A DNA stretch of 61,831 bases from Candidatus Eisenbergiella stercoravium (GTDB taxonomy: Bacteria > Bacillota > Clostridia > Lachnospirales > Lachnospiraceae). Shown piece after piece: positions 1 through 61,831 of this stretch. The notes beneath the pieces are model-generated. The model did not search any database, was not told the origin of the DNA, and saw nothing but the letters and a program-made list of their open reading frames with translations. Within the stretch, counting starts at the first letter, position 1; each line of letters starts with the position of its first letter. Position numbers and translations under genes: made by a program. The stretch spans positions 1-61,831 of the forward strand of contig DXHY01000065.1 in assembly GCA_019113175.1 (NCBI GenBank), read 5' to 3'.

Positions 1-56
1 TCTTTGAAAAGTACACTGCATATAGAACAGATTTCCGGAAACGGTTTTTACTCCTC

Positions 57-1019
57 TCAGTCAGAGGAAGTGACTTCACTTCCCGCGGCTGAAGGCTGCA
101 AAAGGTCCGGAGCGGCTGTATCAGGGCCGGGAAACCGGCTTTTCCGGTAATCAGAGGGCGATTCACCACAGAATTTCCGGAATACCCGGTTGAACTGGGA
201 AAAGCTGGTAAAACCGCAGTCGGCAGCGATTTCCGTGACTTTTTTCCGGCTGTTGATCAGCAGAAACTGACAGTTGCGGATGCGGACCAGATGGATGTAG
301 TGGGTAATCGTATAGCCGGTGATCCGTTTGAACTGGTGGGAGAGATAGTAAGGGCTCATCCAGGCTTCCTTAGCCAGATTATCCAGGGTCAGCTCTTCCA
401 TAAAGTGGGTGTGGATATAGTTGGAAACGGCATAGATCCGTTCGGAAACCGTATCCTCGACATGCTCCTTGCGGTAGATGTTTTTGCTGCTGAAAAGGTT
501 CAGACAGAAAAGAAACTGAGTGAAAATGCTGTGCAGGGCAAGCTCGTATGTCCCGGTCAGCTCCTGTGTTCCGACAAGGCGGGAAAGATCCACTATCTGG
601 TTGATCAGGCCGGTAAGAACTGCCTGCTGTTCGTCGGGAAAACGGTAAATCGGCAGGGGAGCATAAAAGGGGGCGAGAATTTCCTCATAGGATTCCGAAA
701 AGCCATATCCGTCCTTGCGGTACATAAAGGTGATGACGAGACGTTTTGACGGTTCTCCTTCCGGATAGCTGGTTTTGTGGAGCAGAGAGGGAGGAAGAAG
801 GACAAAGTCATTCGTCTGAATATGGTAGGGAATTCCCTTGATGAAATGAAGGGCGTTGGAACTCAGAAGAATGTGAATTTCATAGTAGGAATGAAAATGT
901 TCAAATTCCATATGTCTGGAATTTGAACGGGTATCAAAATCAAAAAAATAGAACAGTGTTTTGGAGATATCATTTACGATGATGAATCGTTTTTCTTCAT
1001 AATCGATCTGGTTTATCAT
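57..1019 (-). CDS. AraC-family transcriptional regulator, cupin sensor
   Basis: A 320-residue DNA-binding regulator. The N-terminal half has a cupin-like sensor pattern (FEHFHSYYEIHILL and a following LLPPSLLHK stretch). The last ~100 residues hold the two helix-turn-helix motifs of AraC proteins (LTLDNLAKEAWMSPYYLSHQF, then VTEIAADCGFTSFSQFNRVFRK). The open frame runs further upstream, but residues before MINQIDYEEKR read like non-coding sequence. The ATG at 1019 has an AG-rich region about 10 bases upstream, so I start there. It is divergent from the HAD gene at 1156, with an 18-bp palindrome and a direct repeat between them, so autoregulation plus control of the rightward sugar genes is likely (inference). 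AraC proteins of this type usually sense a sugar or sugar derivative. Confidence 0.9.
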   Translation of the reverse strand: MINQIDYEEKRFIIVNDISKTLFYFFDFDTRSNSRHMEFEHFHSYYEIHILLSSNALHFIKGIPYHIQTNDFVLLPPSLLHKTSYPEGEPSKRLVITFMYRKDGYGFSESYEEILAPFYAPLPIYRFPDEQQAVLTGLINQIVDLSRLVGTQELTGTYELALHSIFTQFLFCLNLFSSKNIYRKEHVEDTVSERIYAVSNYIHTHFMEELTLDNLAKEAWMSPYYLSHQFKRITGYTITHYIHLVRIRNCQFLLINSRKKVTEIAADCGFTSFSQFNRVFRKFCGESPSDYRKSRFPGPDTAAPDLLQPSAAGSEVTSSD

Positions 1020-1069
1020 CGGAATACCTGCTTTCTTCAGTATGGGGCCTGTCCGTAAGACATATCCTT

Positions 1070-1129
1070 TTTTCAGTATACTGAAAAGACGCAAAAAATG
1101 CAAACAGTTCATAAAAGTGCAAAAAATGC
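1070..1129. promoter_or_regulatory. Probable operator region of the divergent AraC/HAD promoters
   Basis: An 18-bp perfect palindrome (TTTTCAGTA/TACTGAAAA) spans 1070-1087. The 11-mer GCAAAAAATGC occurs twice, at 1091-1101 and 1119-1129, with a 28-bp period. Paired direct repeats are typical of AraC-family binding sites; the assignment to this regulator is inference. Confidence 0.5.
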
Positions 1130-1155
1130 GTGAAAACGCAGTTAGGAGTGACAGA

Positions 1156-1704
1156 ATGAAGGAACAGAAAAGAATCATTATTTTTACTGACAGCGGGGAT
1201 ACGATTATCGATGAGGCGACCCAGCAGTACCGGGAGGATGGTATCGTTACCTCAGCGGATTTCATTGAAGATGCGGGAGAGATCCTGAAGCAGATGGATG
1301 AAGCGGGCTATACCATCGCTCTTGTCGCGGACGGAGAGGAGGAATCCTTTCAGAATGTGTACCGGGAAAACGGACTGAAGAACTGCTTCGACGCATGGGT
1401 GGTGTCGGAAACTGTTGGAGAGCAGAAACCTGCGCAGATCATGTTTCAGACCGCAATGGATCAGCTCGGACTGACGGAGGCGGACAAACCCAGAATCGTC
1501 ATGATTGGAAACAACCTCAAAAAGGATGTCGCCGGAGCGAACCGTTTCGGACTGACCTCCATCTGGATGGACTGGTCTCCCCGCTATTTTCATGAGTTTG
1601 AGGAGGAGGACTGGAAGCCGGATTATACAGTAAAGCATCCTTCTGAACTGATCCCTTTGCTGGAACAGCTGGAGAAAAAGCTGGAGGAGGCCGGCACGAA
1701 CTGA
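1156..1704 (+). CDS. HAD-superfamily hydrolase
   Basis: A 182-residue haloacid-dehalogenase-like protein, probably a phosphatase of unknown substrate. Motif I near the N-terminus is FTDSGDTIID; the usual second aspartate (DxD) is replaced by glycine, as in the DxGDT subgroup. A motif III lysine follows in EQKPAQIMF, and motif IV reads MIGNNLKKDVAGANRFG, with Asn where many members have Asp. These substitutions make the catalytic mechanism uncertain. The start at 1156 follows TTAGGAG; the longer open frame upstream covers the divergent regulatory region and is unlikely to be translated. It leads a rightward series of sugar-processing genes. Confidence 0.8.
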   Translation: MKEQKRIIIFTDSGDTIIDEATQQYREDGIVTSADFIEDAGEILKQMDEAGYTIALVADGEEESFQNVYRENGLKNCFDAWVVSETVGEQKPAQIMFQTAMDQLGLTEADKPRIVMIGNNLKKDVAGANRFGLTSIWMDWSPRYFHEFEEEDWKPDYTVKHPSELIPLLEQLEKKLEEAGTN

Positions 1705-1718
1705 TTTCAGGTGACGGA

Positions 1719-1768
1719 AAATGGCCTCTGCCATTTATTTGGAAGAAATAAATGCCGCCGTCAGCGGC
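1719..1768. repeat. Three-hairpin chain before the GH105 gene
   Basis: Three back-to-back inverted repeats: 1719-1736 (AAATGGC/GCCATTT, 4-nt loop), 1732-1754 (CATTTATTT/AAATAAATG, 5-nt loop) and 1754-1768 (GCCGC/GCGGC). The first two share bases, so they exclude each other. The last ends six bases before the GGAGG of the next gene. Confidence 0.75.
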
Positions 1769-1783
1769 TGATTGGAGGTAGAG

Positions 1784-2881
1784 ATGGAAGAAGTGGTAAG
1801 GAAAAAACTGGATCTTCTGGTCGATGTGTTCGTACCGATTCTGTATGAGGACGATGAACAGTTCATGAAGAACATGAGAGAAAAGAAGCATATTTCCGAA
1901 GCGGAGCTTCAGAAGTACGCCCACTGGGAATGGACGCAGGGCGTTGGCCTGGTGGGTATCTGGAAACTGTTCTCCGGTACGGGAAAAAAGGAATATCTGG
2001 ATATTCTTATAAAATACTACGATAATCAGAAAAAAGTCGGATTCCCGCCTTCCAACGTAAATACCATGGCGCCCTATCTGGTGATGTCTTATCTGGCAGA
2101 GTATCTGAAGAGCGAGGAGTATATGGAACCCTGCCGAGAAGCGGCAGAATGGATCATGCACGAGATGCCGAGAACCGAAGAGGGCGGCATCCAGCATCAG
2201 ACCTCGGATGACTGGAATGAGGGAGAAATCTGGGATGATACCCTGTTCATGACAGTCCTGTTCCTGGCAAACATGGGGCGGATTCTTGACAGAAAGGATT
2301 ATCTGGAGGAGGCGCAGTACCAGTTCCTGCTGCACATGAAATATCTGCAGGATAAGCAGACGGGCTTCTGGTATCATGGATGGACATTCCTGGAGCGCAA
2401 TAACTTTGCCGGTGCCTTCTGGGGCAGAGGAAACTGCTGGATCACCATTGCTATTCCCGAGTTTCTGGATATGCTCAAATGTCCTGAACCGGTGGAACGG
2501 ATCCTGAAGGGAGCGCTGGAAAATCAGGTCAGAGCGCTGGCATCCTGTCAGGCGGAAAACGGCATGTGGCATACCCTGCTGGATGATCCGGATTCCTACG
2601 AGGAGGCGAGCGCAACCTGCGGCTTTGCCTACGGAATTCTCCGCGGCGTTCATGCGGGAATTCTGGACAAAAAGTGGGAGGAAACGGCAAAGAAGGCGCT
2701 TCCGGCCATCCTGTCCCTGATTTCAGATGATGGAGTGGTGGAGCAGGTATCCTACGGTACTCCGATGGGAAGAATTTCAAAGGATTTTTATAAGACGATC
2801 CCGATCCAGCCCATGCCCTACGGGCAGGCGCTTGCGATCCTGTTTTTGGTAGAATGCGGAATGAGAGGCAGCGATGAGTAA
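1784..2881 (+). CDS. GH88/GH105 unsaturated uronyl (rhamnogalacturonyl) hydrolase
   Basis: A 365-residue (alpha/alpha)6-barrel hydrolase resembling YteR. This family removes the 4,5-unsaturated uronic acid left on oligosaccharides by pectate or rhamnogalacturonan lyases. The motif EIWDDTLFMTVLFLANMGR carries the family's catalytic aspartate region; QTGFWYHGW and FWGRGNCWI match the substrate-binding face. There is no signal peptide, so it acts in the cytoplasm on imported oligosaccharides. The frame is open from a TTG at 1772, but GGAGG at 1774-1778 places the true ATG at 1784. Its stop overlaps the alpha-mannosidase gene by eight bases, indicating translational coupling. GH88 versus GH105 cannot be separated by eye. 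Confidence 0.85.
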   Translation: MEEVVRKKLDLLVDVFVPILYEDDEQFMKNMREKKHISEAELQKYAHWEWTQGVGLVGIWKLFSGTGKKEYLDILIKYYDNQKKVGFPPSNVNTMAPYLVMSYLAEYLKSEEYMEPCREAAEWIMHEMPRTEEGGIQHQTSDDWNEGEIWDDTLFMTVLFLANMGRILDRKDYLEEAQYQFLLHMKYLQDKQTGFWYHGWTFLERNNFAGAFWGRGNCWITIAIPEFLDMLKCPEPVERILKGALENQVRALASCQAENGMWHTLLDDPDSYEEASATCGFAYGILRGVHAGILDKKWEETAKKALPAILSLISDDGVVEQVSYGTPMGRISKDFYKTIPIQPMPYGQALAILFLVECGMRGSDE

Positions 2882-5800
2882 TCACAGAATATATCCCGGG
2901 AGACAGTGGAAGGACCGCTTTGCCATGTGGGCGGAGGAGTTTCCCAGACATTACAGAATCCCGGCGGAGGAACTGAAGGTCACAGGATTTTTTACGAAGG
3001 AAAGACTGACGCCGAAGCAGGCGATGGAACGGGCTGAGCGTGAGGCAGAGCCTGTTCCTGCCGGAACGGCCTGGGGAAACTACTGGGAGTATGGCTGGTT
3101 TTTTACGGAATGGACCGTCCCTGAGAAACTGGAGGGAAAACGTCTTGTATTTGTGCCGGGCTTCGGGGAAGAGATGCTTGTCTGGGTGAACGGAGAAGAA
3201 AGCGGCGCTGTGGATAAGAAGCATGCCTGTATTACGCTCACAAAGCAGGCTCAGGCTGGACAGAGCTTCCGGATTATGGCAGAATGCTATGCGGGCCACG
3301 GCCCCAGAATGGAGAGCGGCTGCTTCTGTCGGAAAGGGGAAAAGCCCTTTTCGGATGAAGACGGCCCGCAGCAGCTGACGACACCTTCCCGGGTGGAGAT
3401 ATGGCAGGAGGAAATTTTTCAGACGGCCATGGATTATCTGACCCTGTATTCCTTTCTGTCCCGTCTGCCGGAGGGCTCTCTTCGTGCCATGAAGGTGACG
3501 GAGGGATTGAAGAGGTTCACATATCTTACAGACTTCGAACTTCCAGAGGAGGAGCTTGCGGCTTCTCTTTCCAAAGCGGATGAGGTTTTAAAACCGCTTC
3601 TTGCCTGCACCAACGGCTCCACGGCACCGGAGTTCACCGTTTTCGGCCAGTCCCATCTGGATCTGGCCTGGCTCTGGACCCTGGAGGAAACCAGGCGCAA
3701 GGCGGCGAGAACCTACAGCAATCAGCTGGCGCTGATGGAGGAGTATCCGGACTATCAGTTTCTGCTGTGCGAACCGCCGGTCCTGGAATATCTTAAGGAA
3801 TCCTATCCGGCGCTCTGGGAGCGGGTTAAGGAAAAAGCGGCGGAAGGGAAGATGATTCCGGACGGAGCCTTCTATGTGGAGAGCGATACGAACATGCCCT
3901 GCGGAGAAAGCCTGGTAAGGCAGCTTCTCTATGGAAAGGAATGGTTCCAAAAGGAAATGGGTACCGACAGCCTTGTTGCATGGCTGCCGGACTGCTTCGG
4001 CTTTTCACCCGCTCTGCCGCAGATCCTGGCAAAGAGCAGAGTGCCTTATTTTGCCACTCAGAAACTGATCCGTCAGGATCCGGAATGTGAGCCATTCCCC
4101 TACAATGATTTCTGGTGGCAGGGAATAGATGGAACGAGGATACTCGCACATACCTATAAAGAAAATAATGCTCCCTTTTCCCCCGGAGACATGATCCGGC
4201 GCTGGGAGGATGACAGGGTGCAGGATGAAGGTATAGAGGGCATGATCTATTCCTACGGCTACGGGGACGGCGGCGGCGGCCCTACGAGGGAGCTGGTGGA
4301 GACGGCAGTGCGTTGCAGAGATCTGGAAGGCGCTCCCAGAGCGGTCTTTGAAGGACCGGCCTCCTACTTTGAAAAGCTGAAGAAGCGGGGCTGTGAAAAT
4401 GTTTTCACCGGCGAGCTTTATCTGGCCTGGCACAGGGGTACCTATACAGCCCAGGCAAAGACCAAGCTTGGTGTGCGCCGGGCGGAGTGCCTGCTGAAGG
4501 AGGCGGATTACTGGAACTGCCTGCTTGGCCTTACTGACAGAGCTGATGCCCTGAAGAGGGAAGAGACATTACGGGCGCTCTGGATGCGGCTGCTCTTGCA
4601 GGAATTCCACGATATTCTGCCCGGAACAGGAATTGCCCGTGTGCATGAGGAGGCGGAAAAGGAACTGGCCGCCGTCAGCAGAGAATGCGAAATCCTTCTG
4701 GAGGATATTTTTAACAGCCTGGAGGGGACGGCGGCAGTGAAATCAGAAAAGCCGTCCGGGCAGGGAAAAAGTGCCCTTCCGGAGGAGGCTCTGGCGGAGA
4801 AGGATCAGCAGCGTCTGCGGGACGGAGAGAATTTCCTTCTGAAAAGCACCCGCCTGAGCGTCTGCCTGAATCATGCGGGTCAGGTGGTCAGCCTGCGGGC
4901 CTTCCCGCGGAAGGAAGGAAAGCCCTCGGAAGAAGAGAGCTGGGAAGCCGCGGGAGAGCCCATGAATACCTTCCGGCTGTACCGGAATGTGAATTCCTAT
5001 TATGACGCCTGGGAGATCGGCAGAATGTACGAAAAGGAAGAAGAGCTTCTGGACACGGATGGCTGGAGCATGACGGAGGATGAGTTCGAAGGACGTCCCG
5101 CATGGCGGCTGGAGGGGAAAATTGTTGATTCCCCGCTGTCTCAGCTCATCTGTCTGAGTGAAGACGGATGCATGGTGGAATTCCATACCAGAATCGACTG
5201 GAAGGAACGGCACCGGATGCTGAAGGTGGATTTCCCTTCCTCCGTCCGCTCGGATCATGTGACCGGAGAGGTGGCGTTCGGCGCCTATGCCAGACCCACC
5301 ACCCGTTCCTGGCAGTGGGAGAAGGACCGCTACGAGGTCTGCGGCCATCGCTACAGCGTGCTTGAAGACGGCAGATACGGCATTGAACTGATCAATGACT
5401 GCAAATACGGCTACAGCGCGAAGGAGGACAGAATCAGCCTGACGCTGCTTCGTTCTCCTCTGATGCCGGATATGTATGCGGATCAGGGCATCCAGGAATT
5501 TTCCTACGCCTGCTTCCCCTACGAGGGTTCCTTCCGGGAGCAGGATGCGGCGGGCCGTGCGGAACACTTCAACCTGAATTCCCATATGAGCGCACAGCTT
5601 CGCGTAAGACGCAGACGGCTTGCAAAAGAGATTCCCTCCTTCAGGCTGACGGCCTGGCCGGAGGAAAAGGCGGCCTGTCATGTCCGGATGGAGGCGGTCA
5701 AACTTTCGGAGGATGGAACCGGGAAAACGGTGCTTCATCTGTATGAGGCCGCAGGTGTTCCCCAGCGGATACGCCTTAGGCTGCCGGAGGGAATGGAGAG

Positions 5801-5921
5801 TGCCTGTGCGAAGGAAACCAATCTCCTGGAAGAAGTGCAGCAGGAGCTTGTCGTAAAAGACGGCTCTCTGATAATGGAATTTGGGGCGTTTGAGATCAGA
5901 ACGGTAGTTTTTGATGTTTGA
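2874..5921 (+). CDS. GH38 alpha-mannosidase
   Basis: A 1015-residue glycoside hydrolase of family 38, a retaining, metal-dependent alpha-mannosidase. The zinc-binding signature GQSHLDLAWLW places His261 and Asp263 as ligands, and the nucleophile is expected at Asp373 in LPDCFGFSP. A second metal/substrate block, WHRGTYTAQAKTK, is followed by the helical domain and a large C-terminal beta domain. Length is normal for bacterial GH38. No signal peptide is present, so free mannosides or imported N-glycan fragments would be hydrolysed in the cytoplasm. It overlaps the GH105 gene (ATGAGTAA junction). The pairing of a mannosidase with a uronyl hydrolase suggests a mixed plant or host glycan diet (inference). 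Confidence 0.92.
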   Translation: MSNHRIYPGRQWKDRFAMWAEEFPRHYRIPAEELKVTGFFTKERLTPKQAMERAEREAEPVPAGTAWGNYWEYGWFFTEWTVPEKLEGKRLVFVPGFGEEMLVWVNGEESGAVDKKHACITLTKQAQAGQSFRIMAECYAGHGPRMESGCFCRKGEKPFSDEDGPQQLTTPSRVEIWQEEIFQTAMDYLTLYSFLSRLPEGSLRAMKVTEGLKRFTYLTDFELPEEELAASLSKADEVLKPLLACTNGSTAPEFTVFGQSHLDLAWLWTLEETRRKAARTYSNQLALMEEYPDYQFLLCEPPVLEYLKESYPALWERVKEKAAEGKMIPDGAFYVESDTNMPCGESLVRQLLYGKEWFQKEMGTDSLVAWLPDCFGFSPALPQILAKSRVPYFATQKLIRQDPECEPFPYNDFWWQGIDGTRILAHTYKENNAPFSPGDMIRRWEDDRVQDEGIEGMIYSYGYGDGGGGPTRELVETAVRCRDLEGAPRAVFEGPASYFEKLKKRGCENVFTGELYLAWHRGTYTAQAKTKLGVRRAECLLKEADYWNCLLGLTDRADALKREETLRALWMRLLLQEFHDILPGTGIARVHEEAEKELAAVSRECEILLEDIFNSLEGTAAVKSEKPSGQGKSALPEEALAEKDQQRLRDGENFLLKSTRLSVCLNHAGQVVSLRAFPRKEGKPSEEESWEAAGEPMNTFRLYRNVNSYYDAWEIGRMYEKEEELLDTDGWSMTEDEFEGRPAWRLEGKIVDSPLSQLICLSEDGCMVEFHTRIDWKERHRMLKVDFPSSVRSDHVTGEVAFGAYARPTTRSWQWEKDRYEVCGHRYSVLEDGRYGIELINDCKYGYSAKEDRISLTLLRSPLMPDMYADQGIQEFSYACFPYEGSFREQDAAGRAEHFNLNSHMSAQLRVRRRRLAKEIPSFRLTAWPEEKAACHVRMEAVKLSEDGTGKTVLHLYEAAGVPQRIRLRLPEGMESACAKETNLLEEVQQELVVKDGSLIMEFGAFEIRTVVFDV

Positions 5922-5928
5922 TTCAGAT

Positions 5929-6035
5929 GCCGCCTGAACGGCGGCGGAAAGTAGAGGCGGAAGTCGGCGGGGCCGACTTCCTGGAAGAATCCCTGTGGGA
6001 TTCTTCACCAAAATCAAATGCCGCCTGCCGGCGGC
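5929..6035. repeat. Four tandem hairpins before the iron ADH gene
   Basis: Inverted repeats at 5929-5945 (GCCGCC/GGCGGC), 5959-5981 (10-bp stem, GGG loop), 5984-6006 (10-bp stem, TGT loop) and 6020-6035 (GCCGCC/GGCGGC). The outer two are copies of each other, and each is followed by a GGAAA-n-AGAGG or GGAAA-n-GGGG ribosome-site-like tail. The inner two have unrelated stems. Confidence 0.85.
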
Positions 6036-6051
6036 GGAAATAGGGGTAGAT

Positions 6052-7206
6052 ATGGCGAATGGATTTATTATGCCCGGCAAGATCATCAGCGGAAGCGGCG
6101 CGCTGGATCAGGCGGGAGAACAGTTTCGGAAAATGGGCAGCCGCGCGCTGATCGTGACGGATCAGATGATGAGAAAGCTGGGAACCCTGGATAAGGTGAC
6201 GGCGGTTCTGGAAAAGAATGGCGTCTCCTACAGCGTGTTTGACGGCGTGAGCGGAGAACCCACGGATGTGATGGTAAATGAAGGGCTTCAGGCATATAAA
6301 AAGGACGGCTGTGATTTTCTGATCGCTCTGGGCGGCGGAAGCCCCATCGATTCCATGAAGGCGGTTGCGGCCCTGTCCGTAACAGATCAGGAGATCAGCG
6401 ATTTCTTCGGAAAGGAGATCGAAGGAAACCTTCCTCCCATGGCGGCGATTCCCACCACGGCCGGAACCGGTTCGGAGGCCACCCGCTTTACCATCATCAC
6501 GGATACGAAAAAAGATGTGAAGATGCTCCTGAGAGGGGACGTGTTGATGCCGGATCTTGCAATTGTGGACCCACAGTTTACGATCACCGCTCCTCCGAAG
6601 ACCACAGCGGCAACCGGTCTGGATGCGCTGACCCATGCGGTGGAATCCTATACCTCCGTCAAAGCGCAGCCTCTTACGGATGTGTTCGCCCTCTCCGCAG
6701 TGCAGAGAATCTTTAAGAACCTGCCTGTCGCCTTCCACGACGGAGGAAACGTGGCCGCAAGAGAAGAGATGTCCCTGGCTGCGCTGGAAGCGGGAATCGC
6801 GTTCAATAACGCTTCCGTAACCATCGTGCACGGCATGAGCCGTCCCATCGGCGCTCTGTTCCATGTGGCGCATGGTATTTCCAACGCCATGCTGTTAAAG
6901 GAGTGCCTGACTTTCGCGCTGGACGGCGCCTATGAGCGCTTTGCACGCCTGGGCGACGCGATCGGTGTTACGAAGGATGGACAGAGCGATCAGGAAAAGG
7001 CGGAGGCTTTCCTTGAGGCGGTAGTTAATATCTGTAAAGAGCTGGAAATCCCGACTCTTGCCGAGTATGGCATCGATAAGGAACAGTTCTTTGCCGTAAT
7101 GGACAAGATGGCGGATGATGCGCTGGCCAGCGGAAGTCCGGCCAACACCAGAAAACAGGTGACGAAGGAGGACATCCTTCAGATATATGCGGATTTGTGG
7201 AAATAA
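6052..7206 (+). CDS. Iron-containing (group III) alcohol dehydrogenase
   Basis: A 384-residue NAD(P)-dependent dehydrogenase. GGGSPID at residues 94-100 is the nucleotide-binding signature. Expected metal ligands are Asp191 and His195 (GLDALTHAVE), His260 (VHGMSRP) and His274 (FHVAHGIS), the FucO/DhaT pattern. The substrate cannot be read from sequence. Placed between glycoside hydrolases and the inositol operon, it might reduce an aldehyde product such as lactaldehyde or malonic semialdehyde (inference); no iolA-type dehydrogenase is seen nearby. The start at 6052 follows TAGGGGTAGAT; the open frame from 5995 runs through hairpin leader sequence. Confidence 0.9.
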   Translation: MANGFIMPGKIISGSGALDQAGEQFRKMGSRALIVTDQMMRKLGTLDKVTAVLEKNGVSYSVFDGVSGEPTDVMVNEGLQAYKKDGCDFLIALGGGSPIDSMKAVAALSVTDQEISDFFGKEIEGNLPPMAAIPTTAGTGSEATRFTIITDTKKDVKMLLRGDVLMPDLAIVDPQFTITAPPKTTAATGLDALTHAVESYTSVKAQPLTDVFALSAVQRIFKNLPVAFHDGGNVAAREEMSLAALEAGIAFNNASVTIVHGMSRPIGALFHVAHGISNAMLLKECLTFALDGAYERFARLGDAIGVTKDGQSDQEKAEAFLEAVVNICKELEIPTLAEYGIDKEQFFAVMDKMADDALASGSPANTRKQVTKEDILQIYADLWK

Positions 7207-7275
7207 TGGAACAATCAGGCGGACGGTCTGTCGGAGCGGGCGCTGTAAGACAGGAAAGTGAGTGAGAGTTTTTAG

Positions 7276-7974
7276 TTGGAAGGATTGTTGTGGGGCACCC
7301 TTCGCGGAACAGACAGTTCTGCTATCACGCTGAAGCTGGTTCTCTGTGTTATATGTGGAGGAATCATAGGACTGGAAAGAGGCGCGAAGGGTCAGGCAGC
7401 GGGCTTTCGGACGCATATTCTGGTATGTATGGGAGCCTGTGTTGCCATGATGACCGGCCAGTACATTTATGAATATTTTGATACAAATGCGGATCCTGCC
7501 AGGCTGGGGGCACAGGTAATCAGCGGCATCGGTTTTCTGGGAGCCGGTACGATCATCAGCACGCAGGCGAGCCGTGTGCGCGGACTGACAACAGCTGCAG
7601 GGCTCTGGGCGGCAGCCTGTATCGGGCTTGCCATTGGAATCGGTTTTTTTGAGGCTGCAATTGGAGCAACTGTGGTCGTTATGATGACGATTGTGGTTTT
7701 TCAGCGTGTGGATCACTTTTTCTATACCAGATCTCCGATCCTGCGGGTTTATCTGGAAATGGAAAGCATTGACCATGTAAAGGGACTGATCCGTACCATC
7801 CGTTCAAACGGGATGCGCGTTTCCGGCATGGAGCTGCAAAAGCCCAAAAGCGGGATGCAGAACGCGGTGGGAATCGCGCTGGTGGTGAAAAAAAACACCA
7901 GAAGAAATCCGGTGGACATGCTGGAGGTGATCAGCAGAGCAGAAGGCGTGACCTTTATAGAAGAAACGCTGTAG
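7276..7974 (+). CDS. MgtC/SapB-family membrane protein
   Basis: A 232-residue integral membrane protein. Strong MgtC-family blocks are GGIIGLERGAKGQAAGFRTH, LGAQVISGIGFLGAGTII and VRGLTTAAGLWAAACIGLA, with about four membrane segments in the first 150 residues and a soluble ACT-like C-terminal domain. Relatives are linked to magnesium stress or inhibition of ATP synthase, but many clostridial members are uncharacterised. The start is uncertain: TTG at 7276 has only a weak purine-rich upstream region, and the GGAAGG at 7278-7283 is too close to the next TTG codons. Co-orientation with the inositol genes may be coincidental. Confidence 0.85.
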   Translation: MEGLLWGTLRGTDSSAITLKLVLCVICGGIIGLERGAKGQAAGFRTHILVCMGACVAMMTGQYIYEYFDTNADPARLGAQVISGIGFLGAGTIISTQASRVRGLTTAAGLWAAACIGLAIGIGFFEAAIGATVVVMMTIVVFQRVDHFFYTRSPILRVYLEMESIDHVKGLIRTIRSNGMRVSGMELQKPKSGMQNAVGIALVVKKNTRRNPVDMLEVISRAEGVTFIEETL

Positions 7975-8010
7975 GCTGCGTTTCAGTCTGTACGCGTTTT
8001 ACAGAAAAAA

Positions 8011-8051
8011 CCGCGGAATGCGGAGAAACAGGAACGAACCCTTAAGTTCGT
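8011..8051. repeat. Two small hairpins in the iolC leader
   Basis: Inverted repeats at 8011-8023 (CCGC/GCGG) and 8034-8051 (ACGAAC/GTTCGT), followed by GAGGAGG and the iolC start. They follow the same hairpin-then-ribosome-site plan as other leaders here. Confidence 0.55.
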
Positions 8052-8070
8052 ATCAGAGGAGGAAGCGGAA

Positions 8071-9087
8071 GTGAAATATATCACATTTGATGAAACAAGA
8101 CCGATGGATCTGGTGCTGCTGGGAAGAATTGCGGTGGATTTTAATCCCGTGGACTATTTTCAGCCGCTGGAGGACTGCACCACTTTTAAAAAGTATGTGG
8201 GAGGCTCTCCTGCCAACATTGCGGTGGGTGTATCCAGGCATGGCTTGAAGGCCGGATTTTTTGCCCGTGTGTCCGATGATCAGTTCGGAGATTTCGTGAC
8301 GCACTTCTTTGAAAAGGAGGGCATCGACGTTTCCCGCGTGCGCCGCTGTGAGCATGGAGAAAAGATCGGGCTGACCTTCACGGAGATCCTTTCCCGCGAT
8401 GAGTCCAGCATTCTCATGTACCGTAACTGCATTGCGGACCTTCAGCTGTGCCCTGCGGATATCGATGAGGAATATATCCGCAACGCGAAGGCGATCCTGA
8501 TTTCCGGAACTGCCCTCGCGGCAAGCCCGTCCAGAGAGGCTGCCCTGAAGGCGGTCATGATCGCAAAGAGGGTGGGAACGAAGGTGATCTTTGATATTGA
8601 TTACCGCGCCTATAACTGGACATGTGACGATGAGATTTCCATCTACTACTCCATGGTGGCAAGGGATGCGGATATTATCATGGGATCCCGGGAGGAGTTC
8701 GATCTGACCGAGCGCCTGATCGAACCCGGAAGAGATGACTGGCAGACGGCCAGGGCATGGCATGCGTGCGGAGCAAAGATCATAATCATCAAGCACGGAA
8801 AGGAAGGATCCACCGCGTATACCAACGATGGAGAGAGCTATTCCATTAAGCCCTTCCCGGTCAATGCACTGAAGTCCTTCGGCGGCGGAGACGGCTATGG
8901 CTCAGGCTTCCTGTATGGGCTGTTTTCAGGATGGGATATGATCGACTGTCTGGAGTTCGGCAGCGCGGAGGCGGCCATGATGGTTGCGGCCCACTCCTGT
9001 TCTCAGGATCTTCCCGGAACGCAGCAGGTGAAGGATTTCATTAGGGAATGCAAGGATAAATACGGTGAAATGGTTGCCAGAAAGTGA
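8071..9087 (+). CDS. iolC: 5-dehydro-2-deoxygluconokinase
   Basis: A 338-residue PfkB-family sugar kinase that phosphorylates 2-deoxy-5-keto-D-gluconate in myo-inositol breakdown. It has the PfkB N-terminal GGSPANIAVG motif and the C-terminal GGGDGYGSGF motif with catalytic-base Asp274. Assignment to IolC rather than another PfkB kinase rests on the LGRIAVDFNPVDY start and on its position directly before iolD, iolE, iolG and iolB. It uses a GTG start at 8071 preceded by GAGGAGG at eight bases spacing. Only 15 bases separate it from iolD. The aldolase that would split its product (IolJ) is not in the window. Confidence 0.93.
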   Translation: MKYITFDETRPMDLVLLGRIAVDFNPVDYFQPLEDCTTFKKYVGGSPANIAVGVSRHGLKAGFFARVSDDQFGDFVTHFFEKEGIDVSRVRRCEHGEKIGLTFTEILSRDESSILMYRNCIADLQLCPADIDEEYIRNAKAILISGTALAASPSREAALKAVMIAKRVGTKVIFDIDYRAYNWTCDDEISIYYSMVARDADIIMGSREEFDLTERLIEPGRDDWQTARAWHACGAKIIIIKHGKEGSTAYTNDGESYSIKPFPVNALKSFGGGDGYGSGFLYGLFSGWDMIDCLEFGSAEAAMMVAAHSCSQDLPGTQQVKDFIRECKDKYGEMVARK

Positions 9088-9102
9088 GAAATTGGAGGCT
9101 GT

Positions 9103-11031
9103 ATGAAAACAACAAGAATGACGGCTGCCCAGGCGCTTGTGAAGTTCCTGGATAACCAGTATGTGGAATTTGATGGAAAAGAAACCAAATTTGTGGATGG
9201 AATATTTACTATCTTCGGCCATGGCATCGTGGTTGGCCTGGGACAGGCCCTGGATGAGAATCCCGGCGGACTGAAGGTGTATCAGGGCCGTAACGAACAG
9301 GGAATGGCCCATGCGGCAACAGGATTTGCCAGACAGAGCAACAGGCGCAGAATCATCGCCTGCGCGTCCTCCATCGGACCCGGCGCGGCAAACATGGTGA
9401 CGGCTGCGGCCTGTGCAACGGTAAACCATATTCCGCTGCTTCTGTTCCCCGGCGATACCTTTGCCAGCAGACAGCCCGATCCGGTGCTGCAGCAGCTGGA
9501 GCGTCCGGACGCGCTGTCCGTGACCACCAATGACGCCTTCCGTCCTGTCTGCCGGTTCTGGGAGAGAATTGTACGTCCGGAGCAGCTCATGCCCGCCATG
9601 GTGCAGGCCATGCGCGTTCTGACCGATCCGGAGCTGACCGGCGCGGTCTGCATCGCCCTTTCCCAGGATGTGGAGGGAGAATCCTATGATTTCCCGGATT
9701 ATTTCCTGCAGAAAAGAGTGCACCGGATCCGCAGACCTCTGCCTGTAAAGGAGGATCTGGATGAACTGGTGGAGATGATTTCCGAAAGCAGACATCCGCT
9801 TGTGATCTGCGGCGGCGGTGTCCGTTACTCAGAGGCGGGAGAGGCGCTGGAGGCTTTCTGTGAGAAATTCGGCATCCCGTTTGCGGAAACTCAGGCAGGA
9901 AAGAGCGCCTGCCGTTCCAGTCATCCCATGAATCTGGGAGGTATCGGCGTGACGGGCAACCTGGCGGCAAATACCATCGCGCAGGAGGCGGATCTGATCA
10001 TCTCTGTAGGAAGCCGGCTGACTGATTTCACTACCGGCTCCAAGCTGCTCTTTACCGGGGACGGAGTAAAGATGGTTTCCGTCAATCTGTCCGGCTTTGA
10101 CGCCTGCAAGATGGATGCGGTTTCCGTCATCGGAGACGCGCGCGAGACCGTGAAGCTGGCGGATGCGGCCCTTGCCGCAAAAGGCTATCAGAGCGGCTGG
10201 GGAACTGCGGCTGCGGAAGCGAAGAAGAGCTGGGATGAGGAATATGCCCGTCTGGCTGCCTATTCCTGTGACGAAAACTTCAAGCCTCTGATCGCGGCGG
10301 GAAATCCGGAGACCATTCCGGAATTCCGGAAGCTGACGGGATCAGAACTGACTCAGACCTCAGCCATCGCCCTGATCAGAAAAACCATCGATCCGGACGC
10401 CATCATCGTCGGCGCATCCGGAAGCCTTCCGGGAGATCTGCAGAGAATGTGGACCACGGACTGCAGGGACAGCTATCAGATGGAATATGGTTATTCCTGC
10501 ATGGGATACGAGGTGGCGGCCGCCTTCGGCGCAAAGCTGGCCTTCCCGGCCCAGGAGGTCTATTCCATGGTAGGCGACGGCGCCTTCCTGATGCTGCACA
10601 GCGAGCTGGTGACCTCCCTGCAGGAAGGGAAGAAGATCAATGTGCTGCTTTTCGATAACTGCGGTTTTGGCTGCATCAATAACCTGCAGATGTCGAACGG
10701 CATCGGAAACCTTGCCACGGAATTCCGTTACAGAGATGAGAAGGGCGGCCTGAACGGCGGTCTGATCCCCATTGATTTCGCGGCGGTTGCCGCGGGCTAC
10801 GGCGCGAAGACCTATACGGTCAGAACGCTGGAAGAGCTGCAGGAAGCGCTTGAGGACGCAAAGAAACAGACCGTTTCCACCCTGATCGACATCAAGGCGA
10901 TCCCCAAGACCATGACGGACGGATATAAATCCTGGTGGAACGTGGGCCTTGCCAGCACCACCGGTGTGAAGGAACAGCAGGAGGCCTATGAAAAGCTCAT
11001 GGACAACCGGTCCAAAGCCAGGAAATATTAA
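9103..11031 (+). CDS. iolD: 3D-(3,5/4)-trihydroxycyclohexane-1,2-dione hydrolase
   Basis: A 642-residue thiamine-diphosphate enzyme that opens the cyclic dione ring to give 5-deoxy-glucuronate. Glu65 in [16 protein letters not shown] is the cofactor-activating glutamate. The ThDP/Mg motif is [15 protein letters not shown] (GDG at 491-493), ending in [10 protein letters not shown]. The three-domain Pyr/central/PP layout and length fit IolD. It lies between iolC and iolE, with short gaps on both sides and a TTGGAGG ribosome site. No unusual features. Confidence 0.95.
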
Positions 11032-11057
11032 GATATAAAACGGGAGGATACAAAACA

Positions 11058-11957
11058 ATGCTGGACAAAACAAAAGTAAAGCTTGGAATCGCGCCCATCG
11101 CGTGGACCAACGACGATCTGCCGGACCTTGGCGGAGAGAATACCTTTGAGCAGTGCGTCAGCGAAATGGCGCTGGCGGGATTTACCGGCTCCGAGGTGGG
11201 CAACAAATATCCGAAGGACCCGGCCGTGCTTAAAAAGGCCCTTTCCCTTCGCGGAATTGAGATCTGCAATGCCTGGTTCTCCGCCTTTCTCATCAGCAGG
11301 CCTTATGAAGAGACGGAAAAGGCCTTTGAAGCGCATGTGGCCTTTCTGGCGGAAATGGGCGCGAAGGTAGTGGGTGTTTCCGAACAGAGCTACAGCACCC
11401 AGGGCATGCAGGAACAGCCCATTTTTGAAGGAAAGCATGTGATGAACGAAGAAGAATGGAAGCTTCTGACGGAAGGCCTGAACCGCCTCGGAAAGCTCTC
11501 TCTGGAAAAATATGGTGTTGCTCTTACCTTCCATCATCATATGGGAACCGTGGTGCAGACCGCGGCGGAGACGGACCGTCTGATGGCGGAAACCGATCCG
11601 GCCTATGTGAGCCTTCTGTATGACAGCGGCCACTTCGCATACTGTGGCGAGGATCCGCTTGCCCTGGTGAAACGGTACGCATCCCGCATTAAGCATGTGC
11701 ATCTGAAGGACATCCGTCCCGATGTTGTGGAGAGGGTGAAGAAGGAACATATGAGCTTCCTGGACGGCGTGCGCGCGGGCGCGTTCACCATTCCCGGAGA
11801 CGGCTGCATCGATTTCACCCCCATTTTCCAGGTGCTTGAGGAGACCGGTTATACCGGATATATGGTGGTGGAGGCGGAGCAGGACCCCGCAAAGGCGAAT
11901 CCGCTGGAATATGCCATCCGCGCAAGAAAGTACATCGCGGAAAAGACCGGACTGTAA
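11058..11957 (+). CDS. iolE: Inosose (2-keto-myo-inositol) dehydratase
   Basis: A 299-residue TIM-barrel protein of the sugar-phosphate isomerase/AP-endonuclease-2 fold. It dehydrates 2-keto-myo-inositol to the trihydroxycyclohexanedione used by IolD. Typical IolE blocks are [18 protein letters not shown] near the start, the metal-binding THHHM-like stretch [25 protein letters not shown] and [11 protein letters not shown]. The start has GGGAGG upstream. It sits between iolD and iolG in one operon. Confidence 0.95.
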
Positions 11958-12001
11958 GACCGGATTAAGAAACCGTTTAAAAGGAAAGGAGAAAATAAAT
12001 T

Positions 12002-13015
12002 ATGGTAACAGTAGGAATTATCGGAGCCGGAAGAATCGGCAAGGTGCATACCAGAAGCATCTGCAATTTCGTACATAACGCAAAGCTGAAAACCGTTGCG
12101 GACCCCTTCATGAACGAGGAGACCGAAAAATGGCTGAAAGATATGGGAGTGGAGAATACCACGAAGGATTATCATGATATTCTGAATGATCCCGAGATTC
12201 AGGCAGTTCTGATCTGCTCCTCCACGGATACCCATTCCCCGATTTCCCTGGAAGCGATTGCGGCAGGAAAGCATGTATTCTGCGAAAAGCCGATCGATCA
12301 TGATCTTGGAAGAATCCGTGAGGTGATGAAGGCTCTGGAAGGCAGCAACATCAAATATCAGGTGGGCTTTAACCGCCGTTTTGATCACAACTTCGCAGCT
12401 GTAAAACAGGCGGTTGTGGAGGGCAAAATCGGCGATCCTCATATCATCCGTGTGACCTCCAGAGATCCTGAGCCGCCGAGCCCTGCCTATGTGGCCGTAT
12501 CCGGCGGTCTGTTCCTTGACATGACCATCCACGATTTTGATATGGTGCGTTTCCTGGCAGGCTGTGACGCGGAGGAAATCTATGTACAGTCCGCCGTTCT
12601 TGTGGACCCCGCCATCGGCGAAGCCGGTGATGTGGATACTGCGGTCATCACCCTGAAGATGGCAAACGGTGCCATTGCCGTGATCGACAATTCCAGACGT
12701 GCGGCCTACGGCTATGACCAGAGAGCGGAGGTATTCGGTTCCAGGGGAATGGCGGCAACTTCCAATGATACCGCTTCCAGCCTGGTACTTTCCACCGCTG
12801 ACGGCATTACGGGAGAGAAGCCTCTGTACTTCTTCCTGGAGCGTTATACCGAGTCCTTTGCGAAGGAGATCACCTGCTTCATCGATTCCATTGAGAACGA
12901 TACCCCTACTCTGGTGGGAGCGGAGGACGGCCTGAAGCCTGTCCTGATGGGCATCGCAGCGAAGAAGTCCGTAGAAGAGCATCGTCCGGTGAAGCTGTCC
13001 GAGATCGTATATTAA
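12002..13015 (+). CDS. iolG: myo-Inositol 2-dehydrogenase
   Basis: A 337-residue Gfo/Idh/MocA oxidoreductase that oxidises myo-inositol to 2-keto-myo-inositol with NAD. It has the N-terminal GAGRIGKVHT Rossmann motif, the catalytic CEKP lysine (Lys96), and the Asp173/His177 pair in LDMTIHDFDMVRF, matching the Lys-Asp-His set known for IolG. It is one of four such oxidoreductases in this window and the only one whose context fixes the substrate. AAAGGAG precedes the ATG at 12002. It follows iolE by 44 bases. Confidence 0.92.
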   Translation: MVTVGIIGAGRIGKVHTRSICNFVHNAKLKTVADPFMNEETEKWLKDMGVENTTKDYHDILNDPEIQAVLICSSTDTHSPISLEAIAAGKHVFCEKPIDHDLGRIREVMKALEGSNIKYQVGFNRRFDHNFAAVKQAVVEGKIGDPHIIRVTSRDPEPPSPAYVAVSGGLFLDMTIHDFDMVRFLAGCDAEEIYVQSAVLVDPAIGEAGDVDTAVITLKMANGAIAVIDNSRRAAYGYDQRAEVFGSRGMAATSNDTASSLVLSTADGITGEKPLYFFLERYTESFAKEITCFIDSIENDTPTLVGAEDGLKPVLMGIAAKKSVEEHRPVKLSEIVY

Positions 13016-13027
13016 TTTTGAACGGGG

Positions 13028-13079
13028 CTGTCTGTGCGGGGGCGTCACAGGCAGCTTATGTACAACGGCCCGGCCGTTG
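13028..13079. repeat. Two hairpins in the iolB leader
   Basis: 13063-13079 is a perfect 7-bp inverted repeat (CAACGGC/GCCGTTG) with a CCG loop. 13028-13054 is a longer imperfect pair (CTGTCTGTG/CACAGGCAG). The ribosome site GGAAAGGAG follows. Both fit the recurrent leader plan. Confidence 0.5.
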
Positions 13080-13101
13080 ACGCTCCGGAAAGGAGAGTAT
13101 C

Positions 13102-13875
13102 ATGAGTCAGTTATTCAGTTATCCGGAATTTGATGAAAATGGCGTAAAGATATTGAGCCGTGCGGGAGAGGGAGAAGGCCCGGACGATATGATGATGAAC
13201 ATCACCGTTTACCGCATGAAGGCCGGAGAGGAAAGAAGCTTCTGCCTTCCGCAGGAGGAGATGGCGGTTCTTCTGGTAAAGGGAGACATCACCTTCTGCT
13301 GGAACGGAGAGGAGAAAAGAGGAAAGAGGGACAGCTTCATAGAAGAGGGTCCTTATTGCCTGCATGTGAGCAAAGGCGTTTCCGTGACCGTAAAGGCGGA
13401 AGCGGACAGCGAGGTGCTGGTACAGAGCACTGAGAATGAAAGGGATTTTGCCCCCGTATTCTATACGCCCGCGGACTGCAGAGACGATATCTTCGGCGAC
13501 GGCGTGTGGGATAACAAGATGAAACGCACTGTGCGTACCGTCTTTGACTACAGCAACGCTCCCTATTCCAACATGGTGAACGGGGAGGTTATCAATCATC
13601 AGGGAGGCTGGTCAAGCTATGCGCCGCATCATCATCCGCAGCCTGAGGTTTATTATTACCGCTATGAGCGTCCGGAGGGCTTTGGCGCCTGCTACATCGG
13701 CGATGATGTGTTCCGCATTCAGGATGGAAGCTGCGCCCATATCCGCTGCGGGAAGACACATCCCCAGGTAACGGCGCCCGGCTATCCCATGTACTACTGC
13801 TGGATGATCCGCCATCTGCCGGGTAATCCCTGGACGGATCGGATCGTGGATCCCAGATATGAGTGGATTCAGTAA
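13102..13875 (+). CDS. iolB: 5-deoxy-glucuronate isomerase
   Basis: A 257-residue double-cupin enzyme that converts 5-deoxy-glucuronate to 2-deoxy-5-keto-gluconate, the substrate of IolC. The conserved C-terminal cupin runs through SYAPHHHPQPEVYYYRYERPEGFG and GKTHPQVTAPGYPMYYCWMIRHLP, typical IolB sequence with metal-binding histidines. Length is normal. It ends the catabolic block; the ABC importer genes start about 160 bases downstream and may be a separate unit. A further inositol gene such as iolA, iolJ or iolI is not evident. Confidence 0.94.
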   Translation: MSQLFSYPEFDENGVKILSRAGEGEGPDDMMMNITVYRMKAGEERSFCLPQEEMAVLLVKGDITFCWNGEEKRGKRDSFIEEGPYCLHVSKGVSVTVKAEADSEVLVQSTENERDFAPVFYTPADCRDDIFGDGVWDNKMKRTVRTVFDYSNAPYSNMVNGEVINHQGGWSSYAPHHHPQPEVYYYRYERPEGFGACYIGDDVFRIQDGSCAHIRCGKTHPQVTAPGYPMYYCWMIRHLPGNPWTDRIVDPRYEWIQ

Positions 13876-14032
13876 GGGGACTCCGACGTAAAGCAAAATA
13901 TGCGATGTTTTTAATCTCAGAAAAGCAAATGATGAGTGGATATGGCGCACGGCAAGAGATTAAAATAAGTATAGAATTCAGAGAACGGAGAAATACCCAA
14001 AAATGAAGTAAGGTAAAAGCGGGGAATATAAT

Positions 14033-14965
14033 ATGGCGAAACAAAAAACAGCAGTAAAAGAGAAAAGAAACATCAAGACCTATCTGCGAAACAGCTGGCA
14101 GCTTTATGCCATGCTGGTCATCCCGGTCGTCTACATGATACTGTTCAAGTATAAGCCGATGCTGGGAGTGGTTGTAGCATTTAAGAAGTTCAATGTTTTC
14201 CAGGGAATCTGGGACAGTCCCTGGATTGGACTTGCAAACTTCCAGGAAGCCTTTTCATCCAGAGATTTCTGGAATGCTCTGAAAAATACGCTGATCCTGA
14301 ATATCGGTGACCTGATCATTGGATTCCCGATCCCGATTTTCCTGGCGGTTTTCCTGAATGAGTTAAGGAGCAGCAAGATCAGAAAGACAACTCAGACTCT
14401 TCTGTATCTGCCCAACTTCCTTTCCTGGGTTATCATCGCCGGTATCAGCACCCAGCTCTTCTCCTCCAGCGGACTGGTGAACAACGTTCTGAACGCTCTG
14501 GGAATCGGCACGGTAAACTTCCTGACCAATTCCTTCATCTGGAGAATCGTATACTGGTTCTTCGGTGTGTGGCAGGGCGCGGGATATTCCCTGATCGTGT
14601 ATCTGGCAGCCCTGATGGCGACGGATGCTTCCCTGGGTGAGGCAGCCTACATAGACGGAGCGACCAGACTCCAGAGAATCTGGTATGTAACCCTGCCGCA
14701 GATTTCTTCCACCATTACGGTTCTTCTGATTATGCAGGTCGGAAAGCTGGTGACCATCAGCTTCGACCGCCCGTACATGATGGGCAACTCGCTGGTAAGA
14801 GACGCATCGGACGTTATCAGTACCTATGTTTATTCCATCGGTCTTGCGGCCGGACGTTTTGACTTCGCAACGGCAGTTGGTCTGTTCCAGACGGTAGTCG
14901 GCGTTGTCCTGGTGCTTTCCGCAAATGCGGTTATTAAGAAAATGGGACAGGAGGGAATCGTATAA
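14033..14965 (+). CDS. Sugar ABC transporter permease, LplB type
   Basis: A 310-residue inner-membrane permease of the MalF/LplB branch of carbohydrate importers. About six membrane helices follow a basic N-terminus, and the EAA loop that contacts the ATPase reads EAAYIDGATRLQRIWYVTLP. Clostridial relatives (YteP/LplB) import uronic-acid-rich or other complex oligosaccharides; the actual substrate is unknown. Its stop overlaps the next permease start by one base. No ATP-binding gene is nearby, so a shared MsmX/UgpC-type ATPase from elsewhere is probably used. Confidence 0.92.
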   Translation: MAKQKTAVKEKRNIKTYLRNSWQLYAMLVIPVVYMILFKYKPMLGVVVAFKKFNVFQGIWDSPWIGLANFQEAFSSRDFWNALKNTLILNIGDLIIGFPIPIFLAVFLNELRSSKIRKTTQTLLYLPNFLSWVIIAGISTQLFSSSGLVNNVLNALGIGTVNFLTNSFIWRIVYWFFGVWQGAGYSLIVYLAALMATDASLGEAAYIDGATRLQRIWYVTLPQISSTITVLLIMQVGKLVTISFDRPYMMGNSLVRDASDVISTYVYSIGLAAGRFDFATAVGLFQTVVGVVLVLSANAVIKKMGQEGIV

Positions 14966-15834
14966 TGGGAAGCAATATCAACAGTAAAACAGAAAAGTTA
15001 TTCCAGTTTTTCTGGTCGGCATTTTTCATCATCATTACGGTGATTGCCATGGTTCCGATCCTGCGGGTTATTTCCATGTCCTTCAGCACCAAGGAGGCGA
15101 TCCTTGCCGGTAAGGTTATGGTATGGCCGGTCGGCTTTACCATGGAGGCCTACGAGAGAGCGTTAAACAGCGGAAGCTTTGTGAGAGCATTTGGCTATTC
15201 CGTCGTCCTGATGCTCGGTTCCACGGCGTTGAGCCTGATTATGACGGTGCTTGCGGCTTATCCGCTTTCCAAGAAGCATCTGGTGGGCGGCGGTCTTGTC
15301 ATGACGCTGTTCGTCCTGACCATGTACTTAAATCCCGGTGTTATTCCGGAATACCTGAATGTCAGAGACTTCAAGATGATTGATACCATATGGTCTCTGC
15401 TGATTCCCGGTGCGCTGAGCGCCTACAACATGATCATCATGTGTAACGCCTTCAAGGGGATTGATTCGGCCATATATGACGCGGCCAAAATCGATGGATG
15501 CAGTGAGACGCGGACTTTGCTGAGTGTAGCGCTTCCGCTGGTATATCCCACCATCGCTACCCTGGGACTGTTCTATGCGGTCGGCAGATGGAACGGTATC
15601 AGCGATGTATTGTACTATATCAACTCTTCCGAGCTGTTCACCGTACAGATGGTTCTGAAGCAGTTCATCGAGTCCATCAACGTAACGGCTGAGGAAGGTA
15701 TTCAGACCAATCTGGTTGCGGATAACATCAAGGCGGCGAGTATCGTAATCTCCATGCTGCCCATGCTGATTGTATATCCTTTCGTGCAGAAGTTCTTCAC
15801 CAAGGGCATCATGATCGGCGCTGTAAAGGGCTGA
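14965..15834 (+). CDS. Sugar ABC transporter permease, LplC/YtcP type
   Basis: A 289-residue partner permease of the MalG/LplC branch, with six predicted helices and the EAA-type loop DAAKIDGCSETRTLLSVALP. The C-terminal VQKFFTKGIMIGAVKG ending is characteristic of this subgroup. It is translationally coupled to the preceding permease. With the downstream lipoprotein it forms a complete importer apart from the ATPase. Confidence 0.92.
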   Translation: MGSNINSKTEKLFQFFWSAFFIIITVIAMVPILRVISMSFSTKEAILAGKVMVWPVGFTMEAYERALNSGSFVRAFGYSVVLMLGSTALSLIMTVLAAYPLSKKHLVGGGLVMTLFVLTMYLNPGVIPEYLNVRDFKMIDTIWSLLIPGALSAYNMIIMCNAFKGIDSAIYDAAKIDGCSETRTLLSVALPLVYPTIATLGLFYAVGRWNGISDVLYYINSSELFTVQMVLKQFIESINVTAEEGIQTNLVADNIKAASIVISMLPMLIVYPFVQKFFTKGIMIGAVKG

Positions 15835-15932
15835 TGAAATGTAACGAATGTGATTTTTTATGATTAATTTATCCGCCTGGGATGTTCATCCGGCAGGATA
15901 TGTTAATAAAATTCTAATGGGAGGTAACCTAA

Positions 15933-17609
15933 ATGAAGAGAAAAAGTCTACTCAAAAGGTCACTGGCTGTACTGCTTGCAGCGGCTATGGCAGTGATGGG
16001 GGGGGCATGTGGAAGCTCTACTTCTACGACGTCCTCAGAGCCTGCAGCGGAAAGCGCGGCTTCCACGGGAGAAGCTGCTTCTACTGAAGCTGCAGATTCA
16101 ACTGAAGCGGCTGCAGCTGATTCTGACCTGTACGGTGACGAAGTCACCATCAACGTAATGGTATGGGACAGAGGTAATGCCGCACCTGGAACTACCACTG
16201 AGGATAACAATCTGACCCAGTGGATCAAGGATCAGGTGAAGGAACTGTACAACATCAATGTGGAGTATACCGCTGTTCCCAGATCCGAGTCTGATGACAA
16301 GGTAAACATCATGATGAGCGGCGGCACCGCCCCTGACATCATCATGACCTATGACCAGGCGCTGTTCTACAACTACGCGAGCAGCGGAGCCCTGAAGGAT
16401 CTGACCGATCTGTATGCGCAGTACGGCGGAGACATTGAGGCAAACTGTACCGAGGCTGAACCTGCAGGCGTGATCGATGGCGTGAGATATGCCGTTATGA
16501 AGCAGAGAGGTACGGAAGAGCCCCGTCACACCGCTTATATCCGTCAGGACTGGCTGGATCAGCTGGGAATGGAAATTCCTACCACAAAGGCTGAACTGGA
16601 AGAGTATCTGTATGCTGTAAAGGAAAATAATCTGGGTGGAGACAACACCATTCCGTGGGCAATGAGCGGACGTACCGATACCGAGAAGATGTATCTGAAC
16701 TTTGTCGGTTCCTATGTAACGCTTGACAGCGACCGTGAAGCTTATATGTATGCAGAGAGTTATATGGCAGTCGCTCCGGGGTCTGAGGAAGGCCTGAGAA
16801 AGCTGAATCAGTGGTACAACGATGGACTGATCAGCGCGGATTTCCCGACCGACTCCGCAGAGGATGTTTATAAGGCAGCCATCGCAAACGGAAATGCCGG
16901 CTTCGTTCTGGATGACGTTTACAATCCGCACGCAAGCTTTGAGGTTCTGAACAACACTCTTGGCACTCAGGATGTATTCGTTCCGGTACAGTGCTTCGAC
17001 CTTCCGGACGGCTCCTACAGAAATCCTTTCGAGTACAGATATGCAATGTACGTTATGATTCCTTCCACCACCAGTGATGAGAAGGCGGCTGCCTGCATGA
17101 AGTACCTCAACTGGATGGCTGATCCTGAAGTTGCAATGAATATTTACTATACGCCTGACCACACCACGAATGATCTGGGTGTTGCGGTAGCTCCTTCCAC
17201 CACCGAGCTGCAGGAGCTGGGCTATCCCGGAACGCCTGATGACCTTTCCATCGTGAACCAGAACTACACCTGGGTAAATGATCCTGACGTAATGGCTGCA
17301 ACCAGCTATGAGAACAGAACCTCTGACTGGGTGACCGAGGAATGGTATAAGAACCTGTATGAAGTGAAGGAAATTGGAAAATACCGTTTCCCGACCTACG
17401 CTTACATCTCTCCTGATGAGCAGACCTATGGTACTGACATCAAGACCAGAATGATTGAGTTCGTTTACAACTGCATCTGCTGCCCGGCTGATCAGTTCGA
17501 TTCCGTATATGATTCCGGATATCAGGAGCTGGTAAATGCGGGAATGCAGAAGATCATCGATGCAAGAGCAGCATACTATGACAGCGTAAATGGAACGACT
17601 GCTGAATAA
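15933..17609 (+). CDS. Sugar ABC transporter substrate-binding lipoprotein
   Basis: A 558-residue extracellular solute-binding protein. The N-terminus is a lipoprotein signal peptide: basic MKRKSLLKR, hydrophobic core, and lipobox MGGAC with the acylated cysteine near residue 26. A Ser/Thr/Ala/Glu-rich linker follows to about residue 65. The binding domain begins with VTINVMVWDRG and resembles the LplA/YtcQ group (family 1 solute-binding proteins). It would sit on the outer face of the membrane and deliver an oligosaccharide to the two permeases upstream. The ligand is not deducible; proximity to inositol genes and to a putative uronide hydrolase gives only hints. Confidence 0.92.
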   Translation: MKRKSLLKRSLAVLLAAAMAVMGGACGSSTSTTSSEPAAESAASTGEAASTEAADSTEAAAADSDLYGDEVTINVMVWDRGNAAPGTTTEDNNLTQWIKDQVKELYNINVEYTAVPRSESDDKVNIMMSGGTAPDIIMTYDQALFYNYASSGALKDLTDLYAQYGGDIEANCTEAEPAGVIDGVRYAVMKQRGTEEPRHTAYIRQDWLDQLGMEIPTTKAELEEYLYAVKENNLGGDNTIPWAMSGRTDTEKMYLNFVGSYVTLDSDREAYMYAESYMAVAPGSEEGLRKLNQWYNDGLISADFPTDSAEDVYKAAIANGNAGFVLDDVYNPHASFEVLNNTLGTQDVFVPVQCFDLPDGSYRNPFEYRYAMYVMIPSTTSDEKAAACMKYLNWMADPEVAMNIYYTPDHTTNDLGVAVAPSTTELQELGYPGTPDDLSIVNQNYTWVNDPDVMAATSYENRTSDWVTEEWYKNLYEVKEIGKYRFPTYAYISPDEQTYGTDIKTRMIEFVYNCICCPADQFDSVYDSGYQELVNAGMQKIIDARAAYYDSVNGTTAE

Positions 17610-17685
17610 GCTCTGAAAAAAGAAAATACAGCAGGACAACCTGTTGCATAAAAGGCCTGGAAAGGAGATTTCCTGCAGCCTGAAT

Positions 17686-17726
17686 AAATATGACCGTCCT
17701 GGTAAAGAACCGGGGCGGTCATATTT
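17686..17726 (+). terminator. Hairpin after the substrate-binding protein gene
   Basis: An 11-bp perfect outer stem (AAATATGACCG/CGGTCATATTT) with further weak pairing inside. It is flanked by A and T tracts, so it could terminate in either direction. It separates the transporter genes from the next gene. Confidence 0.6.
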
Positions 17727-17778
17727 GCGAAAGCAGGGGGTTACGTGCCTTTACGGGACGCCGGGGGTTAATAACGAA

Positions 17779-17794
17779 TGCCGCAGGTGCGGCA
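17779..17794. repeat. Leader hairpin before the gene at 17809
   Basis: TGCCGC/GCGGCA with an AGGT loop, four bases before the TTGGAG ribosome site. It belongs to the ATGCCGCC-like leader hairpin group also seen near 1754, 5929, 6020, 20626, 25105, 25263, 33271 and 33378. Confidence 0.65.
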
Positions 17795-17808
17795 GATTGG
17801 AGAATATC

Positions 17809-19527
17809 ATGAAAAGATACTGGCCTCATATTGTAAGATCTACGGAAAAAACTGTGGAGGACTATCTGGCAAAGCAGGTGAGAGACGCCTCCCGTCCTGA
17901 CGACGGAAGGATGCCGAGCGAAATTGTGGAGGGAAAGCTTACCATTTACCTGCTGACGGATGCGGTATGTCTGTATTTCTGTAAGGAAAGCAAATATTAT
18001 AAGGATGAAAAGCTCTTTGAAGCCATTAAAAGAGGGCTGAGCTTCATCGAAAGATGGCAGAGGGACGACGGAAGTCTGGACTATCCCAGCTGTAATTTTT
18101 ACTCTGCACCTGATACCTCCTTCTGCTTCCGCAGGCTGTATGGTGCATGGAATATTCTGGGAAAGCATGCGGAGACAGAAGAAGAAAAGGAGCTGGAAAA
18201 CAGATATCTGGTTCTGATGCTCCGCTGTGTCCCGATTCTGTTATACGGCGGTTTCCATACCCCGAACCACCGCTGGGCGGTGATGTCTGTGCTTTTCACC
18301 CTTGCGAATGTGGTGGAAAAGCATGGAGACCTTGCTCTGGAGGTTCCCCGTTATCCGAAGGAGTATTTTGCGGAGGATCAGATCCCGAAGACGGCACAGG
18401 AGCTGGTTGAAAAGCTGAAAGCGCGCGCCAATCAGTATCTTGCAGAGGGAATTGACGGGGACGAGGACGGAGAATATGCGGAGCGCTCCACCGGAAACTA
18501 TAACGGCGTGGTGGACAAATCCCTGATTTCCGCCTATGAAGCCACCGGCAATGAGGAATTCCTGGGCTATGTGGAAAGAAATCTGAACATGATGCTCTAC
18601 TACATTGACGGAGACGACACTATTTTCACCCAGAATTCCACCAGGCAGGATCATGGAACGAAGCTGTATCCGGATAAATATTTTTATCTCTATACCTATA
18701 TGGCTGCAAAGACGGGAAATCCTCTGTTTGACGCAGCGGCCCACAAGAGCATTAAGGATAACATGGACCGGGCGGAGCCGGCTCCCGACTGCATGTACAT
18801 TTTCATGATGTATGACTGGCTGCTGGACTACGAGTTCAAGGGCTATGGCTATCTTGACGAATACCGCAAATTCTTCCGCGGCTCCCAGGTGCTCCGTGTG
18901 AAGAAGGAAAATTACGTTTACAGCGTGCTGAACAATAAGGCTGCCTTCCTGTTCCTGAAATTCGGCACCCTCCCCATCGGCCTGCGCATCGGAGAATCCT
19001 ACTGTGATATCCGGAATTTTATTCCGAAATCCATCGAGGTGAAGGATAACGGCTGCGTGCTGAAGGCAGAAGCCGGCGGCTGGTATTATCAGCCCTTCAG
19101 GGAAGATCAGGGCACCAGTGACTGGTGGGCTATGGATCACACCAAACGGGATAAGGTCTATACCAGCACGGTTGCCATTACCGTAACCATTTCGGAGCTG
19201 GAAAACGGGCTGGAGTTCAATGTGAAGGCAGAGGGCATGAGCGGCCTTCCGCTCCGTGTGGAACTGGATATCCCTGCGGATGTCATCCTGGAGAACGAGA
19301 CCATGTGTCTGACCGCCGGAAAGGGCGAGAGCATGATTTTAAGAAGCGGCGAGCTTAACCTGCATGACGGCGCAAAGAAAATCGTGATCGGGCCCGGATA
19401 CGGCACTCATGCCTTTAAGGGACATTATTCCGGAGAGGAACGCAACGAGGCGGGCTACAGCATTTTCCTGAATGATTATACACCTTATGACCGCACCTTC
19501 CGCATTGTGGATGGAACCCGGAAATAA
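17809..19527 (+). CDS. Uncharacterised carbohydrate-active enzyme-like protein, (alpha/alpha) barrel
   Basis: A 572-residue cytoplasmic protein. The first ~380 residues look like an alpha-helical toroid, with repeated helix pairs and motifs such as NHRWAVMSVLFTLANVV, EDGEYAERSTGNYNGVVDKS and STRQDHGTKLYPDKYFY. The last ~180 residues are beta-rich. This layout resembles GH154-like or heparinase II/III-like proteins annotated only as hypothetical, and a beta-glucuronidase or lyase role is plausible, but I cannot assign a family with confidence. The 5' extension of the open frame to 17644 covers a terminator hairpin; the ATG at 17809 has a good ribosome site. It is followed 16 bases later by another unknown gene, and both sit behind the importer, suggesting they process its cargo. 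Confidence 0.7.
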   Translation: MKRYWPHIVRSTEKTVEDYLAKQVRDASRPDDGRMPSEIVEGKLTIYLLTDAVCLYFCKESKYYKDEKLFEAIKRGLSFIERWQRDDGSLDYPSCNFYSAPDTSFCFRRLYGAWNILGKHAETEEEKELENRYLVLMLRCVPILLYGGFHTPNHRWAVMSVLFTLANVVEKHGDLALEVPRYPKEYFAEDQIPKTAQELVEKLKARANQYLAEGIDGDEDGEYAERSTGNYNGVVDKSLISAYEATGNEEFLGYVERNLNMMLYYIDGDDTIFTQNSTRQDHGTKLYPDKYFYLYTYMAAKTGNPLFDAAAHKSIKDNMDRAEPAPDCMYIFMMYDWLLDYEFKGYGYLDEYRKFFRGSQVLRVKKENYVYSVLNNKAAFLFLKFGTLPIGLRIGESYCDIRNFIPKSIEVKDNGCVLKAEAGGWYYQPFREDQGTSDWWAMDHTKRDKVYTSTVAITVTISELENGLEFNVKAEGMSGLPLRVELDIPADVILENETMCLTAGKGESMILRSGELNLHDGAKKIVIGPGYGTHAFKGHYSGEERNEAGYSIFLNDYTPYDRTFRIVDGTRK

Positions 19528-19543
19528 AAAGGAGCATTCGGTA

Positions 19544-20254
19544 ATGAAAACAGAATGGGAACTTGCGAAACAATACCTTCCGGTCTTCATGATGGATGAA
19601 AGAGAGCCTTTCGACATGAAGGCGGTGGGCTATACGATTTTCACAGAAAATCTCCGCAGTGATTCCTTTCCGAAGCGTGTGATTGGCGCAGACTGGGAAA
19701 GGACAGACTGTGTGATCGAATATGAGCTCTGGTTTGATTATGACATCCAGCATCTCTATGAACTGGAGCATGTCTGGATCTACGTGGGAAAGGACGGAAG
19801 CGTGCAGAAGGTGGAAGGCAGCTTCCATGGAAAATATCTGAATGAGGTGAACCTGGATACGGGAAAGCCGCCTCTGGATGAAAACGGCCGTGTCCGCGTC
19901 TGGCTGCAGCCCGGAAAACACGCCGTCCTTTCCGATCCACGCCTGGTCCGCCTGGTTCCTGAGTGGATGGAAAGCTGCGGGGAGCTTGCCGGTGCGGACG
20001 GCGTGCCGCTCCCGGAGATGTTTCAGAAAGCGATGCCGGTTCCGGATCAGCAGACCCGGGAGCTGGTACACCGCTATATCCGCAGAACCTTTTCCTTTGA
20101 ACCCTCCCTGAAGTTTCAGCCCTTCTTCCCTGAGAAGGAGCTTCCGGCGGAAGAACTGCTCATTCCCTGGCAACAGCTTAAATCCAGCGTACCGGGGCGT
20201 CTCAAAAAGGAGCTTGAAAAAATCCGGGAAGCAGAAAAAAATGGACTGATCTGA
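19544..20254 (+). CDS. Conserved hypothetical protein, probable sugar-pathway partner
   Basis: A 236-residue soluble protein that I do not recognise. It has an aromatic, acidic beta-rich stretch (YELWFDYDIQHLYELEHVWIYVG) near residues 60-90 and an amphipathic, lysine-rich C-terminus; no signal peptide or membrane segment. AAGGAG lies directly after the stop of the preceding enzyme gene, so the two are co-translated. Its place as last gene before a terminator, behind the importer and the putative barrel enzyme, points to a role in the same carbohydrate route (inference). Confidence 0.7.
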   Translation: MKTEWELAKQYLPVFMMDEREPFDMKAVGYTIFTENLRSDSFPKRVIGADWERTDCVIEYELWFDYDIQHLYELEHVWIYVGKDGSVQKVEGSFHGKYLNEVNLDTGKPPLDENGRVRVWLQPGKHAVLSDPRLVRLVPEWMESCGELAGADGVPLPEMFQKAMPVPDQQTRELVHRYIRRTFSFEPSLKFQPFFPEKELPAEELLIPWQQLKSSVPGRLKKELEKIREAEKNGLI

Positions 20255-20299
20255 CCGGACAGAGATGAAAAGTGCAAAAGCATTAAAACGTTAAAGAAA

Positions 20300-20345
20300 A
20301 CAGCGCCCGTCCTGGCAATTACAGCCGGAACGGAGCGCTGTCTTT
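20300..20345 (+). terminator. Terminator after the 17809-20254 pair
   Basis: Outer stem ACAGCGC/GCGCTGT with an inner partly paired stem and a following CTTTC. The tract 20255-20640 otherwise holds no gene, only this hairpin and the promoter at 20418-20446. Confidence 0.7.
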
Positions 20346-20417
20346 CATTCTGCCCGAAGGTCCGTCAGCTGCAGTTCAGGCTGGAACGGTTAGAGACGGA
20401 AGCCGGAAAAATTCGGT

Positions 20418-20446
20418 TTGACATTTCATATTTGCAGCCATATAAT
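20418..20446 (+). promoter_or_regulatory. Consensus sigma-A promoter before the Rpn fragment
   Basis: A perfect TTGACA (20418-20423), 17-bp spacer and perfect TATAAT (20441-20446). The first spacer bases match those of the promoter at 55838 in front of the intact Rpn gene, so it is probably the ancestral promoter of the truncated copy. Confidence 0.75.
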
Positions 20447-20625
20447 CAGATTACAGTTACACAAAGACACTTCAAATCAGTCTTTGTCAGTTCTTTACGA
20501 TTCGTGCGTTCGCACATTCTTTTTGGCAGTTTCTGCCGGACACTCATTATCACAGCGAATACTGGCAGGAACGGCCGGAAAAAGCATAAGCATTCTGTTT
20601 TTGACCTCTTTCTGCCGAAAAAAAA

Positions 20626-20640
20626 TGCCGCCATACGGCA
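20626..20640. repeat. Leader-type hairpin at the edge of the Rpn fragment
   Basis: TGCCG/CGGCA with a CCATA loop, followed by GGAAGAGGAG. It sits where the missing 5' part of the Rpn gene should be, and the frame stays open through it. Confidence 0.5.
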
Positions 20641-21072
20641 GCGGAAGAGGAGAAAAGCTATGATAAGCTTTCGGTGATCCTCGTCTGCCTCAACACAAAG
20701 AAAGGACCGGGGGAAGAAGGAAGCCTGCACCATTTTCTGAACGTGCTGCTGTCGCCGGTGCTGAAGCCTGAAGAAAAGGCAGAAATATTTTCCCGGGTTT
20801 ATGGAATCAAAATGGAAAAGGAAATCAGAAAGGAGCTGGAAGGTATGTGCAATCTGAGCGGAGCGATTGAGGAGAAAGCCCTGAGGAGAGGAAGAAAAGA
20901 GGGCAGGAGAGAGGGCAGGAGAGAGGGAAAAATGGAAGGCAGAGCAGAAAGCCTTGTCAAAAGCGTGGAATCCGCAATGAAAAGCTTTCATGTGGATCTG
21001 AGGACAGCCTGTGAGGGGCTGGGGTTCTCGCTGAAGGAATATTACAGGGCGGCAGAGCTGCTGAAAAAATAA
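20641..21072 (+). pseudogene. 3' fragment of an Rpn/PD-(D/E)XK family nuclease gene
   Basis: The frame reads SYDKLSVILVCLNTKK and then PEEKAEIFSRVYGIKMEKEI, ELEGMCNLSGAIEEKALRRG and a run of RKEGRREG repeats. This matches the C-terminal part of Rpn-family recombination-promoting nucleases of clostridia, ending in the typical charged coiled tail. The nuclease core is missing, there is no good start (a GTG at 20674 is in frame), and no ribosome site fits. I treat it as a decayed copy. It belongs to a different subfamily from the copies at 28386, 48091 and 56009. Confidence 0.65.
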
Positions 21073-21188
21073 AAATGCCGGAGAGATTTGTGCAGAATCT
21101 GCATGATAAAGGAAAAGAAAAGACATGCGGGAATCCGTTTTTTGAGGTATACTGTTAATACCATATGGCAGAAGAGGAGGAAAAACCA

Positions 21189-21830
21189 ATGAAAATCGCA
21201 TTAATCAATGAAAACAGCCAGGCTGCGAAGAACGAGCTTGTGGAGAGCGTCCTGAAGAAGGTTGTGGAGCCCATGGGACATGAGGTTGTCAACTATGGCA
21301 TGTACAGCGCGGATGATGAAAACCAGCTCACCTATGTGCAGAACGGAATCCTGGCGGCTATTCTGCTGAATTCCGGAGCGGCTGATTATGTGGTAACGGG
21401 CTGCGGCACCGGAGAGGGTGCGATGCTTGCCTGCAATTCTTTCCCCGGCGTGCTGTGCGGACATATCGAGGATCCTTCTGACGCTTATATGTTTGCTCAG
21501 ATCAATGACGGCAATGCCATCGCTCTGCCTTTTGCAAAAGGCTTTGGCTGGGGCGCTGAGCTGAACCTTCAGTATATATTTGAGAAGCTGTTTGAGGGCG
21601 AGAGCGGACAGGGCTATCCCAAGGAGAGAGTGATTCCTGAGCAGCGCAACAAGAAGATTCTGGATGAAGTGAAGAAGATCACCCATAATGATCTGGTTAC
21701 GATTCTGAAGAGCCTGGACAAAGATCTGGTAAAAGGTGCAATCAGCGGAAAGCATTTCCAGGAATATTTCTTCGCAAGCTGCAAGGATGAAAAAATCGCG
21801 GCCTGCGTGAAGGAACTGCTTGAGGCATAA
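21189..21830 (+). CDS. RpiB/LacA/LacB-family sugar-phosphate isomerase
   Basis: A 213-residue aldose-ketose isomerase. Family features are MKIALINENSQAAKN at the start, YVVTGCGTGEGAMLACNSFPGVLCG with the active-site Cys/Thr-Gly loop, and a C-terminal extension beyond classical RpiB (about 150 residues). Next to hexuronate genes, a DhuI-type 5-keto-4-deoxyuronate isomerase is an attractive alternative to ribose-5-phosphate isomerase (inference). The ATG at 21189 is preceded by GAGGAGG; upstream is a TATACT -10-like box. It converges on uxaB. Confidence 0.82.
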   Translation: MKIALINENSQAAKNELVESVLKKVVEPMGHEVVNYGMYSADDENQLTYVQNGILAAILLNSGAADYVVTGCGTGEGAMLACNSFPGVLCGHIEDPSDAYMFAQINDGNAIALPFAKGFGWGAELNLQYIFEKLFEGESGQGYPKERVIPEQRNKKILDEVKKITHNDLVTILKSLDKDLVKGAISGKHFQEYFFASCKDEKIAACVKELLEA

Positions 21831-21873
21831 GCGTCACAGAAAACGGATAAATTTCAGAAAAAGCAGAAATGAC

Positions 21874-21912
21874 AGCGGCAGGAAACGGAAAAGAGTTTCG
21901 TTTCCTGCCGCT
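21874..21912. terminator. Hairpin between the convergent RpiB-like and uxaB genes
   Basis: A 14-bp perfect stem (AGCGGCAGGAAACG and its complement) with an 11-nt loop. There is no long T-run, but the position between convergent genes fits a bidirectional terminator. Confidence 0.7.
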
Positions 21913-21999
21913 ATTATTGTGCAGACATCCGATGGGCAACGGGCAGTGAGCAGCTATGCTGTGTGCTGCCCGGTACAGATCGGATGAAGCGGAAAAGTC

Positions 22000-23505
22000 T
22001 TACGCCAGGGTCTGCTTCATCATTTCATAAGCGCCTTTTTCCTGAATCAGTTTCAGATCCTCACAGACGGCAGCTTCCAGACCGGGGATGGTGGTCAGAT
22101 CCATACCCCAGTAGTCGGTCCGGGAGAGGACGGCATGGGTCAGTGTCTCAGCGCTGTCATCTTTGTGGGCAAAGAAGAATTCCAGAACTTCTTTTGTATC
22201 ACTGATGGTGTACTCATTTCCCTTCGGACGGGTTCCGATGAGGCCTGCATCCGTAAGCTTCGTTCCGTGATAGAAAGCGATGTAGAAGGCCAGGGAAGCC
22301 GTCAGGCAGACGGGCAGGGTCCCGGTTTTTTCCACGTAGCCCTTCAGGGAAGGAAGCACTCTTGCTTTCCACTTGGAGGTGGAGTTTAAGGAGATGGAAA
22401 GGAGAGCATGGTCGATGAAGGGATTACGGAACCGTTCTGTTACGGAAGCTGCAAAATCCTTCAGCTCTGCTTCCGGCAGGGTAAGGGTGGGGATGATTTC
22501 ATCATAAATGGCCTTGTTCATAAAGCCGCGGATCACATCGTCTGCCATGCAGTCACGCACGATATCCTGTCCGGCAAGATAGGCACCGAGCACCATGGAG
22601 GTGTGTGCTCCGTTCAGAATACGCACCTTACGCTGTTTGTAAGGCTTGTGGTCGTTCGTAACAAGAATGGGAAGACCGGCCTTTTCAAAGGGCAGCTCGT
22701 TTTTGATGGACTGCGGTCCCTCGATGACCCAGAAGCCGAAGACTTCACCGGTGTCCATCACGTTATCGATGTAGCCGTTTTCTTTGTTAAGAGCGTCTGC
22801 TTCCGCTCTGGGGAAACCTGTTACGATACGGTCTACCAGAGTGGAGCAGAAAATATTTTCCTTCTCAATCCAGGAGATAAAATCTGCCCCGAGATTCCAC
22901 TGCTCAGCGTACTTTTTCACACATTTTTCCAGCTCTTTTCCATTGTCATCGATCAGCTCGCAGGCCAAAATGATGAATCCCTTTCCCGTCTCGTTTCCAA
23001 AGGTCTGGAAACGTTTATAGAGAAACTGAGTGAGCTTGCCCGGGTAGCTGGCTGCCGGACGATCGGTGAACTGGCAGGAGGCGTCATAAGTGATGCCGGC
23101 CTCCGTGGTGTTGCAGGAGATGAAGCGGAGCTCAGGATTTTCCGCGCATTTTAAAACCTCGTCAAAATCGGTGTAGGAATTCAGACAGCGGCTCACGCAG
23201 GAGATGATCCGCTTCCGGTTCACCTTCTGACCATTTTCGCTTCCGCGCAGGTACAGGGTGTAGAGACCCTCCTGCTCATTGATGGCATTCTTCAGGTCGA
23301 AAGCGCCGGGGATGGGAGCGATGGGCTGAACCAGGACAACTTTGCCGTTAAAGCCGGCTTCCTCATTCATCCGGTCGATAAAATAATCCACGAAGGCGCG
23401 CATGAAATTACCTTCGCCAAACTGAATGACACGCTCCGGCGCATTTTTTAGCAGGTAGCCGTCATAGCCGTTTTCCTGCAGGGTCTGATAACATAATTTT
23501 TTCAT
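22000..23505 (-). CDS. uxaB: Tagaturonate reductase (altronate oxidoreductase)
   Basis: A 501-residue mannitol-dehydrogenase-family enzyme that reduces D-tagaturonate to D-altronate in galacturonate breakdown. It has the RVIQFGEGNFMRAFVDYFIDRMN start typical of UxaB, and the VRILNGAHTSMVLGAYLAGQ block with the conserved Lys/Asn/His catalytic region. Length is normal. GGAGG at 23514-23518 places the ATG at 23505, five codons after the first possible start. It lies downstream of uxaA on the same strand, and both diverge from uxaC. Confidence 0.93.
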   Translation of the reverse strand: MKKLCYQTLQENGYDGYLLKNAPERVIQFGEGNFMRAFVDYFIDRMNEEAGFNGKVVLVQPIAPIPGAFDLKNAINEQEGLYTLYLRGSENGQKVNRKRIISCVSRCLNSYTDFDEVLKCAENPELRFISCNTTEAGITYDASCQFTDRPAASYPGKLTQFLYKRFQTFGNETGKGFIILACELIDDNGKELEKCVKKYAEQWNLGADFISWIEKENIFCSTLVDRIVTGFPRAEADALNKENGYIDNVMDTGEVFGFWVIEGPQSIKNELPFEKAGLPILVTNDHKPYKQRKVRILNGAHTSMVLGAYLAGQDIVRDCMADDVIRGFMNKAIYDEIIPTLTLPEAELKDFAASVTERFRNPFIDHALLSISLNSTSKWKARVLPSLKGYVEKTGTLPVCLTASLAFYIAFYHGTKLTDAGLIGTRPKGNEYTISDTKEVLEFFFAHKDDSAETLTHAVLSRTDYWGMDLTTIPGLEAAVCEDLKLIQEKGAYEMMKQTLA

Positions 23506-23574
23506 TTTCTTTTCCTCCAATTTGCCATTATTTTAAATAAAGATTTTCTCTAATCAGCCAGGGCCGCTTTTCCG

Positions 23575-25086
23575 TTACAGGGTCACGCCCTGTTTGAAGA
23601 TCGCCATATCATGGAAGCCTGCCGCCTCCGATTTTACCTGCTCCCCGTTCGCAACGCGGAGTACGTAGTCGAACAGCTGCTGCGAAAGCTCGGAGAGGGA
23701 TGTACCCTCCAGCAGTGTGCCACAGTTGAAGTCGATCCAGTTTTTCTTTTTCTCATAAAGAGGCGTGTTACTGGAAATTTTCACTGTGGGGACCGGGGAG
23801 GCAAAGGGTGTTCCCCGTCCGGTGGTGAACAGGACGATCTGTGCGCCCGATGCAGCCAGGGCGGTAGAGGCCACCAGATCGTTGCCGGGAGCGGACAGCA
23901 GGTTCAGACCGTGGCTTTTCACAGGCTCTCCATAGGAAAGCACGCCTTTCACCGGAGCGGAGCCGGATTTCTGGGTGCAGCCGAGGGACTTGTCCTCCAG
24001 AGTGGAGATGCCGCCCTTCTTATTGCCGGGCGACGGATTCTCATAGATGCTCTGGCCGTGAGAGGTAAAATAATTTTTGAAATCGTTGATCAGCTTCACA
24101 GTCTGATCGAACAGCTCCTCGTTTTCACAGCGGTTCATGAGAAGGGTTTCCGCGCCGAACATTTCAGGAACTTCGGTCAGGATGGTGGTGCCGCCCTTAC
24201 TGATGAGAAGATCGGAAAAACCGCCCACTGTGGGATTCGCCGTGATGCCGGAAAGACCGTCGGAGCCGCCGCATTTCATACCGATGACCAGCTCGCTGCA
24301 GGAGATGGGCTCCCGCTTCGCTTTCCCGGCATATTCTGCCAGAGAATGGAGGATGGACACACCTTCTTCGATCTCATCTTCGCATTCCTGTGCCACCAGA
24401 AAACGGATTCGTTCGGGATCGTAGTCGCCGATATATTTTTTCAGCTCGCCGATATTGCTGTTCTCACAGCCGAGTCCCAGCACCAGCACGCCTCCCGCAT
24501 TGGGGTGATGGATCAGGTCGGCGAGGATCTGCCGCGTATTGTCCTGATCCTCCCCCATCTGGGAGCAGCCATAAGGGTGGGAGAAGGAGACAACGGCGTC
24601 GATGCTGCCCGTGACCAGATCCTGAGCCCGTTTCGCAATTGCTGCGGCAACATCGTTCACGCAGCCCACCGTGGGGATGATCCACAGCTCGTTGCGCACG
24701 CCAGCCTTTCCGTCTGAACGGCGATAGCCCTGGAAAAAAGCTTCTCCGGTGGCAGCCACCGACGGATGGGTGGGATGATAGGTATAGGAAAGTACCCCGT
24801 CCAGCGCAGTTTTCAGATTATGGGTATGTACGTGCGCGCCCTGCGGGATATCCGCGCAGGCAGTTCCGATGGGTTCTCCGTATTTGATGACGGGGGAACC
24901 GGCCGGGATATCCGCAAGGGCGAACTTATGCCCGGCGGGGATATCCTCCTTCAGAAGAAAACCGGGTTCCCCGTCGGTTTCGCTTGCCTGACCGGGATTG
25001 CTTTCGGAAATCCATGTCCCGGCTGACAGCGGCTGAAGCGCTACGGCAACGCTGTCCTTCGGATGGATTCGGATGCAGGTCTGCAT
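23575..25086 (-). CDS. uxaA: Altronate dehydratase
   Basis: A 503-residue enzyme that dehydrates D-altronate to 2-keto-3-deoxygluconate. It has the N-terminal SAF-like small domain (residues 1-100, ending PAGSPVIKYGEPIGTA) and the large domain with SHPYGCSQMGEDQDNTR, LVLGLGCEN and GMKCGGSDGLSGITANP, carrying the Fe/Mn-binding cysteines and acidic residues of UxaA. It is first gene of the uxaA-uxaB unit, with a -35/-10 pair at 25153-25181 and an operator palindrome at 25135-25150 that would cover the transcription start. A CTGCCGC/GCGGCAG hairpin lies in its leader. Confidence 0.94.
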   Translation of the reverse strand: MQTCIRIHPKDSVAVALQPLSAGTWISESNPGQASETDGEPGFLLKEDIPAGHKFALADIPAGSPVIKYGEPIGTACADIPQGAHVHTHNLKTALDGVLSYTYHPTHPSVAATGEAFFQGYRRSDGKAGVRNELWIIPTVGCVNDVAAAIAKRAQDLVTGSIDAVVSFSHPYGCSQMGEDQDNTRQILADLIHHPNAGGVLVLGLGCENSNIGELKKYIGDYDPERIRFLVAQECEDEIEEGVSILHSLAEYAGKAKREPISCSELVIGMKCGGSDGLSGITANPTVGGFSDLLISKGGTTILTEVPEMFGAETLLMNRCENEELFDQTVKLINDFKNYFTSHGQSIYENPSPGNKKGGISTLEDKSLGCTQKSGSAPVKGVLSYGEPVKSHGLNLLSAPGNDLVASTALAASGAQIVLFTTGRGTPFASPVPTVKISSNTPLYEKKKNWIDFNCGTLLEGTSLSELSQQLFDYVLRVANGEQVKSEAAGFHDMAIFKQGVTL

Positions 25087-25104
25087 GACTTTCTACCTCT
25101 CTTT

Positions 25105-25122
25105 CTGCCGCGACAGCGGCAG
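25105..25122. repeat. uxaA leader hairpin
   Basis: A perfect 7-bp inverted repeat (CTGCCGC/GCGGCAG) with a GACA loop. On the minus strand it stands just before the AGAGG ribosome site of uxaA. Confidence 0.65.
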
Positions 25123-25134
25123 TTCTTTTAATAA

Positions 25135-25150
25135 ATGTAAGCTCTTACAT
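25135..25150. promoter_or_regulatory. LacI-type operator at the uxaA promoter
   Basis: Perfect palindrome ATGTAAG-CT-CTTACAT. It lies three bases downstream of the uxaA -10 box, where bound repressor would block initiation. It matches the sites at 25231 and 51564. Confidence 0.8.
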
Positions 25151-25152
25151 CA

Positions 25153-25181
25153 AAGGTACACCCGTTTGACCATGAAGTCAA
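25153..25181 (-). promoter_or_regulatory. uxaA-uxaB promoter
   Basis: On the minus strand, TTGACT (25181-25176), 17-bp spacer and a weak -10 TACCTT (25158-25153). Confidence 0.55.
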
Positions 25182-25189
25182 GTCCTTCA

Positions 25190-25218
25190 TTGACTTTTTT
25201 AACTATATGGAATATAAT
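25190..25218 (+). promoter_or_regulatory. uxaC promoter
   Basis: TTGACT (25190-25195), 17-bp spacer and perfect TATAAT (25213-25218). The operator begins 13 bases after the -10 box. Confidence 0.85.
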
Positions 25219-25230
25219 GTGGGAAAAGCT

Positions 25231-25246
25231 TTGTAAGCGTTTACAT
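25231..25246. promoter_or_regulatory. LacI-type operator at the uxaC promoter
   Basis: TTGTAAG-CG-TTTACAT, one mismatch from a perfect palindrome, placed at about +6 to +21 of the predicted uxaC transcript. The CG centre also resembles a general LacI/CcpA site, so carbon catabolite control is possible as well. Confidence 0.75.
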
Positions 25247-25262
25247 CATAAATTAATTTTAC

Positions 25263-25277
25263 GCCGCCCAAAGCGGC
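25263..25277. repeat. uxaC leader hairpin
   Basis: GCCGC/GCGGC with a five-base loop, followed by AGAAAGCAGGGG and the uxaC ATG. Same leader hairpin group as on the uxaA side. Confidence 0.6.
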
Positions 25278-25293
25278 AGAAAGCAGGGGAATT

Positions 25294-26709
25294 ATGAAAG
25301 CGTTTATGGACAGAGATTTTTTACTGAGTACGGAGACGGCGAAGAAGCTTTTCCATACATATGCGGAAAATATGCCGATTCTGGACTATCACTGTCACAT
25401 CAATCCGCAGGAGATCGCGGAGGACAGAAAGTTTGACAACATCACACAGGTATGGCTGGGAGGGGACCATTATAAATGGCGTGCCATGCGTTCCAACGGT
25501 GTGGAGGAGTACTATATCACCGGAAACGCGCCTGACAGGGAGAAGTTTCAGAAGTGGGCGGAAACGCTGGAGCTTGCTATCGGCAATCCGCTCTTTCACT
25601 GGAGCCATCTGGAGCTGCAGCGCTTTTTCGGCTATACCGGTGTGCTGAACGGTGAGACTGCGGAGGAAGTCTGGAATCTCTGCAATGAGAAGCTTCATGA
25701 GGACAGCATGAGTGTCCGCAATCTGATCCGTCAGTCCGGCGTGACGCTGGTGTGCACCACGGATGACCCGGCCGATGATCTGAGATGGCATAAGCAGATC
25801 GCGGAGGATAAGAGCTTTGAGGTACAGGTGCTTCCTGCATGGAGACCGGACAAGGCCATGAACCTGGAAAAGCCGGATTACGCAGACTATCTGAAAAAGC
25901 TGGGCGAAGCGGCCGGGATGGAAATCAGAAGCTTTGCCGATCTGAAGGAAGCGCTGCAGAAGAGGATGGCATTCTTCGCGGAAATGGGCTGCCGTGCCAG
26001 TGACCATGCGCTGGAATATGTGATGTGCGTTCCTGAAACGGATGAAAATCTGGAGAAGATTTTTGCAAAACGCCTTTGCGGAGAGAGGATCAGCAGGGAA
26101 GAGGAGATGAAGTTCAAGACCGCCTTCATGCTGTTCGCAGCCGGCGAATATGCCCGTCTTGGCTGGACGATGCAGCTTCATTACGGCTGCAAGCGTGATA
26201 ATAATACGGCGATGTATAATCTCCTTGGGCCGGACACCGGTTTTGACTGCATCAACAACTACGCGCCTTCCGCACAGCTTGCGGATTTCCTGGATCTTCT
26301 GAACAGAGAAGGAAGCCTGCCGAAGACGATCATTTACAGCCTGAATCCCAATGACGATGAGGCGATCGGAAGCATCATCGGCTGCTTCCAGAATTCCGAT
26401 GCGGTGGGTAAGATTCAGCAGGGCTCCGCATGGTGGTTCAATGATAACAAGACGGGAATGATGAAGCAGATGACTTCCCTGGCGAACCTCGGACTGCTTG
26501 GAAATTTCGTCGGCATGCTGACGGATTCCAGAAGCTTCCTTTCCTATCCCAGACATGAATATTTCCGCAGAATCCTCTGCGAGCTGGTCGGCGGCTGGGT
26601 GGAGAACGGCGAGTTCCCGGACGATGAGAGAATGCTTTCCCGTATTATCAGGGGAATTTCCTATAATAATGCGGTGCGCTACTTTGGATTTAATCTGGAA
26701 GAAAAGTAA
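25294..26709 (+). CDS. uxaC: Glucuronate/galacturonate (uronate) isomerase
   Basis: A 471-residue amidohydrolase-fold isomerase that interconverts D-glucuronate/D-fructuronate and D-galacturonate/D-tagaturonate, the entry step to UxaB. The conserved metal-site motif PILDYHCHINPQEIAEDR is near the N-terminus. CTTDDPADDLRWH, MQLHYGCKRDNN and GMLTDSRSFLSYPRHEYFRR are UxaC signatures. Length is normal. It is transcribed away from uxaA-uxaB from its own strong promoter and is followed by a bidirectional terminator. Confidence 0.95.
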   Translation: MKAFMDRDFLLSTETAKKLFHTYAENMPILDYHCHINPQEIAEDRKFDNITQVWLGGDHYKWRAMRSNGVEEYYITGNAPDREKFQKWAETLELAIGNPLFHWSHLELQRFFGYTGVLNGETAEEVWNLCNEKLHEDSMSVRNLIRQSGVTLVCTTDDPADDLRWHKQIAEDKSFEVQVLPAWRPDKAMNLEKPDYADYLKKLGEAAGMEIRSFADLKEALQKRMAFFAEMGCRASDHALEYVMCVPETDENLEKIFAKRLCGERISREEEMKFKTAFMLFAAGEYARLGWTMQLHYGCKRDNNTAMYNLLGPDTGFDCINNYAPSAQLADFLDLLNREGSLPKTIIYSLNPNDDEAIGSIIGCFQNSDAVGKIQQGSAWWFNDNKTGMMKQMTSLANLGLLGNFVGMLTDSRSFLSYPRHEYFRRILCELVGGWVENGEFPDDERMLSRIIRGISYNNAVRYFGFNLEEK

Positions 26710-26731
26710 GCCGGAGAGCGGCATGAAAATC

Positions 26732-26781
26732 AAAACAGCCGGGAGGCGGATGAGGAAAATCACCCGCTTCCCGGCTGTTTT
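26732..26781. terminator. Bidirectional terminator between uxaC and the LacI gene
   Basis: A stem of about 18 bp (outer AAAACAGCCGGGA/TCCCGGCTGTTTT plus inner GCGG/CCGC). A and T runs on each side make it a good intrinsic terminator for both convergent genes. Confidence 0.9.
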
Positions 26782-26811
26782 AATCTGGGGGCGCCTGACG
26801 GCGCACGTTTC

Positions 26812-27888
26812 TTAAGGCTGAAGCTCTCTGCTTTTTGTGGTCGCCCGGCGGATCAGGTTGGCGGAATACATGGTTCTTTCCGGAACATCCTTTCCCTCCA
26901 GAACCTGCATGAGCAGGGAGACTGCGGTGGTGCATAAGAATTCCACCCGGTTGTCTGCGGTGGTGATTTCCGGAGTGCTGCAGATGGAGAGCAGGGAATT
27001 GTTGTAGCCGGTGATCTGAATGTCCTCCGGAATCCGTTTCCCCGCATTGAGCGCGTATTTGACGGCGCCGGCGGCAAGCTCATCGTCGGTCGCAAGACAG
27101 GCGTCAAAGACTATACCACGCGCTTCCAGCTCCTGCAGGAACCGGGCGGTCTCCGGAATGCCGGCAGGGCAGAGAAAGGAGCGCTCCTCTTCCGGATTTT
27201 CGTCTTCCATGAGAGCATGCCTTGAAGAAGCCTGTTTTTCCGGAGAAGCCTGTTCTTTCAGCGTATGCTCTGAGAGAGAACGGCAGAAGCCGGAAAGCTT
27301 CCGTTTTCCGCTGTAGCTTAAGGAGCGATAGAGAAAAATCGGGCGTTTACAGCCAAGTTCAAGAAGCTCATCCGTCATCTCCTTTACGGCGAGGGCGTCG
27401 TCGCAGACGACCGAGTATGCGCCGCTTCCGGAAAGGACGCCGTTCAGGAGAAATACCGGAACCTTTTTTGCTGCCTCATACAGATAAGCGTTGTCCTCAT
27501 CCTTTTCTTCGATGAACTGGGAGCCGGCCAGAATCAGGGCATCCACGTTGCGGGACATAAGAAGCTGGAGATATTTTTCTTTTTCCTCCTGATTGTAGCC
27601 AGTACAGCAGAGCATGGAGGCATAGGAATTTTTCCAGAGCTCCCGTTCCAGCAGGTAAATGACCCGCGCCAGATAGATGTCAGAGGAGTCAGCGCAGAGA
27701 ATGCCCACCGTGCGCATGGTATTCAGCCCGAGCCCGCGGGCGAAGGCATTTGGCGTATAGCCGTTCTGCTCCATGACTTCAAGCACCTTCTGTCTGGTGG
27801 TTTCACTGACCTTGTCGCTTCCGTTCAGAACCCGGGAAACCGTGGCGATGGACACGCCGGCCAGTCTGGATATATCGTAAATATTCGT
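26812..27888 (-). CDS. LacI-family repressor, probable hexuronate regulator
   Basis: About 358 residues. The N-terminal helix-turn-helix is NIYDISRLAGVSIATVSRVLNG, followed by the hinge and a periplasmic-binding-like sensor domain (TVGILCADSSDIYLARVIY, ITGYNNSLLSICSTPEITT). A Glu/Ser-rich insert lies around residues 215-235. The start is odd. A perfect AAGGGAGG ribosome site is followed seven bases later by ACG (27888-27886), exactly where family members begin with ATG. The only in-frame standard start, TTG at 27933, lies within a few bases of the predicted transcription start and would be leaderless. The gene is next to uxaC, and LacI-type palindromes occur at the uxa and GH28 promoters, so control of hexuronate use is likely. 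Confidence 0.88.
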   Translation of the reverse strand, partial: TNIYDISRLAGVSIATVSRVLNGSDKVSETTRQKVLEVMEQNGYTPNAFARGLGLNTMRTVGILCADSSDIYLARVIYLLERELWKNSYASMLCCTGYNQEEKEKYLQLLMSRNVDALILAGSQFIEEKDEDNAYLYEAAKKVPVFLLNGVLSGSGAYSVVCDDALAVKEMTDELLELGCKRPIFLYRSLSYSGKRKLSGFCRSLSEHTLKEQASPEKQASSRHALMEDENPEEERSFLCPAGIPETARFLQELEARGIVFDACLATDDELAAGAVKYALNAGKRIPEDIQITGYNNSLLSICSTPEITTADNRVEFLCTTAVSLLMQVLEGKDVPERTMYSANLIRRATTKSRELQP

Positions 27889-27942
27889 AAGAAGTCCTCC
27901 CTTCAGGGGCTGATGCCAATAATAATCAAACAAGCTGGCTTT

Positions 27943-27971
27943 ATTATAACAGGCTTTTTCAGGATTGTCAT
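27943..27971 (-). promoter_or_regulatory. Promoter of the LacI gene
   Basis: On the minus strand, ATGACA, 17-bp spacer and perfect TATAAT (27948-27943). The predicted transcription start is near 27936, upstream of the AAGGGAGG site. Confidence 0.75.
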
Positions 27972-28000
27972 TCTAATTCCGGGAAGGCGTATGTTCCGTT

Positions 28001-28040
28001 TTGGGCATATTAAGAAATTCTTGGGCATATTAAGAAATTC
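28001..28040. repeat. Perfect 20-bp tandem duplication
   Basis: TTGGGCATATTAAGAAATTC occurs twice head to tail, at 28001-28020 and 28021-28040. Each copy begins an AAGAA-A-TTCTT dyad. The gap 27934-28231 otherwise holds the LacI promoter and a rightward promoter at 28046. Confidence 0.9.
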
Positions 28041-28045
28041 TTCCC

Positions 28046-28074
28046 TTGTGAGCAAATCCGGAAGGTGTTACAAT
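28046..28074 (+). promoter_or_regulatory. Promoter before the truncated Rpn gene at 28386
   Basis: TTGTGA (28046-28051), 17-bp spacer and TACAAT (28069-28074). Confidence 0.55.
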
Positions 28075-28231
28075 ACAGACAGCATAAATTTCTTTTTAAG
28101 CCGTTCGGCTTTCGCCAAAACAAAGGCTCATCTGTTTTTTCCGGCGATCTTCAGGAACTCTATGCGAAGTCTTATTTTTTCCATTAATTGTAACTGTAAA
28201 ACGGGCGGGAGTACCTGAAAAGATAGAAAAA

Positions 28232-28976
28232 ATGTGTCTCCTGCGTTCCAGAGAAAGGGGGCTGCCTTTGAAAGAAAATTACATGAAGTCAGGCAGGACA
28301 AACGGCAAAAACAGCGGCAAAATTGCCGGACAGGGAATGAAACAGGATACAGCCGTCACTTTGCTTCTTAAAAACGGACCGCATCGTGCGTTGCGTGACG
28401 CTGGTGCTCTATTGGGGAAAAAAGCCATGGGATGGTCCTGTGAGGCTGTCGGATCTTTTTGAAGATGATGAAGGAATCGCCCATACGGTCCAGCTGGAGA
28501 TGAATTTTCTGGATGTCTGCAGGATGACAGAGGAGGAGATCTGCAGCTATACGGGTGAGCTGCGTTCGGTTTTCGGCTTTCGAAAATATGCCGACGATAA
28601 AGACGCGCTGCAGAGTTTTATTGATGCGAACAGAGAATATTTCAGAAACGTTTCGGAAACGGCGGTGGACGCGCTGACGGAACTGACGCATTCTTCGGAG
28701 CTTAAGAAAATTAAAACACAGGAATACACGACACCGGAAGTAGGAATAGATGTGTGCAGGGGAATTCAGGGAATGATTCAGGACGGCAGAATGGAAGGGA
28801 TAAAAGAAGGGATAAAGGAAGGAATGGAAAAAGGGATTAAAGAAGGAAAAGAGGAAGCAAAAAAGGAAATCGCATGTTCTCTTTCGGCTATGGGAATGTC
28901 TGCTGAAAAGATTGCGGAGGCAACAAAAGCCGGTATCGGACTTGTGAGGAAATGGATTTCTGAAAGTGGAGACTGA
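28232..28976 (+). pseudogene. Truncated, frameshifted Rpn-family nuclease gene
   Basis: From about 28365 the frame reads KTDRIVRCVTLVLYWGKK, then PWDGPVRLSDLF. This aligns with VYTVCLYHGTDPWDGPLHLSDM of the intact copy at 56009. It continues through ~190 residues to a charged (K)EGIKEG-repeat tail and an EKIAEATKAGIGLVRKWI end. The N-terminal half with the nuclease core is absent, and the upstream piece starting at 28232 is in another frame. The last part still forms a 196-residue open frame from GTG 28386, but I see no ribosome site for it. A decayed copy is the best reading. Confidence 0.7.
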
Positions 28977-29020
28977 AAAACGGTGACTGGCAACTGGAAA
29001 CATCAGAATTGGAGGAAACT

Positions 29021-29980
29021 ATGGAAACATTTCGTTTTGCAGTTATGGGAGCGGGTAATATTGGGAGAAAGTTCTGTGAGGCAGCCCGCATGGCAGGTTA
29101 TGAGACCGCGGCTGTGGCGAGCCGGTCTGTGGAGAGAGCCAAAAAGTGGGCGGCTGAGAATAACATAAGGGGGGCATACGGAGACTATGAACAGATGCTG
29201 GAAAAAGAAAAGCCTGACTGTGTTTACATTGCCACGACGGCAGATTCCCATTATGATCTCACCATGCTGTGTCTGGATCATGGCGTTCCGGTCCTGTGTG
29301 AAAAAGCGGCTTTTTTAAACAGCGCGCAGGCACGTGAGGTTTTTTCCAGATCGGAAAAGGAAGGAATCTTTGTGATGGAAGCGCTCTGGAGCCGGTTCCT
29401 TCCGGCAGTGAAACAGGCAAAGGAGTGGATTGCCCATGGGTATGTGGGAAAACCTTCCTTTGCGCAGATTGATATCGGTTTTCTTGTCCCTCCGGAGGCC
29501 GGAAACCGTTACCGGAACCCGAAGCTGGGCGGCGGCGCGGCCTTTGATATCACCGTTTATGCCTATGAGATTGCCAGATTCCTCCTCGGACAGGAGAAAG
29601 GACTTACGGCATCCGCGGTCTGGGGGCCCACAGGGGTGGATGTGACGGATCATGTGGTGCTTCATTTTCCGGAAATGTGCGCTTCCCTTACAGCGAGCTT
29701 TGATGCGGCTCTGGAGGAAAAGGCGGTGATCTACGGAGACCGCGGGAGGATCGTAATTCCTCAGCCGCATTTTGCGTCGGAAGCTTTTTTCTATCCGCAG
29801 GATGGCGGAGATATGATTACTTTCCGGGATACGGAGACGAAAAACGGCTTTATCTATGAAATTCAGGAGACCGTTTCCTGTATCCGCGCGGGCCGGGCGG
29901 AAAGCAGGGTGGTGCCCCACTCGCTCACATTGTCCTGCGCAGAGCTGTTTGACCGGATTATGGAAACGAAGCCGGTCTGA
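29021..29980 (+). CDS. Gfo/Idh/MocA-family oxidoreductase, atypical active site
   Basis: A 319-residue NAD(P)-dependent oxidoreductase. The Rossmann motif GAGNIGRKF is at residues 9-17, and the C-terminal domain has FAQIDIGFLVPPEAGNRY and GGGAAFDITVYAYEIARFLLG. The usual catalytic CEKP reads CEKA, and the family's D-x3-H reads D-x3-Y, as in the dimeric dihydrodiol dehydrogenase/glucose-fructose-like branch, where tyrosine can be catalytic. The substrate is unknown. GGAGG precedes the ATG at 29021. It stands alone between an Rpn remnant and a membrane protein on the other strand. Confidence 0.85.
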   Translation: METFRFAVMGAGNIGRKFCEAARMAGYETAAVASRSVERAKKWAAENNIRGAYGDYEQMLEKEKPDCVYIATTADSHYDLTMLCLDHGVPVLCEKAAFLNSAQAREVFSRSEKEGIFVMEALWSRFLPAVKQAKEWIAHGYVGKPSFAQIDIGFLVPPEAGNRYRNPKLGGGAAFDITVYAYEIARFLLGQEKGLTASAVWGPTGVDVTDHVVLHFPEMCASLTASFDAALEEKAVIYGDRGRIVIPQPHFASEAFFYPQDGGDMITFRDTETKNGFIYEIQETVSCIRAGRAESRVVPHSLTLSCAELFDRIMETKPV

Positions 29981-29983
29981 AAA

Positions 29984-30679
29984 TCAAAGCGGAGGCCTGC
30001 GGCCGAAGAAGCTGTCCTCCGGAACTTCCCGTTCCTCGTAACCGCGCCTGAAAGAGGTGCGGGAGGGATTTGCGGAACCACCTGTTCCTGTGTAACCTGT
30101 TCTGGAATAGTCCATTCCGGAAACGCCTGTTCCGGAGCAGCCGGATGAATATCCGTTCCCCGGATAGCCTGTGCCCGGATTTCCTGTTTCTGTACGGGTA
30201 CTTCCAAAACGGCCGGTCCCGGCCGCCATACGCGGTGCGTTTTCCGCGTCTGTACGGCGGTTTTCCGCGTCTGTACGGCGGTTTTCCTGGCCCTGAGAGG
30301 AAAGCCCGTGCAGCAGGCAGAAAACGCCTCCGACGAGCAGGCCGAGAAAAAAGAAACAAAGCGCAATGCCGATGGAAAAGGCGATGCCGGAAAAGGTGGG
30401 GCTGAAGGAAGTGAGAAAGGCGGAAATCACAAGGAGGCCGCCTCCGGCAGCGGAGAGGCTGACACAGCAGGAAACGGAACGCAGGGACCTCCGGGCGGCA
30501 GACAGCGAGCCAAGGAGCAGAGCGGAAAGCAGGATGCAGGAAAAGGTGATCAGAAGACCCAAAAGGCGGGAGGATGTATCAAGAACGAGAATGCCGCCCG
30601 CAGACAGGGTAAAAATGACGAAAGCCAGCAGCATACTCAGAACAAGGGTAAGGATGCAGAAGCGGGTACTATTTTTCAC
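29984..30679 (-). CDS. Hypothetical membrane protein with Gly/Ser/Thr-rich tail
   Basis: A 231-residue protein of unknown function. Residues 1-130 contain about four hydrophobic helices (FCILTLVLSMLLAFVIFTL, LLGLLITFSCILLSALLLG, then two more). The rest is a polar, glycine-, serine- and threonine-rich tail with duplicated QENRRTDAENRRTDAEN, encoded by a 21-bp tandem repeat at 30240-30281. A GTG start at 30679 follows GGAG. The tail is probably cytoplasmic or surface-exposed disorder. It faces the oxidoreductase gene, with only three bases between stops. Confidence 0.6.
   Translation of the reverse strand: MKNSTRFCILTLVLSMLLAFVIFTLSAGGILVLDTSSRLLGLLITFSCILLSALLLGSLSAARRSLRSVSCCVSLSAAGGGLLVISAFLTSFSPTFSGIAFSIGIALCFFFLGLLVGGVFCLLHGLSSQGQENRRTDAENRRTDAENAPRMAAGTGRFGSTRTETGNPGTGYPGNGYSSGCSGTGVSGMDYSRTGYTGTGGSANPSRTSFRRGYEEREVPEDSFFGRRPPL
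30240..30281. repeat. 21-bp tandem repeat within a coding tail
   Basis: Two adjacent 21-bp copies beginning TTTTCCGCGTCTGTACGG. Each adds seven residues (about ENRRTDA) to the membrane protein tail, consistent with slippage. Confidence 0.85.
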
Positions 30680-30764
30680 AGGGTTCTCCTCTCTTGAAAA
30701 TGGCGGTCAGGAAATCCTTCTTGCCTTATTTTATTCAGGAGGGGAGAGGAGGGTTACAGGCGAG

Positions 30765-31290
30765 TCAAAACAGGAGAGAAATACAGATTGCAACAAAAGT
30801 GCTCAGCAATGTTCCAAGCAGGTAATATTCAGCAAAAGACGGGTCCTCTGAGATTCTATTATACCGGGCAATGGATTTTGCCGTTAATACCAGACCGACA
30901 GCAGAATATTGCTGAATGGAAATCAGATATGATCCAAGAAGAAAGACAATCAGAATATTTGCCGGTTTATAAATGAGAAGAAGTTTCAGACTCCAGCTCA
31001 ATGCTGTACTGCCAGATAAGCCAAAAGTATGCAGAATTTTCAGAAGGTCATATCGATATACAGATGAAATATTCAGATTGTGCATGAAATATGAGATCAG
31101 AAGGAGGCAGAATATATGGAGCAGCTGATCGATTACAAAAATTTTTTGGCTGCTCGCATAGGCAGTTCCTTTTTGATGATGTACATATTTGGAGACAATG
31201 TATTTCAGTGAGTCAATGACTGTATGTGACAGAATGAAAAGAGCGATGTGCAGAAAGCTGATTCCCGGAATCAGCAGAACATTTTTATCA
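30765..31290 (-). pseudogene. DUF3307-family membrane protein, N-terminus missing
   Basis: Read on the minus strand, the frame is open from just inside the end of the SatD gene and gives LLIPGISFLHIALFILSHTV, then IDSLKYIVSKYV and several hydrophobic helices to LLSTFVAICISLLF. This resembles DUF3307 proteins, which often accompany SatD. The expected first ~60-80 residues, with the His-Asp motif of the first helix, are absent because SatD occupies that sequence. No ATG or GTG occurs in frame before 31085. It is either a 5'-deleted gene or a short form starting at 31085 (106 residues). Confidence 0.55.
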
Positions 31291-31965
31291 TATCGATATT
31301 TCCTCCATAACTGAAGTTATTTCCTTCAGTGCTTTCTCATAGGTGTAATAGCTGCCTGCCGAAAGCGCCTTATGCACGGCGGACTGGGTAATGCCCAGTC
31401 GGAGGGCAGACGCTTTCTGCCCATCCTGATGGAACAGCTGATCTGTAATGATTTCCCGCTGCCTGTCTGTCCATGTATGTTCAAGGGAATAAAGCAGAGT
31501 GAATACGGTATTCAGAAGTCTTTCAGTGGTACTGTTTTTTTCTTCAAACCGGAAAGAGAGATCTGATAGTACGGCTTTCTTTTTTGATTCATTTTCCTTC
31601 AGGAGTTCAATGGCAGACCTCGCGCGATAGAAAGCCGGTCCATCGGCGCCAAGAGCCATTTCGGGATAAATATCCGTGGTAATCCGACCCATGCCAATGC
31701 CAAAACGAAATGTGACAGGGTATAAAGACATTTTAATCTTTTCAATAATTTTCAGAAGCGAGCGCCCATCAAACAGCAGTCCCTGAAATTCATCCCCCAG
31801 CGTTATCAAAAATTTTGCGGCAATATCAGCTTCAAAGCCTTCATTAATTTCCTGTAAGATTGTGCCAAGGTTTTCCTGAATTTCTCTGCGCTGTGTCAAA
31901 GATCTGGAACCTCTGATATCTCCTATTATTGCAACAAAAGATCTGTCACTATGGAAAGTAGACAT
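31288..31965 (-). CDS. SatD-family protein
   Basis: A 225-residue protein of the SatD family, a poorly understood group first named from an acid-adaptation operon of streptococci. N-terminal FVAIIGDIRGSRSL and FLITLGDEFQGLLFDG, and later VTFRFGIGMGRITTDI, resemble nucleotidyl-cyclase/GGDEF-like folds. The C-terminus has a probable helix-turn-helix (QKASALRLGITQSAVHKAL). The 30.8-32.1 kb stretch is clearly more AT-rich than its surroundings, and the downstream partner is broken, which suggests transfer and decay. GGAGGAAAC precedes the ATG. Confidence 0.8.
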   Translation of the reverse strand: MSTFHSDRSFVAIIGDIRGSRSLTQRREIQENLGTILQEINEGFEADIAAKFLITLGDEFQGLLFDGRSLLKIIEKIKMSLYPVTFRFGIGMGRITTDIYPEMALGADGPAFYRARSAIELLKENESKKKAVLSDLSFRFEEKNSTTERLLNTVFTLLYSLEHTWTDRQREIITDQLFHQDGQKASALRLGITQSAVHKALSAGSYYTYEKALKEITSVMEEISI

Positions 31966-32130
31966 GTTTCCTCCGCTTAAAATGCATTCCTGTATGCATG
32001 TGTTCTGTTACAGAAAAAACTGATATTTATATAAGAATCAGGTTCAGTATATAACAATTATATGGAATAATCAAGAAATATTACCTTGGTGAGTTATATT
32101 TTTAAAATATTACTCTAAAAGGCGATATAC

Positions 32131-33048
32131 TCACCCTCCCCCAAAGTTTATATGCTCCAGCTTTTTTGTCCCGCCGGCGTTGAAGGAAGGCAGTACGCCC
32201 CGGTCCTTCAGGGGAGAATGGCCCAGAATGCGGCGGTAGCTGCGGTAGAAGGAGGAGTAATCCCCAAAGCCTGCGCGGACAGCGGCTTCCTGGGCGCTTA
32301 AGCCCCCCGTGAGCAGCTCCTGGGCGAGGATCACCCGTTTATGGAGCAGATAATCGAAGACCGTGGTTCCGGTGGCCCTGCGGAAAACCTTGTTCAGGTG
32401 ATGCTTGCTGATGTAGAAGCGTTCGGAAAGCTGATCCAGCGTGATCGGCTCTCCCACATGGCGGTTCAGGTAGAGCAGAATGTCGGAAACGGTGTCGGCG
32501 CTGCCGGTTTCCGCCGAAGGGCCGGAGATCTCCCGGGACATGGAAACGATCCGCGCCAGCAGCGCCTCCACGTAGATGGGGAGGAGGCGGGTCCGCAGGG
32601 CTTCCGCCTGATCCGCGCAGTCGGCGAGCGCCTCGAAGCAGCTTACGATACCATGCCTGTCCACCTGTTCAAAGTAGATTTCCGCGTTCCGCCTGTCAGG
32701 CGAAGGAAAGGCGGACAGAAGAAAAGACCTCCTTTCAGCGGAAAGGATATCCGGATGAAAATGGATGGAATATCTCCGGTAAGGCATGTCGCTGTTAACC
32801 CGCACGCCATGAAAGCAGTGCGGAGAAAGAAGCAGCAGGCTGCCCGGCGTGGGGCGGTACTGTTTTCCCTCCACCAGATAGTCCGCATCCCCTTCCAGAA
32901 AGAGATAGACCTCATAAAAATTGTGGCAATGCAGGGAATAGGATTCCATTGCCTTCCGGGTGGTGCTGTAGCTGAAGCTGACCTGCTCCGTATTGATATG
33001 TGCATCGCCCACGGTCTCTTCAGCGTCTTTATTTTTATCAGAGTCCAT
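32131..33048 (-). CDS. AraC-family transcriptional regulator, probable activator of the 33408 operon
   Basis: A 305-residue regulator. The N-terminal cupin reads YSLHCHNFYEVYLFLEGDADYLVEGK and continues to LLLSPHCFHGVRV. The C-terminal AraC domain has LDQLSERFYISKHHLNKVFRR and AQEAAVRAGFGDYSSFYRSY as its two helix-turn-helix units. The ATG at 33048 is preceded by GGAGG. It diverges from the isomerase/oxidoreductase cassette; between them are two TGCAAT-N7-TGC half-sites 21 bp apart that reach the expected -35 region, the classic arrangement for an AraC-type activator. The inducer is unknown, presumably a sugar or glycoside intermediate. Confidence 0.9.
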   Translation of the reverse strand: MDSDKNKDAEETVGDAHINTEQVSFSYSTTRKAMESYSLHCHNFYEVYLFLEGDADYLVEGKQYRPTPGSLLLLSPHCFHGVRVNSDMPYRRYSIHFHPDILSAERRSFLLSAFPSPDRRNAEIYFEQVDRHGIVSCFEALADCADQAEALRTRLLPIYVEALLARIVSMSREISGPSAETGSADTVSDILLYLNRHVGEPITLDQLSERFYISKHHLNKVFRRATGTTVFDYLLHKRVILAQELLTGGLSAQEAAVRAGFGDYSSFYRSYRRILGHSPLKDRGVLPSFNAGGTKKLEHINFGGG

Positions 33049-33168
33049 TTTCTGCCTCCATTCTGCTGCTCTGCTGTCCGCAGTTCTGATATAAAAGCTG
33101 TCACGGTCTTTCCGACATCTATCCCTGAAAAACGACTTAATTTCAGCTTACTTCACGATCGCTATATT

Positions 33169-33223
33169 TGCAATAAAAAAGTGCACATCTGCAATGGCTT
33201 TTTGCGGGCTGACGGACTATAGT
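33169..33223 (+). promoter_or_regulatory. AraC-type direct repeat and promoter of the 33408 operon
   Basis: TGCAAT-N7-TGC occurs at 33169-33184 and 33190-33205, exactly 21 bp (two helical turns) apart. A -10 box TATAGT lies at 33218-33223. The corresponding -35 position (33195-33200, TGGCTT) is poor and overlaps the second half-site, as expected for an activator-dependent promoter. Confidence 0.75.
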
Positions 33224-33236
33224 AACAGAAAAGGGA

Positions 33237-33393
33237 AAGAATGGCTAACGCCATTCTTCCATGAGTTCAATGCCGCCTGTCGGCAGCGCACGAACTAAAG
33301 ATTCGTGCTGAAAGGAGAGGGGCACGAACTGCGTTCGTGCCAAAGAATGGCTGACGCCATTCTTTCATGAATTCAATGCCGCCTGTCGGCGGC
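33237..33393. repeat. Six tandem hairpins before the 33408 operon
   Basis: Inverted repeats at 33237-33258 (9-bp stem, TAAC), 33271-33285 (TGCCG/CGGCA), 33288-33308 (GCACGAA/TTCGTGC), 33321-33341 (9-bp stem, TGC), 33342-33365 (10-bp stem, TGAC) and 33378-33393 (GCCGCC/GGCGGC). The AAGAATGGC hairpin plus the adjoining GCCGCCTG hairpin is present twice, as a duplicated module flanking two GCACGAA hairpins. The last one abuts GGAAGGAGAGG. Confidence 0.9.
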
Positions 33394-33407
33394 GGAAGGA
33401 GAGGTAT

Positions 33408-34184
33408 ATGAAAACAGGAGCACAGCTTTACACGATCAGGGCCTATACGCAGACGGAGAGGGATTTTGCGCGGTCGATGAAGAAAATTGCAGATATGGGC
33501 TACACCACCGTGCAGGTTTCCGCGATCGGAAAGGATATCCGCCCGGAGAGGGTGCGCGAGATCTGCGATGAAAACGGACTGAAGATCGTGCTGACACACA
33601 GCGACGTAAACCGGATCTTAAACGATACGGACAGGCTCATCGAGGAGCATAACATTCTGGGCTGCGACCACATCGGACTTGGCGCAATGCCGGAAAAATA
33701 CCGCTCGCCGGAGTGGATCCGCTATTTTGTGGAGGATTTTAAGGAGCCTGCAAAGAAAATCGCGGCTGCGGGAAAACGGTTTATGTACCATAATCATAAT
33801 TTTGAATTTCAGAAAATTTCCATTCCGGGCTATGAGAAGCCGGTCCGGATCATCGAATATCTGATGGACAGTTTTACGCCAGAGGAGCTGGGCTTTACGC
33901 TGGATACCTACTGGGTGGCCGCAGCGGGCGGAGATGTGTGCGACTGGATCGCGAAGCTTTCCGGAAGGATTCCCTGTGTGCACCTGAAGGATATGGCAGT
34001 TGAAGATTTCCAGTCAGTGATGGCGCCGGTGATGGAAGGAAACCTGAACTTCTCCGCCATTCTCAGCCTGCTGGAAAAGACGGACTGCGAATACCTGCTG
34101 GTAGAGCAGGATACCTGCCAGGGCAGCCCCTTCGACTGCCTGAAGACGAGCTATGACAATCTGGCCGCGGCCGGATACCGCTGA
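33408..34184 (+). CDS. Sugar-phosphate isomerase/epimerase-like TIM-barrel protein
   Basis: A 258-residue TIM-barrel enzyme of the xylose-isomerase-like/AP-endonuclease-2 superfamily. Probable metal ligands are in FMYHNHNFEF, LDTYWVAAAGGD, CVHLKDM and LLVEQD, the usual E/D/H/E positions. Members isomerise, epimerise or dehydrate keto-sugars; the substrate here is unknown. It starts a four-gene operon with two Gfo/Idh/MocA oxidoreductases and a second TIM-barrel protein, behind an AraC-controlled promoter. GGAGAGG precedes the ATG at seven bases. Confidence 0.88.
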   Translation: MKTGAQLYTIRAYTQTERDFARSMKKIADMGYTTVQVSAIGKDIRPERVREICDENGLKIVLTHSDVNRILNDTDRLIEEHNILGCDHIGLGAMPEKYRSPEWIRYFVEDFKEPAKKIAAAGKRFMYHNHNFEFQKISIPGYEKPVRIIEYLMDSFTPEELGFTLDTYWVAAAGGDVCDWIAKLSGRIPCVHLKDMAVEDFQSVMAPVMEGNLNFSAILSLLEKTDCEYLLVEQDTCQGSPFDCLKTSYDNLAAAGYR

Positions 34185-34226
34185 CGCCGATGAATGAAAA
34201 AATCAGGAAAGAAAAGGGAGATTAAC

Positions 34227-35402
34227 ATGGAACAGGTAAAGCTTGGAATCATTGGAATCGGAAATATGGGAAGCGGCCACTGCAGGACGATCCTGGACGG
34301 ACAGGTGCCGGAACTGAAGCTCGTCGCGGTGGCGGATCTTCGGGAGACGAGGAGACAATGGGCGAAGGAAAACCTTCCTGAGGATGTGGTTATTTTTGAG
34401 GACGGAGACGCCCTGATCGAATCCGGCGTCTGCGACGCGGTGCTGGTTGCCACGCCGCATTATGATCACCCCAGACTGGTGATCTCCGCCCTGGAGCACG
34501 GCCTGCATGCTCTGTGCGAAAAGCCTGCCGGGGTCTATACGAAGCAGGTCCGTGAGATGAACGAGGCGGCGGAAAAATCGGATAAGGTGTTCGCCATGAT
34601 GTTCAATCAGCGCACCAACTGCGTATACAGAAAAATGTATGAAATCGTCCACAGCGGCGAATACGGACAGATCAAACGGGTGAACTGGATCATCACGGAC
34701 TGGTACCGTACTCAGGCCTATTACAATTCCGGCGGATGGCGGGCAACCTGGGCAGGAGAGGGCGGCGGAGTGCTTTTGAACCAGTGCCCTCACAACCTGG
34801 ACCTGCTTCAGTGGATCTGTGGTCTTCCGGTGAAGGTACAGGCCTTCTGCCACAATGGAAAGTGGCATGACATCGAGGTAGAGGACGATGTGACCGCCTA
34901 CCTGGAATTTGAAAACGGTGCGACCGGCGTCTTTGTGACCACCACGGCGGATGCGCCCGGAACCAACCGCTTTGAGATCACGCTGGAAAAGGCAAAGCTG
35001 GTCTGTGAGGACAATAAGCTGTATTTTTACGTTCTGGATGTGAGCGAGCGGGAATACTGCTTTACCGCAACGGAGGGCTTCGCGAAGCCGGAAGGACATG
35101 TGGTGGAGCTTGAGACGGACGGAGAAAATCCGCAGCATGCGGGAGTTCTGCGCGCTTTCGCTGCAAAGATCCTCAGGGATGAACCTCTGGTGGCGGACGG
35201 AAAAGAGGGTATCCGCGGACTGATGCTTTCCAATGCCATGCATCTGTCCAGCTGGCTCGGAAAGCCCGTGACCCTCCCCATCGACGAGGATCTTTTCCTG
35301 GAGAAGCTGAACGAGCTTCGGAAAAATTCCAGAGTGAAGGAAAACGTGCAGGAGGTCACCTTCCTGACGGAGGGCTCCTACGGAAGCAGACAGACAAAAT
35401 AA
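34227..35402 (+). CDS. Gfo/Idh/MocA-family oxidoreductase
   Basis: A 391-residue NAD(P)-dependent sugar oxidoreductase. It has GIGNMGSGHC at the N-terminus, the catalytic lysine in LCEKPAGVY, and the D-x2-H-like site in GGGVLLNQCPHNLDLLQW, so it should be active. It is longer than IolG by about 50 residues at the C-terminus. In this cassette it may oxidise a glycoside hydroxyl to a keto group or reduce the product (inference). The first usable ATG after AAAAGGGAG is at 34227. It is 42 bases from the upstream gene. Confidence 0.9.
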   Translation: MEQVKLGIIGIGNMGSGHCRTILDGQVPELKLVAVADLRETRRQWAKENLPEDVVIFEDGDALIESGVCDAVLVATPHYDHPRLVISALEHGLHALCEKPAGVYTKQVREMNEAAEKSDKVFAMMFNQRTNCVYRKMYEIVHSGEYGQIKRVNWIITDWYRTQAYYNSGGWRATWAGEGGGVLLNQCPHNLDLLQWICGLPVKVQAFCHNGKWHDIEVEDDVTAYLEFENGATGVFVTTTADAPGTNRFEITLEKAKLVCEDNKLYFYVLDVSEREYCFTATEGFAKPEGHVVELETDGENPQHAGVLRAFAAKILRDEPLVADGKEGIRGLMLSNAMHLSSWLGKPVTLPIDEDLFLEKLNELRKNSRVKENVQEVTFLTEGSYGSRQTK

Positions 35403-35422
35403 AGCCGGAGGCCAGACAGAAT

Positions 35423-36436
35423 ATGAAAGCTGCAATCGTTGGCTGCGGAAACATCGCGGCCGTACATGCAAAGAGCATCAGCCTGCTGGAGGGTGTGGAG
35501 CTTGCAGCCGCCGCAGACATTAAAAAGGACCGGGCCGAAAAATACGAAAAAGAGTATGGCTGCCGTGCATATGATTCCATGGAAAGCATGCTGGAGGCGG
35601 AGCGCCCGGACGTGCTTCACATCTGCACGCCCCATTACCTGCATGTGCCCATGGCGCAGTATGCGCTGCAAAGAGGAATTCATGTGTTCTGTGAAAAGCC
35701 GCCTGTGATTTCCGAAGAACAGCTGGTCTGCCTGGAAAAGGCCGTGGCGGAAGGCCCCGGCCGCGCGGGCTTCTGTTTTCAGAACCGCTATAATCCCAGT
35801 ATCCTTTATGTGAAGGAGCTGCTCGCTTCCGGAAAGGCCGGAAAAGTAAAGGGAGCCAGAGGAATCGTCACCTGGCACAGAGACGCGGCCTACTATACGG
35901 AGAGCGGCTGGAGAGGGAAACTGGAAACGGAGGGAGGTGGTGCGCTGATCAATCAGTCCATTCACACTATGGACCTGCTGGGCGTACTTCTTGGAAAGCC
36001 TGTTTCCGTGGAAGCGCAGACGGCCAATCATCACCTTCCGGGAGTCATCGAGGTGGAGGACACGATGGAGGCCTACATCCGTTATGAGAACGCGGCGGCC
36101 TGCTTTTATGCTACCACCGCCTACACGGAGGACGCACCGCCCTTAATTGAGATTTCCTGCGAAAATGTGGTCATCCGCATTGAGGATCTGGATGTGACGC
36201 TTTTCTGGCGGGACGACAGCGGAGAGCATGGACGCATCGAACACCCGGAGATTGCCAGAAAGAAGGCCCTTGGAAAAAGCTACTGGGGAACCGGGCATCT
36301 GGACTGCATTTCTGATTTTTACCGCTGCCTGAAAACAGGAGGGCGTTTTGCACAGGATCTGAACGGCGTCAGAGATACGGTGCGCCTGATGCTTGCCGCA
36401 TATGAATCCGCACGACAGAAAGGAAAACAGATATGA
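35423..36436 (+). CDS. Gfo/Idh/MocA-family oxidoreductase
   Basis: A 337-residue oxidoreductase with VGCGNIAAVHAKS at the start, the catalytic FCEKPPVIS lysine, and GGGALINQSIHTMDLLGVLLG with the conserved histidine. It is clearly a paralogue-type partner of the preceding gene but not a close duplicate, so the two probably act at different steps. Twenty bases separate them, and its stop overlaps the next gene by four bases (ATGA). Confidence 0.9.
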   Translation: MKAAIVGCGNIAAVHAKSISLLEGVELAAAADIKKDRAEKYEKEYGCRAYDSMESMLEAERPDVLHICTPHYLHVPMAQYALQRGIHVFCEKPPVISEEQLVCLEKAVAEGPGRAGFCFQNRYNPSILYVKELLASGKAGKVKGARGIVTWHRDAAYYTESGWRGKLETEGGGALINQSIHTMDLLGVLLGKPVSVEAQTANHHLPGVIEVEDTMEAYIRYENAAACFYATTAYTEDAPPLIEISCENVVIRIEDLDVTLFWRDDSGEHGRIEHPEIARKKALGKSYWGTGHLDCISDFYRCLKTGGRFAQDLNGVRDTVRLMLAAYESARQKGKQI

Positions 36437-37299
36437 GTAATAATAAAAACGTTTTGAAGGAATGCCCGATCAGCTGCTTCGCGGATGAAATCGACAGCTC
36501 CGTGGATAAACAGATGGCGCTGATGGAGGAACTCGGCATCGGCTGGATGGAGTTCCGGAGCGGCGACGGCAAGGGCGTCGCGGATTATACCGAAGCGGAA
36601 GCTGAGGCGCTCATGCGCCGCCTGGAAGAAAAAAAGATCGGAGTATCAGCCGTCGGCTCTCCCATCGGAAAGATCAACATTACGGATGATTTCGAACCCC
36701 ATCTGGAAAGCCTTGCGCACGTTGCGGAGCTTGCTAAGATATGGAATACATCCTATATCCGCTGTTTCAGCTTCTTCATTCCGGAGGGAGAGAAGCCTGA
36801 AAAGTTCCGGGATGAGGTTTTCCGCAGGATGGATCGGATGGTGGAGCTGGCAGCCAGGAAAAACCTGACTCTGCTTCATGAAAATGAAAAGGAAATCTAT
36901 GGAGATATGGCTCCCCGCTGCCTGGAACTGATGGAGAAGTTTGGCGGAGAGAATCTGAAGGCAACCTTCGATTTCGCCAATTTCGTCCAGTGCGGACAGG
37001 ATACCCTGGAAGCCTGGGATATGCTGAAGGAATATGTCGCCTATGTACATGTGAAGGACGCCCTTTTCGACGGCGGACGCGTGGTGCCTGCGGGCCAGGG
37101 AGACGGAAACCTGAAGGAAATCTTCAGCCGTCTTGACAAAAAAGGTTATCAGGGCTTCCTGAGTCTGGAACCCCACCTGGCAGATTTCGCGGGACTGTCC
37201 GGCCTGGAAAAGAATGTTGAGAAGCGCGGACGTACCGATACGGAGGCTGCGTTTGTCACCGCCTATGAGGCCCTGCAGGCGCTCCTGGCAGGAGAATAA
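36433..37299 (+). CDS. Sugar-phosphate isomerase/epimerase-like TIM-barrel protein
   Basis: A 288-residue TIM-barrel enzyme. Metal-site candidates are LLHENEKEIYGD, ATFDFANFVQCGQD, YVHVKDA and LSLEPHL (E, D, H, E). It resembles hydroxypyruvate-isomerase/C-glycoside-lyase-like members of the superfamily, where a keto group introduced by an oxidoreductase assists beta-elimination or epimerisation. Last gene of the cassette, overlapping the upstream oxidoreductase by four bases and followed by a strong terminator. Confidence 0.88.
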   Translation: MSNNKNVLKECPISCFADEIDSSVDKQMALMEELGIGWMEFRSGDGKGVADYTEAEAEALMRRLEEKKIGVSAVGSPIGKINITDDFEPHLESLAHVAELAKIWNTSYIRCFSFFIPEGEKPEKFRDEVFRRMDRMVELAARKNLTLLHENEKEIYGDMAPRCLELMEKFGGENLKATFDFANFVQCGQDTLEAWDMLKEYVAYVHVKDALFDGGRVVPAGQGDGNLKEIFSRLDKKGYQGFLSLEPHLADFAGLSGLEKNVEKRGRTDTEAAFVTAYEALQALLAGE

Positions 37300-37324
37300 T
37301 AAATACTGTGGTCGTAGAAGTCAT

Positions 37325-37378
37325 AAAAGAGGCCTGCTGCAGATCCGGACACCGGTTACTCTGCAGCGGGCCTCTTTT
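37325..37378 (+). terminator. Intrinsic terminator of the 33408-37299 operon
   Basis: A 19-bp stem with one G-T pair (AAAAGAGGCC...GGCCTCTTTT) and a terminal TTTT. Confidence 0.92.
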
Positions 37379-37419
37379 GTGAAATCTGTTACAAAAATGA
37401 GTTTTCTACTCCTTTTCAC

Positions 37420-37448
37420 TTGACACTTTTGGCGAACGGAAGTAGGAT
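37420..37448 (+). promoter_or_regulatory. Promoter of the ech operon
   Basis: TTGACA (37420-37425), 17-bp spacer and TAGGAT (37443-37448). The leader to echA is about 150 bases. Apart from the terminator and this promoter, 37300-37604 shows no gene. Confidence 0.75.
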
Positions 37449-37604
37449 AAGGGAGGGTGCACAACCGGCCCGTTTGTAAATTATGTGACCGGCTGTCAGA
37501 TCATACGGGAGGGCGGCGGACTGCTGCATTTTCCGTTTTCCTGTCAGGCCGCGGCCCGCAGGAAATGGCCCAATTTTTACAAAAAGGAAAGCGGGGAGAA
37601 CCAC

Positions 37605-39533
37605 ATGGAAATCATTTTGTTTCTGATTCTGTTTCCATTTCTGGCCGCGCTTGTGATGTCCTGCATGAAACAGCACGGACTGCTCAGAAGGACGGTTCAG
37701 TTCACCTTCTGCGGCGTCATCGTTGCGGCGGTCATCCTGTTTGCGGTTATGAATCTGGTCGGGGGAAAGACAGTCGCCTATCTGCCGCATACGCATGTCA
37801 TTGACATGGGAATGCTTCTGGTGGAGTGGGGGCTGGTTGTGCTGGTCTTTTACTACAGCTTCAAATACCGGAAGTATTACTGCGCGCTTCTTTCCATATT
37901 GCAGACCGGGGCGATGACCTGGCTGGAGCTGAGCGGCAGGACGGATATTGAAGCGAACCATATTCTGGCGGACAAGCTGACGGTGGCCATGGCGCTGATT
38001 GTCGGGATTGTCGGCTGCCTGATCTGCATTTATGCGATCGGCTATATGAAAGATTATAACAGGCACCATCTGGACTATAAGGACAGGAGGTCTTTTTTCT
38101 TTGCGATGCTTTTTCTGTTCCTGGGAGCCATGATGGGGCTGATTTTCTCCAGCAATCTGATCTGGATCTATTTCTTCTGGGAGATTACAAGTATCTGCTC
38201 CTTCCTTCTCATCGGCTACAATCAGACGGACGAGGCCATGGACAATTCCTTCCGTGCCCTGTGGATGAATCTGCTGGGCGGCCTGGGCTTTGCCGTGGCG
38301 ATCATCTATTCCGTAACGCAGCTGAACATCATCAACATTCAGGATCTGGTGAATTTTGCGGTGAGCGGGGATGAGAGGGCAGGACTTGCCCTGATTCCGG
38401 TCGTGTTCCTTGCGTTTGCCGGACTGACCAAGAGCGCCCAGCTTCCGTTTTCCGGATGGCTTCTGGGAGCCATGGTGGCGCCCACGCCCACCAGCGCGCT
38501 GCTGCACTCCGCGACGATGGTGAAGGCGGGCGTGTATCTGCTGATCCGTCTGGCTCCTGCGCTGCAGGGGAATACGGCGGGCCTTCTGGTGACCACCATT
38601 GGTGGCTTTACCTTCCTGATGACCTCCATGCTTGCCATATCCCAGGACGATGGAAAAAAGGTGCTTGCCTATTCCACCATTTCCAATCTGGGGCTGATTA
38701 CGGCGTGCGCGGGTGTGGGCATGCATGAGGCGGTGTGGGCCGGCATCCTTCTGATGATGTTCCACGCAGTGTCCAAGTCCCTGATGTTCCTTTCCGTCGG
38801 AGCTGTGGAAAACTGTACCGGAAGCAGGAATGTGGAGGACATGCACGGTCTGATCGTGAAGCTTCCCGGACTTGCCTATGTGATGATCATCGGTATCGCG
38901 GGCATGTTCCTCGCTCCCTTCGGCATGCTGATTTCCAAATGGGCGGCGCTGAAGGCCTATGTGGATTCCGGAAGCATTCTTCTGGTGATTTTCCTGGTAT
39001 TCGGAAGCGCGACCACGCTGTTTTACTGGACCAAGTGGCTGGGAACGCTGGTGGCGGTGCATCATCACTCTGAGCGTGTGAAAAATGTGACGAAAAAGAG
39101 CGAATGGACGGCGCTTTTGACCCTGAGCATTTTAATGATCCTTCTGTGCCTGACCTTCCCGGTGGTTTCCTCCGGCCTGATCGAGCCCTTCCTGATGGAT
39201 ATGTATCACACCTATGTGCCGAACCTGATCGGAACCGGCAACCTGTATATCATGATCATGATGCTGTGCCTGATTCTGGTGCTTCCCGTTGCGGTGCGGC
39301 TTTTGACCTTTGGAAAGAAGAACAAGATCGTCATGTCCTATATGGGCGGCGCAAATGCGGGAGACGACCGGAATTTCACCGATTCCTTCGGAGAGGAGAA
39401 GCGGATGTATCTTGCCAACTGGTATCTGGCGGATTATTTCGGTGAAAATAAAATTCTTGTGCCATCGCTTGTTTTCGCGGCGGGAGCACTGATCATTCTT
39501 CTGATTCTGACGATAGGAGGTGCGGTGGTATGA
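37605..39533 (+). CDS. echA: Ech hydrogenase subunit A (NuoL/antiporter-like)
   Basis: A 642-residue polytopic membrane protein of the NuoL/MrpA family, the ion-translocating arm of the energy-converting hydrogenase. About 14 hydrophobic helices are visible. Conserved stretches include SNLIWIYFFWEITSICSFLLIGYN, LPFSGWLLGAMVAPTPTSALLHSATMVKAG and FHAVSKSLMFLSVGAVE, carrying the functional Glu, Lys and His residues. The ATG at 37605 follows a GGGGAGAACC site; the open frame upstream lacks membrane character. First of six genes in EchA-B-C-D-E-F order; it overlaps echB by four bases. Confidence 0.92.
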   Translation: MEIILFLILFPFLAALVMSCMKQHGLLRRTVQFTFCGVIVAAVILFAVMNLVGGKTVAYLPHTHVIDMGMLLVEWGLVVLVFYYSFKYRKYYCALLSILQTGAMTWLELSGRTDIEANHILADKLTVAMALIVGIVGCLICIYAIGYMKDYNRHHLDYKDRRSFFFAMLFLFLGAMMGLIFSSNLIWIYFFWEITSICSFLLIGYNQTDEAMDNSFRALWMNLLGGLGFAVAIIYSVTQLNIINIQDLVNFAVSGDERAGLALIPVVFLAFAGLTKSAQLPFSGWLLGAMVAPTPTSALLHSATMVKAGVYLLIRLAPALQGNTAGLLVTTIGGFTFLMTSMLAISQDDGKKVLAYSTISNLGLITACAGVGMHEAVWAGILLMMFHAVSKSLMFLSVGAVENCTGSRNVEDMHGLIVKLPGLAYVMIIGIAGMFLAPFGMLISKWAALKAYVDSGSILLVIFLVFGSATTLFYWTKWLGTLVAVHHHSERVKNVTKKSEWTALLTLSILMILLCLTFPVVSSGLIEPFLMDMYHTYVPNLIGTGNLYIMIMMLCLILVLPVAVRLLTFGKKNKIVMSYMGGANAGDDRNFTDSFGEEKRMYLANWYLADYFGENKILVPSLVFAAGALIILLILTIGGAVV

Positions 39534-40393
39534 CTTCCTTTATTCTGGCGATTGTATATCTGATTGGAGCTCCGTTTTTGGGCGCTCTGCTGGAAGGGCT
39601 GGACCGGAAGGTGGCGGCCCGCATGCAGGGAAGAAAGGGACCTTCTCTGTTTCAGCCTCTTTACGATATTCACAAGCTGTTCTGCAAGCAGTCCGTTGTG
39701 GTAAACAGCGTGCAGGATTTCCTGGTCTGCGGCTTTCTGGTATTCGTAGTGTTCACGGGAGCGCTGTTTTTCTGGGGCGGAGACATTCTGCTGGTGTTCT
39801 TCGCGCTGACCCTGGCGGGAATCTTTTTCATCATGTCCGCCTGCTCCGCGAACGCGCCATACAGCTCCATGGGAGCTCAGAGAGAGCTGATGCAGATGAT
39901 GGCATATGAGCCCATGGTGCTGCTTACGGCCATCGGCTTCTACATCGCGACGGGGAGCTTTTCCGTCCGCCAGACCGCACAGGCGCCGGTTTCCGCCATC
40001 TGCTATCTGCCCGGATTTTTCGTGGGATTCCTTTTCATCCTGACGATCAAGTTCCGGAAATCGCCCTTTGACATCAGCACCTCTCACCATGCGCATCAGG
40101 AAATGGTGCGTGGCATTACGACGGAGCTTTCCGGAAATATTCTGGCGCTGGTGACCCTGTCCCACTGGTATGAAAATGTATTTCTGCTGGGGGTGGTGGG
40201 GCTGTTCATCATCAATTCCAGCTGGGTGAGCATTCCGGTCACCATTCTGGTCTGCCTTGCGGCTTTTCTGCTGGAAACGCTGATTGACAACGTGTTTCCC
40301 AGGGTGAAATGGCAGGAAATGCTGAAATGGACCTGGATCGTTACGCTGGCAGCGGGCGGCATCAATCTGATGATCGTCATGCTGATTCAGTAG
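39530..40393 (+). CDS. echB: Ech hydrogenase subunit B (NuoH-like)
   Basis: A 287-residue membrane protein homologous to NuoH/HycD. It anchors the hydrogenase module and links electron transfer to ion movement. The N-terminal LEGLDRKVAARMQGRKGPSLFQPLYDIHKLF is the typical cytoplasmic loop; eight or so helices follow, with KFRKSPFDISTSHHAHQEMVRG as the conserved acidic loop. It overlaps echA (ATGA). Confidence 0.93.
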   Translation: MTSFILAIVYLIGAPFLGALLEGLDRKVAARMQGRKGPSLFQPLYDIHKLFCKQSVVVNSVQDFLVCGFLVFVVFTGALFFWGGDILLVFFALTLAGIFFIMSACSANAPYSSMGAQRELMQMMAYEPMVLLTAIGFYIATGSFSVRQTAQAPVSAICYLPGFFVGFLFILTIKFRKSPFDISTSHHAHQEMVRGITTELSGNILALVTLSHWYENVFLLGVVGLFIINSSWVSIPVTILVCLAAFLLETLIDNVFPRVKWQEMLKWTWIVTLAAGGINLMIVMLIQ

Positions 40394-40445
40394 ATGCGGC
40401 AGCGCAGGGCGCGCCCGTTCAGTATGAGGAAGGAAAGGAAGCAAG

Positions 40446-40910
40446 ATGAAAGTATCGAATTCACCGTGGCTTTTGCACTATGACGGTTCGAGTTGCAACG
40501 GCTGCGATATAGAGGTTCTGGCCTGTCTGACTCCGGTGTACGATGTGGAGCGGTTCGGGGTCATCAATACGGGAAATCCGAAGCATGCGGATATTTTTCT
40601 GATTACAGGAGGCATCAACGAGCAGAATAAGCCTGTGGTACAGCAGCTCTATTCTCAGATGCCTTCTCCCAAGGTGGTCGTTGCGGTGGGAATCTGCGCC
40701 TGCAACGGCGGAATTTTTAAGGAATGCTATAACATCATCGGCGGCGTGGACACCATCATTCCGGTGGACATCTACGTGCCGGGCTGCGCGGCGAGACCGG
40801 AGGCCATCATCGACGGTGTGGTCAAGGCGGTTGCGCTTCTGGATGAGAAGAAAAAGAAAATGGCGGAAGAAAAGAAGCAGGAGAAGGCCGGAAAGGAGGG
40901 AGCAAGATGA
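40446..40910 (+). CDS. echC: Ech hydrogenase small subunit (NuoB-like)
   Basis: A 154-residue subunit that carries the proximal [4Fe-4S] cluster next to the NiFe site. The four expected ligands are Cys17 and Cys20 (SSCNGCDIE), Cys84 (VGICAC) and Cys114 (VPGCAARPE). It is soluble and membrane-associated through EchB. A lysine- and glutamate-rich tail closes the protein. GGAAAGGAAG precedes the ATG. Confidence 0.93.
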   Translation: MKVSNSPWLLHYDGSSCNGCDIEVLACLTPVYDVERFGVINTGNPKHADIFLITGGINEQNKPVVQQLYSQMPSPKVVVAVGICACNGGIFKECYNIIGGVDTIIPVDIYVPGCAARPEAIIDGVVKAVALLDEKKKKMAEEKKQEKAGKEGAR

Positions 40911-41311
40911 TAGACGGAGAAATCATGCATGTGGATCCGGAAACCCTGATCATCGAGGTGCTGAAGTTAAAGCACAGGGATTACAGGCTCATCCAGATCT
41001 GTGCCGCGAACGCGGGCAGCGGTTACGATATCACCTACTCCTTTGGAAAGGAATACAAAATGGTGGGTCTGAGGCTTTCCATCATGCCGGACGATGAGAT
41101 CGTCAGCATCAGCGACATTTACGCGCCGGCCTATCTGTACGAAAATGAAATGCACGATCTGTTCGGGGTAAAGGTGAAGATGATGTCCACGGATTACCAT
41201 GGCAACCTTTACCGCCTGAAGAACAAAATGCCTTACAGAAAAGAACCTGCCGTTTCGCAGCCGGAAAAGGCCGGCGCGGCGCGGCAGTCAGAGAAACAGG
41301 AGGGAAAGTAA
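40907..41311 (+). CDS. echD: Ech hydrogenase subunit D (NuoC-like)
   Basis: A 134-residue NuoC/HycE-N-terminal-like subunit that contacts the large and small subunits. The signature is SISDIYAPAYLYENEMHDLFGVKV followed by GNLYRLKNKMPYRKE. No cofactor ligands are expected. The last ~20 residues are Ala/Glu/Lys-rich. It overlaps echC by four bases and echE by one. Confidence 0.9.
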   Translation: MIDGEIMHVDPETLIIEVLKLKHRDYRLIQICAANAGSGYDITYSFGKEYKMVGLRLSIMPDDEIVSISDIYAPAYLYENEMHDLFGVKVKMMSTDYHGNLYRLKNKMPYRKEPAVSQPEKAGAARQSEKQEGK

Positions 41312-42390
41312 TGTCCACAAGAAGTATTGTCCCGTTCGGACCGCAGCATCCGGTGCTGCCGGAGCCGATTCATCTGGATCTGGTTCTGGAGGATGAAAAG
41401 GTGGTGGAAGCGGTGCCCTCCATCGGTTTCGTGCACAGGGGACTGGAAAAGCTGGTTGAAAAAAAGGAATTTACAGAATACGTTTACGTGGCGGAGCGAA
41501 TCTGCGGCATCTGCAGCTTCATGCACGGCATGGGCTACTGCGAGGCGGTGGAGCACATCATGAACATTGAAATTCCGCCCCGGGCAAGATATCTGCGTAC
41601 CATCTGGTGTGAGATGAGCCGGATTCACAGCCACCTGCTCTGGCTGGGGCTTCTGGCAGACGCGTTCGGCTTTGAAAGCCTGTTCATGCAGTCCTGGAGA
41701 ATCCGGGAAAAGGTGCTTGACATGTTCGAGGCATCCACCGGAGGCAGAGTTATTTTTTCCGTGAATAAAATCGGCGGACAGAGAAAGGACATGGACGCTT
41801 CCATGCTCCGCCAGTTTGTGGCCAATTTCCAGGATATGGAAAAGGAGCTGAAGGAGCTGACGAAGACCTTCCTGAACGATTCCGCGGTGAACAGCAGGCT
41901 GCGCGGTGTGGGACTCCTGACGAAGCAGCAGGCCCATGACCTGGGCGCTGTGGGCCCTTTCATGCGGGCCAGCGGTATTGCGCTGGATAACCGGAAGCTG
42001 GGCTATGCGGCCTATTCCGATCTGAATTTTGAGCCTGTGACCAGCGAGGTGGGAGACTGCTACGCCAGATGCGATGTGCGCATCCGGGAGATTTTCCAGT
42101 CCATTGATCTGATCCGTCAGGCGGCATCCAAAATCCCCGGAGGAGATGTGGCCGTTCCCTTCAAGGGCTTCCCGGAGGGAGAATATTTCATGCGGGAGGA
42201 ACAGCCGAGAGGTGAGGCGATCTATTACGTGAAGGCGAACGGAACCAAATTTATCGACCGCTTCCGCGTCCGTACCCCTACCTTCGCCAACCTCCCGGCC
42301 CTGATCCAGACGTTGAAGGGCTGTCAGCTGGCCGATGTGCCGATCATGATTCTGACCATTGATCCCTGCATCAGCTGTACGGAGAGATAG
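41311..42390 (+). CDS. echE: Ech hydrogenase large subunit ([NiFe] catalytic, NuoD-like)
   Basis: A 359-residue group 4 [NiFe]-hydrogenase large subunit; it reduces protons to H2 with electrons from ferredoxin. The four Ni-Fe ligands are present: Cys65 and Cys68 in ERICGIC, and Cys353 and Cys356 in DPCISC. These distinguish it from NuoD of complex I, which lacks them. The protein ends three residues after the last ligand (TER), so there is no C-terminal extension to cleave, as known for EchE and CooH, and no maturation-protease gene is found nearby. Confidence 0.95.
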   Translation: MSTRSIVPFGPQHPVLPEPIHLDLVLEDEKVVEAVPSIGFVHRGLEKLVEKKEFTEYVYVAERICGICSFMHGMGYCEAVEHIMNIEIPPRARYLRTIWCEMSRIHSHLLWLGLLADAFGFESLFMQSWRIREKVLDMFEASTGGRVIFSVNKIGGQRKDMDASMLRQFVANFQDMEKELKELTKTFLNDSAVNSRLRGVGLLTKQQAHDLGAVGPFMRASGIALDNRKLGYAAYSDLNFEPVTSEVGDCYARCDVRIREIFQSIDLIRQAASKIPGGDVAVPFKGFPEGEYFMREEQPRGEAIYYVKANGTKFIDRFRVRTPTFANLPALIQTLKGCQLADVPIMILTIDPCISCTER

Positions 42391-42400
42391 AAGGAGGACA

Positions 42401-42534
42401 GATTGAGAAATGCGCTCGATAGCGCATTTCTCAATCGGCAGTTTTGCGTCGGAGCGCCGCAAAACTGCTGTGATCGCAGCGAAAAAATCACATGCGCGAT
42501 TTTTTCGCGCGGTCGGAGCAAAGGGCGCTCCGAC
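42401..42534. repeat. Four tandem hairpins between echE and echF
   Basis: Perfect inverted repeats at 42401-42436 (16-bp stem, CGAT loop), 42438-42468 (11 bp, 9-nt loop), 42479-42508 (11 bp, 8-nt loop) and 42512-42534 (8 bp, 7-nt loop). Twelve bases across the second hairpin's loop (42447-42458) are also perfectly complementary to 42524-42535 in the fourth, so an alternative long-range fold exists. The fourth abuts GTGGAGG, the echF ribosome site. Confidence 0.92.
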
Positions 42535-42546
42535 GTGGAGGTAACC

Positions 42547-43113
42547 ATGAAAAACATGCGGACCATGAGATTTACCCGGACGGCGCTGAAGAATCTGTTC
42601 AGCCCGCCCGTTACCCGGCCCTATCCGGAACAGCCGAGGGAGTATCCGGAGCGGACGAGGGGCCATGTGGAAATCGATATAGATACCTGTATTCTCTGCG
42701 GGCTGTGTTCCAGAAAATGTCCCACCGGGGCGATTACCGTAAACCGGGCGGAGAAAACCTGGAAAATCGAGCGCTTCGGCTGCATTCAGTGCGGCTGCTG
42801 CGTGGAAACCTGCCCGAAGAAGTGCCTGACCATGAAGAACGCTTATACCCAGCCGGGAGCGGAAAAGGTTTCGGATACCTTCCTGAAAACCAATATGCCC
42901 GCTCCGGCGGCAAAGCCTGCCGCAAAGCCACAGGAGGCGGGAACGGTTGCAAAGCCCGCCGGGCAGGCCGCTGCAAAGCCTGGCGTACAGGCGGAAAAGC
43001 CGAAGGGTGAGGAAGCGGAAGCGCCGGCACAGACGGCAAAGCCGGCAGCGCCGGTTCAGCCTTCCGGTGCTGCCCTGAAGACGGCGGCTGCCGACGGAAA
43101 GACAGAAGCATGA
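42547..43113 (+). CDS. echF: Ech hydrogenase ferredoxin-type subunit with Ala/Lys/Pro-rich tail
   Basis: A 188-residue protein with two [4Fe-4S] motifs, CILCGLCSRKCP and CIQCGCCVETCPKKC, in residues 45-95. It hands electrons from ferredoxin to EchC. Residues ~115-188 are a low-complexity Ala/Lys/Pro/Glu tail (AKPAAKP, AKPAGQ), absent from ordinary EchF and probably disordered. An open frame extends upstream through the hairpins to 42403, but GGAGG and ATG at 42547 give the expected start (MKNMRTMRFTRTALKNLF). The stop overlaps hypF (ATGA). Confidence 0.9.
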   Translation: MKNMRTMRFTRTALKNLFSPPVTRPYPEQPREYPERTRGHVEIDIDTCILCGLCSRKCPTGAITVNRAEKTWKIERFGCIQCGCCVETCPKKCLTMKNAYTQPGAEKVSDTFLKTNMPAPAAKPAAKPQEAGTVAKPAGQAAAKPGVQAEKPKGEEAEAPAQTAKPAAPVQPSGAALKTAAADGKTEA

Positions 43114-45923
43114 GGGCGCGGATCACTGTTCTCGGCGTGGTGCAGGGGGTGGGCTTCCGCCCCTTTGTGGCGGAATGCGCCCGTGCGCTTTCCATTCGGG
43201 GAAGCGTGTGCAACAGCGGCGGTGTGGTGAGAATTGAAGCATATGGAACGAAAGAGGCGATGGAGGAGCTGGTCCATCGCCTTCGTTCGTGTGCGCCTCC
43301 TGCCGCCCGGGTGGATCAGGTGATTGTGGAGAGTGGGGAGGCAAGCGTCGGTCTGCCGTCCGACAGCCGCGGAAGTGGTCTGCCGTCCGGTAGCTCAGAA
43401 AGCGGCCTGCCGTCCGGCTGCTCCGGCTGCGGGATGCCCCATGGCAGCACCGGTAGTGCGGGGAGCATCCCGGATGCCGGCCAGGAGCCGGAGGAATTCC
43501 GGATCGTGGAGAGCGAAGCGGAAAACGGAGCGGATCTGCCGCTGATTCCGCCGGATCTTCCTATCTGTGAGGACTGTCTTTCAGAGCTGCATGACCCTCT
43601 CAACCGACGCTTCCGTTACCCTTTCATCAGCTGTACCTCCTGCGGACCCCGTTACAGTATTCTGGAGGCCATTCCCTATGACAGGGAGCATATTTCCATG
43701 CGGGATTATACCATGTGCCCGGAATGCGGCAGGGAATACCGCCAGCCCGGTGGCAGGCGGCAGCATGCACAGACTATTTCCTGCCGGAAATGTGGTCCGC
43801 AGCTGATTCTGAGTAAAAGAGAAAGCTTTTCGGCAGGCGGATCTGATGCGCCTGAGAAAAATATTGAATCAGACCGGGAGCCTGCATCCGCTGGAAGCAT
43901 CGGCCTGACCTCAGATGCCGCTCTCAGGGAGGCTGTCCATATCCTGAAGGAGGGAGGCATCCTTGCGGTCAAGGGAGTCGGCGGCTATCAGCTGGCCTGT
44001 CTGCCGGACCGGGAAGAGACGGTACGGCGGCTGCGTCTGCTTAAAGGAAGGGAAAAAAAGCCCTTTGCAGTGATGTTTCCCTCCATGGATGGTGGCTGCG
44101 GTGTCCGTGCCTTCTGCACGACCTCGCCGCAGGAGGAGGCGCTGCTTACTTCGCCTGCCCGCCCGATCGTTCTGTTGGAAAGAAAGGAGGGGAGGGACGC
44201 CTTCTGCCCATCCCTGTGTGCGGAAAGCAGATATCTGGGGGCGTTTCTACCCTATACGGGCCTGCATCAGCTCCTGACGGAGGAAGCCGGCCCTCTGGTG
44301 ATGACCAGCGCGAACCGGACGGATGATCCCATTTTTACGGAAGAGGAGGAACTGGAGGAGCTGTGGGCGCAGTTTCCGGAGCTGTTAGGGGCTGCAGCGT
44401 GGAATACGAGACGGATCGTGACGCCGCTGGACGATTCTCTGATGCGGATCACGGCGGGACACGTACAGATGCTCCGCAGAAGCCGGGGCTTCGTTCCATC
44501 GCCGGTGTTTTTTGCAAAACCGCGTCCGGAGGGCGGGGAAAAGGAGAGAAAAACCGTTCTGGCCTTTGGTGGCGATCTGAAGGCCGCCTTCTGTCTGGCG
44601 GCGGGGGAGAGAGCCTATCTGAGCCAGTATTTCGGAGATATGGAAAACTTCCGCGTGTATCAGACCTACCGGAAGGAGCTTTCCCGGATGGAGGAGCTGT
44701 TCGGCATCCGTCCGCAGATGCTGGTCTGCGACCTCCATCCCGGCTATATGACGACGCAGCTGGCAGAGATGCTGGCAGAAGAAACGGGGCGTCCCCTGTT
44801 GCATATACAGCATCATCATGCCCACGCCGCCTCCGTGATGGCGGAGCACGGGCTGGAGCAATGCATCGGTGTGGTGTTCGACGGGACCGGATACGGGACG
44901 GACGGCTGCATCTGGGGCGGGGAGTTTCTGGTCTGTGAGGGAGCTTCCTTCCGGCGGATGGGACATCTGGAGGAAATTCTGCTGGTGGGCGGGGATGCTT
45001 CCGCAAAGGACGCCTCCCTGACCGCAGCCTGCCATCTGGCGGCGCTTCCGGAGGCGGATGAAAATACAGACGAAAACGCGGGGAAAAATCCGGAAGAAAA
45101 GGAAGCAGATAGAAGGCGGCAGAGCGTCGGACGTTTCATTCCGGAGACGGCCGGCTCCAGGATGGATTTTGTGGAAAAGGCGCTGAAGTCCCGGATCAGT
45201 CTGCAGTGCAGCTCCAGCATGGGGAGACTTTTTGACGCGGTGAGCGCCCTGCTGGAAATCCGTTCCTTTAACAGCTATGAGGGAGAGTGCGCCATTGCCC
45301 TGGAGAACGCAGCCTGGCAGGCCGCCGGGCGTCCGGCAGGCAGGGACGGGAGACGGATGCTTCCCTTTCCGGTAAGAGAAGAGGGAGATATGCTGATTGC
45401 GGATCGGAGGGCGCTCCTTTCCGCCATGCTTCGGGAGCTGGAAAAGGAGACGGAAGAGACAGAAGCGGAGAAGGAAGAGGCAGAGAAGGAAGAGGCGGAA
45501 AAGGAGGAAGGCCGGGTGCAGAAAAAAGCGCCATTGCCCCCAAAAACGCCTGCACAGAGAGAAGAGCTGGCGCAGGAGTTCGCCCTGGCCTTTCATGAAG
45601 CGGCGGCGGAAATGGTGCTTGCCATGTGCAGAAAAATCCGGGAAAAAACCGGAATCGGCCAGATCGCACTGAGCGGCGGAGTGTTTGCCAACGTGCTGCT
45701 GCAGGAGCGGTGCAGGACGCTGCTGGAAGGGGGCGGCTTTTCAGTATACGTCAATGAGCAGGTTCCCGGGAACGACGGAGGCATCTGCCTGGGACAGGCC
45801 TGGCTCGCTCTGCGGGGAAGGACGCAGAGCGGCGTGAATGGGAAAAGGGAGCAGAGTGCCGTGGATGAGGAAAAGACGCGGAGCGGCGTGAATGAGGGAA
45901 AGGGCGCAGGGCAGCGTGAATGA
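43110..45923 (+). CDS. hypF: [NiFe]-hydrogenase maturation carbamoyltransferase HypF
   Basis: A 937-residue enzyme that makes the carbamoyl group used for the active-site cyanide ligands. Domain order: acylphosphatase-like (GVVQGVGFRPFV, residues 9-20), two zinc-finger units (CEDC...CTSC and CPECG...CRKC), YrdC-like (GGILAVKGVGGYQL), and the C-terminal Kae1-like carbamoyltransferase (HHHAHAASVMAEHG, VVFDGTGYGTDG, ALSGGVFANVLLQ). Typical HypF is about 750-780 residues. The excess lies in low-complexity inserts: a three-unit GLPS repeat (~80-107), an acidic insert near 650, an EKEEAEKEE run near 790, and a repetitive tail. It overlaps echF, so it is co-transcribed with the hydrogenase. Confidence 0.94.
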   Translation: MRARITVLGVVQGVGFRPFVAECARALSIRGSVCNSGGVVRIEAYGTKEAMEELVHRLRSCAPPAARVDQVIVESGEASVGLPSDSRGSGLPSGSSESGLPSGCSGCGMPHGSTGSAGSIPDAGQEPEEFRIVESEAENGADLPLIPPDLPICEDCLSELHDPLNRRFRYPFISCTSCGPRYSILEAIPYDREHISMRDYTMCPECGREYRQPGGRRQHAQTISCRKCGPQLILSKRESFSAGGSDAPEKNIESDREPASAGSIGLTSDAALREAVHILKEGGILAVKGVGGYQLACLPDREETVRRLRLLKGREKKPFAVMFPSMDGGCGVRAFCTTSPQEEALLTSPARPIVLLERKEGRDAFCPSLCAESRYLGAFLPYTGLHQLLTEEAGPLVMTSANRTDDPIFTEEEELEELWAQFPELLGAAAWNTRRIVTPLDDSLMRITAGHVQMLRRSRGFVPSPVFFAKPRPEGGEKERKTVLAFGGDLKAAFCLAAGERAYLSQYFGDMENFRVYQTYRKELSRMEELFGIRPQMLVCDLHPGYMTTQLAEMLAEETGRPLLHIQHHHAHAASVMAEHGLEQCIGVVFDGTGYGTDGCIWGGEFLVCEGASFRRMGHLEEILLVGGDASAKDASLTAACHLAALPEADENTDENAGKNPEEKEADRRRQSVGRFIPETAGSRMDFVEKALKSRISLQCSSSMGRLFDAVSALLEIRSFNSYEGECAIALENAAWQAAGRPAGRDGRRMLPFPVREEGDMLIADRRALLSAMLRELEKETEETEAEKEEAEKEEAEKEEGRVQKKAPLPPKTPAQREELAQEFALAFHEAAAEMVLAMCRKIREKTGIGQIALSGGVFANVLLQERCRTLLEGGGFSVYVNEQVPGNDGGICLGQAWLALRGRTQSGVNGKREQSAVDEEKTRSGVNEGKGAGQRE
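43350..43430. repeat. Three 27-bp direct repeats inside hypF
   Basis: Copies start at 43350, 43377 and 43404 with GG(T/C)CTGCCGTCCG. They encode nine-residue GLPS units between the acylphosphatase and zinc-finger domains. Confidence 0.85.
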
Positions 45924-45955
45924 GGAAAAAGATCGGAGCCGTGGGAATGAAAATC
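45830..45955. repeat. Degenerate 25-30-bp repeats across the hypF 3' end
   Basis: About five imperfect units sharing GCGGCGTGAATGAGG-AAAG. They start in the last coding segment and continue past the TGA at 45923. Confidence 0.6.
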
Positions 45956-45962
45956 GCCCGGA

Positions 45963-47087
45963 TCAGGCCCGGACAAGGTTCTCCGCAAAATCACACAGAT
46001 CGCGGGTAGAATTCCGGTTAATATATGTCTGCTGGGCCTGAAGCATTTCCTCCCGCAGCCCACGCACCGTCTCCAGCGTGATGAGAGCGGGAAGCAGATC
46101 CGTCCCGGTCCGTTCGGCGGTAAGCGCCATTTTATGGGAGGAAAAATAGGCGGCGTTGTGCGTTTCACAGCCCGGAATGGGGGAGAGCAGGATCAGGGGC
46201 ACACCGGAAACGGCGGCCTCGGTGGATGAAAGACCGCCGGGCTTGGTGAGAAAAATATCGCAGGCCCGCATGTATTCTGCCATGCGCGGCGTGCTTTCCA
46301 GAATGACGGTATGGCTGTCCTCTCTGTATTTTCGGCAGAGCCTTTCGTACAGATCCCGCCTTTTCCCACAGATGATGACGAGCGTTCCGGCCTCTTTTTC
46401 CGAGAGAAAGGAGCGCAGGATGTCGGCAGAATGGGGAATGTCTCCCGCCCCGATGCTGCCTCCGGCGAGCAGAAGGCAGAGACCTTCCTCCGGAAGTCCG
46501 AGCCTTTTTCTGGCCTCCCGTTTGGAGAAGGAGAGGGTGAATTTCCGGTTTACGGGAATGCCAAAGGGAAGAAGCTTTTCCGCGGGGATTCCACGGCTGG
46601 AAAACTCCTCTTCCAGTTCTGCGGATGGAATGACATAATAGTCGCAGATTCCCTCCTCAAGGAAGGGAATACAGGTATAGTCCGTGGCGATCTGGATGGT
46701 TTGGGGGAGCGCCGTTCCCTTTTTTCGAAGCGCCGTCAGAACGTGAGCGGGATACATATGGGTTGTGAAAATAAGGTCAAAACGGTTCTGCTCCAGATAG
46801 CGCTTCAGGTATCCGGAAAGCAGGCTGTTCACCTGAAAAACCGGAGAGGAAACGGGCAGTCTGCGGTAATGCTCGCCGAGGAAGTAGGCAAAGCCGAACA
46901 GACGGGGAGAATTCTGTACCAGACGGATATAGCTGTTGCCCACCAGCGCAGCGGTTTTTCTGCCTGCCAGCGTGAAGGGGTCAAGAAATACAGCCCCATG
47001 GCCGCGCCGTTTCAGTTCATCCGCCACCGCCCGCGCGGCGGAATGATGGCCGCCGCCTGTTCCGCAGGAAAGAATCAATGCTTCCAT
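45963..47087 (-). CDS. MurG/MGDG-synthase-type glycosyltransferase (GT28), likely diacylglycerol glycosyltransferase
   Basis: A 374-residue GT-B glycosyltransferase. The N-terminal MGDG-synthase domain begins with LILSCGTGGGHHSAARAVADELKRRG. The C-terminal donor-binding region contains LLLAGGSIGAGD and FLTKPGGLSSTEAAVSGVPLILLSPIPGCE. Relatives such as UgtP add glucose or galactose to diacylglycerol for glycolipids at the inner membrane face. It overlaps plsY by 13 bases, and co-expression with an acyltransferase supports a membrane-lipid role. It is inserted between hypF and hypCDE on the opposite strand. Confidence 0.88.
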   Translation of the reverse strand: MEALILSCGTGGGHHSAARAVADELKRRGHGAVFLDPFTLAGRKTAALVGNSYIRLVQNSPRLFGFAYFLGEHYRRLPVSSPVFQVNSLLSGYLKRYLEQNRFDLIFTTHMYPAHVLTALRKKGTALPQTIQIATDYTCIPFLEEGICDYYVIPSAELEEEFSSRGIPAEKLLPFGIPVNRKFTLSFSKREARKRLGLPEEGLCLLLAGGSIGAGDIPHSADILRSFLSEKEAGTLVIICGKRRDLYERLCRKYREDSHTVILESTPRMAEYMRACDIFLTKPGGLSSTEAAVSGVPLILLSPIPGCETHNAAYFSSHKMALTAERTGTDLLPALITLETVRGLREEMLQAQQTYINRNSTRDLCDFAENLVRA

Positions 47088-47758
47088 ATTGCTTTCACCT
47101 CACATTTTTCCCGAAGCTCAGAGCCGGAAAGGAGCTTCGCCGCCACCGCTGCCGTGATGATCCAGAAGCCGGCGCAGACGGGTGTCCCTGGAAGAAACAG
47201 AGTCAGGAGGACGGCGGCGGTCAGATAGGTAAAGAGGGTTCTGTGGCAGTTAGGCGTGATTTTCAGGACGAGGGAGAAAAAGAGAAATACACCGGCGAGA
47301 ATCAGTACCGGGCGCATCTGAGGCAGCATCCCGAGAAGACAGCCGAAGGTCACGGTGATTCCCTTTCCTCCGCGGAACCGGTGCCAGATCGGAAGAATAT
47401 GCCCGATCACCGGAGAGGCAAGCACCAGCGCCAGTCCGTTTTCCGGAACAGGGCCGGAGAAAAGCAGCCTGCCGCCTGGAAAACCCGGCGGAAGGAGTGA
47501 ACCGGCAGACTGCGCGCCGGGCATTTTCAGATAGAAATATATGGGAAGAAAGCCCTTCATCAGATCAAAGCACAGCGTCAGAATGCCGCAGAGCAGTCCG
47601 CCGTAAAGAAAGGCGTTGTAAACGCCGGGATTTTTATCCGGACTGTCGGACGCAACGTCCTTTCCCTCCAGAAGCCTTCCGAAAAATTTCGCGGAAAGAA
47701 GGCTGCCGGACAGGTAGCCGAGAATGATGTACAGTAAAGTTCGGTTCAAGTTTCTCAC
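47075..47758 (-). CDS. plsY: Glycerol-3-phosphate acyltransferase PlsY
   Basis: A 227-residue membrane enzyme that acylates glycerol-3-phosphate from acyl-phosphate, the first step of phospholipid synthesis. Family motifs are GYLSGSLLSAKFFG, NPGVYNAF (PG-x2-NA type) and GHILPIWHRFRGGKGITVTFG. About six hydrophobic helices are visible. It is slightly long for PlsY (about 200), with an extra loop near residues 85-105. The start codon is not a canonical ATG in a clear context; a leader with AGAGGG precedes it. The promoter is at 47818-47846. Confidence 0.85.
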   Translation of the reverse strand: MRNLNRTLLYIILGYLSGSLLSAKFFGRLLEGKDVASDSPDKNPGVYNAFLYGGLLCGILTLCFDLMKGFLPIYFYLKMPGAQSAGSLLPPGFPGGRLLFSGPVPENGLALVLASPVIGHILPIWHRFRGGKGITVTFGCLLGMLPQMRPVLILAGVFLFFSLVLKITPNCHRTLFTYLTAAVLLTLFLPGTPVCAGFWIITAAVAAKLLSGSELREKCEVKAIWKH

Positions 47759-47817
47759 CCTCTAATCGTCTTATTTTCTCAGATAAAAGTTGCCTGATCT
47801 TTTGGGATCATTGTATG

Positions 47818-47846
47818 ATTATACATAAATATGCGGATTTCGTCAC
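47818..47846 (-). promoter_or_regulatory. Promoter of plsY-glycosyltransferase unit
   Basis: On the minus strand, GTGACG (47846-47841), 17-bp spacer and TATAAT (47823-47818). Confidence 0.6.
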
Positions 47847-47915
47847 GATTTTTTTTCAAAGAGAAAGCTTCCGGAGGAAAAAATCATGACGGATTAACCA
47901 TAAAGGAGGATGAGA

Positions 47916-48060
47916 ATGTGAGACGGGAATGAAGAGAGTGTTAGATATGGTCTGACAGCAGAACAGCTGATGGAACTGCCCTGCCTGCGCCGCGTGAGGG
48001 TGCTGGCAGGGAGGATGGGGCTGAGCCGGATCGTGGCCGCCATATCCGTTCTGGAAAATG
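47916..48060 (+). pseudogene. N-terminal scrap of a PucR-type regulator gene
   Basis: After a perfect AAAGGAGG (47902-47909), the ATG at 47916 is followed at once by TGA. The same frame then reads YGLTAEQLMELPCLRRVRVL and AGRMGLSRIVAAISVLE, matching the start of PucR-like purine-catabolism regulators. Homology stops near 48057, where Rpn-remnant sequence begins. Only about 40 codons survive. Confidence 0.55.
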
Positions 48061-48090
48061 CTGCGCCCGCCGTCATGCAGAAGAAGTCCT

Positions 48091-48723
48091 TTATTCTTCC
48101 GTATTTTCCCGCAAAAATTCCTCTGCCCGCTGTCTTGTCAGCGCAAATTTGTCCTGCAGCTTCTGCAGAATCACCGAATCGGGGATAGAACATTCCCGCA
48201 TCGAAGCTACCGCTCCGCGGATTCCTGTTTCCATTCCGATTTCTCTTCCTTTTGCCAGTCCTCTTTCCAATCCCCTTTCCATACCAATTGTGATGCCATC
48301 CTCCTGAATACCCTTCAGCGCCTCGCACATATCATAGGATTCATCCACACGATAAGCCTCCACGTCTTCCATCAGCTTTCTGTTATTTGTCATAACGGCG
48401 ATCACCTCCATAGTTTCCCGGTCCAGAGACCGGTATTCTTTTCTTCCGTTTACCAGTTCCATCAGACTTTTCGTGTTCCTGTGCCTCTACAGCCAGAATA
48501 CGCAGCGTTCCTCCGTCCTTCAGGCGTTTCTTTACATCCCGGTAACGGGAACGATAGATTTTTTCGCCCCCGTGCTCCTGCTTCTCTGGGTGTAATGCTC
48601 CGAAGCGTCCTCCAGCATCTCAGGATCTATCACCTGCCGTCCATTAAAGAGTGTGCCATTGTAGAGATCCGCAAATCTTTCGTTGTCATCAAAATAATCG
48701 AGAATTACGTCATTTTGTTTACC
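48091..48723 (-). pseudogene. Internally deleted Rpn-family nuclease gene
   Basis: The 5' part (TTG at 48723, GKQNDVILDYFDDNERFADL, then EDASEHYT) matches the start of the intact Rpn gene at 56009. It hits a stop at 48532. The 3' part (48462-48091: YRSLDRETMEVIAVMTNNRK, then (E/K)G-rich GMERGLERG repeats) matches its end. About 150 central residues are missing. The leader, with GCCTGCCGGGAAAG, and the TTGACA/TATGAT promoter are also shared with the intact copy. Confidence 0.85.
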
Positions 48724-48889
48724 CAAGCGATTGTGCCTTACTTTCCCGGCAGGCCCATCCGGCATGTGTCTGCCGCATCTGCATAACGAAACAATGGCCG
48801 GAATGCCTGTTTCATCTTCTCTGTTTTCAGAAAACTAAGAATAATCGGCAGATTTGCCAGAAAAACAGAATTTCAGATGTGTTGCTTTT

Positions 48890-48918
48890 ATCATAGTCTC
48901 CGGCATGGCGGCTGTCAA
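48890..48918 (-). promoter_or_regulatory. Promoter of the deleted Rpn copy
   Basis: On the minus strand, TTGACA (48918-48913), 17-bp spacer and TATGAT (48895-48890), the same -35 and -10 as at 55838. Confidence 0.7.
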
Positions 48919-48949
48919 GAATTCAAAGTGGTCTGAATTCAAAGTGGTC
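48919..48949. repeat. Short tandem repeat before hypC
   Basis: GAATTCAAAGTGGTC occurs at 48919-48933 and 48935-48949. The tract 48766-49145 otherwise holds the Rpn promoter, a rightward TATAAT at 48981-48986 (weak -35) and a hairpin before hypC. Confidence 0.75.
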
Positions 48950-49097
48950 GCAGCGGGCTGGAAATTTGGAGGGAAGGGTGTATAATAGGGGTGTCATCCT
49001 CATCCAGGAGGACATGTAAAAGCGTAGAGAATAAATGCAAATTTCATTTTTTTCAACTGGACAAACCGGAAATTTGTGGAGTTATTGCAGGATAATG

Positions 49098-49125
49098 GTT
49101 GTAAAACAGCGCTGCGTTTTACAAC
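49098..49125. repeat. hypC leader hairpin
   Basis: A perfect 10-bp inverted repeat (GTTGTAAAAC/GTTTTACAAC) with an eight-base loop, itself containing the CAGCGCTG palindrome, followed by TATGGAGG and the hypC start. Confidence 0.75.
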
Positions 49126-49145
49126 GCTTCGGTATGGAGGTAAAT

Positions 49146-49376
49146 ATGTGCGTTGCATTACCCGGAAGGGTTTTGACAGTAAATGACAGTAAGGCTGTGG
49201 TCGATTTTCAGGGAAACCAGGTCACCGCAGAAGCAGGCCTCGTAAAAGTGAAGCCCGGCGACCGGGTTCTGGTTCATGCGGGCTGCATCCTGCAGGTGCT
49301 TTCCGAGGAGGAGGGCGACCGGATGCAGGAGCTGTTTGACGAGCTGGAGGAGGTCATGGCGGATGAAAATCCTTGA
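49146..49376 (+). CDS. hypC: Hydrogenase maturation chaperone HypC
   Basis: A 76-residue HypC/HupF protein. It begins MCVALPGRV, with the essential Cys2 that holds the Fe(CN)2CO unit together with HypD. The small beta-barrel core (AVVDFQGNQ, VKPGDRVLVHAGCILQVL) and acidic C-terminal helix are normal. GGAGG precedes the ATG. It overlaps hypD by 14 bases. Starts the hypCDE unit, which has its own leader, separated from ech-hypF by 3.2 kb of opposite-strand and decayed genes. Confidence 0.95.
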   Translation: MCVALPGRVLTVNDSKAVVDFQGNQVTAEAGLVKVKPGDRVLVHAGCILQVLSEEEGDRMQELFDELEEVMADENP

Positions 49377-50469
49377 GTATCTGCAGAACTATGATGGCAA
49401 ACCGCTCCGCTTCATGGAGGTGTGCGGCACCCATACGGCGGAAATTCACAGAAACGGGATTCCTGCCCTTCTGCCGCCGTCCATTGAGCTGGTATCCGGC
49501 CCCGGCTGTCCGGTCTGTGTGACGGTGAGCGCCTATATCGACCGCCTGATCGAGCTGGGCATGGATCCGAAAAACTGCATCGTAACCTTTGGAGACATGC
49601 TCCGCGTTCCCGGCAGCTCCATCAGTCTGAGTGAAGCGCGTGCGAAGGGCTGCAGTGTGCGGATGGTCTATTCACCCATGGACGCGCTGAAGCTGGCGAA
49701 AGAAGACCCTGAGCATGTCTACATTTTTGCGGCGGTGGGCTTTGAGACCACCACGCCGGTCTATGCCCTTCTGGTGCAGGAGGCGCTGGAGCAGGGCGTC
49801 AAGAATCTGCGCCTTCTCACCTCATTGAAGGTGATGCCCCCTGCGATTGACTGGATCTGCGCCCATAATTTTCCCGATGCGTATTCGGCAGGGGAAATAT
49901 CTGACCCCGCCAGGGGGCAGATATTTCGAGGAAACCGTGAATCCGGACGAATTCATGGTTTCCTCGCTCCCGGACACGTGAGCGTGATCACGGGCAGCCG
50001 GGCCTTCGTTCCCCTTGCGGAAAAGTACGGCCTTCCCTTTGTGGTGGCGGGCTTTGAGGGGGAGGAAATTCTGGCGGCCATCGCCGCTCTGGTGAAGCTT
50101 CAGGGACAGGGAAGAGTGCTGAACATGTACCCTTCGGCAGTGACGGAAGAGGGAAATACGGCGGCACAGGAGCGGGTGGACCGCTTTTTCGAACCCTGTG
50201 ACGCGGCATGGAGGGGAATCGGCGTGATTGCGGATTCCGGAAGAAAGCTCAGGAAGGAATATGAAGCCTTTGACGCAGGGAGCGCGGAGCTGATGGAGGA
50301 TACGGGGGGAAATCCCGCCTGCCGCTGCGCTCAGGTGCTGATGGGACGGATCCGGCCGCGGGAGTGTCCGCTGTTCGGTAAAGTATGTACACCTCAGACG
50401 CCGCAGGGAGCCTGCATGGTTTCCACGGAAGGAAGCTGCTTCTCCTGCTGGCAGTCCGAGGGGCTGTAA
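49363..50469 (+). CDS. hypD: Hydrogenase maturation protein HypD, with in-frame palindromic insertion
   Basis: A 368-residue HypD, the Fe-S scaffold on which the Fe(CN)2CO group is assembled with HypC. Conserved motifs are FMEVCGTHTAEI, GPGCPVCVT, CIVTFGDMLRVPGS, FAAVGFETTTP, HGFLAPGHVSVITG and the C-terminal CPLFGKVCTPQTPQGACMVSTEGSC cluster ligands. Between the ICAHNFPDAYS helix and IHGFLAPGHVS there are about 25 more residues than in E. coli HypD as I recall it; they are encoded by two adjacent hairpins (49894-49966). The insert keeps the frame, so the protein may still work. AGGAGG in the end of hypC serves as ribosome site. Confidence 0.93.
   Translation: MKILEYLQNYDGKPLRFMEVCGTHTAEIHRNGIPALLPPSIELVSGPGCPVCVTVSAYIDRLIELGMDPKNCIVTFGDMLRVPGSSISLSEARAKGCSVRMVYSPMDALKLAKEDPEHVYIFAAVGFETTTPVYALLVQEALEQGVKNLRLLTSLKVMPPAIDWICAHNFPDAYSAGEISDPARGQIFRGNRESGRIHGFLAPGHVSVITGSRAFVPLAEKYGLPFVVAGFEGEEILAAIAALVKLQGQGRVLNMYPSAVTEEGNTAAQERVDRFFEPCDAAWRGIGVIADSGRKLRKEYEAFDAGSAELMEDTGGNPACRCAQVLMGRIRPRECPLFGKVCTPQTPQGACMVSTEGSCFSCWQSEGL
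49894..49966. repeat. Two adjoining palindromes inside hypD
   Basis: 49894-49927 has a 10-bp outer stem (GAAATATCTG/CAGATATTTC) plus CCCC/GGGG. 49927-49966 has a 16-bp stem with one G-T pair (CGAGGAAACC/GGTTTCCTCG outside). The right arm of the second encodes the conserved IHGFL; its left arm looks like an inverted copy of it. Confidence 0.9.
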
Positions 50470-50502
50470 ATTGGTCAGGAATTGGGAAAGGAAGAAAAGA
50501 AA

Positions 50503-51489
50503 ATGAAAATCACAATGGCTCACGGCAGCGGCGGCAGAGAGACCGGGCAGCTGATCCGGGAGATTTTTGAAGCAAATTTTCATAACGAGGTGCTGGATAA
50601 AATGGAGGATTCCGCCGTGGTGGAGGGAAGCGGAAGGCTCGCCATGACCACGGACAGCTTTGTGGTGGACCCGCTTTTTTTCCCGGGCGGAGATATCGGA
50701 AGGCTGTGCGTATGCGGAACGGTGAACGATCTGCTGATGAGCGGCGCCGTTCCGAAATACCTGACCTGCGGCTTCATCATTGAAGAAGGGGCGGATGGAG
50801 AAGCCCTTGCCAAAATTGCCGCATCCATGGCGGAAACCGCCTCTGAGGCGGGGGTTCTGATCGTGGCGGGAGACACCAAGGTGGTGGAAGGAAAGGGCGG
50901 CGTGTTCATCAACACGGCAGGCGTGGGTTTCCTTCCGGAGGGAGTTTCGGTGAGCGCCTCTGCCTGCCGGGAAGGGGACGCGGTTCTGGTATCCGGCTTT
51001 CTGGGAGAGCATCATGCGGCGATTTTAAGCTCCCGGATGGGAATTGAAAACGAGATCAGAAGCGACTGCGCCCCGCTGGGAGAGATGGTATCCGCCATGC
51101 AGCGGGCCGGCGTGCGCGTTCACGCCATGCGGGACGTGACCAGAGGCGGCCTCGCAACGGTGCTTTCCGAGTTCGCCCGCTCTTCCGGCTGCTGTGTAGA
51201 GCTTTCCCAGGAAGCTCTGCCGGTATCCGCCCCTGTGAAGGGTTTTTGCGGCCTGCTGGGCCTGGACCCTCTGTACATGGGAAACGAAGGGAAAATGACG
51301 GCGGTTGTGGATGCGGCGGACGCTGAGCTGGCCCTCGCCTGCATGAAAAAAAGCCGTTATGGCGAAAATGCCGCCCTGATCGGAACCATTTCCCACAGAG
51401 AAGACGGAAAGGTGCTTCTGCACACGTCCCTGGGCGGACTGAGGGTGGTGCCGGAGCTGATCGGGGAGGGGCTTCCGAGGATCTGTTGA
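50503..51489 (+). CDS. hypE: Hydrogenase maturation protein HypE
   Basis: A 328-residue PurM-like ATP-dependent dehydratase. It turns the carbamoyl group received from HypF on its C-terminal cysteine into thiocyanate. It begins MKITMAHGSGGRETGQLI, has the DSAVVEG and VAGDTKVVE nucleotide motifs and RDVTRGGLATVLSEFA, and ends in PRIC, with Cys328 as the modified terminal residue. All key positions are intact. The ATG at 50503 follows AAAGGAAG. hypA and hypB (nickel insertion) are not in the window. Confidence 0.95.
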   Translation: MKITMAHGSGGRETGQLIREIFEANFHNEVLDKMEDSAVVEGSGRLAMTTDSFVVDPLFFPGGDIGRLCVCGTVNDLLMSGAVPKYLTCGFIIEEGADGEALAKIAASMAETASEAGVLIVAGDTKVVEGKGGVFINTAGVGFLPEGVSVSASACREGDAVLVSGFLGEHHAAILSSRMGIENEIRSDCAPLGEMVSAMQRAGVRVHAMRDVTRGGLATVLSEFARSSGCCVELSQEALPVSAPVKGFCGLLGLDPLYMGNEGKMTAVVDAADAELALACMKKSRYGENAALIGTISHREDGKVLLHTSLGGLRVVPELIGEGLPRIC

Positions 51490-51523
51490 GAAATACAGCG
51501 GATCAGAACAAAAAATAAGTCCC

Positions 51524-51551
51524 TTGCAAACCCCACCCGTTTTGCTATAAT
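51524..51551 (+). promoter_or_regulatory. Promoter of the GH28-GH2 operon
   Basis: TTGCAA (51524-51529), 16-bp spacer and perfect TATAAT (51546-51551). Confidence 0.75.
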
Positions 51552-51563
51552 AAGCGAAAAAGA

Positions 51564-51585
51564 CTGATGTAAGTCCTTACATCAG
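51564..51585. promoter_or_regulatory. LacI-type operator at the GH28-GH2 promoter
   Basis: A perfect palindrome of ten plus ten bases around TC (CTGATGTAAG-TC-CTTACATCAG). It is the best of three matching sites; the others control uxaA and uxaC. It lies at about +6 to +27 of the transcript, so binding would repress. Confidence 0.85.
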
Positions 51586-51642
51586 CCGATGCGGTCATTT
51601 CCGGGCCGCAACACAATAATTTTTACGGAGGGAAAAGAGGAC

Positions 51643-53154
51643 ATGAAACTGATCCTTGCGCCTTCGGCGCAGACAGACACAAGCATCGCGGTGGTATGGG
51701 ACAAGCCGGAGGATGCAGACAATATTGAGGAGTATGTGCTGTACTTAAACGGCAGAGAGGCCGCCCGGGTGAAGGAAACGGATTATACCTTTGAAAACCT
51801 TACGCCGGATACGGAGTACACCATCCGTCTTGGCGCGGTGATGAAGGAGGGGTTTCTTCCCCAGAGCAACCTGGTGACGGCGAGAACCAGGAAAAAGCCT
51901 CAGGTGTTTGATGTAACCGCATTCGGAGCTGTGGGAGATGGAACTGCCATGAACACACAGGCCATTCAGAACGCCATCGATGCCTGCACGCCGGGCGGTA
52001 TGGTCTATGTGCCGGAGGGCGTCTTTTTAACCGGCGCGCTTTTTTTAAAAAGCGATATGACCCTTTATGTGGAAAAGGGCGGAAGGCTCCTTGGCAGCGA
52101 CAGACCGGAGGACTATCCGTTGATGACGTATCTGTATGAGGGCAGGCAGCAGCTTTGCCATGCCAGCCTGATCAATACGAAGGAAGAGAAAGGCCGGGGG
52201 CACGACATCACCATTGCCGGAGGCGGAACCATCGACGGAAACGGAAACGCGCTGCTGAAGGCGGAACTGGATGGCGGGCAGGGCAGACGGGGAAATCTGA
52301 TCTGCTTAAGGAATGTGGACGGAGTTTATATGAAGGATATCACGGCCCGTCAGTCGCCCTTCTGGTGCGTCCACATGATTTACTGCAATCATATCAGCAT
52401 GAACCGTGTCACCATCAACAGCAGGTGCGATGAAAACGGGAACCGTTACGGCAATATTTTCAATGGAGACGGTTTTGATCCGGATTCCTGCCGGGATGTC
52501 TGCCTGTTCCATTCCGACATCACCAGTCAGGACGACTGCATTGCGGTCAAGTCCGGAAGGGATGAGGAGGGCCGCGCGGTGGGAATCCCCTCCGAAGATA
52601 TCCGTATCACCAACTGCAGCTTTCATTCCGGTTTCGGCGTGGCCATGGGAAGCGAGATGGCGGGCGGCATCCGCAATGTGCTGGTGCAGGACTGCACCTT
52701 TACCGATTCCTTTTCCATCGCCAGCGTGAAGGCGCCCAGGGGAAGAGGGGCATTTATCGAAAACGTGCTTTATGACAACTGCCGTCTGGTTAACCGGGAT
52801 GAGAGCATCAAGAGCACCAGGTGGTTCAAGGGAGCCATTTATCTGGACTATTTTTACGGGGAAGACGACTATGATCCGGCCAGCCCCATGCCTGTGGGAG
52901 AGGGAACGAGCATCATCCAGGACATCGTTTTCAGAAATATCGACCTGGAAACGGTCGAGGGCAATGCGGTCTATCTCGTCGGCCTTCCGGAAAGCCCGGC
53001 GCGCCGCATCTGCCTGGAAAATGTAACGGCGAAGGGAAAGTGGGGGATGTACGCGGAAAACGTGGAAGGGCTCTTCATGAAAAATGTGTCTGTGGAAGCC
53101 GAAGAGGGAGACGACGTGCGCATGAAGCGGGTGAAAGGCGTTGTGATCCGGTAA
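51643..53154 (+). CDS. GH28 polygalacturonase-family hydrolase with N-terminal Fn3-like domain
   Basis: A 503-residue glycoside hydrolase. Residues 1-85 look like a fibronectin-III-like domain (SIAVVWDKPEDADNIEEYVLY...TPDTEYTIRL). A right-handed beta-helix of family GH28 follows: FDVTAFGAVGDGT, then catalytic acids in NGDGFDPD (Asp276) and SQDDCIAVKSG (Asp297, Asp298), SGFGVAMGSEMAGG in place of GHG, and SVKAPRGRG. The family hydrolyses galacturonan or rhamnogalacturonan, and this variant is typical of exo-acting clostridial members. No signal peptide, so it would cut imported oligogalacturonides. It forms an operon with the GH2 gene and carries the uxa-type operator. Confidence 0.92.
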   Translation: MKLILAPSAQTDTSIAVVWDKPEDADNIEEYVLYLNGREAARVKETDYTFENLTPDTEYTIRLGAVMKEGFLPQSNLVTARTRKKPQVFDVTAFGAVGDGTAMNTQAIQNAIDACTPGGMVYVPEGVFLTGALFLKSDMTLYVEKGGRLLGSDRPEDYPLMTYLYEGRQQLCHASLINTKEEKGRGHDITIAGGGTIDGNGNALLKAELDGGQGRRGNLICLRNVDGVYMKDITARQSPFWCVHMIYCNHISMNRVTINSRCDENGNRYGNIFNGDGFDPDSCRDVCLFHSDITSQDDCIAVKSGRDEEGRAVGIPSEDIRITNCSFHSGFGVAMGSEMAGGIRNVLVQDCTFTDSFSIASVKAPRGRGAFIENVLYDNCRLVNRDESIKSTRWFKGAIYLDYFYGEDDYDPASPMPVGEGTSIIQDIVFRNIDLETVEGNAVYLVGLPESPARRICLENVTAKGKWGMYAENVEGLFMKNVSVEAEEGDDVRMKRVKGVVIR

Positions 53155-53167
53155 AGGGGAAAAGAGC

Positions 53168-55702
53168 ATGAGAAAAATATTAAATCTGAATCAAAACTGG
53201 CAGTTTGCCCTGCAGAAGCCGGGAATGGAAAAAGAGGGACTTGTGTTTACGCAGGTGACGCTGCCCCACGACTGGATGATTTCCTGTCCCTTTGACCGGA
53301 ACATGAAGCAGGGGGAAGCCCAGGGCTTTTTTGACCGCTGGGGAACGGGCTGGTACCGGCGCACGCTGCTGCTGGAAAAGAAGCCGGAGACGGTTTACCG
53401 CCTGCGTTTTGACGGGGTGTATGAAAACAGCCGGGTGACGGTGAATGGAACTTACGTGGGAGGCAGAAAATACGGCTACAGCACGTTCACACTGGATGTG
53501 ACGGACGCGCTTGCGGACGGAGAAAATGAGATTCTGGTGGAGGTGGACAACACCACGGCTCCGGTGGACCGGTGGTATACGGGAGCCGGTATCTACAGAA
53601 GCGTATGGCTGGAATGTCTGCCGGAAAGGCATCTGGAGCGGGATGAGGTATGCGTGGAAACGCGCATGGAAACCGGATTGAAAAACGGAGAGGAAGAAAA
53701 GACCGTCTGTCAGACTGCCAGGCAGATTGCCATGCTTACCGTGTATCCGGGCTGCGAAGGCCGGGTGCGCGCTCTGCTGCGGGAGGCCCGCGGGAATGCC
53801 GGAGCAGAGGATGCAGGGGAAAAAACAGAAAGAACGCCCGGAACGGCCGCCCCTCTTCCCGTTATTGCACAGGCTGAAGGAGAAGGGCCCCTTACCCTGC
53901 GTGTGCCGGATTATCAGGCCTGGAGCGATCGAAACCCGAAGCTCTATGAGCTGACTTTACAGCTTCTGGCGCAGGATACGGCAGGCGGGGAAGGAGAGAA
54001 GGGTGAATCAGACCTGTCTGGCATTACGGATGAGCTGACCATTCCTGTGGGCTTTCGCAGCGTGGAGGTGTCTGCGAACAGGGGCCTTTTCATCAACGGA
54101 GAGTCCGTGAAGCTGAAGGGCGTCTGCGTCCATCAGGATATCAGCTGCTTCGGCACCGCTGTCACGAAGGAGCTGTGGCGGGAGCGCCTGCTTTCCCTGA
54201 AGGAGATCGGCTGCAATGCCATCCGTCTGGCTCATCATCTGTATCTGCCGGAAATGCTGGAACTGTGCGACGAGCTTGGCTTCTATGTCTATGAGGAGGC
54301 CTTTGACAAGTGGACGGGCGGCGCCTACGGACGGTTTTATGAAACGGAGTGGGAGAAGGATCTGACCTGCATGGTGAAGCGGGACAGAAACCATCCCTGC
54401 ATTCTGTTCTGGGGCGTGGGAAACGAGGTGGAAAACCAGTCCTACCCTTCCATGCTGGAACGGCTGGAAAAGCATGTGCAGACGGTGAAGGCGCTGGATC
54501 CCGCAAGGCCGGTGAGCCTTGCCATGAATCCCCATTTCGCCTACCCCACAGAAGAAGTGGATATGTCCAAGGTGGAGGACATCCAGCAGTTTGTGGATGA
54601 GATGAAAACGGGGGAAATCTTTGACGTGGACGACCGTATCCGCCAGATCGCAAAGATAGCGGAAAAGGTGGATTTCTTAAGCTGCAACTATCAGGAACAG
54701 TGGTATGAGAGAATCCATGAACTGATTCCAGACAAGGCTATTCTGGGAACGGAAACCTATCTGTTTTTCCGGGGAGAGGGGCCGCGTTTTCAGAATTTTT
54801 CCGAGGAATGTCCCTGGATGGACGTGGTGGAAAAGGATTACTGTATGGGCGGCTTTATCTGGACGGGCATCGACTACTGGGGAGAGTCCATGTGCTGGCC
54901 CGCAAAGGGCTGGTCAGGCGCTTTGTTCGCTGCCGACATGGAAAAACGTCCTGCAGCCTGGCAGTACCGGAGCTACTGGACTAGGGAGCCTATGGTGCAC
55001 TTCGCTGTGCTGGACGGCTCCCTGCCCGACGAGGGCGTAAAAGAGCACTGGGACAGCCCGTCCTATGTGACCCACTGGGAGTTTCCCTGGCTGCAGCGGG
55101 CGGTGATCCCTTTCCGGATTGCCACTAACTGTGAGCAGGTCCGGATCATTCTGAACGAGGGCCGCATCGCGGAGGACGGAAAAACCTCTCTGGAAAAGGA
55201 ATATTCCCTGCGGCCTGTGAAGGAATATCAGGGCGGCCTGGTGAAGGGGTATCTCCCCTGGATGCCGGGAACGGTGACGGTGATCGGAATGAACGGCGGA
55301 AAAGAGGTCTGCCGCCAGGTCGTGGAGACGCCGGGAATCGCCGTCCGTCTCGCTTTTGAGCAGGAGGAACGGGAGATCACGCTCTCCAGAGTGGATACGG
55401 ACAGGGAAGAAAATCAGCCACAGCCTTACCGGATGCTGTGCAAGGTCCGCGCCTTTGATGCGGAAGGCCGTCCGGTGTTCCGGGAGAGCGCGAAGGTGAC
55501 CTTCGTGGTGGAAGGGCCTGCCCGCCTGATTGGCGTGGACAACGGTGATATCAAGAGCGCGGAGGCGCCGAACGGCGGTTCTATCCATCTTTATCGGGGA
55601 AGAGCTGACGCGGGGATTCTCATCACAGGCCCTGGCAGGGTGAAGCTTACCGCATATGCTGCCGGAATACAGTCCGCAGGCTGCGTAATCGCTGCTTTGT
55701 AA
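53168..55702 (+). CDS. GH2 beta-glycosidase (beta-galactosidase/beta-glucuronidase type)
   Basis: An 844-residue cytoplasmic GH2 enzyme. The N-terminal sugar-binding jelly roll contains LPHDWMI and GTGWYRR; an Ig-like domain holds a low-complexity insert near residues 205-235. The catalytic TIM barrel has FWGVGNEVENQ with acid/base Glu420 and LGTETYLFF with nucleophile Glu529, and two beta domains follow. Whether galactosides, glucuronides or galacturonides are cut is not decidable; pairing with GH28 favours a pectin side chain. It starts 13 bases after the GH28 stop. Confidence 0.92.
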   Translation: MRKILNLNQNWQFALQKPGMEKEGLVFTQVTLPHDWMISCPFDRNMKQGEAQGFFDRWGTGWYRRTLLLEKKPETVYRLRFDGVYENSRVTVNGTYVGGRKYGYSTFTLDVTDALADGENEILVEVDNTTAPVDRWYTGAGIYRSVWLECLPERHLERDEVCVETRMETGLKNGEEEKTVCQTARQIAMLTVYPGCEGRVRALLREARGNAGAEDAGEKTERTPGTAAPLPVIAQAEGEGPLTLRVPDYQAWSDRNPKLYELTLQLLAQDTAGGEGEKGESDLSGITDELTIPVGFRSVEVSANRGLFINGESVKLKGVCVHQDISCFGTAVTKELWRERLLSLKEIGCNAIRLAHHLYLPEMLELCDELGFYVYEEAFDKWTGGAYGRFYETEWEKDLTCMVKRDRNHPCILFWGVGNEVENQSYPSMLERLEKHVQTVKALDPARPVSLAMNPHFAYPTEEVDMSKVEDIQQFVDEMKTGEIFDVDDRIRQIAKIAEKVDFLSCNYQEQWYERIHELIPDKAILGTETYLFFRGEGPRFQNFSEECPWMDVVEKDYCMGGFIWTGIDYWGESMCWPAKGWSGALFAADMEKRPAAWQYRSYWTREPMVHFAVLDGSLPDEGVKEHWDSPSYVTHWEFPWLQRAVIPFRIATNCEQVRIILNEGRIAEDGKTSLEKEYSLRPVKEYQGGLVKGYLPWMPGTVTVIGMNGGKEVCRQVVETPGIAVRLAFEQEEREITLSRVDTDREENQPQPYRMLCKVRAFDAEGRPVFRESAKVTFVVEGPARLIGVDNGDIKSAEAPNGGSIHLYRGRADAGILITGPGRVKLTAYAAGIQSAGCVIAAL

Positions 55703-55766
55703 GCGGACGGGCAGCGATCCGGGCTTCGGATACCGGTGGTTTCAGGTGCTGATGTCCGCCGGCTTA

Positions 55767-55797
55767 CAAGTGCCGGTCACACGCTGACCGGCACTTG
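55767..55797 (+). terminator. Hairpin after the GH2 gene
   Basis: A perfect 13-bp stem (CAAGTGCCGGTCA and complement) with a five-base loop. There is no T-run, so termination is likely but not certain. 55703-56008 has no gene. Confidence 0.6.
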
Positions 55798-55837
55798 CCT
55801 GAATCCGATCCGCCTGAATCCGGTCCGAAAAAATCGA

Positions 55838-55866
55838 TTGACATTTCAGCCTTCTTTGTTTATGAT
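55838..55866 (+). promoter_or_regulatory. Promoter of the intact Rpn gene
   Basis: TTGACA (55838-55843), 17-bp spacer and TATGAT (55861-55866). A CGGCAGGC/GCCTGCCG hairpin lies in the leader at 55961-55988, just before AAAGGGAGG. Confidence 0.8.
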
Positions 55867-56008
55867 GATTCCATCAACAACATATCTGACGATCTGCGTT
55901 ATTCTTTTGGCGAGTCTGCCGTATTTACACAGAGGTTGGAAAACAACAGAAAAAGGAAAACGGCAGGCCGGTTTTTGTATGCCTGCCGGGAAAGGGAGGC
56001 TGTAGAAA

Positions 56009-57013
56009 TTGGGTGAAAAGAATGATGCCATTCTGCGTTATCTGGAGGACATTGCCCGGTTCGCCGATCTGATGAACGGCGCTGTGTTCGGCGGCATTCA
56101 GGCGGTGGATCCGGGACAGCTTGAGGACGCGTCGGAGCACTATACTGAAAGGGACGGAAAGGGGCGGAATATAAAATACCACGGCCGTACCCGTGATATC
56201 ATCCGACGGGTCAGAAACGGAGAAAGCATTCTGAGGCTGGTGGCGCTGGAAGCGCAGGAAACGGTGGATTACGGAATGCCGCTTCGCTGCATGAACTATG
56301 ACGTGCAGGAATATCTGCGCCAGACGAGGGCGATTCAGAAGGAGAATGAGAAGGCGGGGAACTACCGGAACGCCTCAGAGCGGCTTGGGAGGATGCGGAA
56401 CATGGACCGTCTGATCCCCGTTTATACCGTATGTCTGTATCACGGAACCGATCCCTGGGACGGTCCCCTGCATCTGAGCGACATGATGCGTTTTGAAAAA
56501 GGGGATGCCTTCCGTGGACTATTCTGCGATTATCCGATGATCCTGATCCGGGCGGATGAGCCGATGGATTATGGGGCATTCCGGACTTCCCTGAGAGAAC
56601 TGCTTGCGGTGCTTCCCTTCCGGAAGGACCGAAGGGAGATGAGAAAGTTTATCGGAGAGCAGGAGGCGTACCGGAAACTGGACAGGGACACGCTGGAGGC
56701 GATAGCGGTGATGACGGACAACAGGCAGCTTCTGGAGAAGGCGGAGGACTACCGGAACGAGAAAGGGGAATACAATATGTATGAGGAAATGGGCAGCTTT
56801 TTTATGGACGGGGTAGAAGAAGGACGCGAGGAAGGAAGGGAAGAAGGAAGAGAAGAAGGAATCCGGGCGATGATTCTGGACAATCTGGAAAACGGAGGCA
56901 GCCGGGAGCAGATACAGAAAAAACTGGAAAAGTACTTTGGAATGTCGGAAAAAAGGGCGGCAGAATATCTGGAGCATTTTTTACAGGAAATTGGATGCCT
57001 GTCCGCAATTTAG
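56009..57013 (+). CDS. Rpn-family recombination-promoting nuclease/putative transposase
   Basis: A 334-residue protein of the Rpn/PD-(D/E)XK family, proteins related to transposases and shown in E. coli to have DNA endonuclease activity that promotes recombination. Blocks include FADLMNGAVFGGIQAVDP, LRLVALEAQETVDYGMPLR (core region), RLIPVYTVCLYHGTDPWDGP and AIAVMTDNRQLLEKAEDY. An EEGREEGREEG coiled repeat and a C-terminal three-helix end follow. TTG at 56009 with GGGAGG nine bases upstream is the likely start, conserved in the decayed copy at 48723. It is the only full copy among four relatives here. Confidence 0.88.
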   Translation: MGEKNDAILRYLEDIARFADLMNGAVFGGIQAVDPGQLEDASEHYTERDGKGRNIKYHGRTRDIIRRVRNGESILRLVALEAQETVDYGMPLRCMNYDVQEYLRQTRAIQKENEKAGNYRNASERLGRMRNMDRLIPVYTVCLYHGTDPWDGPLHLSDMMRFEKGDAFRGLFCDYPMILIRADEPMDYGAFRTSLRELLAVLPFRKDRREMRKFIGEQEAYRKLDRDTLEAIAVMTDNRQLLEKAEDYRNEKGEYNMYEEMGSFFMDGVEEGREEGREEGREEGIRAMILDNLENGGSREQIQKKLEKYFGMSEKRAAEYLEHFLQEIGCLSAI

Positions 57014-57124
57014 GGTTCCTTCGCTTGCTGCTGTCCACTGGCTTTCCGGCAGGATTGACAGGTCTGCAGAACCGGCATGCCTTGCCGGAACCGGATTCCT
57101 GTGATATGATGGAGCAGATCGATG

Positions 57125-57175
57125 ATCCGCTGCAGAGATGAGACCTGAAGGGGGTTGTTTCTGCAGCGGATTTTT
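57125..57175 (+). terminator. Terminator of the Rpn gene
   Basis: A 12-bp stem (ATCCGCTGCAGA/TCTGCAGCGGAT) followed by TTTTT. Confidence 0.88.
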
Positions 57176-57179
57176 CATA

Positions 57180-57308
57180 TGACAGGAAAGTTCCTTTCCT
57201 GTCACATGAAAACTTCGATTACACTGTGGCGGAATGGAAGATGTCGCTTACGCGACCCGCCATGCAGGCAATCTTCGATTGCCGGTAGAATCCCGCAGAG
57301 GGGATTCT
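57180..57308. repeat. Four tandem hairpins before the sirtuin-like gene
   Basis: Inverted repeats at 57180-57204 (11-bp stem, TTC loop), 57243-57256 (GTCGC/GCGAC, TTAC loop, with an outer GGCGG/CCGCC pair), 57267-57283 (GGCAATC/GATTGCC, TTC loop) and 57287-57308 (AGAATCCC/GGGATTCT), followed by a T-rich run. With the terminator they fill 57014-57348, which has no gene. Confidence 0.88.
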
Positions 57309-57348
57309 TTTTCAAAATTTCCAATACGGGAAACGGAGAGGAGTACAG

Positions 57349-58116
57349 ATGACGAAGGAAATTCGGGAAAAAATCGCGGATGCGCAGATGGTCCTCGTGG
57401 GGATCGGAAAGGAACTGGAAGAAAAATATCACGGGATGGAGCAGGATGCCGGATATATGCGGCTGCGGGCTCAGGCGGAAGAAGGAGAACAGGCGGATGT
57501 CCTGGAGCAGTATCTCCGGCTCGCCTGGCTGAAGGACCATCCGGATGACCGTAAAAAACAGGCCTATCAGGCGCTGGCTGACCTGCTTTCCGGGAAAAAC
57601 TATTTTCTTGTCACCCTCTGTACAGACGACGCCGTATTTGGAACCGGACTGGACGAGGGACGGATTGTGGCCCCCTGCGGCAGCTTCAGAAGACTTCAGT
57701 GTGCGGAAAGCAATGAAATTTACTCCGATTCCGACCTCTGGGAAAAGCCGGTAGAACAGATTCGGGGAGGAGCGCCTCTTTCGGATATCGAATTTCCCCG
57801 CTGTCCCGCATGCGGCCGCCTGCTCGCCTTCAATCAGATCACTACGCCCGGTTATCTGGAGGAAGGGTATCTGCCTCAGTGGGAAAAATATCAGAAGTGG
57901 CTGCAGGGGACGCTGAATCACAGGCTCTGCATTCTGGAGCTGGGAGCGGGGGTGGAATATCCTTCCGTAATCCGTTTCCCTTTTGAGCGTGTAGCGTTTT
58001 TCAATCAGAAGTCGGAACTGATCCGGGTGCACAGCAGACTGTACCAGATGACGGCTGAACTGAAGGACAGAGGCACGCCCATTCAGGCGGATCCGGTGGA
58101 TTTTCTGCTGGAATAA
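57349..58116 (+). CDS. SIR2-superfamily-like protein, degenerate NAD-binding motif
   Basis: A 255-residue protein resembling the SirTM branch of sirtuins (NAD-dependent ADP-ribosyl or deacyl transferases). KNYFLVTLCTDDAVFGTGLD aligns with the YFVLTTNVD segment, GSFRRLQCAE and CPACGRLLAFNQ give zinc-ligand-like cysteines, and LELGAGVEYPSVIRFPFERVAF matches the last Rossmann strand. The N-terminal glycine-rich GAG-x-S loop is replaced by VLVGIGKELEEKY, and no macro-domain or lipoylation partner is adjacent. It may be an inactive or re-purposed sirtuin. GGAGAGGAG precedes the ATG. Confidence 0.65.
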   Translation: MTKEIREKIADAQMVLVGIGKELEEKYHGMEQDAGYMRLRAQAEEGEQADVLEQYLRLAWLKDHPDDRKKQAYQALADLLSGKNYFLVTLCTDDAVFGTGLDEGRIVAPCGSFRRLQCAESNEIYSDSDLWEKPVEQIRGGAPLSDIEFPRCPACGRLLAFNQITTPGYLEEGYLPQWEKYQKWLQGTLNHRLCILELGAGVEYPSVIRFPFERVAFFNQKSELIRVHSRLYQMTAELKDRGTPIQADPVDFLLE

Positions 58117-58138
58117 AAATGCCGGAGAAATGCGGCGC

Positions 58139-58167
58139 TTGCGTTCTGACAGTGGATATGCTATACT
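58139..58167 (+). promoter_or_regulatory. Promoter of hisH-hisF
   Basis: TTGCGT (58139-58144), 17-bp spacer and TATACT (58162-58167). Confidence 0.65.
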
Positions 58168-58208
58168 GCGTTAATGAGATAAAGTAAAAACTGGAAAGGA
58201 ATACACGG

Positions 58209-58814
58209 ATGATAGCAATCATCGATTATGATGCGGGAAACATAAAAAGCGTGGAAAAGGCGGTTCATTATTTGGGAAAGAAAGCTGTGGTCACCTCCGA
58301 TCCAAACGAGATTCTGTCCGCAGACCGGGTGATTCTGCCCGGAGTGGGAGCCTTCGGGGACGCGATGAAGCGGCTTCATGACCTGGGGCTGGTGGATGTG
58401 ATCCGCAGAGCGGTACAGCAGGAAACGCCCTTCCTCGGCATCTGTCTGGGACTGCAGCTTTTGTTTGAAAAAAGTGAAGAGAGTCCGGGAGTTGCAGGTC
58501 TGGGTCTGCTGCGGGGAGAAATCCTACGCCTTCCGGACATCCCCGGCCTGAAGGTTCCTCATATTGGCTGGAACTCCCTGAAATACCCCAATCCGGGCAG
58601 GCTGTTTCGCGGCATCCCGGAGGATTCCTATGTGTATTTTGTCCACTCCTACTATCTGAAGGCACAGGATGAGGGAATTGTAACGGCCACGACGGAGTAC
58701 GGCATACTGGTGCATGCCTCCATAGAGAGCGGAAATCTGTTTGCCTGTCAGTTCCATCCGGAGAAGAGCTCTGAAACGGGCCTGACGATTCTTGAAAACT
58801 TTCTTTCCATATAA
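58209..58814 (+). CDS. hisH: Imidazole glycerol phosphate synthase, glutaminase subunit
   Basis: A 201-residue class I glutamine amidotransferase that supplies ammonia to HisF in histidine synthesis. The catalytic triad is Cys79 (GICLGLQLL), His183 and Glu185 (FHPEKSS); the oxyanion-loop PGVGAFGDAM is present. It has its own promoter and a GGAAAGGA site. hisF follows after 133 bases filled by four hairpins. Other his genes are not in the window. Confidence 0.96.
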   Translation: MIAIIDYDAGNIKSVEKAVHYLGKKAVVTSDPNEILSADRVILPGVGAFGDAMKRLHDLGLVDVIRRAVQQETPFLGICLGLQLLFEKSEESPGVAGLGLLRGEILRLPDIPGLKVPHIGWNSLKYPNPGRLFRGIPEDSYVYFVHSYYLKAQDEGIVTATTEYGILVHASIESGNLFACQFHPEKSSETGLTILENFLSI

Positions 58815-58824
58815 AAATAGAAGA

Positions 58825-58943
58825 GCTGTCCTGCGGACAGCGGAAACAGAGGCGGATGAAACCTGCAGGGTTTCATCCTGAGAATTGGCCAGTGGGCCAA
58901 TTCCTTTGATAAAAAGCTGTCCTGCGGACAGCGGAAACAGAGG
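58825..58943. repeat. Four tandem hairpins between hisH and hisF with duplicated leader module
   Basis: Inverted repeats at 58825-58841 and 58916-58932 (both GCTGTCC/GGACAGC, TGC loop), 58854-58878 (10-bp stem, five-base loop) and 58882-58903 (GAATTGGCC/GGCCAATTC, AGTG loop). The outer hairpin plus its GGAAACAGAGG tail is an exact 28-bp duplication (58825-58852 and 58916-58943); the second copy supplies the hisF ribosome site. Confidence 0.93.
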
Positions 58944-58947
58944 AAGC

Positions 58948-59709
58948 ATGTATACAAAGAGAATTATTCCCTGTCTGGACGTGAATAACGGACGTGTGGT
59001 AAAAGGCGTTAATTTTGTCAATCTGCAGGATGCGGGCGATCCGGTGGAGATTGCTGCGGCCTACGATAAGGCGGGAGCGGACGAGCTGGTGTTTCTGGAT
59101 ATCACCGCATCTTCTGACGGCAGAAAAACGGTGGCGGATATGGTGCGCCGCGTTGCGGAGCGGGTTTTCATTCCCTTTACGGTGGGCGGCGGAATCCGAA
59201 CGGTGGAGGATTTCCGGGCCCTGCTGCGGGAAGGTGCGGACAAAATATCCGTCAATTCATCAGCTATTGACCGGCCGGAGCTGATCCGTGAGGCGGCGGA
59301 CAAGTTCGGAAGCCAGTGCGTGGTTGTGGCCATCGATGCGAAGCGCCGCGCGGACGGAAGCGGCTGGAATATCTATAAGCACGGCGGCAGGATCGATACA
59401 GGAATCGATGCGCTCGCCTGGACGGAAAAGGTGTATCAGCTGGGAGCGGGCGAGATTCTTTTGACCAGTATGGACTGTGACGGCACAAAGGCCGGCTACG
59501 ATATCGAGCTGACAAAACAGGTGTCCGGCCTGGTTCCCATCCCGGTGATTGCTTCCGGCGGAGCGGGAAGGCCGGAGCATTTTTACGACGCGCTCACGGA
59601 GGGCGGGGCGGAAGCGGCCCTTGCGGCTTCCCTGTTCCATTATAAGGAGCTCACTATTCGGGAAGTGAAGGAATATCTGAGAGAACGGGGCGTATCCGTG
59701 CGGCTGTAA
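58948..59709 (+). CDS. hisF: Imidazole glycerol phosphate synthase, cyclase subunit
   Basis: A 253-residue TIM-barrel cyclase that partners HisH. It begins [23 protein letters not shown]; the catalytic aspartates are in CLDV near residue 11 and in [25 protein letters not shown] and [11 protein letters not shown] are the phosphate-binding loops. The upstream open frame from 58885 runs through hairpin leader; ACAGAGG and the ATG at 58948 define the start. Confidence 0.96.
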
Positions 59710-59843
59710 AAAAAGTCCCATGCGCTGCAAACGTGCGGTGATCACAACGAGAACAGGCGGCTGTGACGATACCTCTTTCATAATGAGGCGTTTTTTAAAG
59801 CCTCTCTAAAACCCGGAAATATGAGAAAAAGGAATTCAGAAAA

Positions 59844-60527
59844 ATGGCAATGATACAGAACGACTGGCTTACGGAGATCAGCGGAGAGTTCCGTAAGCCC
59901 TATTATGCGCAGCTTTTTCATTTCATCAAACAGGAGTATTCCACCCATGTGGTGTTTCCCCCGGCGGATGAGATTTTCAACGCTTTTCATTTCACTCCCT
60001 TAAGCCAGGTTAAGGTGGTGATTCTCGGGCAGGACCCCTACCACAACGTGAACCAGGCGCACGGCCTGAGCTTTTCCGTAAAGCCGGAGCAGAAGAATAT
60101 TCCTCCGTCTCTTCAGAATATCTATCAGGAGCTTCACGATGACCTGGGCTGCTACATCCCCAATAACGGTTATCTGAAAAAATGGGCGGATCAGGGTGTT
60201 CTGCTTTTAAACACCGTGCTCACGGTGCGTGCCCATCAGGCCAACTCCCATCAGGGAAAGGGCTGGGAACAGTTCACGGACGCGGTGATCGCCGCAGTCA
60301 ACCGGCAGGACCGCCCCATCGTGTACATGCTCTGGGGACGGCCGGCACAGAGCAAGGTTCCCATGCTCACAAATCCGAAGCATCTGATTCTGACGGCTCC
60401 CCATCCGAGCCCCTTTTCCGCCTCCCGCGGCTTCTTCGGCTGCAGGCATTTCAGCAAGGCGAACGATTTTCTGAAGGCTAATGGGGTGGAGCCCATCGAC
60501 TGGCAGATTGAAAATATTGAGCAGTGA
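59844..60527 (+). CDS. ung: Uracil-DNA glycosylase
   Basis: A 227-residue family 1 UDG that removes uracil from DNA. The water-activating motif GQDPYHNVNQAHGLSFSV contains Asp64. NTVLTVRAHQANSHQGKGWEQFTD and the minor-groove loop HPSPFSASRGFFG with the catalytic His are all present. Length is normal. AAAAAGGAATT precedes the ATG. The next gene starts almost immediately. Confidence 0.97.
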   Translation: MAMIQNDWLTEISGEFRKPYYAQLFHFIKQEYSTHVVFPPADEIFNAFHFTPLSQVKVVILGQDPYHNVNQAHGLSFSVKPEQKNIPPSLQNIYQELHDDLGCYIPNNGYLKKWADQGVLLLNTVLTVRAHQANSHQGKGWEQFTDAVIAAVNRQDRPIVYMLWGRPAQSKVPMLTNPKHLILTAPHPSPFSASRGFFGCRHFSKANDFLKANGVEPIDWQIENIEQ

Positions 60528-60545
60528 TTGGAAGGGAGAAAAAGC

Positions 60546-60938
60546 GTGGCAACATCTGTTTCTCTCCGCGATGAAATACTGGAATATGCCTTCCGCCAGT
60601 ACGGCGTGAGGCCGGAATATCTGTGGAGAACCTCTCCCGGAGACGCCGTTCTGCGCCGCCCTGACAACCGGAAATGGTTCGCTGTGCTGCTCCGGGTGCC
60701 GAAGAACAGGCTCGGCCTTTCCGGAGAAGAGGAGACGGATATTCTGGATGTGAAGTGTGACCCGGCGCTTGCCGGAGCTTTGTGCGCGGCGGGAAAAGCG
60801 GGAGGGATTCTGCCGGGATATCACATGAATAAGAATCACTGGATTACCATTCTGCTGGATGGAACGGTAAAAAAGGAACGGATTTTTCCTCTGCTTGAGA
60901 TGAGCCGGGAGCTGGCCGGAAGCGGCTCGGGGAAATGA
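60546..60938 (+). CDS. MmcQ/YjbR-family DNA-binding-like protein
   Basis: A 130-residue protein of the YjbR/MmcQ (CyaY-like fold) family, function unknown. Recognisable parts are RDEILEYAFRQYGVRPEYLWR, then RKWFAVLLRVPKNRLGL, ILDVKCDPALAGAL and GYHMNKNHWITILLDG. A GTG start at 60546 fits the GGAAGGGAG site better than the TTG at 60528. It is probably co-transcribed with ung. Confidence 0.85.
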   Translation: MATSVSLRDEILEYAFRQYGVRPEYLWRTSPGDAVLRRPDNRKWFAVLLRVPKNRLGLSGEEETDILDVKCDPALAGALCAAGKAGGILPGYHMNKNHWITILLDGTVKKERIFPLLEMSRELAGSGSGK

Positions 60939-60952
60939 GCACTCCCCGAGCC
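60924..60952 (+). terminator. Hairpin at the end of the ung unit
   Basis: A perfect 10-bp stem (GGCTCGGGGA/TCCCCGAGCC) that overlaps the stop codon; no clear T-run follows. Confidence 0.6.
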
Positions 60953-60978
60953 TGTTATCGGACTAATCCGGATTTTCC

Positions 60979-61222
60979 TCATCCGCAGGAATCAGCTTTT
61001 CCCGTATCACAGGTCATGCCATACGGCGCATAGATGGAATGCTGTTTAGCAATTTTGGTCCGGTGGATTTCTTCTGCTTCCTCCTGTCTTTCAGCAGAAA
61101 GAGCCTCGTCGCTTGCGCAGGCCTGTGCTGAAGCCGTCCCCTCAGCAGAAAGAGTGCCGCTGTATAAAGCAGCCGACGCACAAAGCGCCATTGTGAGTAC
61201 AAGAATTGTGATTCTCCGTCAG
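60979..61222 (-). pseudogene. Remnant of a small secreted or M56-peptidase-tail-like protein
   Basis: On the minus strand, an open stretch just after a TGA codon reads RRITILVLTMALCASAALYS (signal-peptide-like). It continues to EIHRTKIAKQHSIYAPYGMT. The YAPYGMT ending resembles the YEPFGLTYD segment of M56-family membrane peptidases or their peptides. No start codon with ribosome site is seen before the ATG at 61191. 60953-61304 holds nothing else. Confidence 0.35.
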
Positions 61223-61304
61223 ATGATGCCACCAATTACGGTTTGTGTGGTTTGAAAACATCCGGGCAGGTTAGCCCGAAGAGAAACAGTTGATAAATCC
61301 GTAT

Positions 61305-61676
61305 TTAACGTATCCTCTCAATGTGCGTAATATTAAACCCGACTTCTCTGTATAAGCTTAGAGCCTTTTTATTCCATTTAGCAACATGCAACAAAATTGG
61401 CACATTATTACTTTGACGAATATGATTCATTCCCCATAATAAAAGCTGCTTTCCGTACCCTTGATTTTGAAATTTTTCATTGACTATCAAAATTTGACTG
61501 TAATCATTCAGAAAATTGTATGGTCTGATATCAAGAAATTTGCGCATTTCCCAAAAACAGGCATTATATATTTGCATGTATTCCTGAAAATATTTCTGCT
61601 CAAAAGGAATACACAGGATATTACTTTTTTCGATCTCAGCTTTTGTATAGTTCATTTCATATGCTATGATTTCCAT
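61305..61676 (-). CDS. GNAT-family N-acetyltransferase, internally shortened
   Basis: A 123-residue protein. The N-terminal CIPFEQKYFQEYMQIYNACFWEMRKFLDI and the acetyl-CoA-binding region NEKFQNQGYGKQLLLWGMNHI (Q/R-x2-G-x-G/A type) identify the family. Between NDYSQ and ILIVNEKF, about 20-25 residues covering beta-strands 2-4 appear to be missing compared with relatives, without loss of frame. The gene is AT-rich relative to its neighbours. It may be an inactive remnant; the substrate is unknown. Confidence 0.6.
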   Translation of the reverse strand: MEIIAYEMNYTKAEIEKSNILCIPFEQKYFQEYMQIYNACFWEMRKFLDIRPYNFLNDYSQILIVNEKFQNQGYGKQLLLWGMNHIRQSNNVPILLHVAKWNKKALSLYREVGFNITHIERIR

Positions 61677-61776
61677 GTTGAAATTACCCCTGTAAATTCA
61701 AATTTAACTATCTAATCCTCAAAAACCATTGATTTTTCAAGGCTTCACGCCTGTTTTTCATTCAAACCTTATCTGT

Positions 61777-61822
61777 TTGCCCTTGTTTTTGCCCTTACGA
61801 GCCGAAACAAGGGCAACTTTTT
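61777..61822 (+). terminator. Intrinsic terminator near the window end
   Basis: A perfect 12-bp stem (TTGCCCTTGTTT/AAACAAGGGCAA) followed by C and TTTTT. No rightward gene precedes it inside the last 800 bases. Confidence 0.75.
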
Positions 61823-61831
61823 ATTCCCCGC

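Follow-up and report, generated by a model that had tools for sequence, protein, structure and literature searches.

The BOX, RUP and SPRITE repeats of Streptococcus pneumoniae are described as short, high-copy and RNA-structured, BOX being modular, and they are thought to be non-autonomous mobile elements (PMC3049150). In Table 1 of that paper they are over-represented between convergent genes, and such gaps are presented there as the places where the repeats cause least harm (PMC3049150). REPINs are short palindromic non-autonomous elements, for which movement in trans by a single-copy RAYT was proposed (PMC3116915). No passage on ribosomes, Shine-Dalgarno (SD) sequences or start codons was found in a review on prokaryotic MITEs (PMC10969869). 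No description of SD-docked elements was found in a narrow search of the open-access literature, and with such coverage the absence is weak evidence of novelty.

The window is the whole stretch of 61,831 nucleotides analysed here, which is part of contig C85 in a genome of 4.10 Mb and 89 contigs (G000). Hairpins were located where a first-pass annotation of the window had placed them, and they exceeded dinucleotide shuffles in the gaps between genes. Judged from the sequence, they belong to a class of leader elements that is real, abundant, structured and mobile-looking. The high-copy families occupied the most sensitive non-coding place, the bases before start codons, including those of housekeeping genes. 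The HisF protein of G000 was 96% identical to HisF of Candidatus Eisenbergiella intestinipullorum, and the named relatives were Lachnospiraceae.

Hairpin density upstream of genes

A home-made codon model served for gene calling in the window and 20 stretches of G000. The latter sum to 352 kb and lie mostly at contig starts, a location that may be enriched in repeats. Perfect hairpins (stem of at least 7, loop of 3-10) were counted with dinucleotide shuffles as the control. The window held 18 hairpins in same-strand gaps (1.85 in shuffles), 9 in divergent gaps (0.95), 4 in convergent gaps (0.95) and 18 in coding sequence (19). The corresponding numbers of the 352-kb sample were 86 (13.5), 27 (4.85), 12 (7.0) and 173 (131). 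The excess was about 6-10-fold in gaps 5' of genes in the window and the sample, weak in convergent gaps, and absent or little in coding sequence. The first-pass annotation had set an equal density in shuffled or intragenic sequence as its refuting test; the gap density was matched in neither shuffled nor coding sequence, and a chance origin of the hairpins was ruled out by these two controls.

A descriptor of three ordered hairpins gave 12 sense matches, in which the last hairpin ended 12-18 nt 5' of a called start codon, and no match in three one-strand shuffles. Its remaining matches were such units read on the reverse strand, units further upstream in a chain, copies of type B and a small number of unrelated places. 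With stems of at least 8 bp, 70 hairpins were found in 35.2 kb of G000 leaders (6.0 in shuffles) and 94 in 95.6 kb of leaders of other Lachnospiraceae (67 of 80 loci; 18.2 in shuffles), which is about half the density. The start-proximal hairpin was usually of 5-7 bp, and only 4 of the 70 upstream hairpins with stems of at least 8 bp were 30 nt or less from a start on their own strand. At least five T within 9 nt after the hairpin were observed in 7/70 cases in G000 and 36/94 in other Lachnospiraceae, and from the G000 count intrinsic terminators were rejected as the general identity, with type C as the exception. Thus the earlier statement that the hairpins are not terminators stood for most of them and failed at 57180, which ends in a T-rich terminator-like hairpin.

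Architecture of the element families

The stems had been called sequence-unrelated in the first-pass annotation, but most sites fell into recurrent families, A, B and C, with covarying stems (Table 1). There are at least two families (A and B), and probably three with C. Covariance models were built from the hand-picked alignments, R1 for type B and R2 for type A.

Table 1. Leader elements and related features of the window
Feature	Position	Strand	Score or remark
Degenerate type A 5' of GH88 gene	1693..1786	+	R2 31.2 bits, E 4.6e-5
Type A, left H1 of direct repeat	5929..5945	+	
Type A unit: H2, H3, spacer, H1, SD, Fe-ADH start codon	5959..6054	+	R2 58.6 bits
Unclassified weak 6-bp hairpin (8011 in the first-pass annotation) 5' of PfkB-family gene	8034..8051	+	
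Degenerate type B relic 5' of KduI-family gene	12996..13104	+	R1 31.4 bits, E 2.3e-6
Solitary H1 5' of SD	17779..17794	+	
Solitary H1, leader of gene 23575-25086	25105..25122	-	sequence
Solitary H1 5' of uxaC	25263..25277	+	
Type A, upstream unit of two-unit chain	33226..33307	+	R2 36.5 bits
Type A, downstream unit, start codon 33408	33321..33410	+	R2 89.6 bits
Pre-existing SD (AGAAGGAGGACA) directly 5' of type B copy	42389..42400	+	single GGAGG in empty G002, G008
Type B including start codon: HB1 16 bp, HB2 11 bp, HB3 11 bp; pseudoknot of HB2 loop with pre-SD stretch; own SD GGAGG; ATG 42547	42401..42549	+	R1 179.8 bits; about 85-95% identity to dispersed copies
10-bp hairpin, then type B 3' end motif CGCTTCGGTATGGAGGTAAAT-ATG	49098..49148	+	motif scan
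Type C element, approximate ends, T-rich terminal hairpin	57172..57320	+	start codon about 30-40 nt 3'
Type A, left H1 of 28-nt exact direct repeat (H1 + GGAAACAGAGG)	58825..58841	+	repeated 5' of hisF start
Type A unit 5' of hisF	58854..58950	+	R2 36.7 bits

Type A is a unit of about 90 nt, composed of H2 (often GGCACGAACC...GGTTCGTGCC), H3 (AAAGAATGGC...GCCATTCTTT), about 12 nt of spacer, H1 (GCCGCC...GGCGGC) and a tail of purines that contains the SD and is followed by the start codon; one to three consecutive units form a chain. The unit at the Fe-ADH gene had dozens of dispersed blastn matches. The repeat of type A (H1+SD) is locus-specific, while the part in between (H2-H3) recurs at different loci, by which a CRISPR array was rejected, as had been judged before.

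Type B is an element of about 150 nt with three hairpins, HB1 (GATTGAAAAATAAGCC...), HB2 (GCAGTTTTGCG...) and HB3 (GCGAAAAAATC...), and a covarying pseudoknot which ends just 5' of its own SD. Its 3' part is CGCTYCGR, complementary to the HB2 loop, followed by ATGGAGG and the start codon. The site at 49098 shares with type B only the 3' end motif and was not among the R1 matches listed. For terminal inverted repeats, the first 35 nt and the last 37 nt before the SD were compared, and 10 of 10 type B copies scored no higher than shuffled sequence.

Covariation was scored on hand-picked alignments, in which related rows can inflate the scores; slid controls were far lower every time. Eight copies of type A gave 99.0% paired cells and 6 two-sided pairs, and further pair types were not above shuffles (279/500), H1 being invariant in that set. 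Twelve copies of type B gave 96.2% paired cells and 16 two-sided pairs, neither reached by any of 500 shuffles, and here also the count of further pair types was not above shuffles (97/500). An alignment of the window copy with 15 copies from other genera, one per genome, had two-sided changes in 26 of the 45 pairs; for the pseudoknot alone it was 5 of 9 with 94.4% paired cells, the loop/arm pair changing from CCGGAGCG/CGCTCCGG to CTGAGCGA/TCGCTCAG. For type B, the covarying helices and the pseudoknot bear out a common RNA structure, one of the two possibilities raised at first.

Type C does not abut the SD, unlike A and B, so the earlier description of a last hairpin adjoining the SD did not apply at 57180. 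Two other type C copies were observed in G000 (L303 and L006), and the element was absent from the matching site of G008. The sites at 17779 and 25263 are one H1 hairpin each; the G003 orthologue of the 17779 site carried a type-B-like 3' half. The site at 25105 is a single hairpin on the minus strand.

Position, copy number and orthologous sites

Both A and B lay in sense orientation 5' of the start codons of unrelated genes. Among 53 of 74 type B matches (21 were dropped as duplicate places, cut 3' ends, or weak or antisense), the 3' end coincided with the start codon of an open frame in 44, was 1-5 nt off in 5 and had no frame in 4; frames counted from 60 codons, or when they ran open to the locus end. 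The R1 model itself ends in ATG, which favours such agreement. By model-independent gene calls in the window and the sample, 20 of 28 sense matches ended exactly on the start and 2 within 3 nt; the others were three upstream chain units, one contig end and two conflicts with the gene caller, and four further R1 matches were antisense readings. Same-strand upstream genes ended as close as 9-11 nt before type B, so type B occurs within operons.

Of 19 type B loci in other genera, 16 were read, the other three being short. Type B started there after an SD-like run, and the copy ended at the model end in ATG in 14 of the 16 and in GTG in one, with ATG 5 nt further on in the last. An in-frame ATG also occurs 12 nt upstream, within the SD stretch (..ATGGAGG..), and in 12 of the 16 copies it was the first one that the script encountered; thus the exact start in other genera is a choice based on SD spacing.

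The proteins encoded downstream (10 in the window, 10 after B, 10 after A or A-like elements) had no common theme. They included GH88, Fe-ADH, HisF, UxaC, NAD-dependent DNA ligase, V/A-type ATP synthase, a Mur ligase, a LysR regulator, GalT, AraA, topoisomerase I, FabD- and FabH-like enzymes and tRNA m1G methyltransferase. Several of these genes are essential in model bacteria. In addition, the trigger-factor leader (L017, 12629) looked A-like by eye, and it was not among the R2 matches listed. Rfam 15 gave no match at the gathering score over the window, with sub-threshold matches only for 42380-42560 and 33230-33415. Since the downstream genes differ and no Rfam family matched at this score, a gene-specific riboswitch was rejected.

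When leaders were folded without pseudoknots, the SD had an unpaired probability of 0.50 in type B against 0.34 with shuffled upstream sequence (higher in 23/36, p=0.0016) and of 0.48 against 0.35 in type A (17/26, p=0.007), a modest gain of exposure. We infer from these models that the element may fold on itself and hand a free SD to the gene.

For the genus genomes G000-G012 in order, R1 matches numbered at least 101, 130, 102, 46, 0, 51, 1, 144, 79, 39, 15, 43 and 1, and R2 matches at least 120, 50, 78, 51, 2, 71, 1, 11, 107, 62, 8, 39 and 1, with at most 150 candidates of each genome scored and antisense and partial matches counted; the 120 of G000 are matches at E <= 0.001, antisense included. 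Thus A and B were abundant in most genomes of the genus and nearly absent from G004, G006 and G012. At E <= 0.01, G000 had 108 R1 matches, 86 of them covering the whole model; 13 were HB1 alone, mostly a reverse reading of listed copies. At 53 bits or more there were 66 distinct places, four of which were cut by contig ends, and 7 of the 89 contigs started inside a type B copy or at most 3 nt from one. In the family, R1 matches were present in 44 of 299 genomes (E <= 1e-4; at most 10 candidates scored in each, many genomes having all 10) and R2 matches, under stricter filters, in 5 of 299, two of this genus and three others with one match each. Type B is therefore widespread and patchy, and type A as modelled is essentially genus-bound. 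Among type B copies preceding unrelated genes the closest had an identity of about 85-98%, with 97.9% for two complete copies from different loci, and the mean of 30 G000 copies was 80%.

Filled and empty sites were found at orthologous leaders, their gain or loss polarity being read with few outgroups. The type B copy at 42401 was missing from G002 and G008, meanwhile G001, G005, G009 and G011 had an H1-like hairpin. In the 33408 leader two A units of the window corresponded to H1 plus B in G002 and to an empty site in G005. In the uxaC leader (25294) the window had H1 only, and G008 had two H1+SD copies with type A inserted between them. No element was present in the 9103 leader of the window, where G003 had two A units and G005 one; the 6052 leader carried A in the window and G003 and none in G005. 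Among the window, G008 and G002, the 53168 leader had type B in G002 only, and the element before the GH88 gene (1693) was lacking in G003 and G005. At hisF, the 28-nt H1+SD was exactly duplicated around H2-H3 in the window, single in G008, G011 and G005, and absent in G001 and G003. The comparison of orthologous leaders, which the first-pass annotation had proposed for sister strains, revealed that most chains were not common to orthologous genes of sister species at the leaders compared, which goes against its second refuting test, the conservation of each chain across distant species. B copies common to orthologous genes of two species also existed (L173/L175, L193/L194 and L205/L186), which also fits retention for function.

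The left flank of type B resembled the SD region at the right end of the same copy more closely than those of different copies, with a same-locus score of 6.23 against 4.44 +/- 0.23 when permuted (n=64; 48 genus copies and 16 others, after dropping copies cut by contig ends and one weak match). In the genus alone it was 6.51 against 4.96 +/- 0.25, and none of 5000 permutations reached either score. For type A, with one terminal unit per place from 88 R2 matches, the score was 20.97 against 12.39 +/- 0.51 (n=44), the copy's own right end being ranked first for just 20 of the 44. The flanking direct repeats consisted of the SD region of the locus itself and measured about 5-9 nt for B and, where present, about 29-34 nt (H1+SD) for A; several of the 44 A copies, e.g. 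L011, L021, L285 and one of L286, were without any repeat. Tandem duplication or homogenisation of neighbouring units is another possible source of the type A repeats. By eye, about 10 of the 64 type B left flanks were similar to the terminal part of a different B copy, which suggests chain growth on the 3' side.

Origin of the elements and comparison with known systems

From these sequence comparisons, A and B are probably non-autonomous miniature mobile elements which insert in sense orientation between the SD and the start codon. The spread of mobile palindromes into leaders, the other possibility raised at first, was well supported by the dispersal of copies over unrelated genes, by orthologous sites with and without an element, by the direct repeats at the flanks and by near-identical copies from separate loci. 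Insertion would duplicate the target SD, as the direct repeats suggest; the new 3' copy would then serve the gene while the old SD would stay upstream. The element would fold on itself and leave the SD free, so that insertion would be nearly neutral for translation, and near-neutrality could have allowed the spread even into operons and into leaders whose genes are essential elsewhere among bacteria. An element arriving later would insert 3' of the newest SD and build the hairpin chains, and the mobilising enzyme would act in trans. Occurrence in leaders only may come partly from selection rather than targeting.

A global cis-regulatory RNA is an unlikely alternative, in which a protein, the ribosome or a metabolite would bind A and B, whose copies would have been kept for shared translational control. 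The strong covariation, including a pseudoknot directly 5' of the SD, the position fixed to the start codon and the preservation of certain copies across species are in its favour, but orthologous genes mostly do not share an element at the leaders compared, the scanned downstream genes are themeless with housekeeping genes among them, and R1 matches range from 0 to 144 within one genus. Local evolution without mobility, by tandem duplication, template switching or quasipalindrome correction with selection for mRNA stability or insulation, has a low probability. Long direct repeats of type A, multi-unit chains and arms which remain perfect despite sequence drift could be produced in this way; however, the closest copies of the 150-nt B, in front of unrelated genes, are about 85-98% identical, cleanly empty counterparts of its sites exist, and blastn placed type A at dozens of dispersed loci. 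For type B this explanation is already largely refuted.

RNA-mediated copying by a reverse transcriptase (RT) in trans, similar to SINEs, would account for the orientation in sense, the structured RNA and the location in leaders, and seems highly improbable. Conservation is on the RNA-sense strand, and one kind of RT gene was present in seven of the eight type-A-rich genomes of the genus (two matches in G011), the eighth, G003 (77% complete), having an RT fragment only, while no RT of such size and score was listed for G004, G006, G007, G010 and G012 (by protein query for G010 only). However, this is a retron RT (PADLOC RT_Ec107-like, E 1.3e-128), and by eye 4 of the 7 genus loci read had a structured region of the RT's own, unrelated to A and B, upstream of the gene. 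The distribution of the RT is confounded by clade, and in the family 6 of 28 RT-positive genomes were among the 44 B-positive ones, where about 4 were expected by chance. The retron RT was rejected as the mover, the genus pattern being suggestive and the family-wide search unsupportive. Identity of A or B with a retron ncRNA was rejected too, since both are dispersed genome-wide and the retron loci read, by eye, had neither as their ncRNA.

An IS200/Y1 transposase was rejected as the mover because Y1 (PF01797) had no match in G000 (95% complete); matches existed in 6 of 13 genus genomes. Neither a transposase nor an integrase was found to be linked with A or B, and no transposition event, circular form or excision was seen. 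The multi-copy gene at 56009-57013, considered as a candidate mover, had no Pfam match and a weak, sub-cut-off match to the Rpn "recombination-promoting nuclease" family. Among possible carriers, phages and plasmids gave no match for type B and phages none for type A, and two exact type B patterns were not found in the viral contigs of IMG/VR.

Beyond mobility as such, a family-wide mobile class targeting the SD is put forward tentatively, at less than even chances. Its pseudoknotted RNA would insert between SD and start codon, duplicate the SD and rewire the leader with the gene still translated, possibly through a mechanism that reads the translation start or the fold of the leader RNA; serial docking would give the tandem-hairpin leaders, and initiation regions would be the main habitat. 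If confirmed, such elements would be harmless by bringing their own ribosome-binding site, would be a source of rapid leader turnover between gut-bacterial species and of natural RNA insulators for genetic design, and would point to a new integration enzyme.

RiboJ-type insulators contain an engineered ribozyme, a self-folding RNA directly 5' of the ribosome-binding site. Unlike these, A and B are natural and mobile-looking, and insulation by them is inferred only. Like prokaryotic MITEs, they are small, non-coding and probably non-autonomous, with many dispersed copies and, in the sets compared, direct-repeat flanks; unlike MITEs, type B has no terminal inverted repeats, the repeats of A are about 30 nt and the presumed target is the SD. 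Like BOX, RUP and SPRITE as described in the cited work, A and B are short, high-copy, structured and dispersed, whereas they lie upstream of genes, locked to the SD and start codon, and carry the gene's SD. Compared with REPINs as proposed in the cited work, they are not inverted REP pairs and occur at SDs with direct repeats, in a genome (G000) without a Y1 match. A and B thus resemble BOX, RUP, REPINs and MITEs, and differ from them in presumed target, position, pseudoknot and proposed SD duplication.

Further hairpin elements in gene leaders

At five loci (L195, L203, L177, L171 and L186), sense and antisense matches of the covariance model built from type B copies overlapped or neighboured each other, and these pairs are palindromic readings or oppositely oriented copies. 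The third repeated leader element, type C, had a T-rich terminal hairpin and was absent from the matching site of relative G008. A terminator-like perfect hairpin, CAAGTGCCGGTCA...TGACCGGCACTTG, was also present, with a close variant at another gene in relative G001. The hisF leaders of two Lachnospiraceae MAGs (L025 and L027) carried other chains of hairpins, in which the final hairpin was followed by GATGGGAG and then the start codon; these chains possibly represent additional families of like kind.

Coordinates of the features
Feature	Position	Other occurrences
Type C element	window 57172-57320	L303; L006 (minus strand)
Terminator-like perfect hairpin	window 55767-55797	G001 leader orthologous to 58209
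334-aa gene	window 56009-57013	
Ec107-like retron RT	L311 3138-4175 (G000:C88:53140-54174)	

Retron RT and a multi-copy gene

A stand-alone Ec107-like retron RT was found in seven genomes of the genus (L311-L317), often close to a dapDH-like gene; a structured GGCGAGTCGCC-type region lay upstream at four of the seven loci, and was also seen in relatives from other genera. DNA 86-88% identical to the 334-aa gene lay at two further places in its own genome, and sister genomes contained related copies; the product of the gene weakly resembled Rpn recombination-promoting nucleases.
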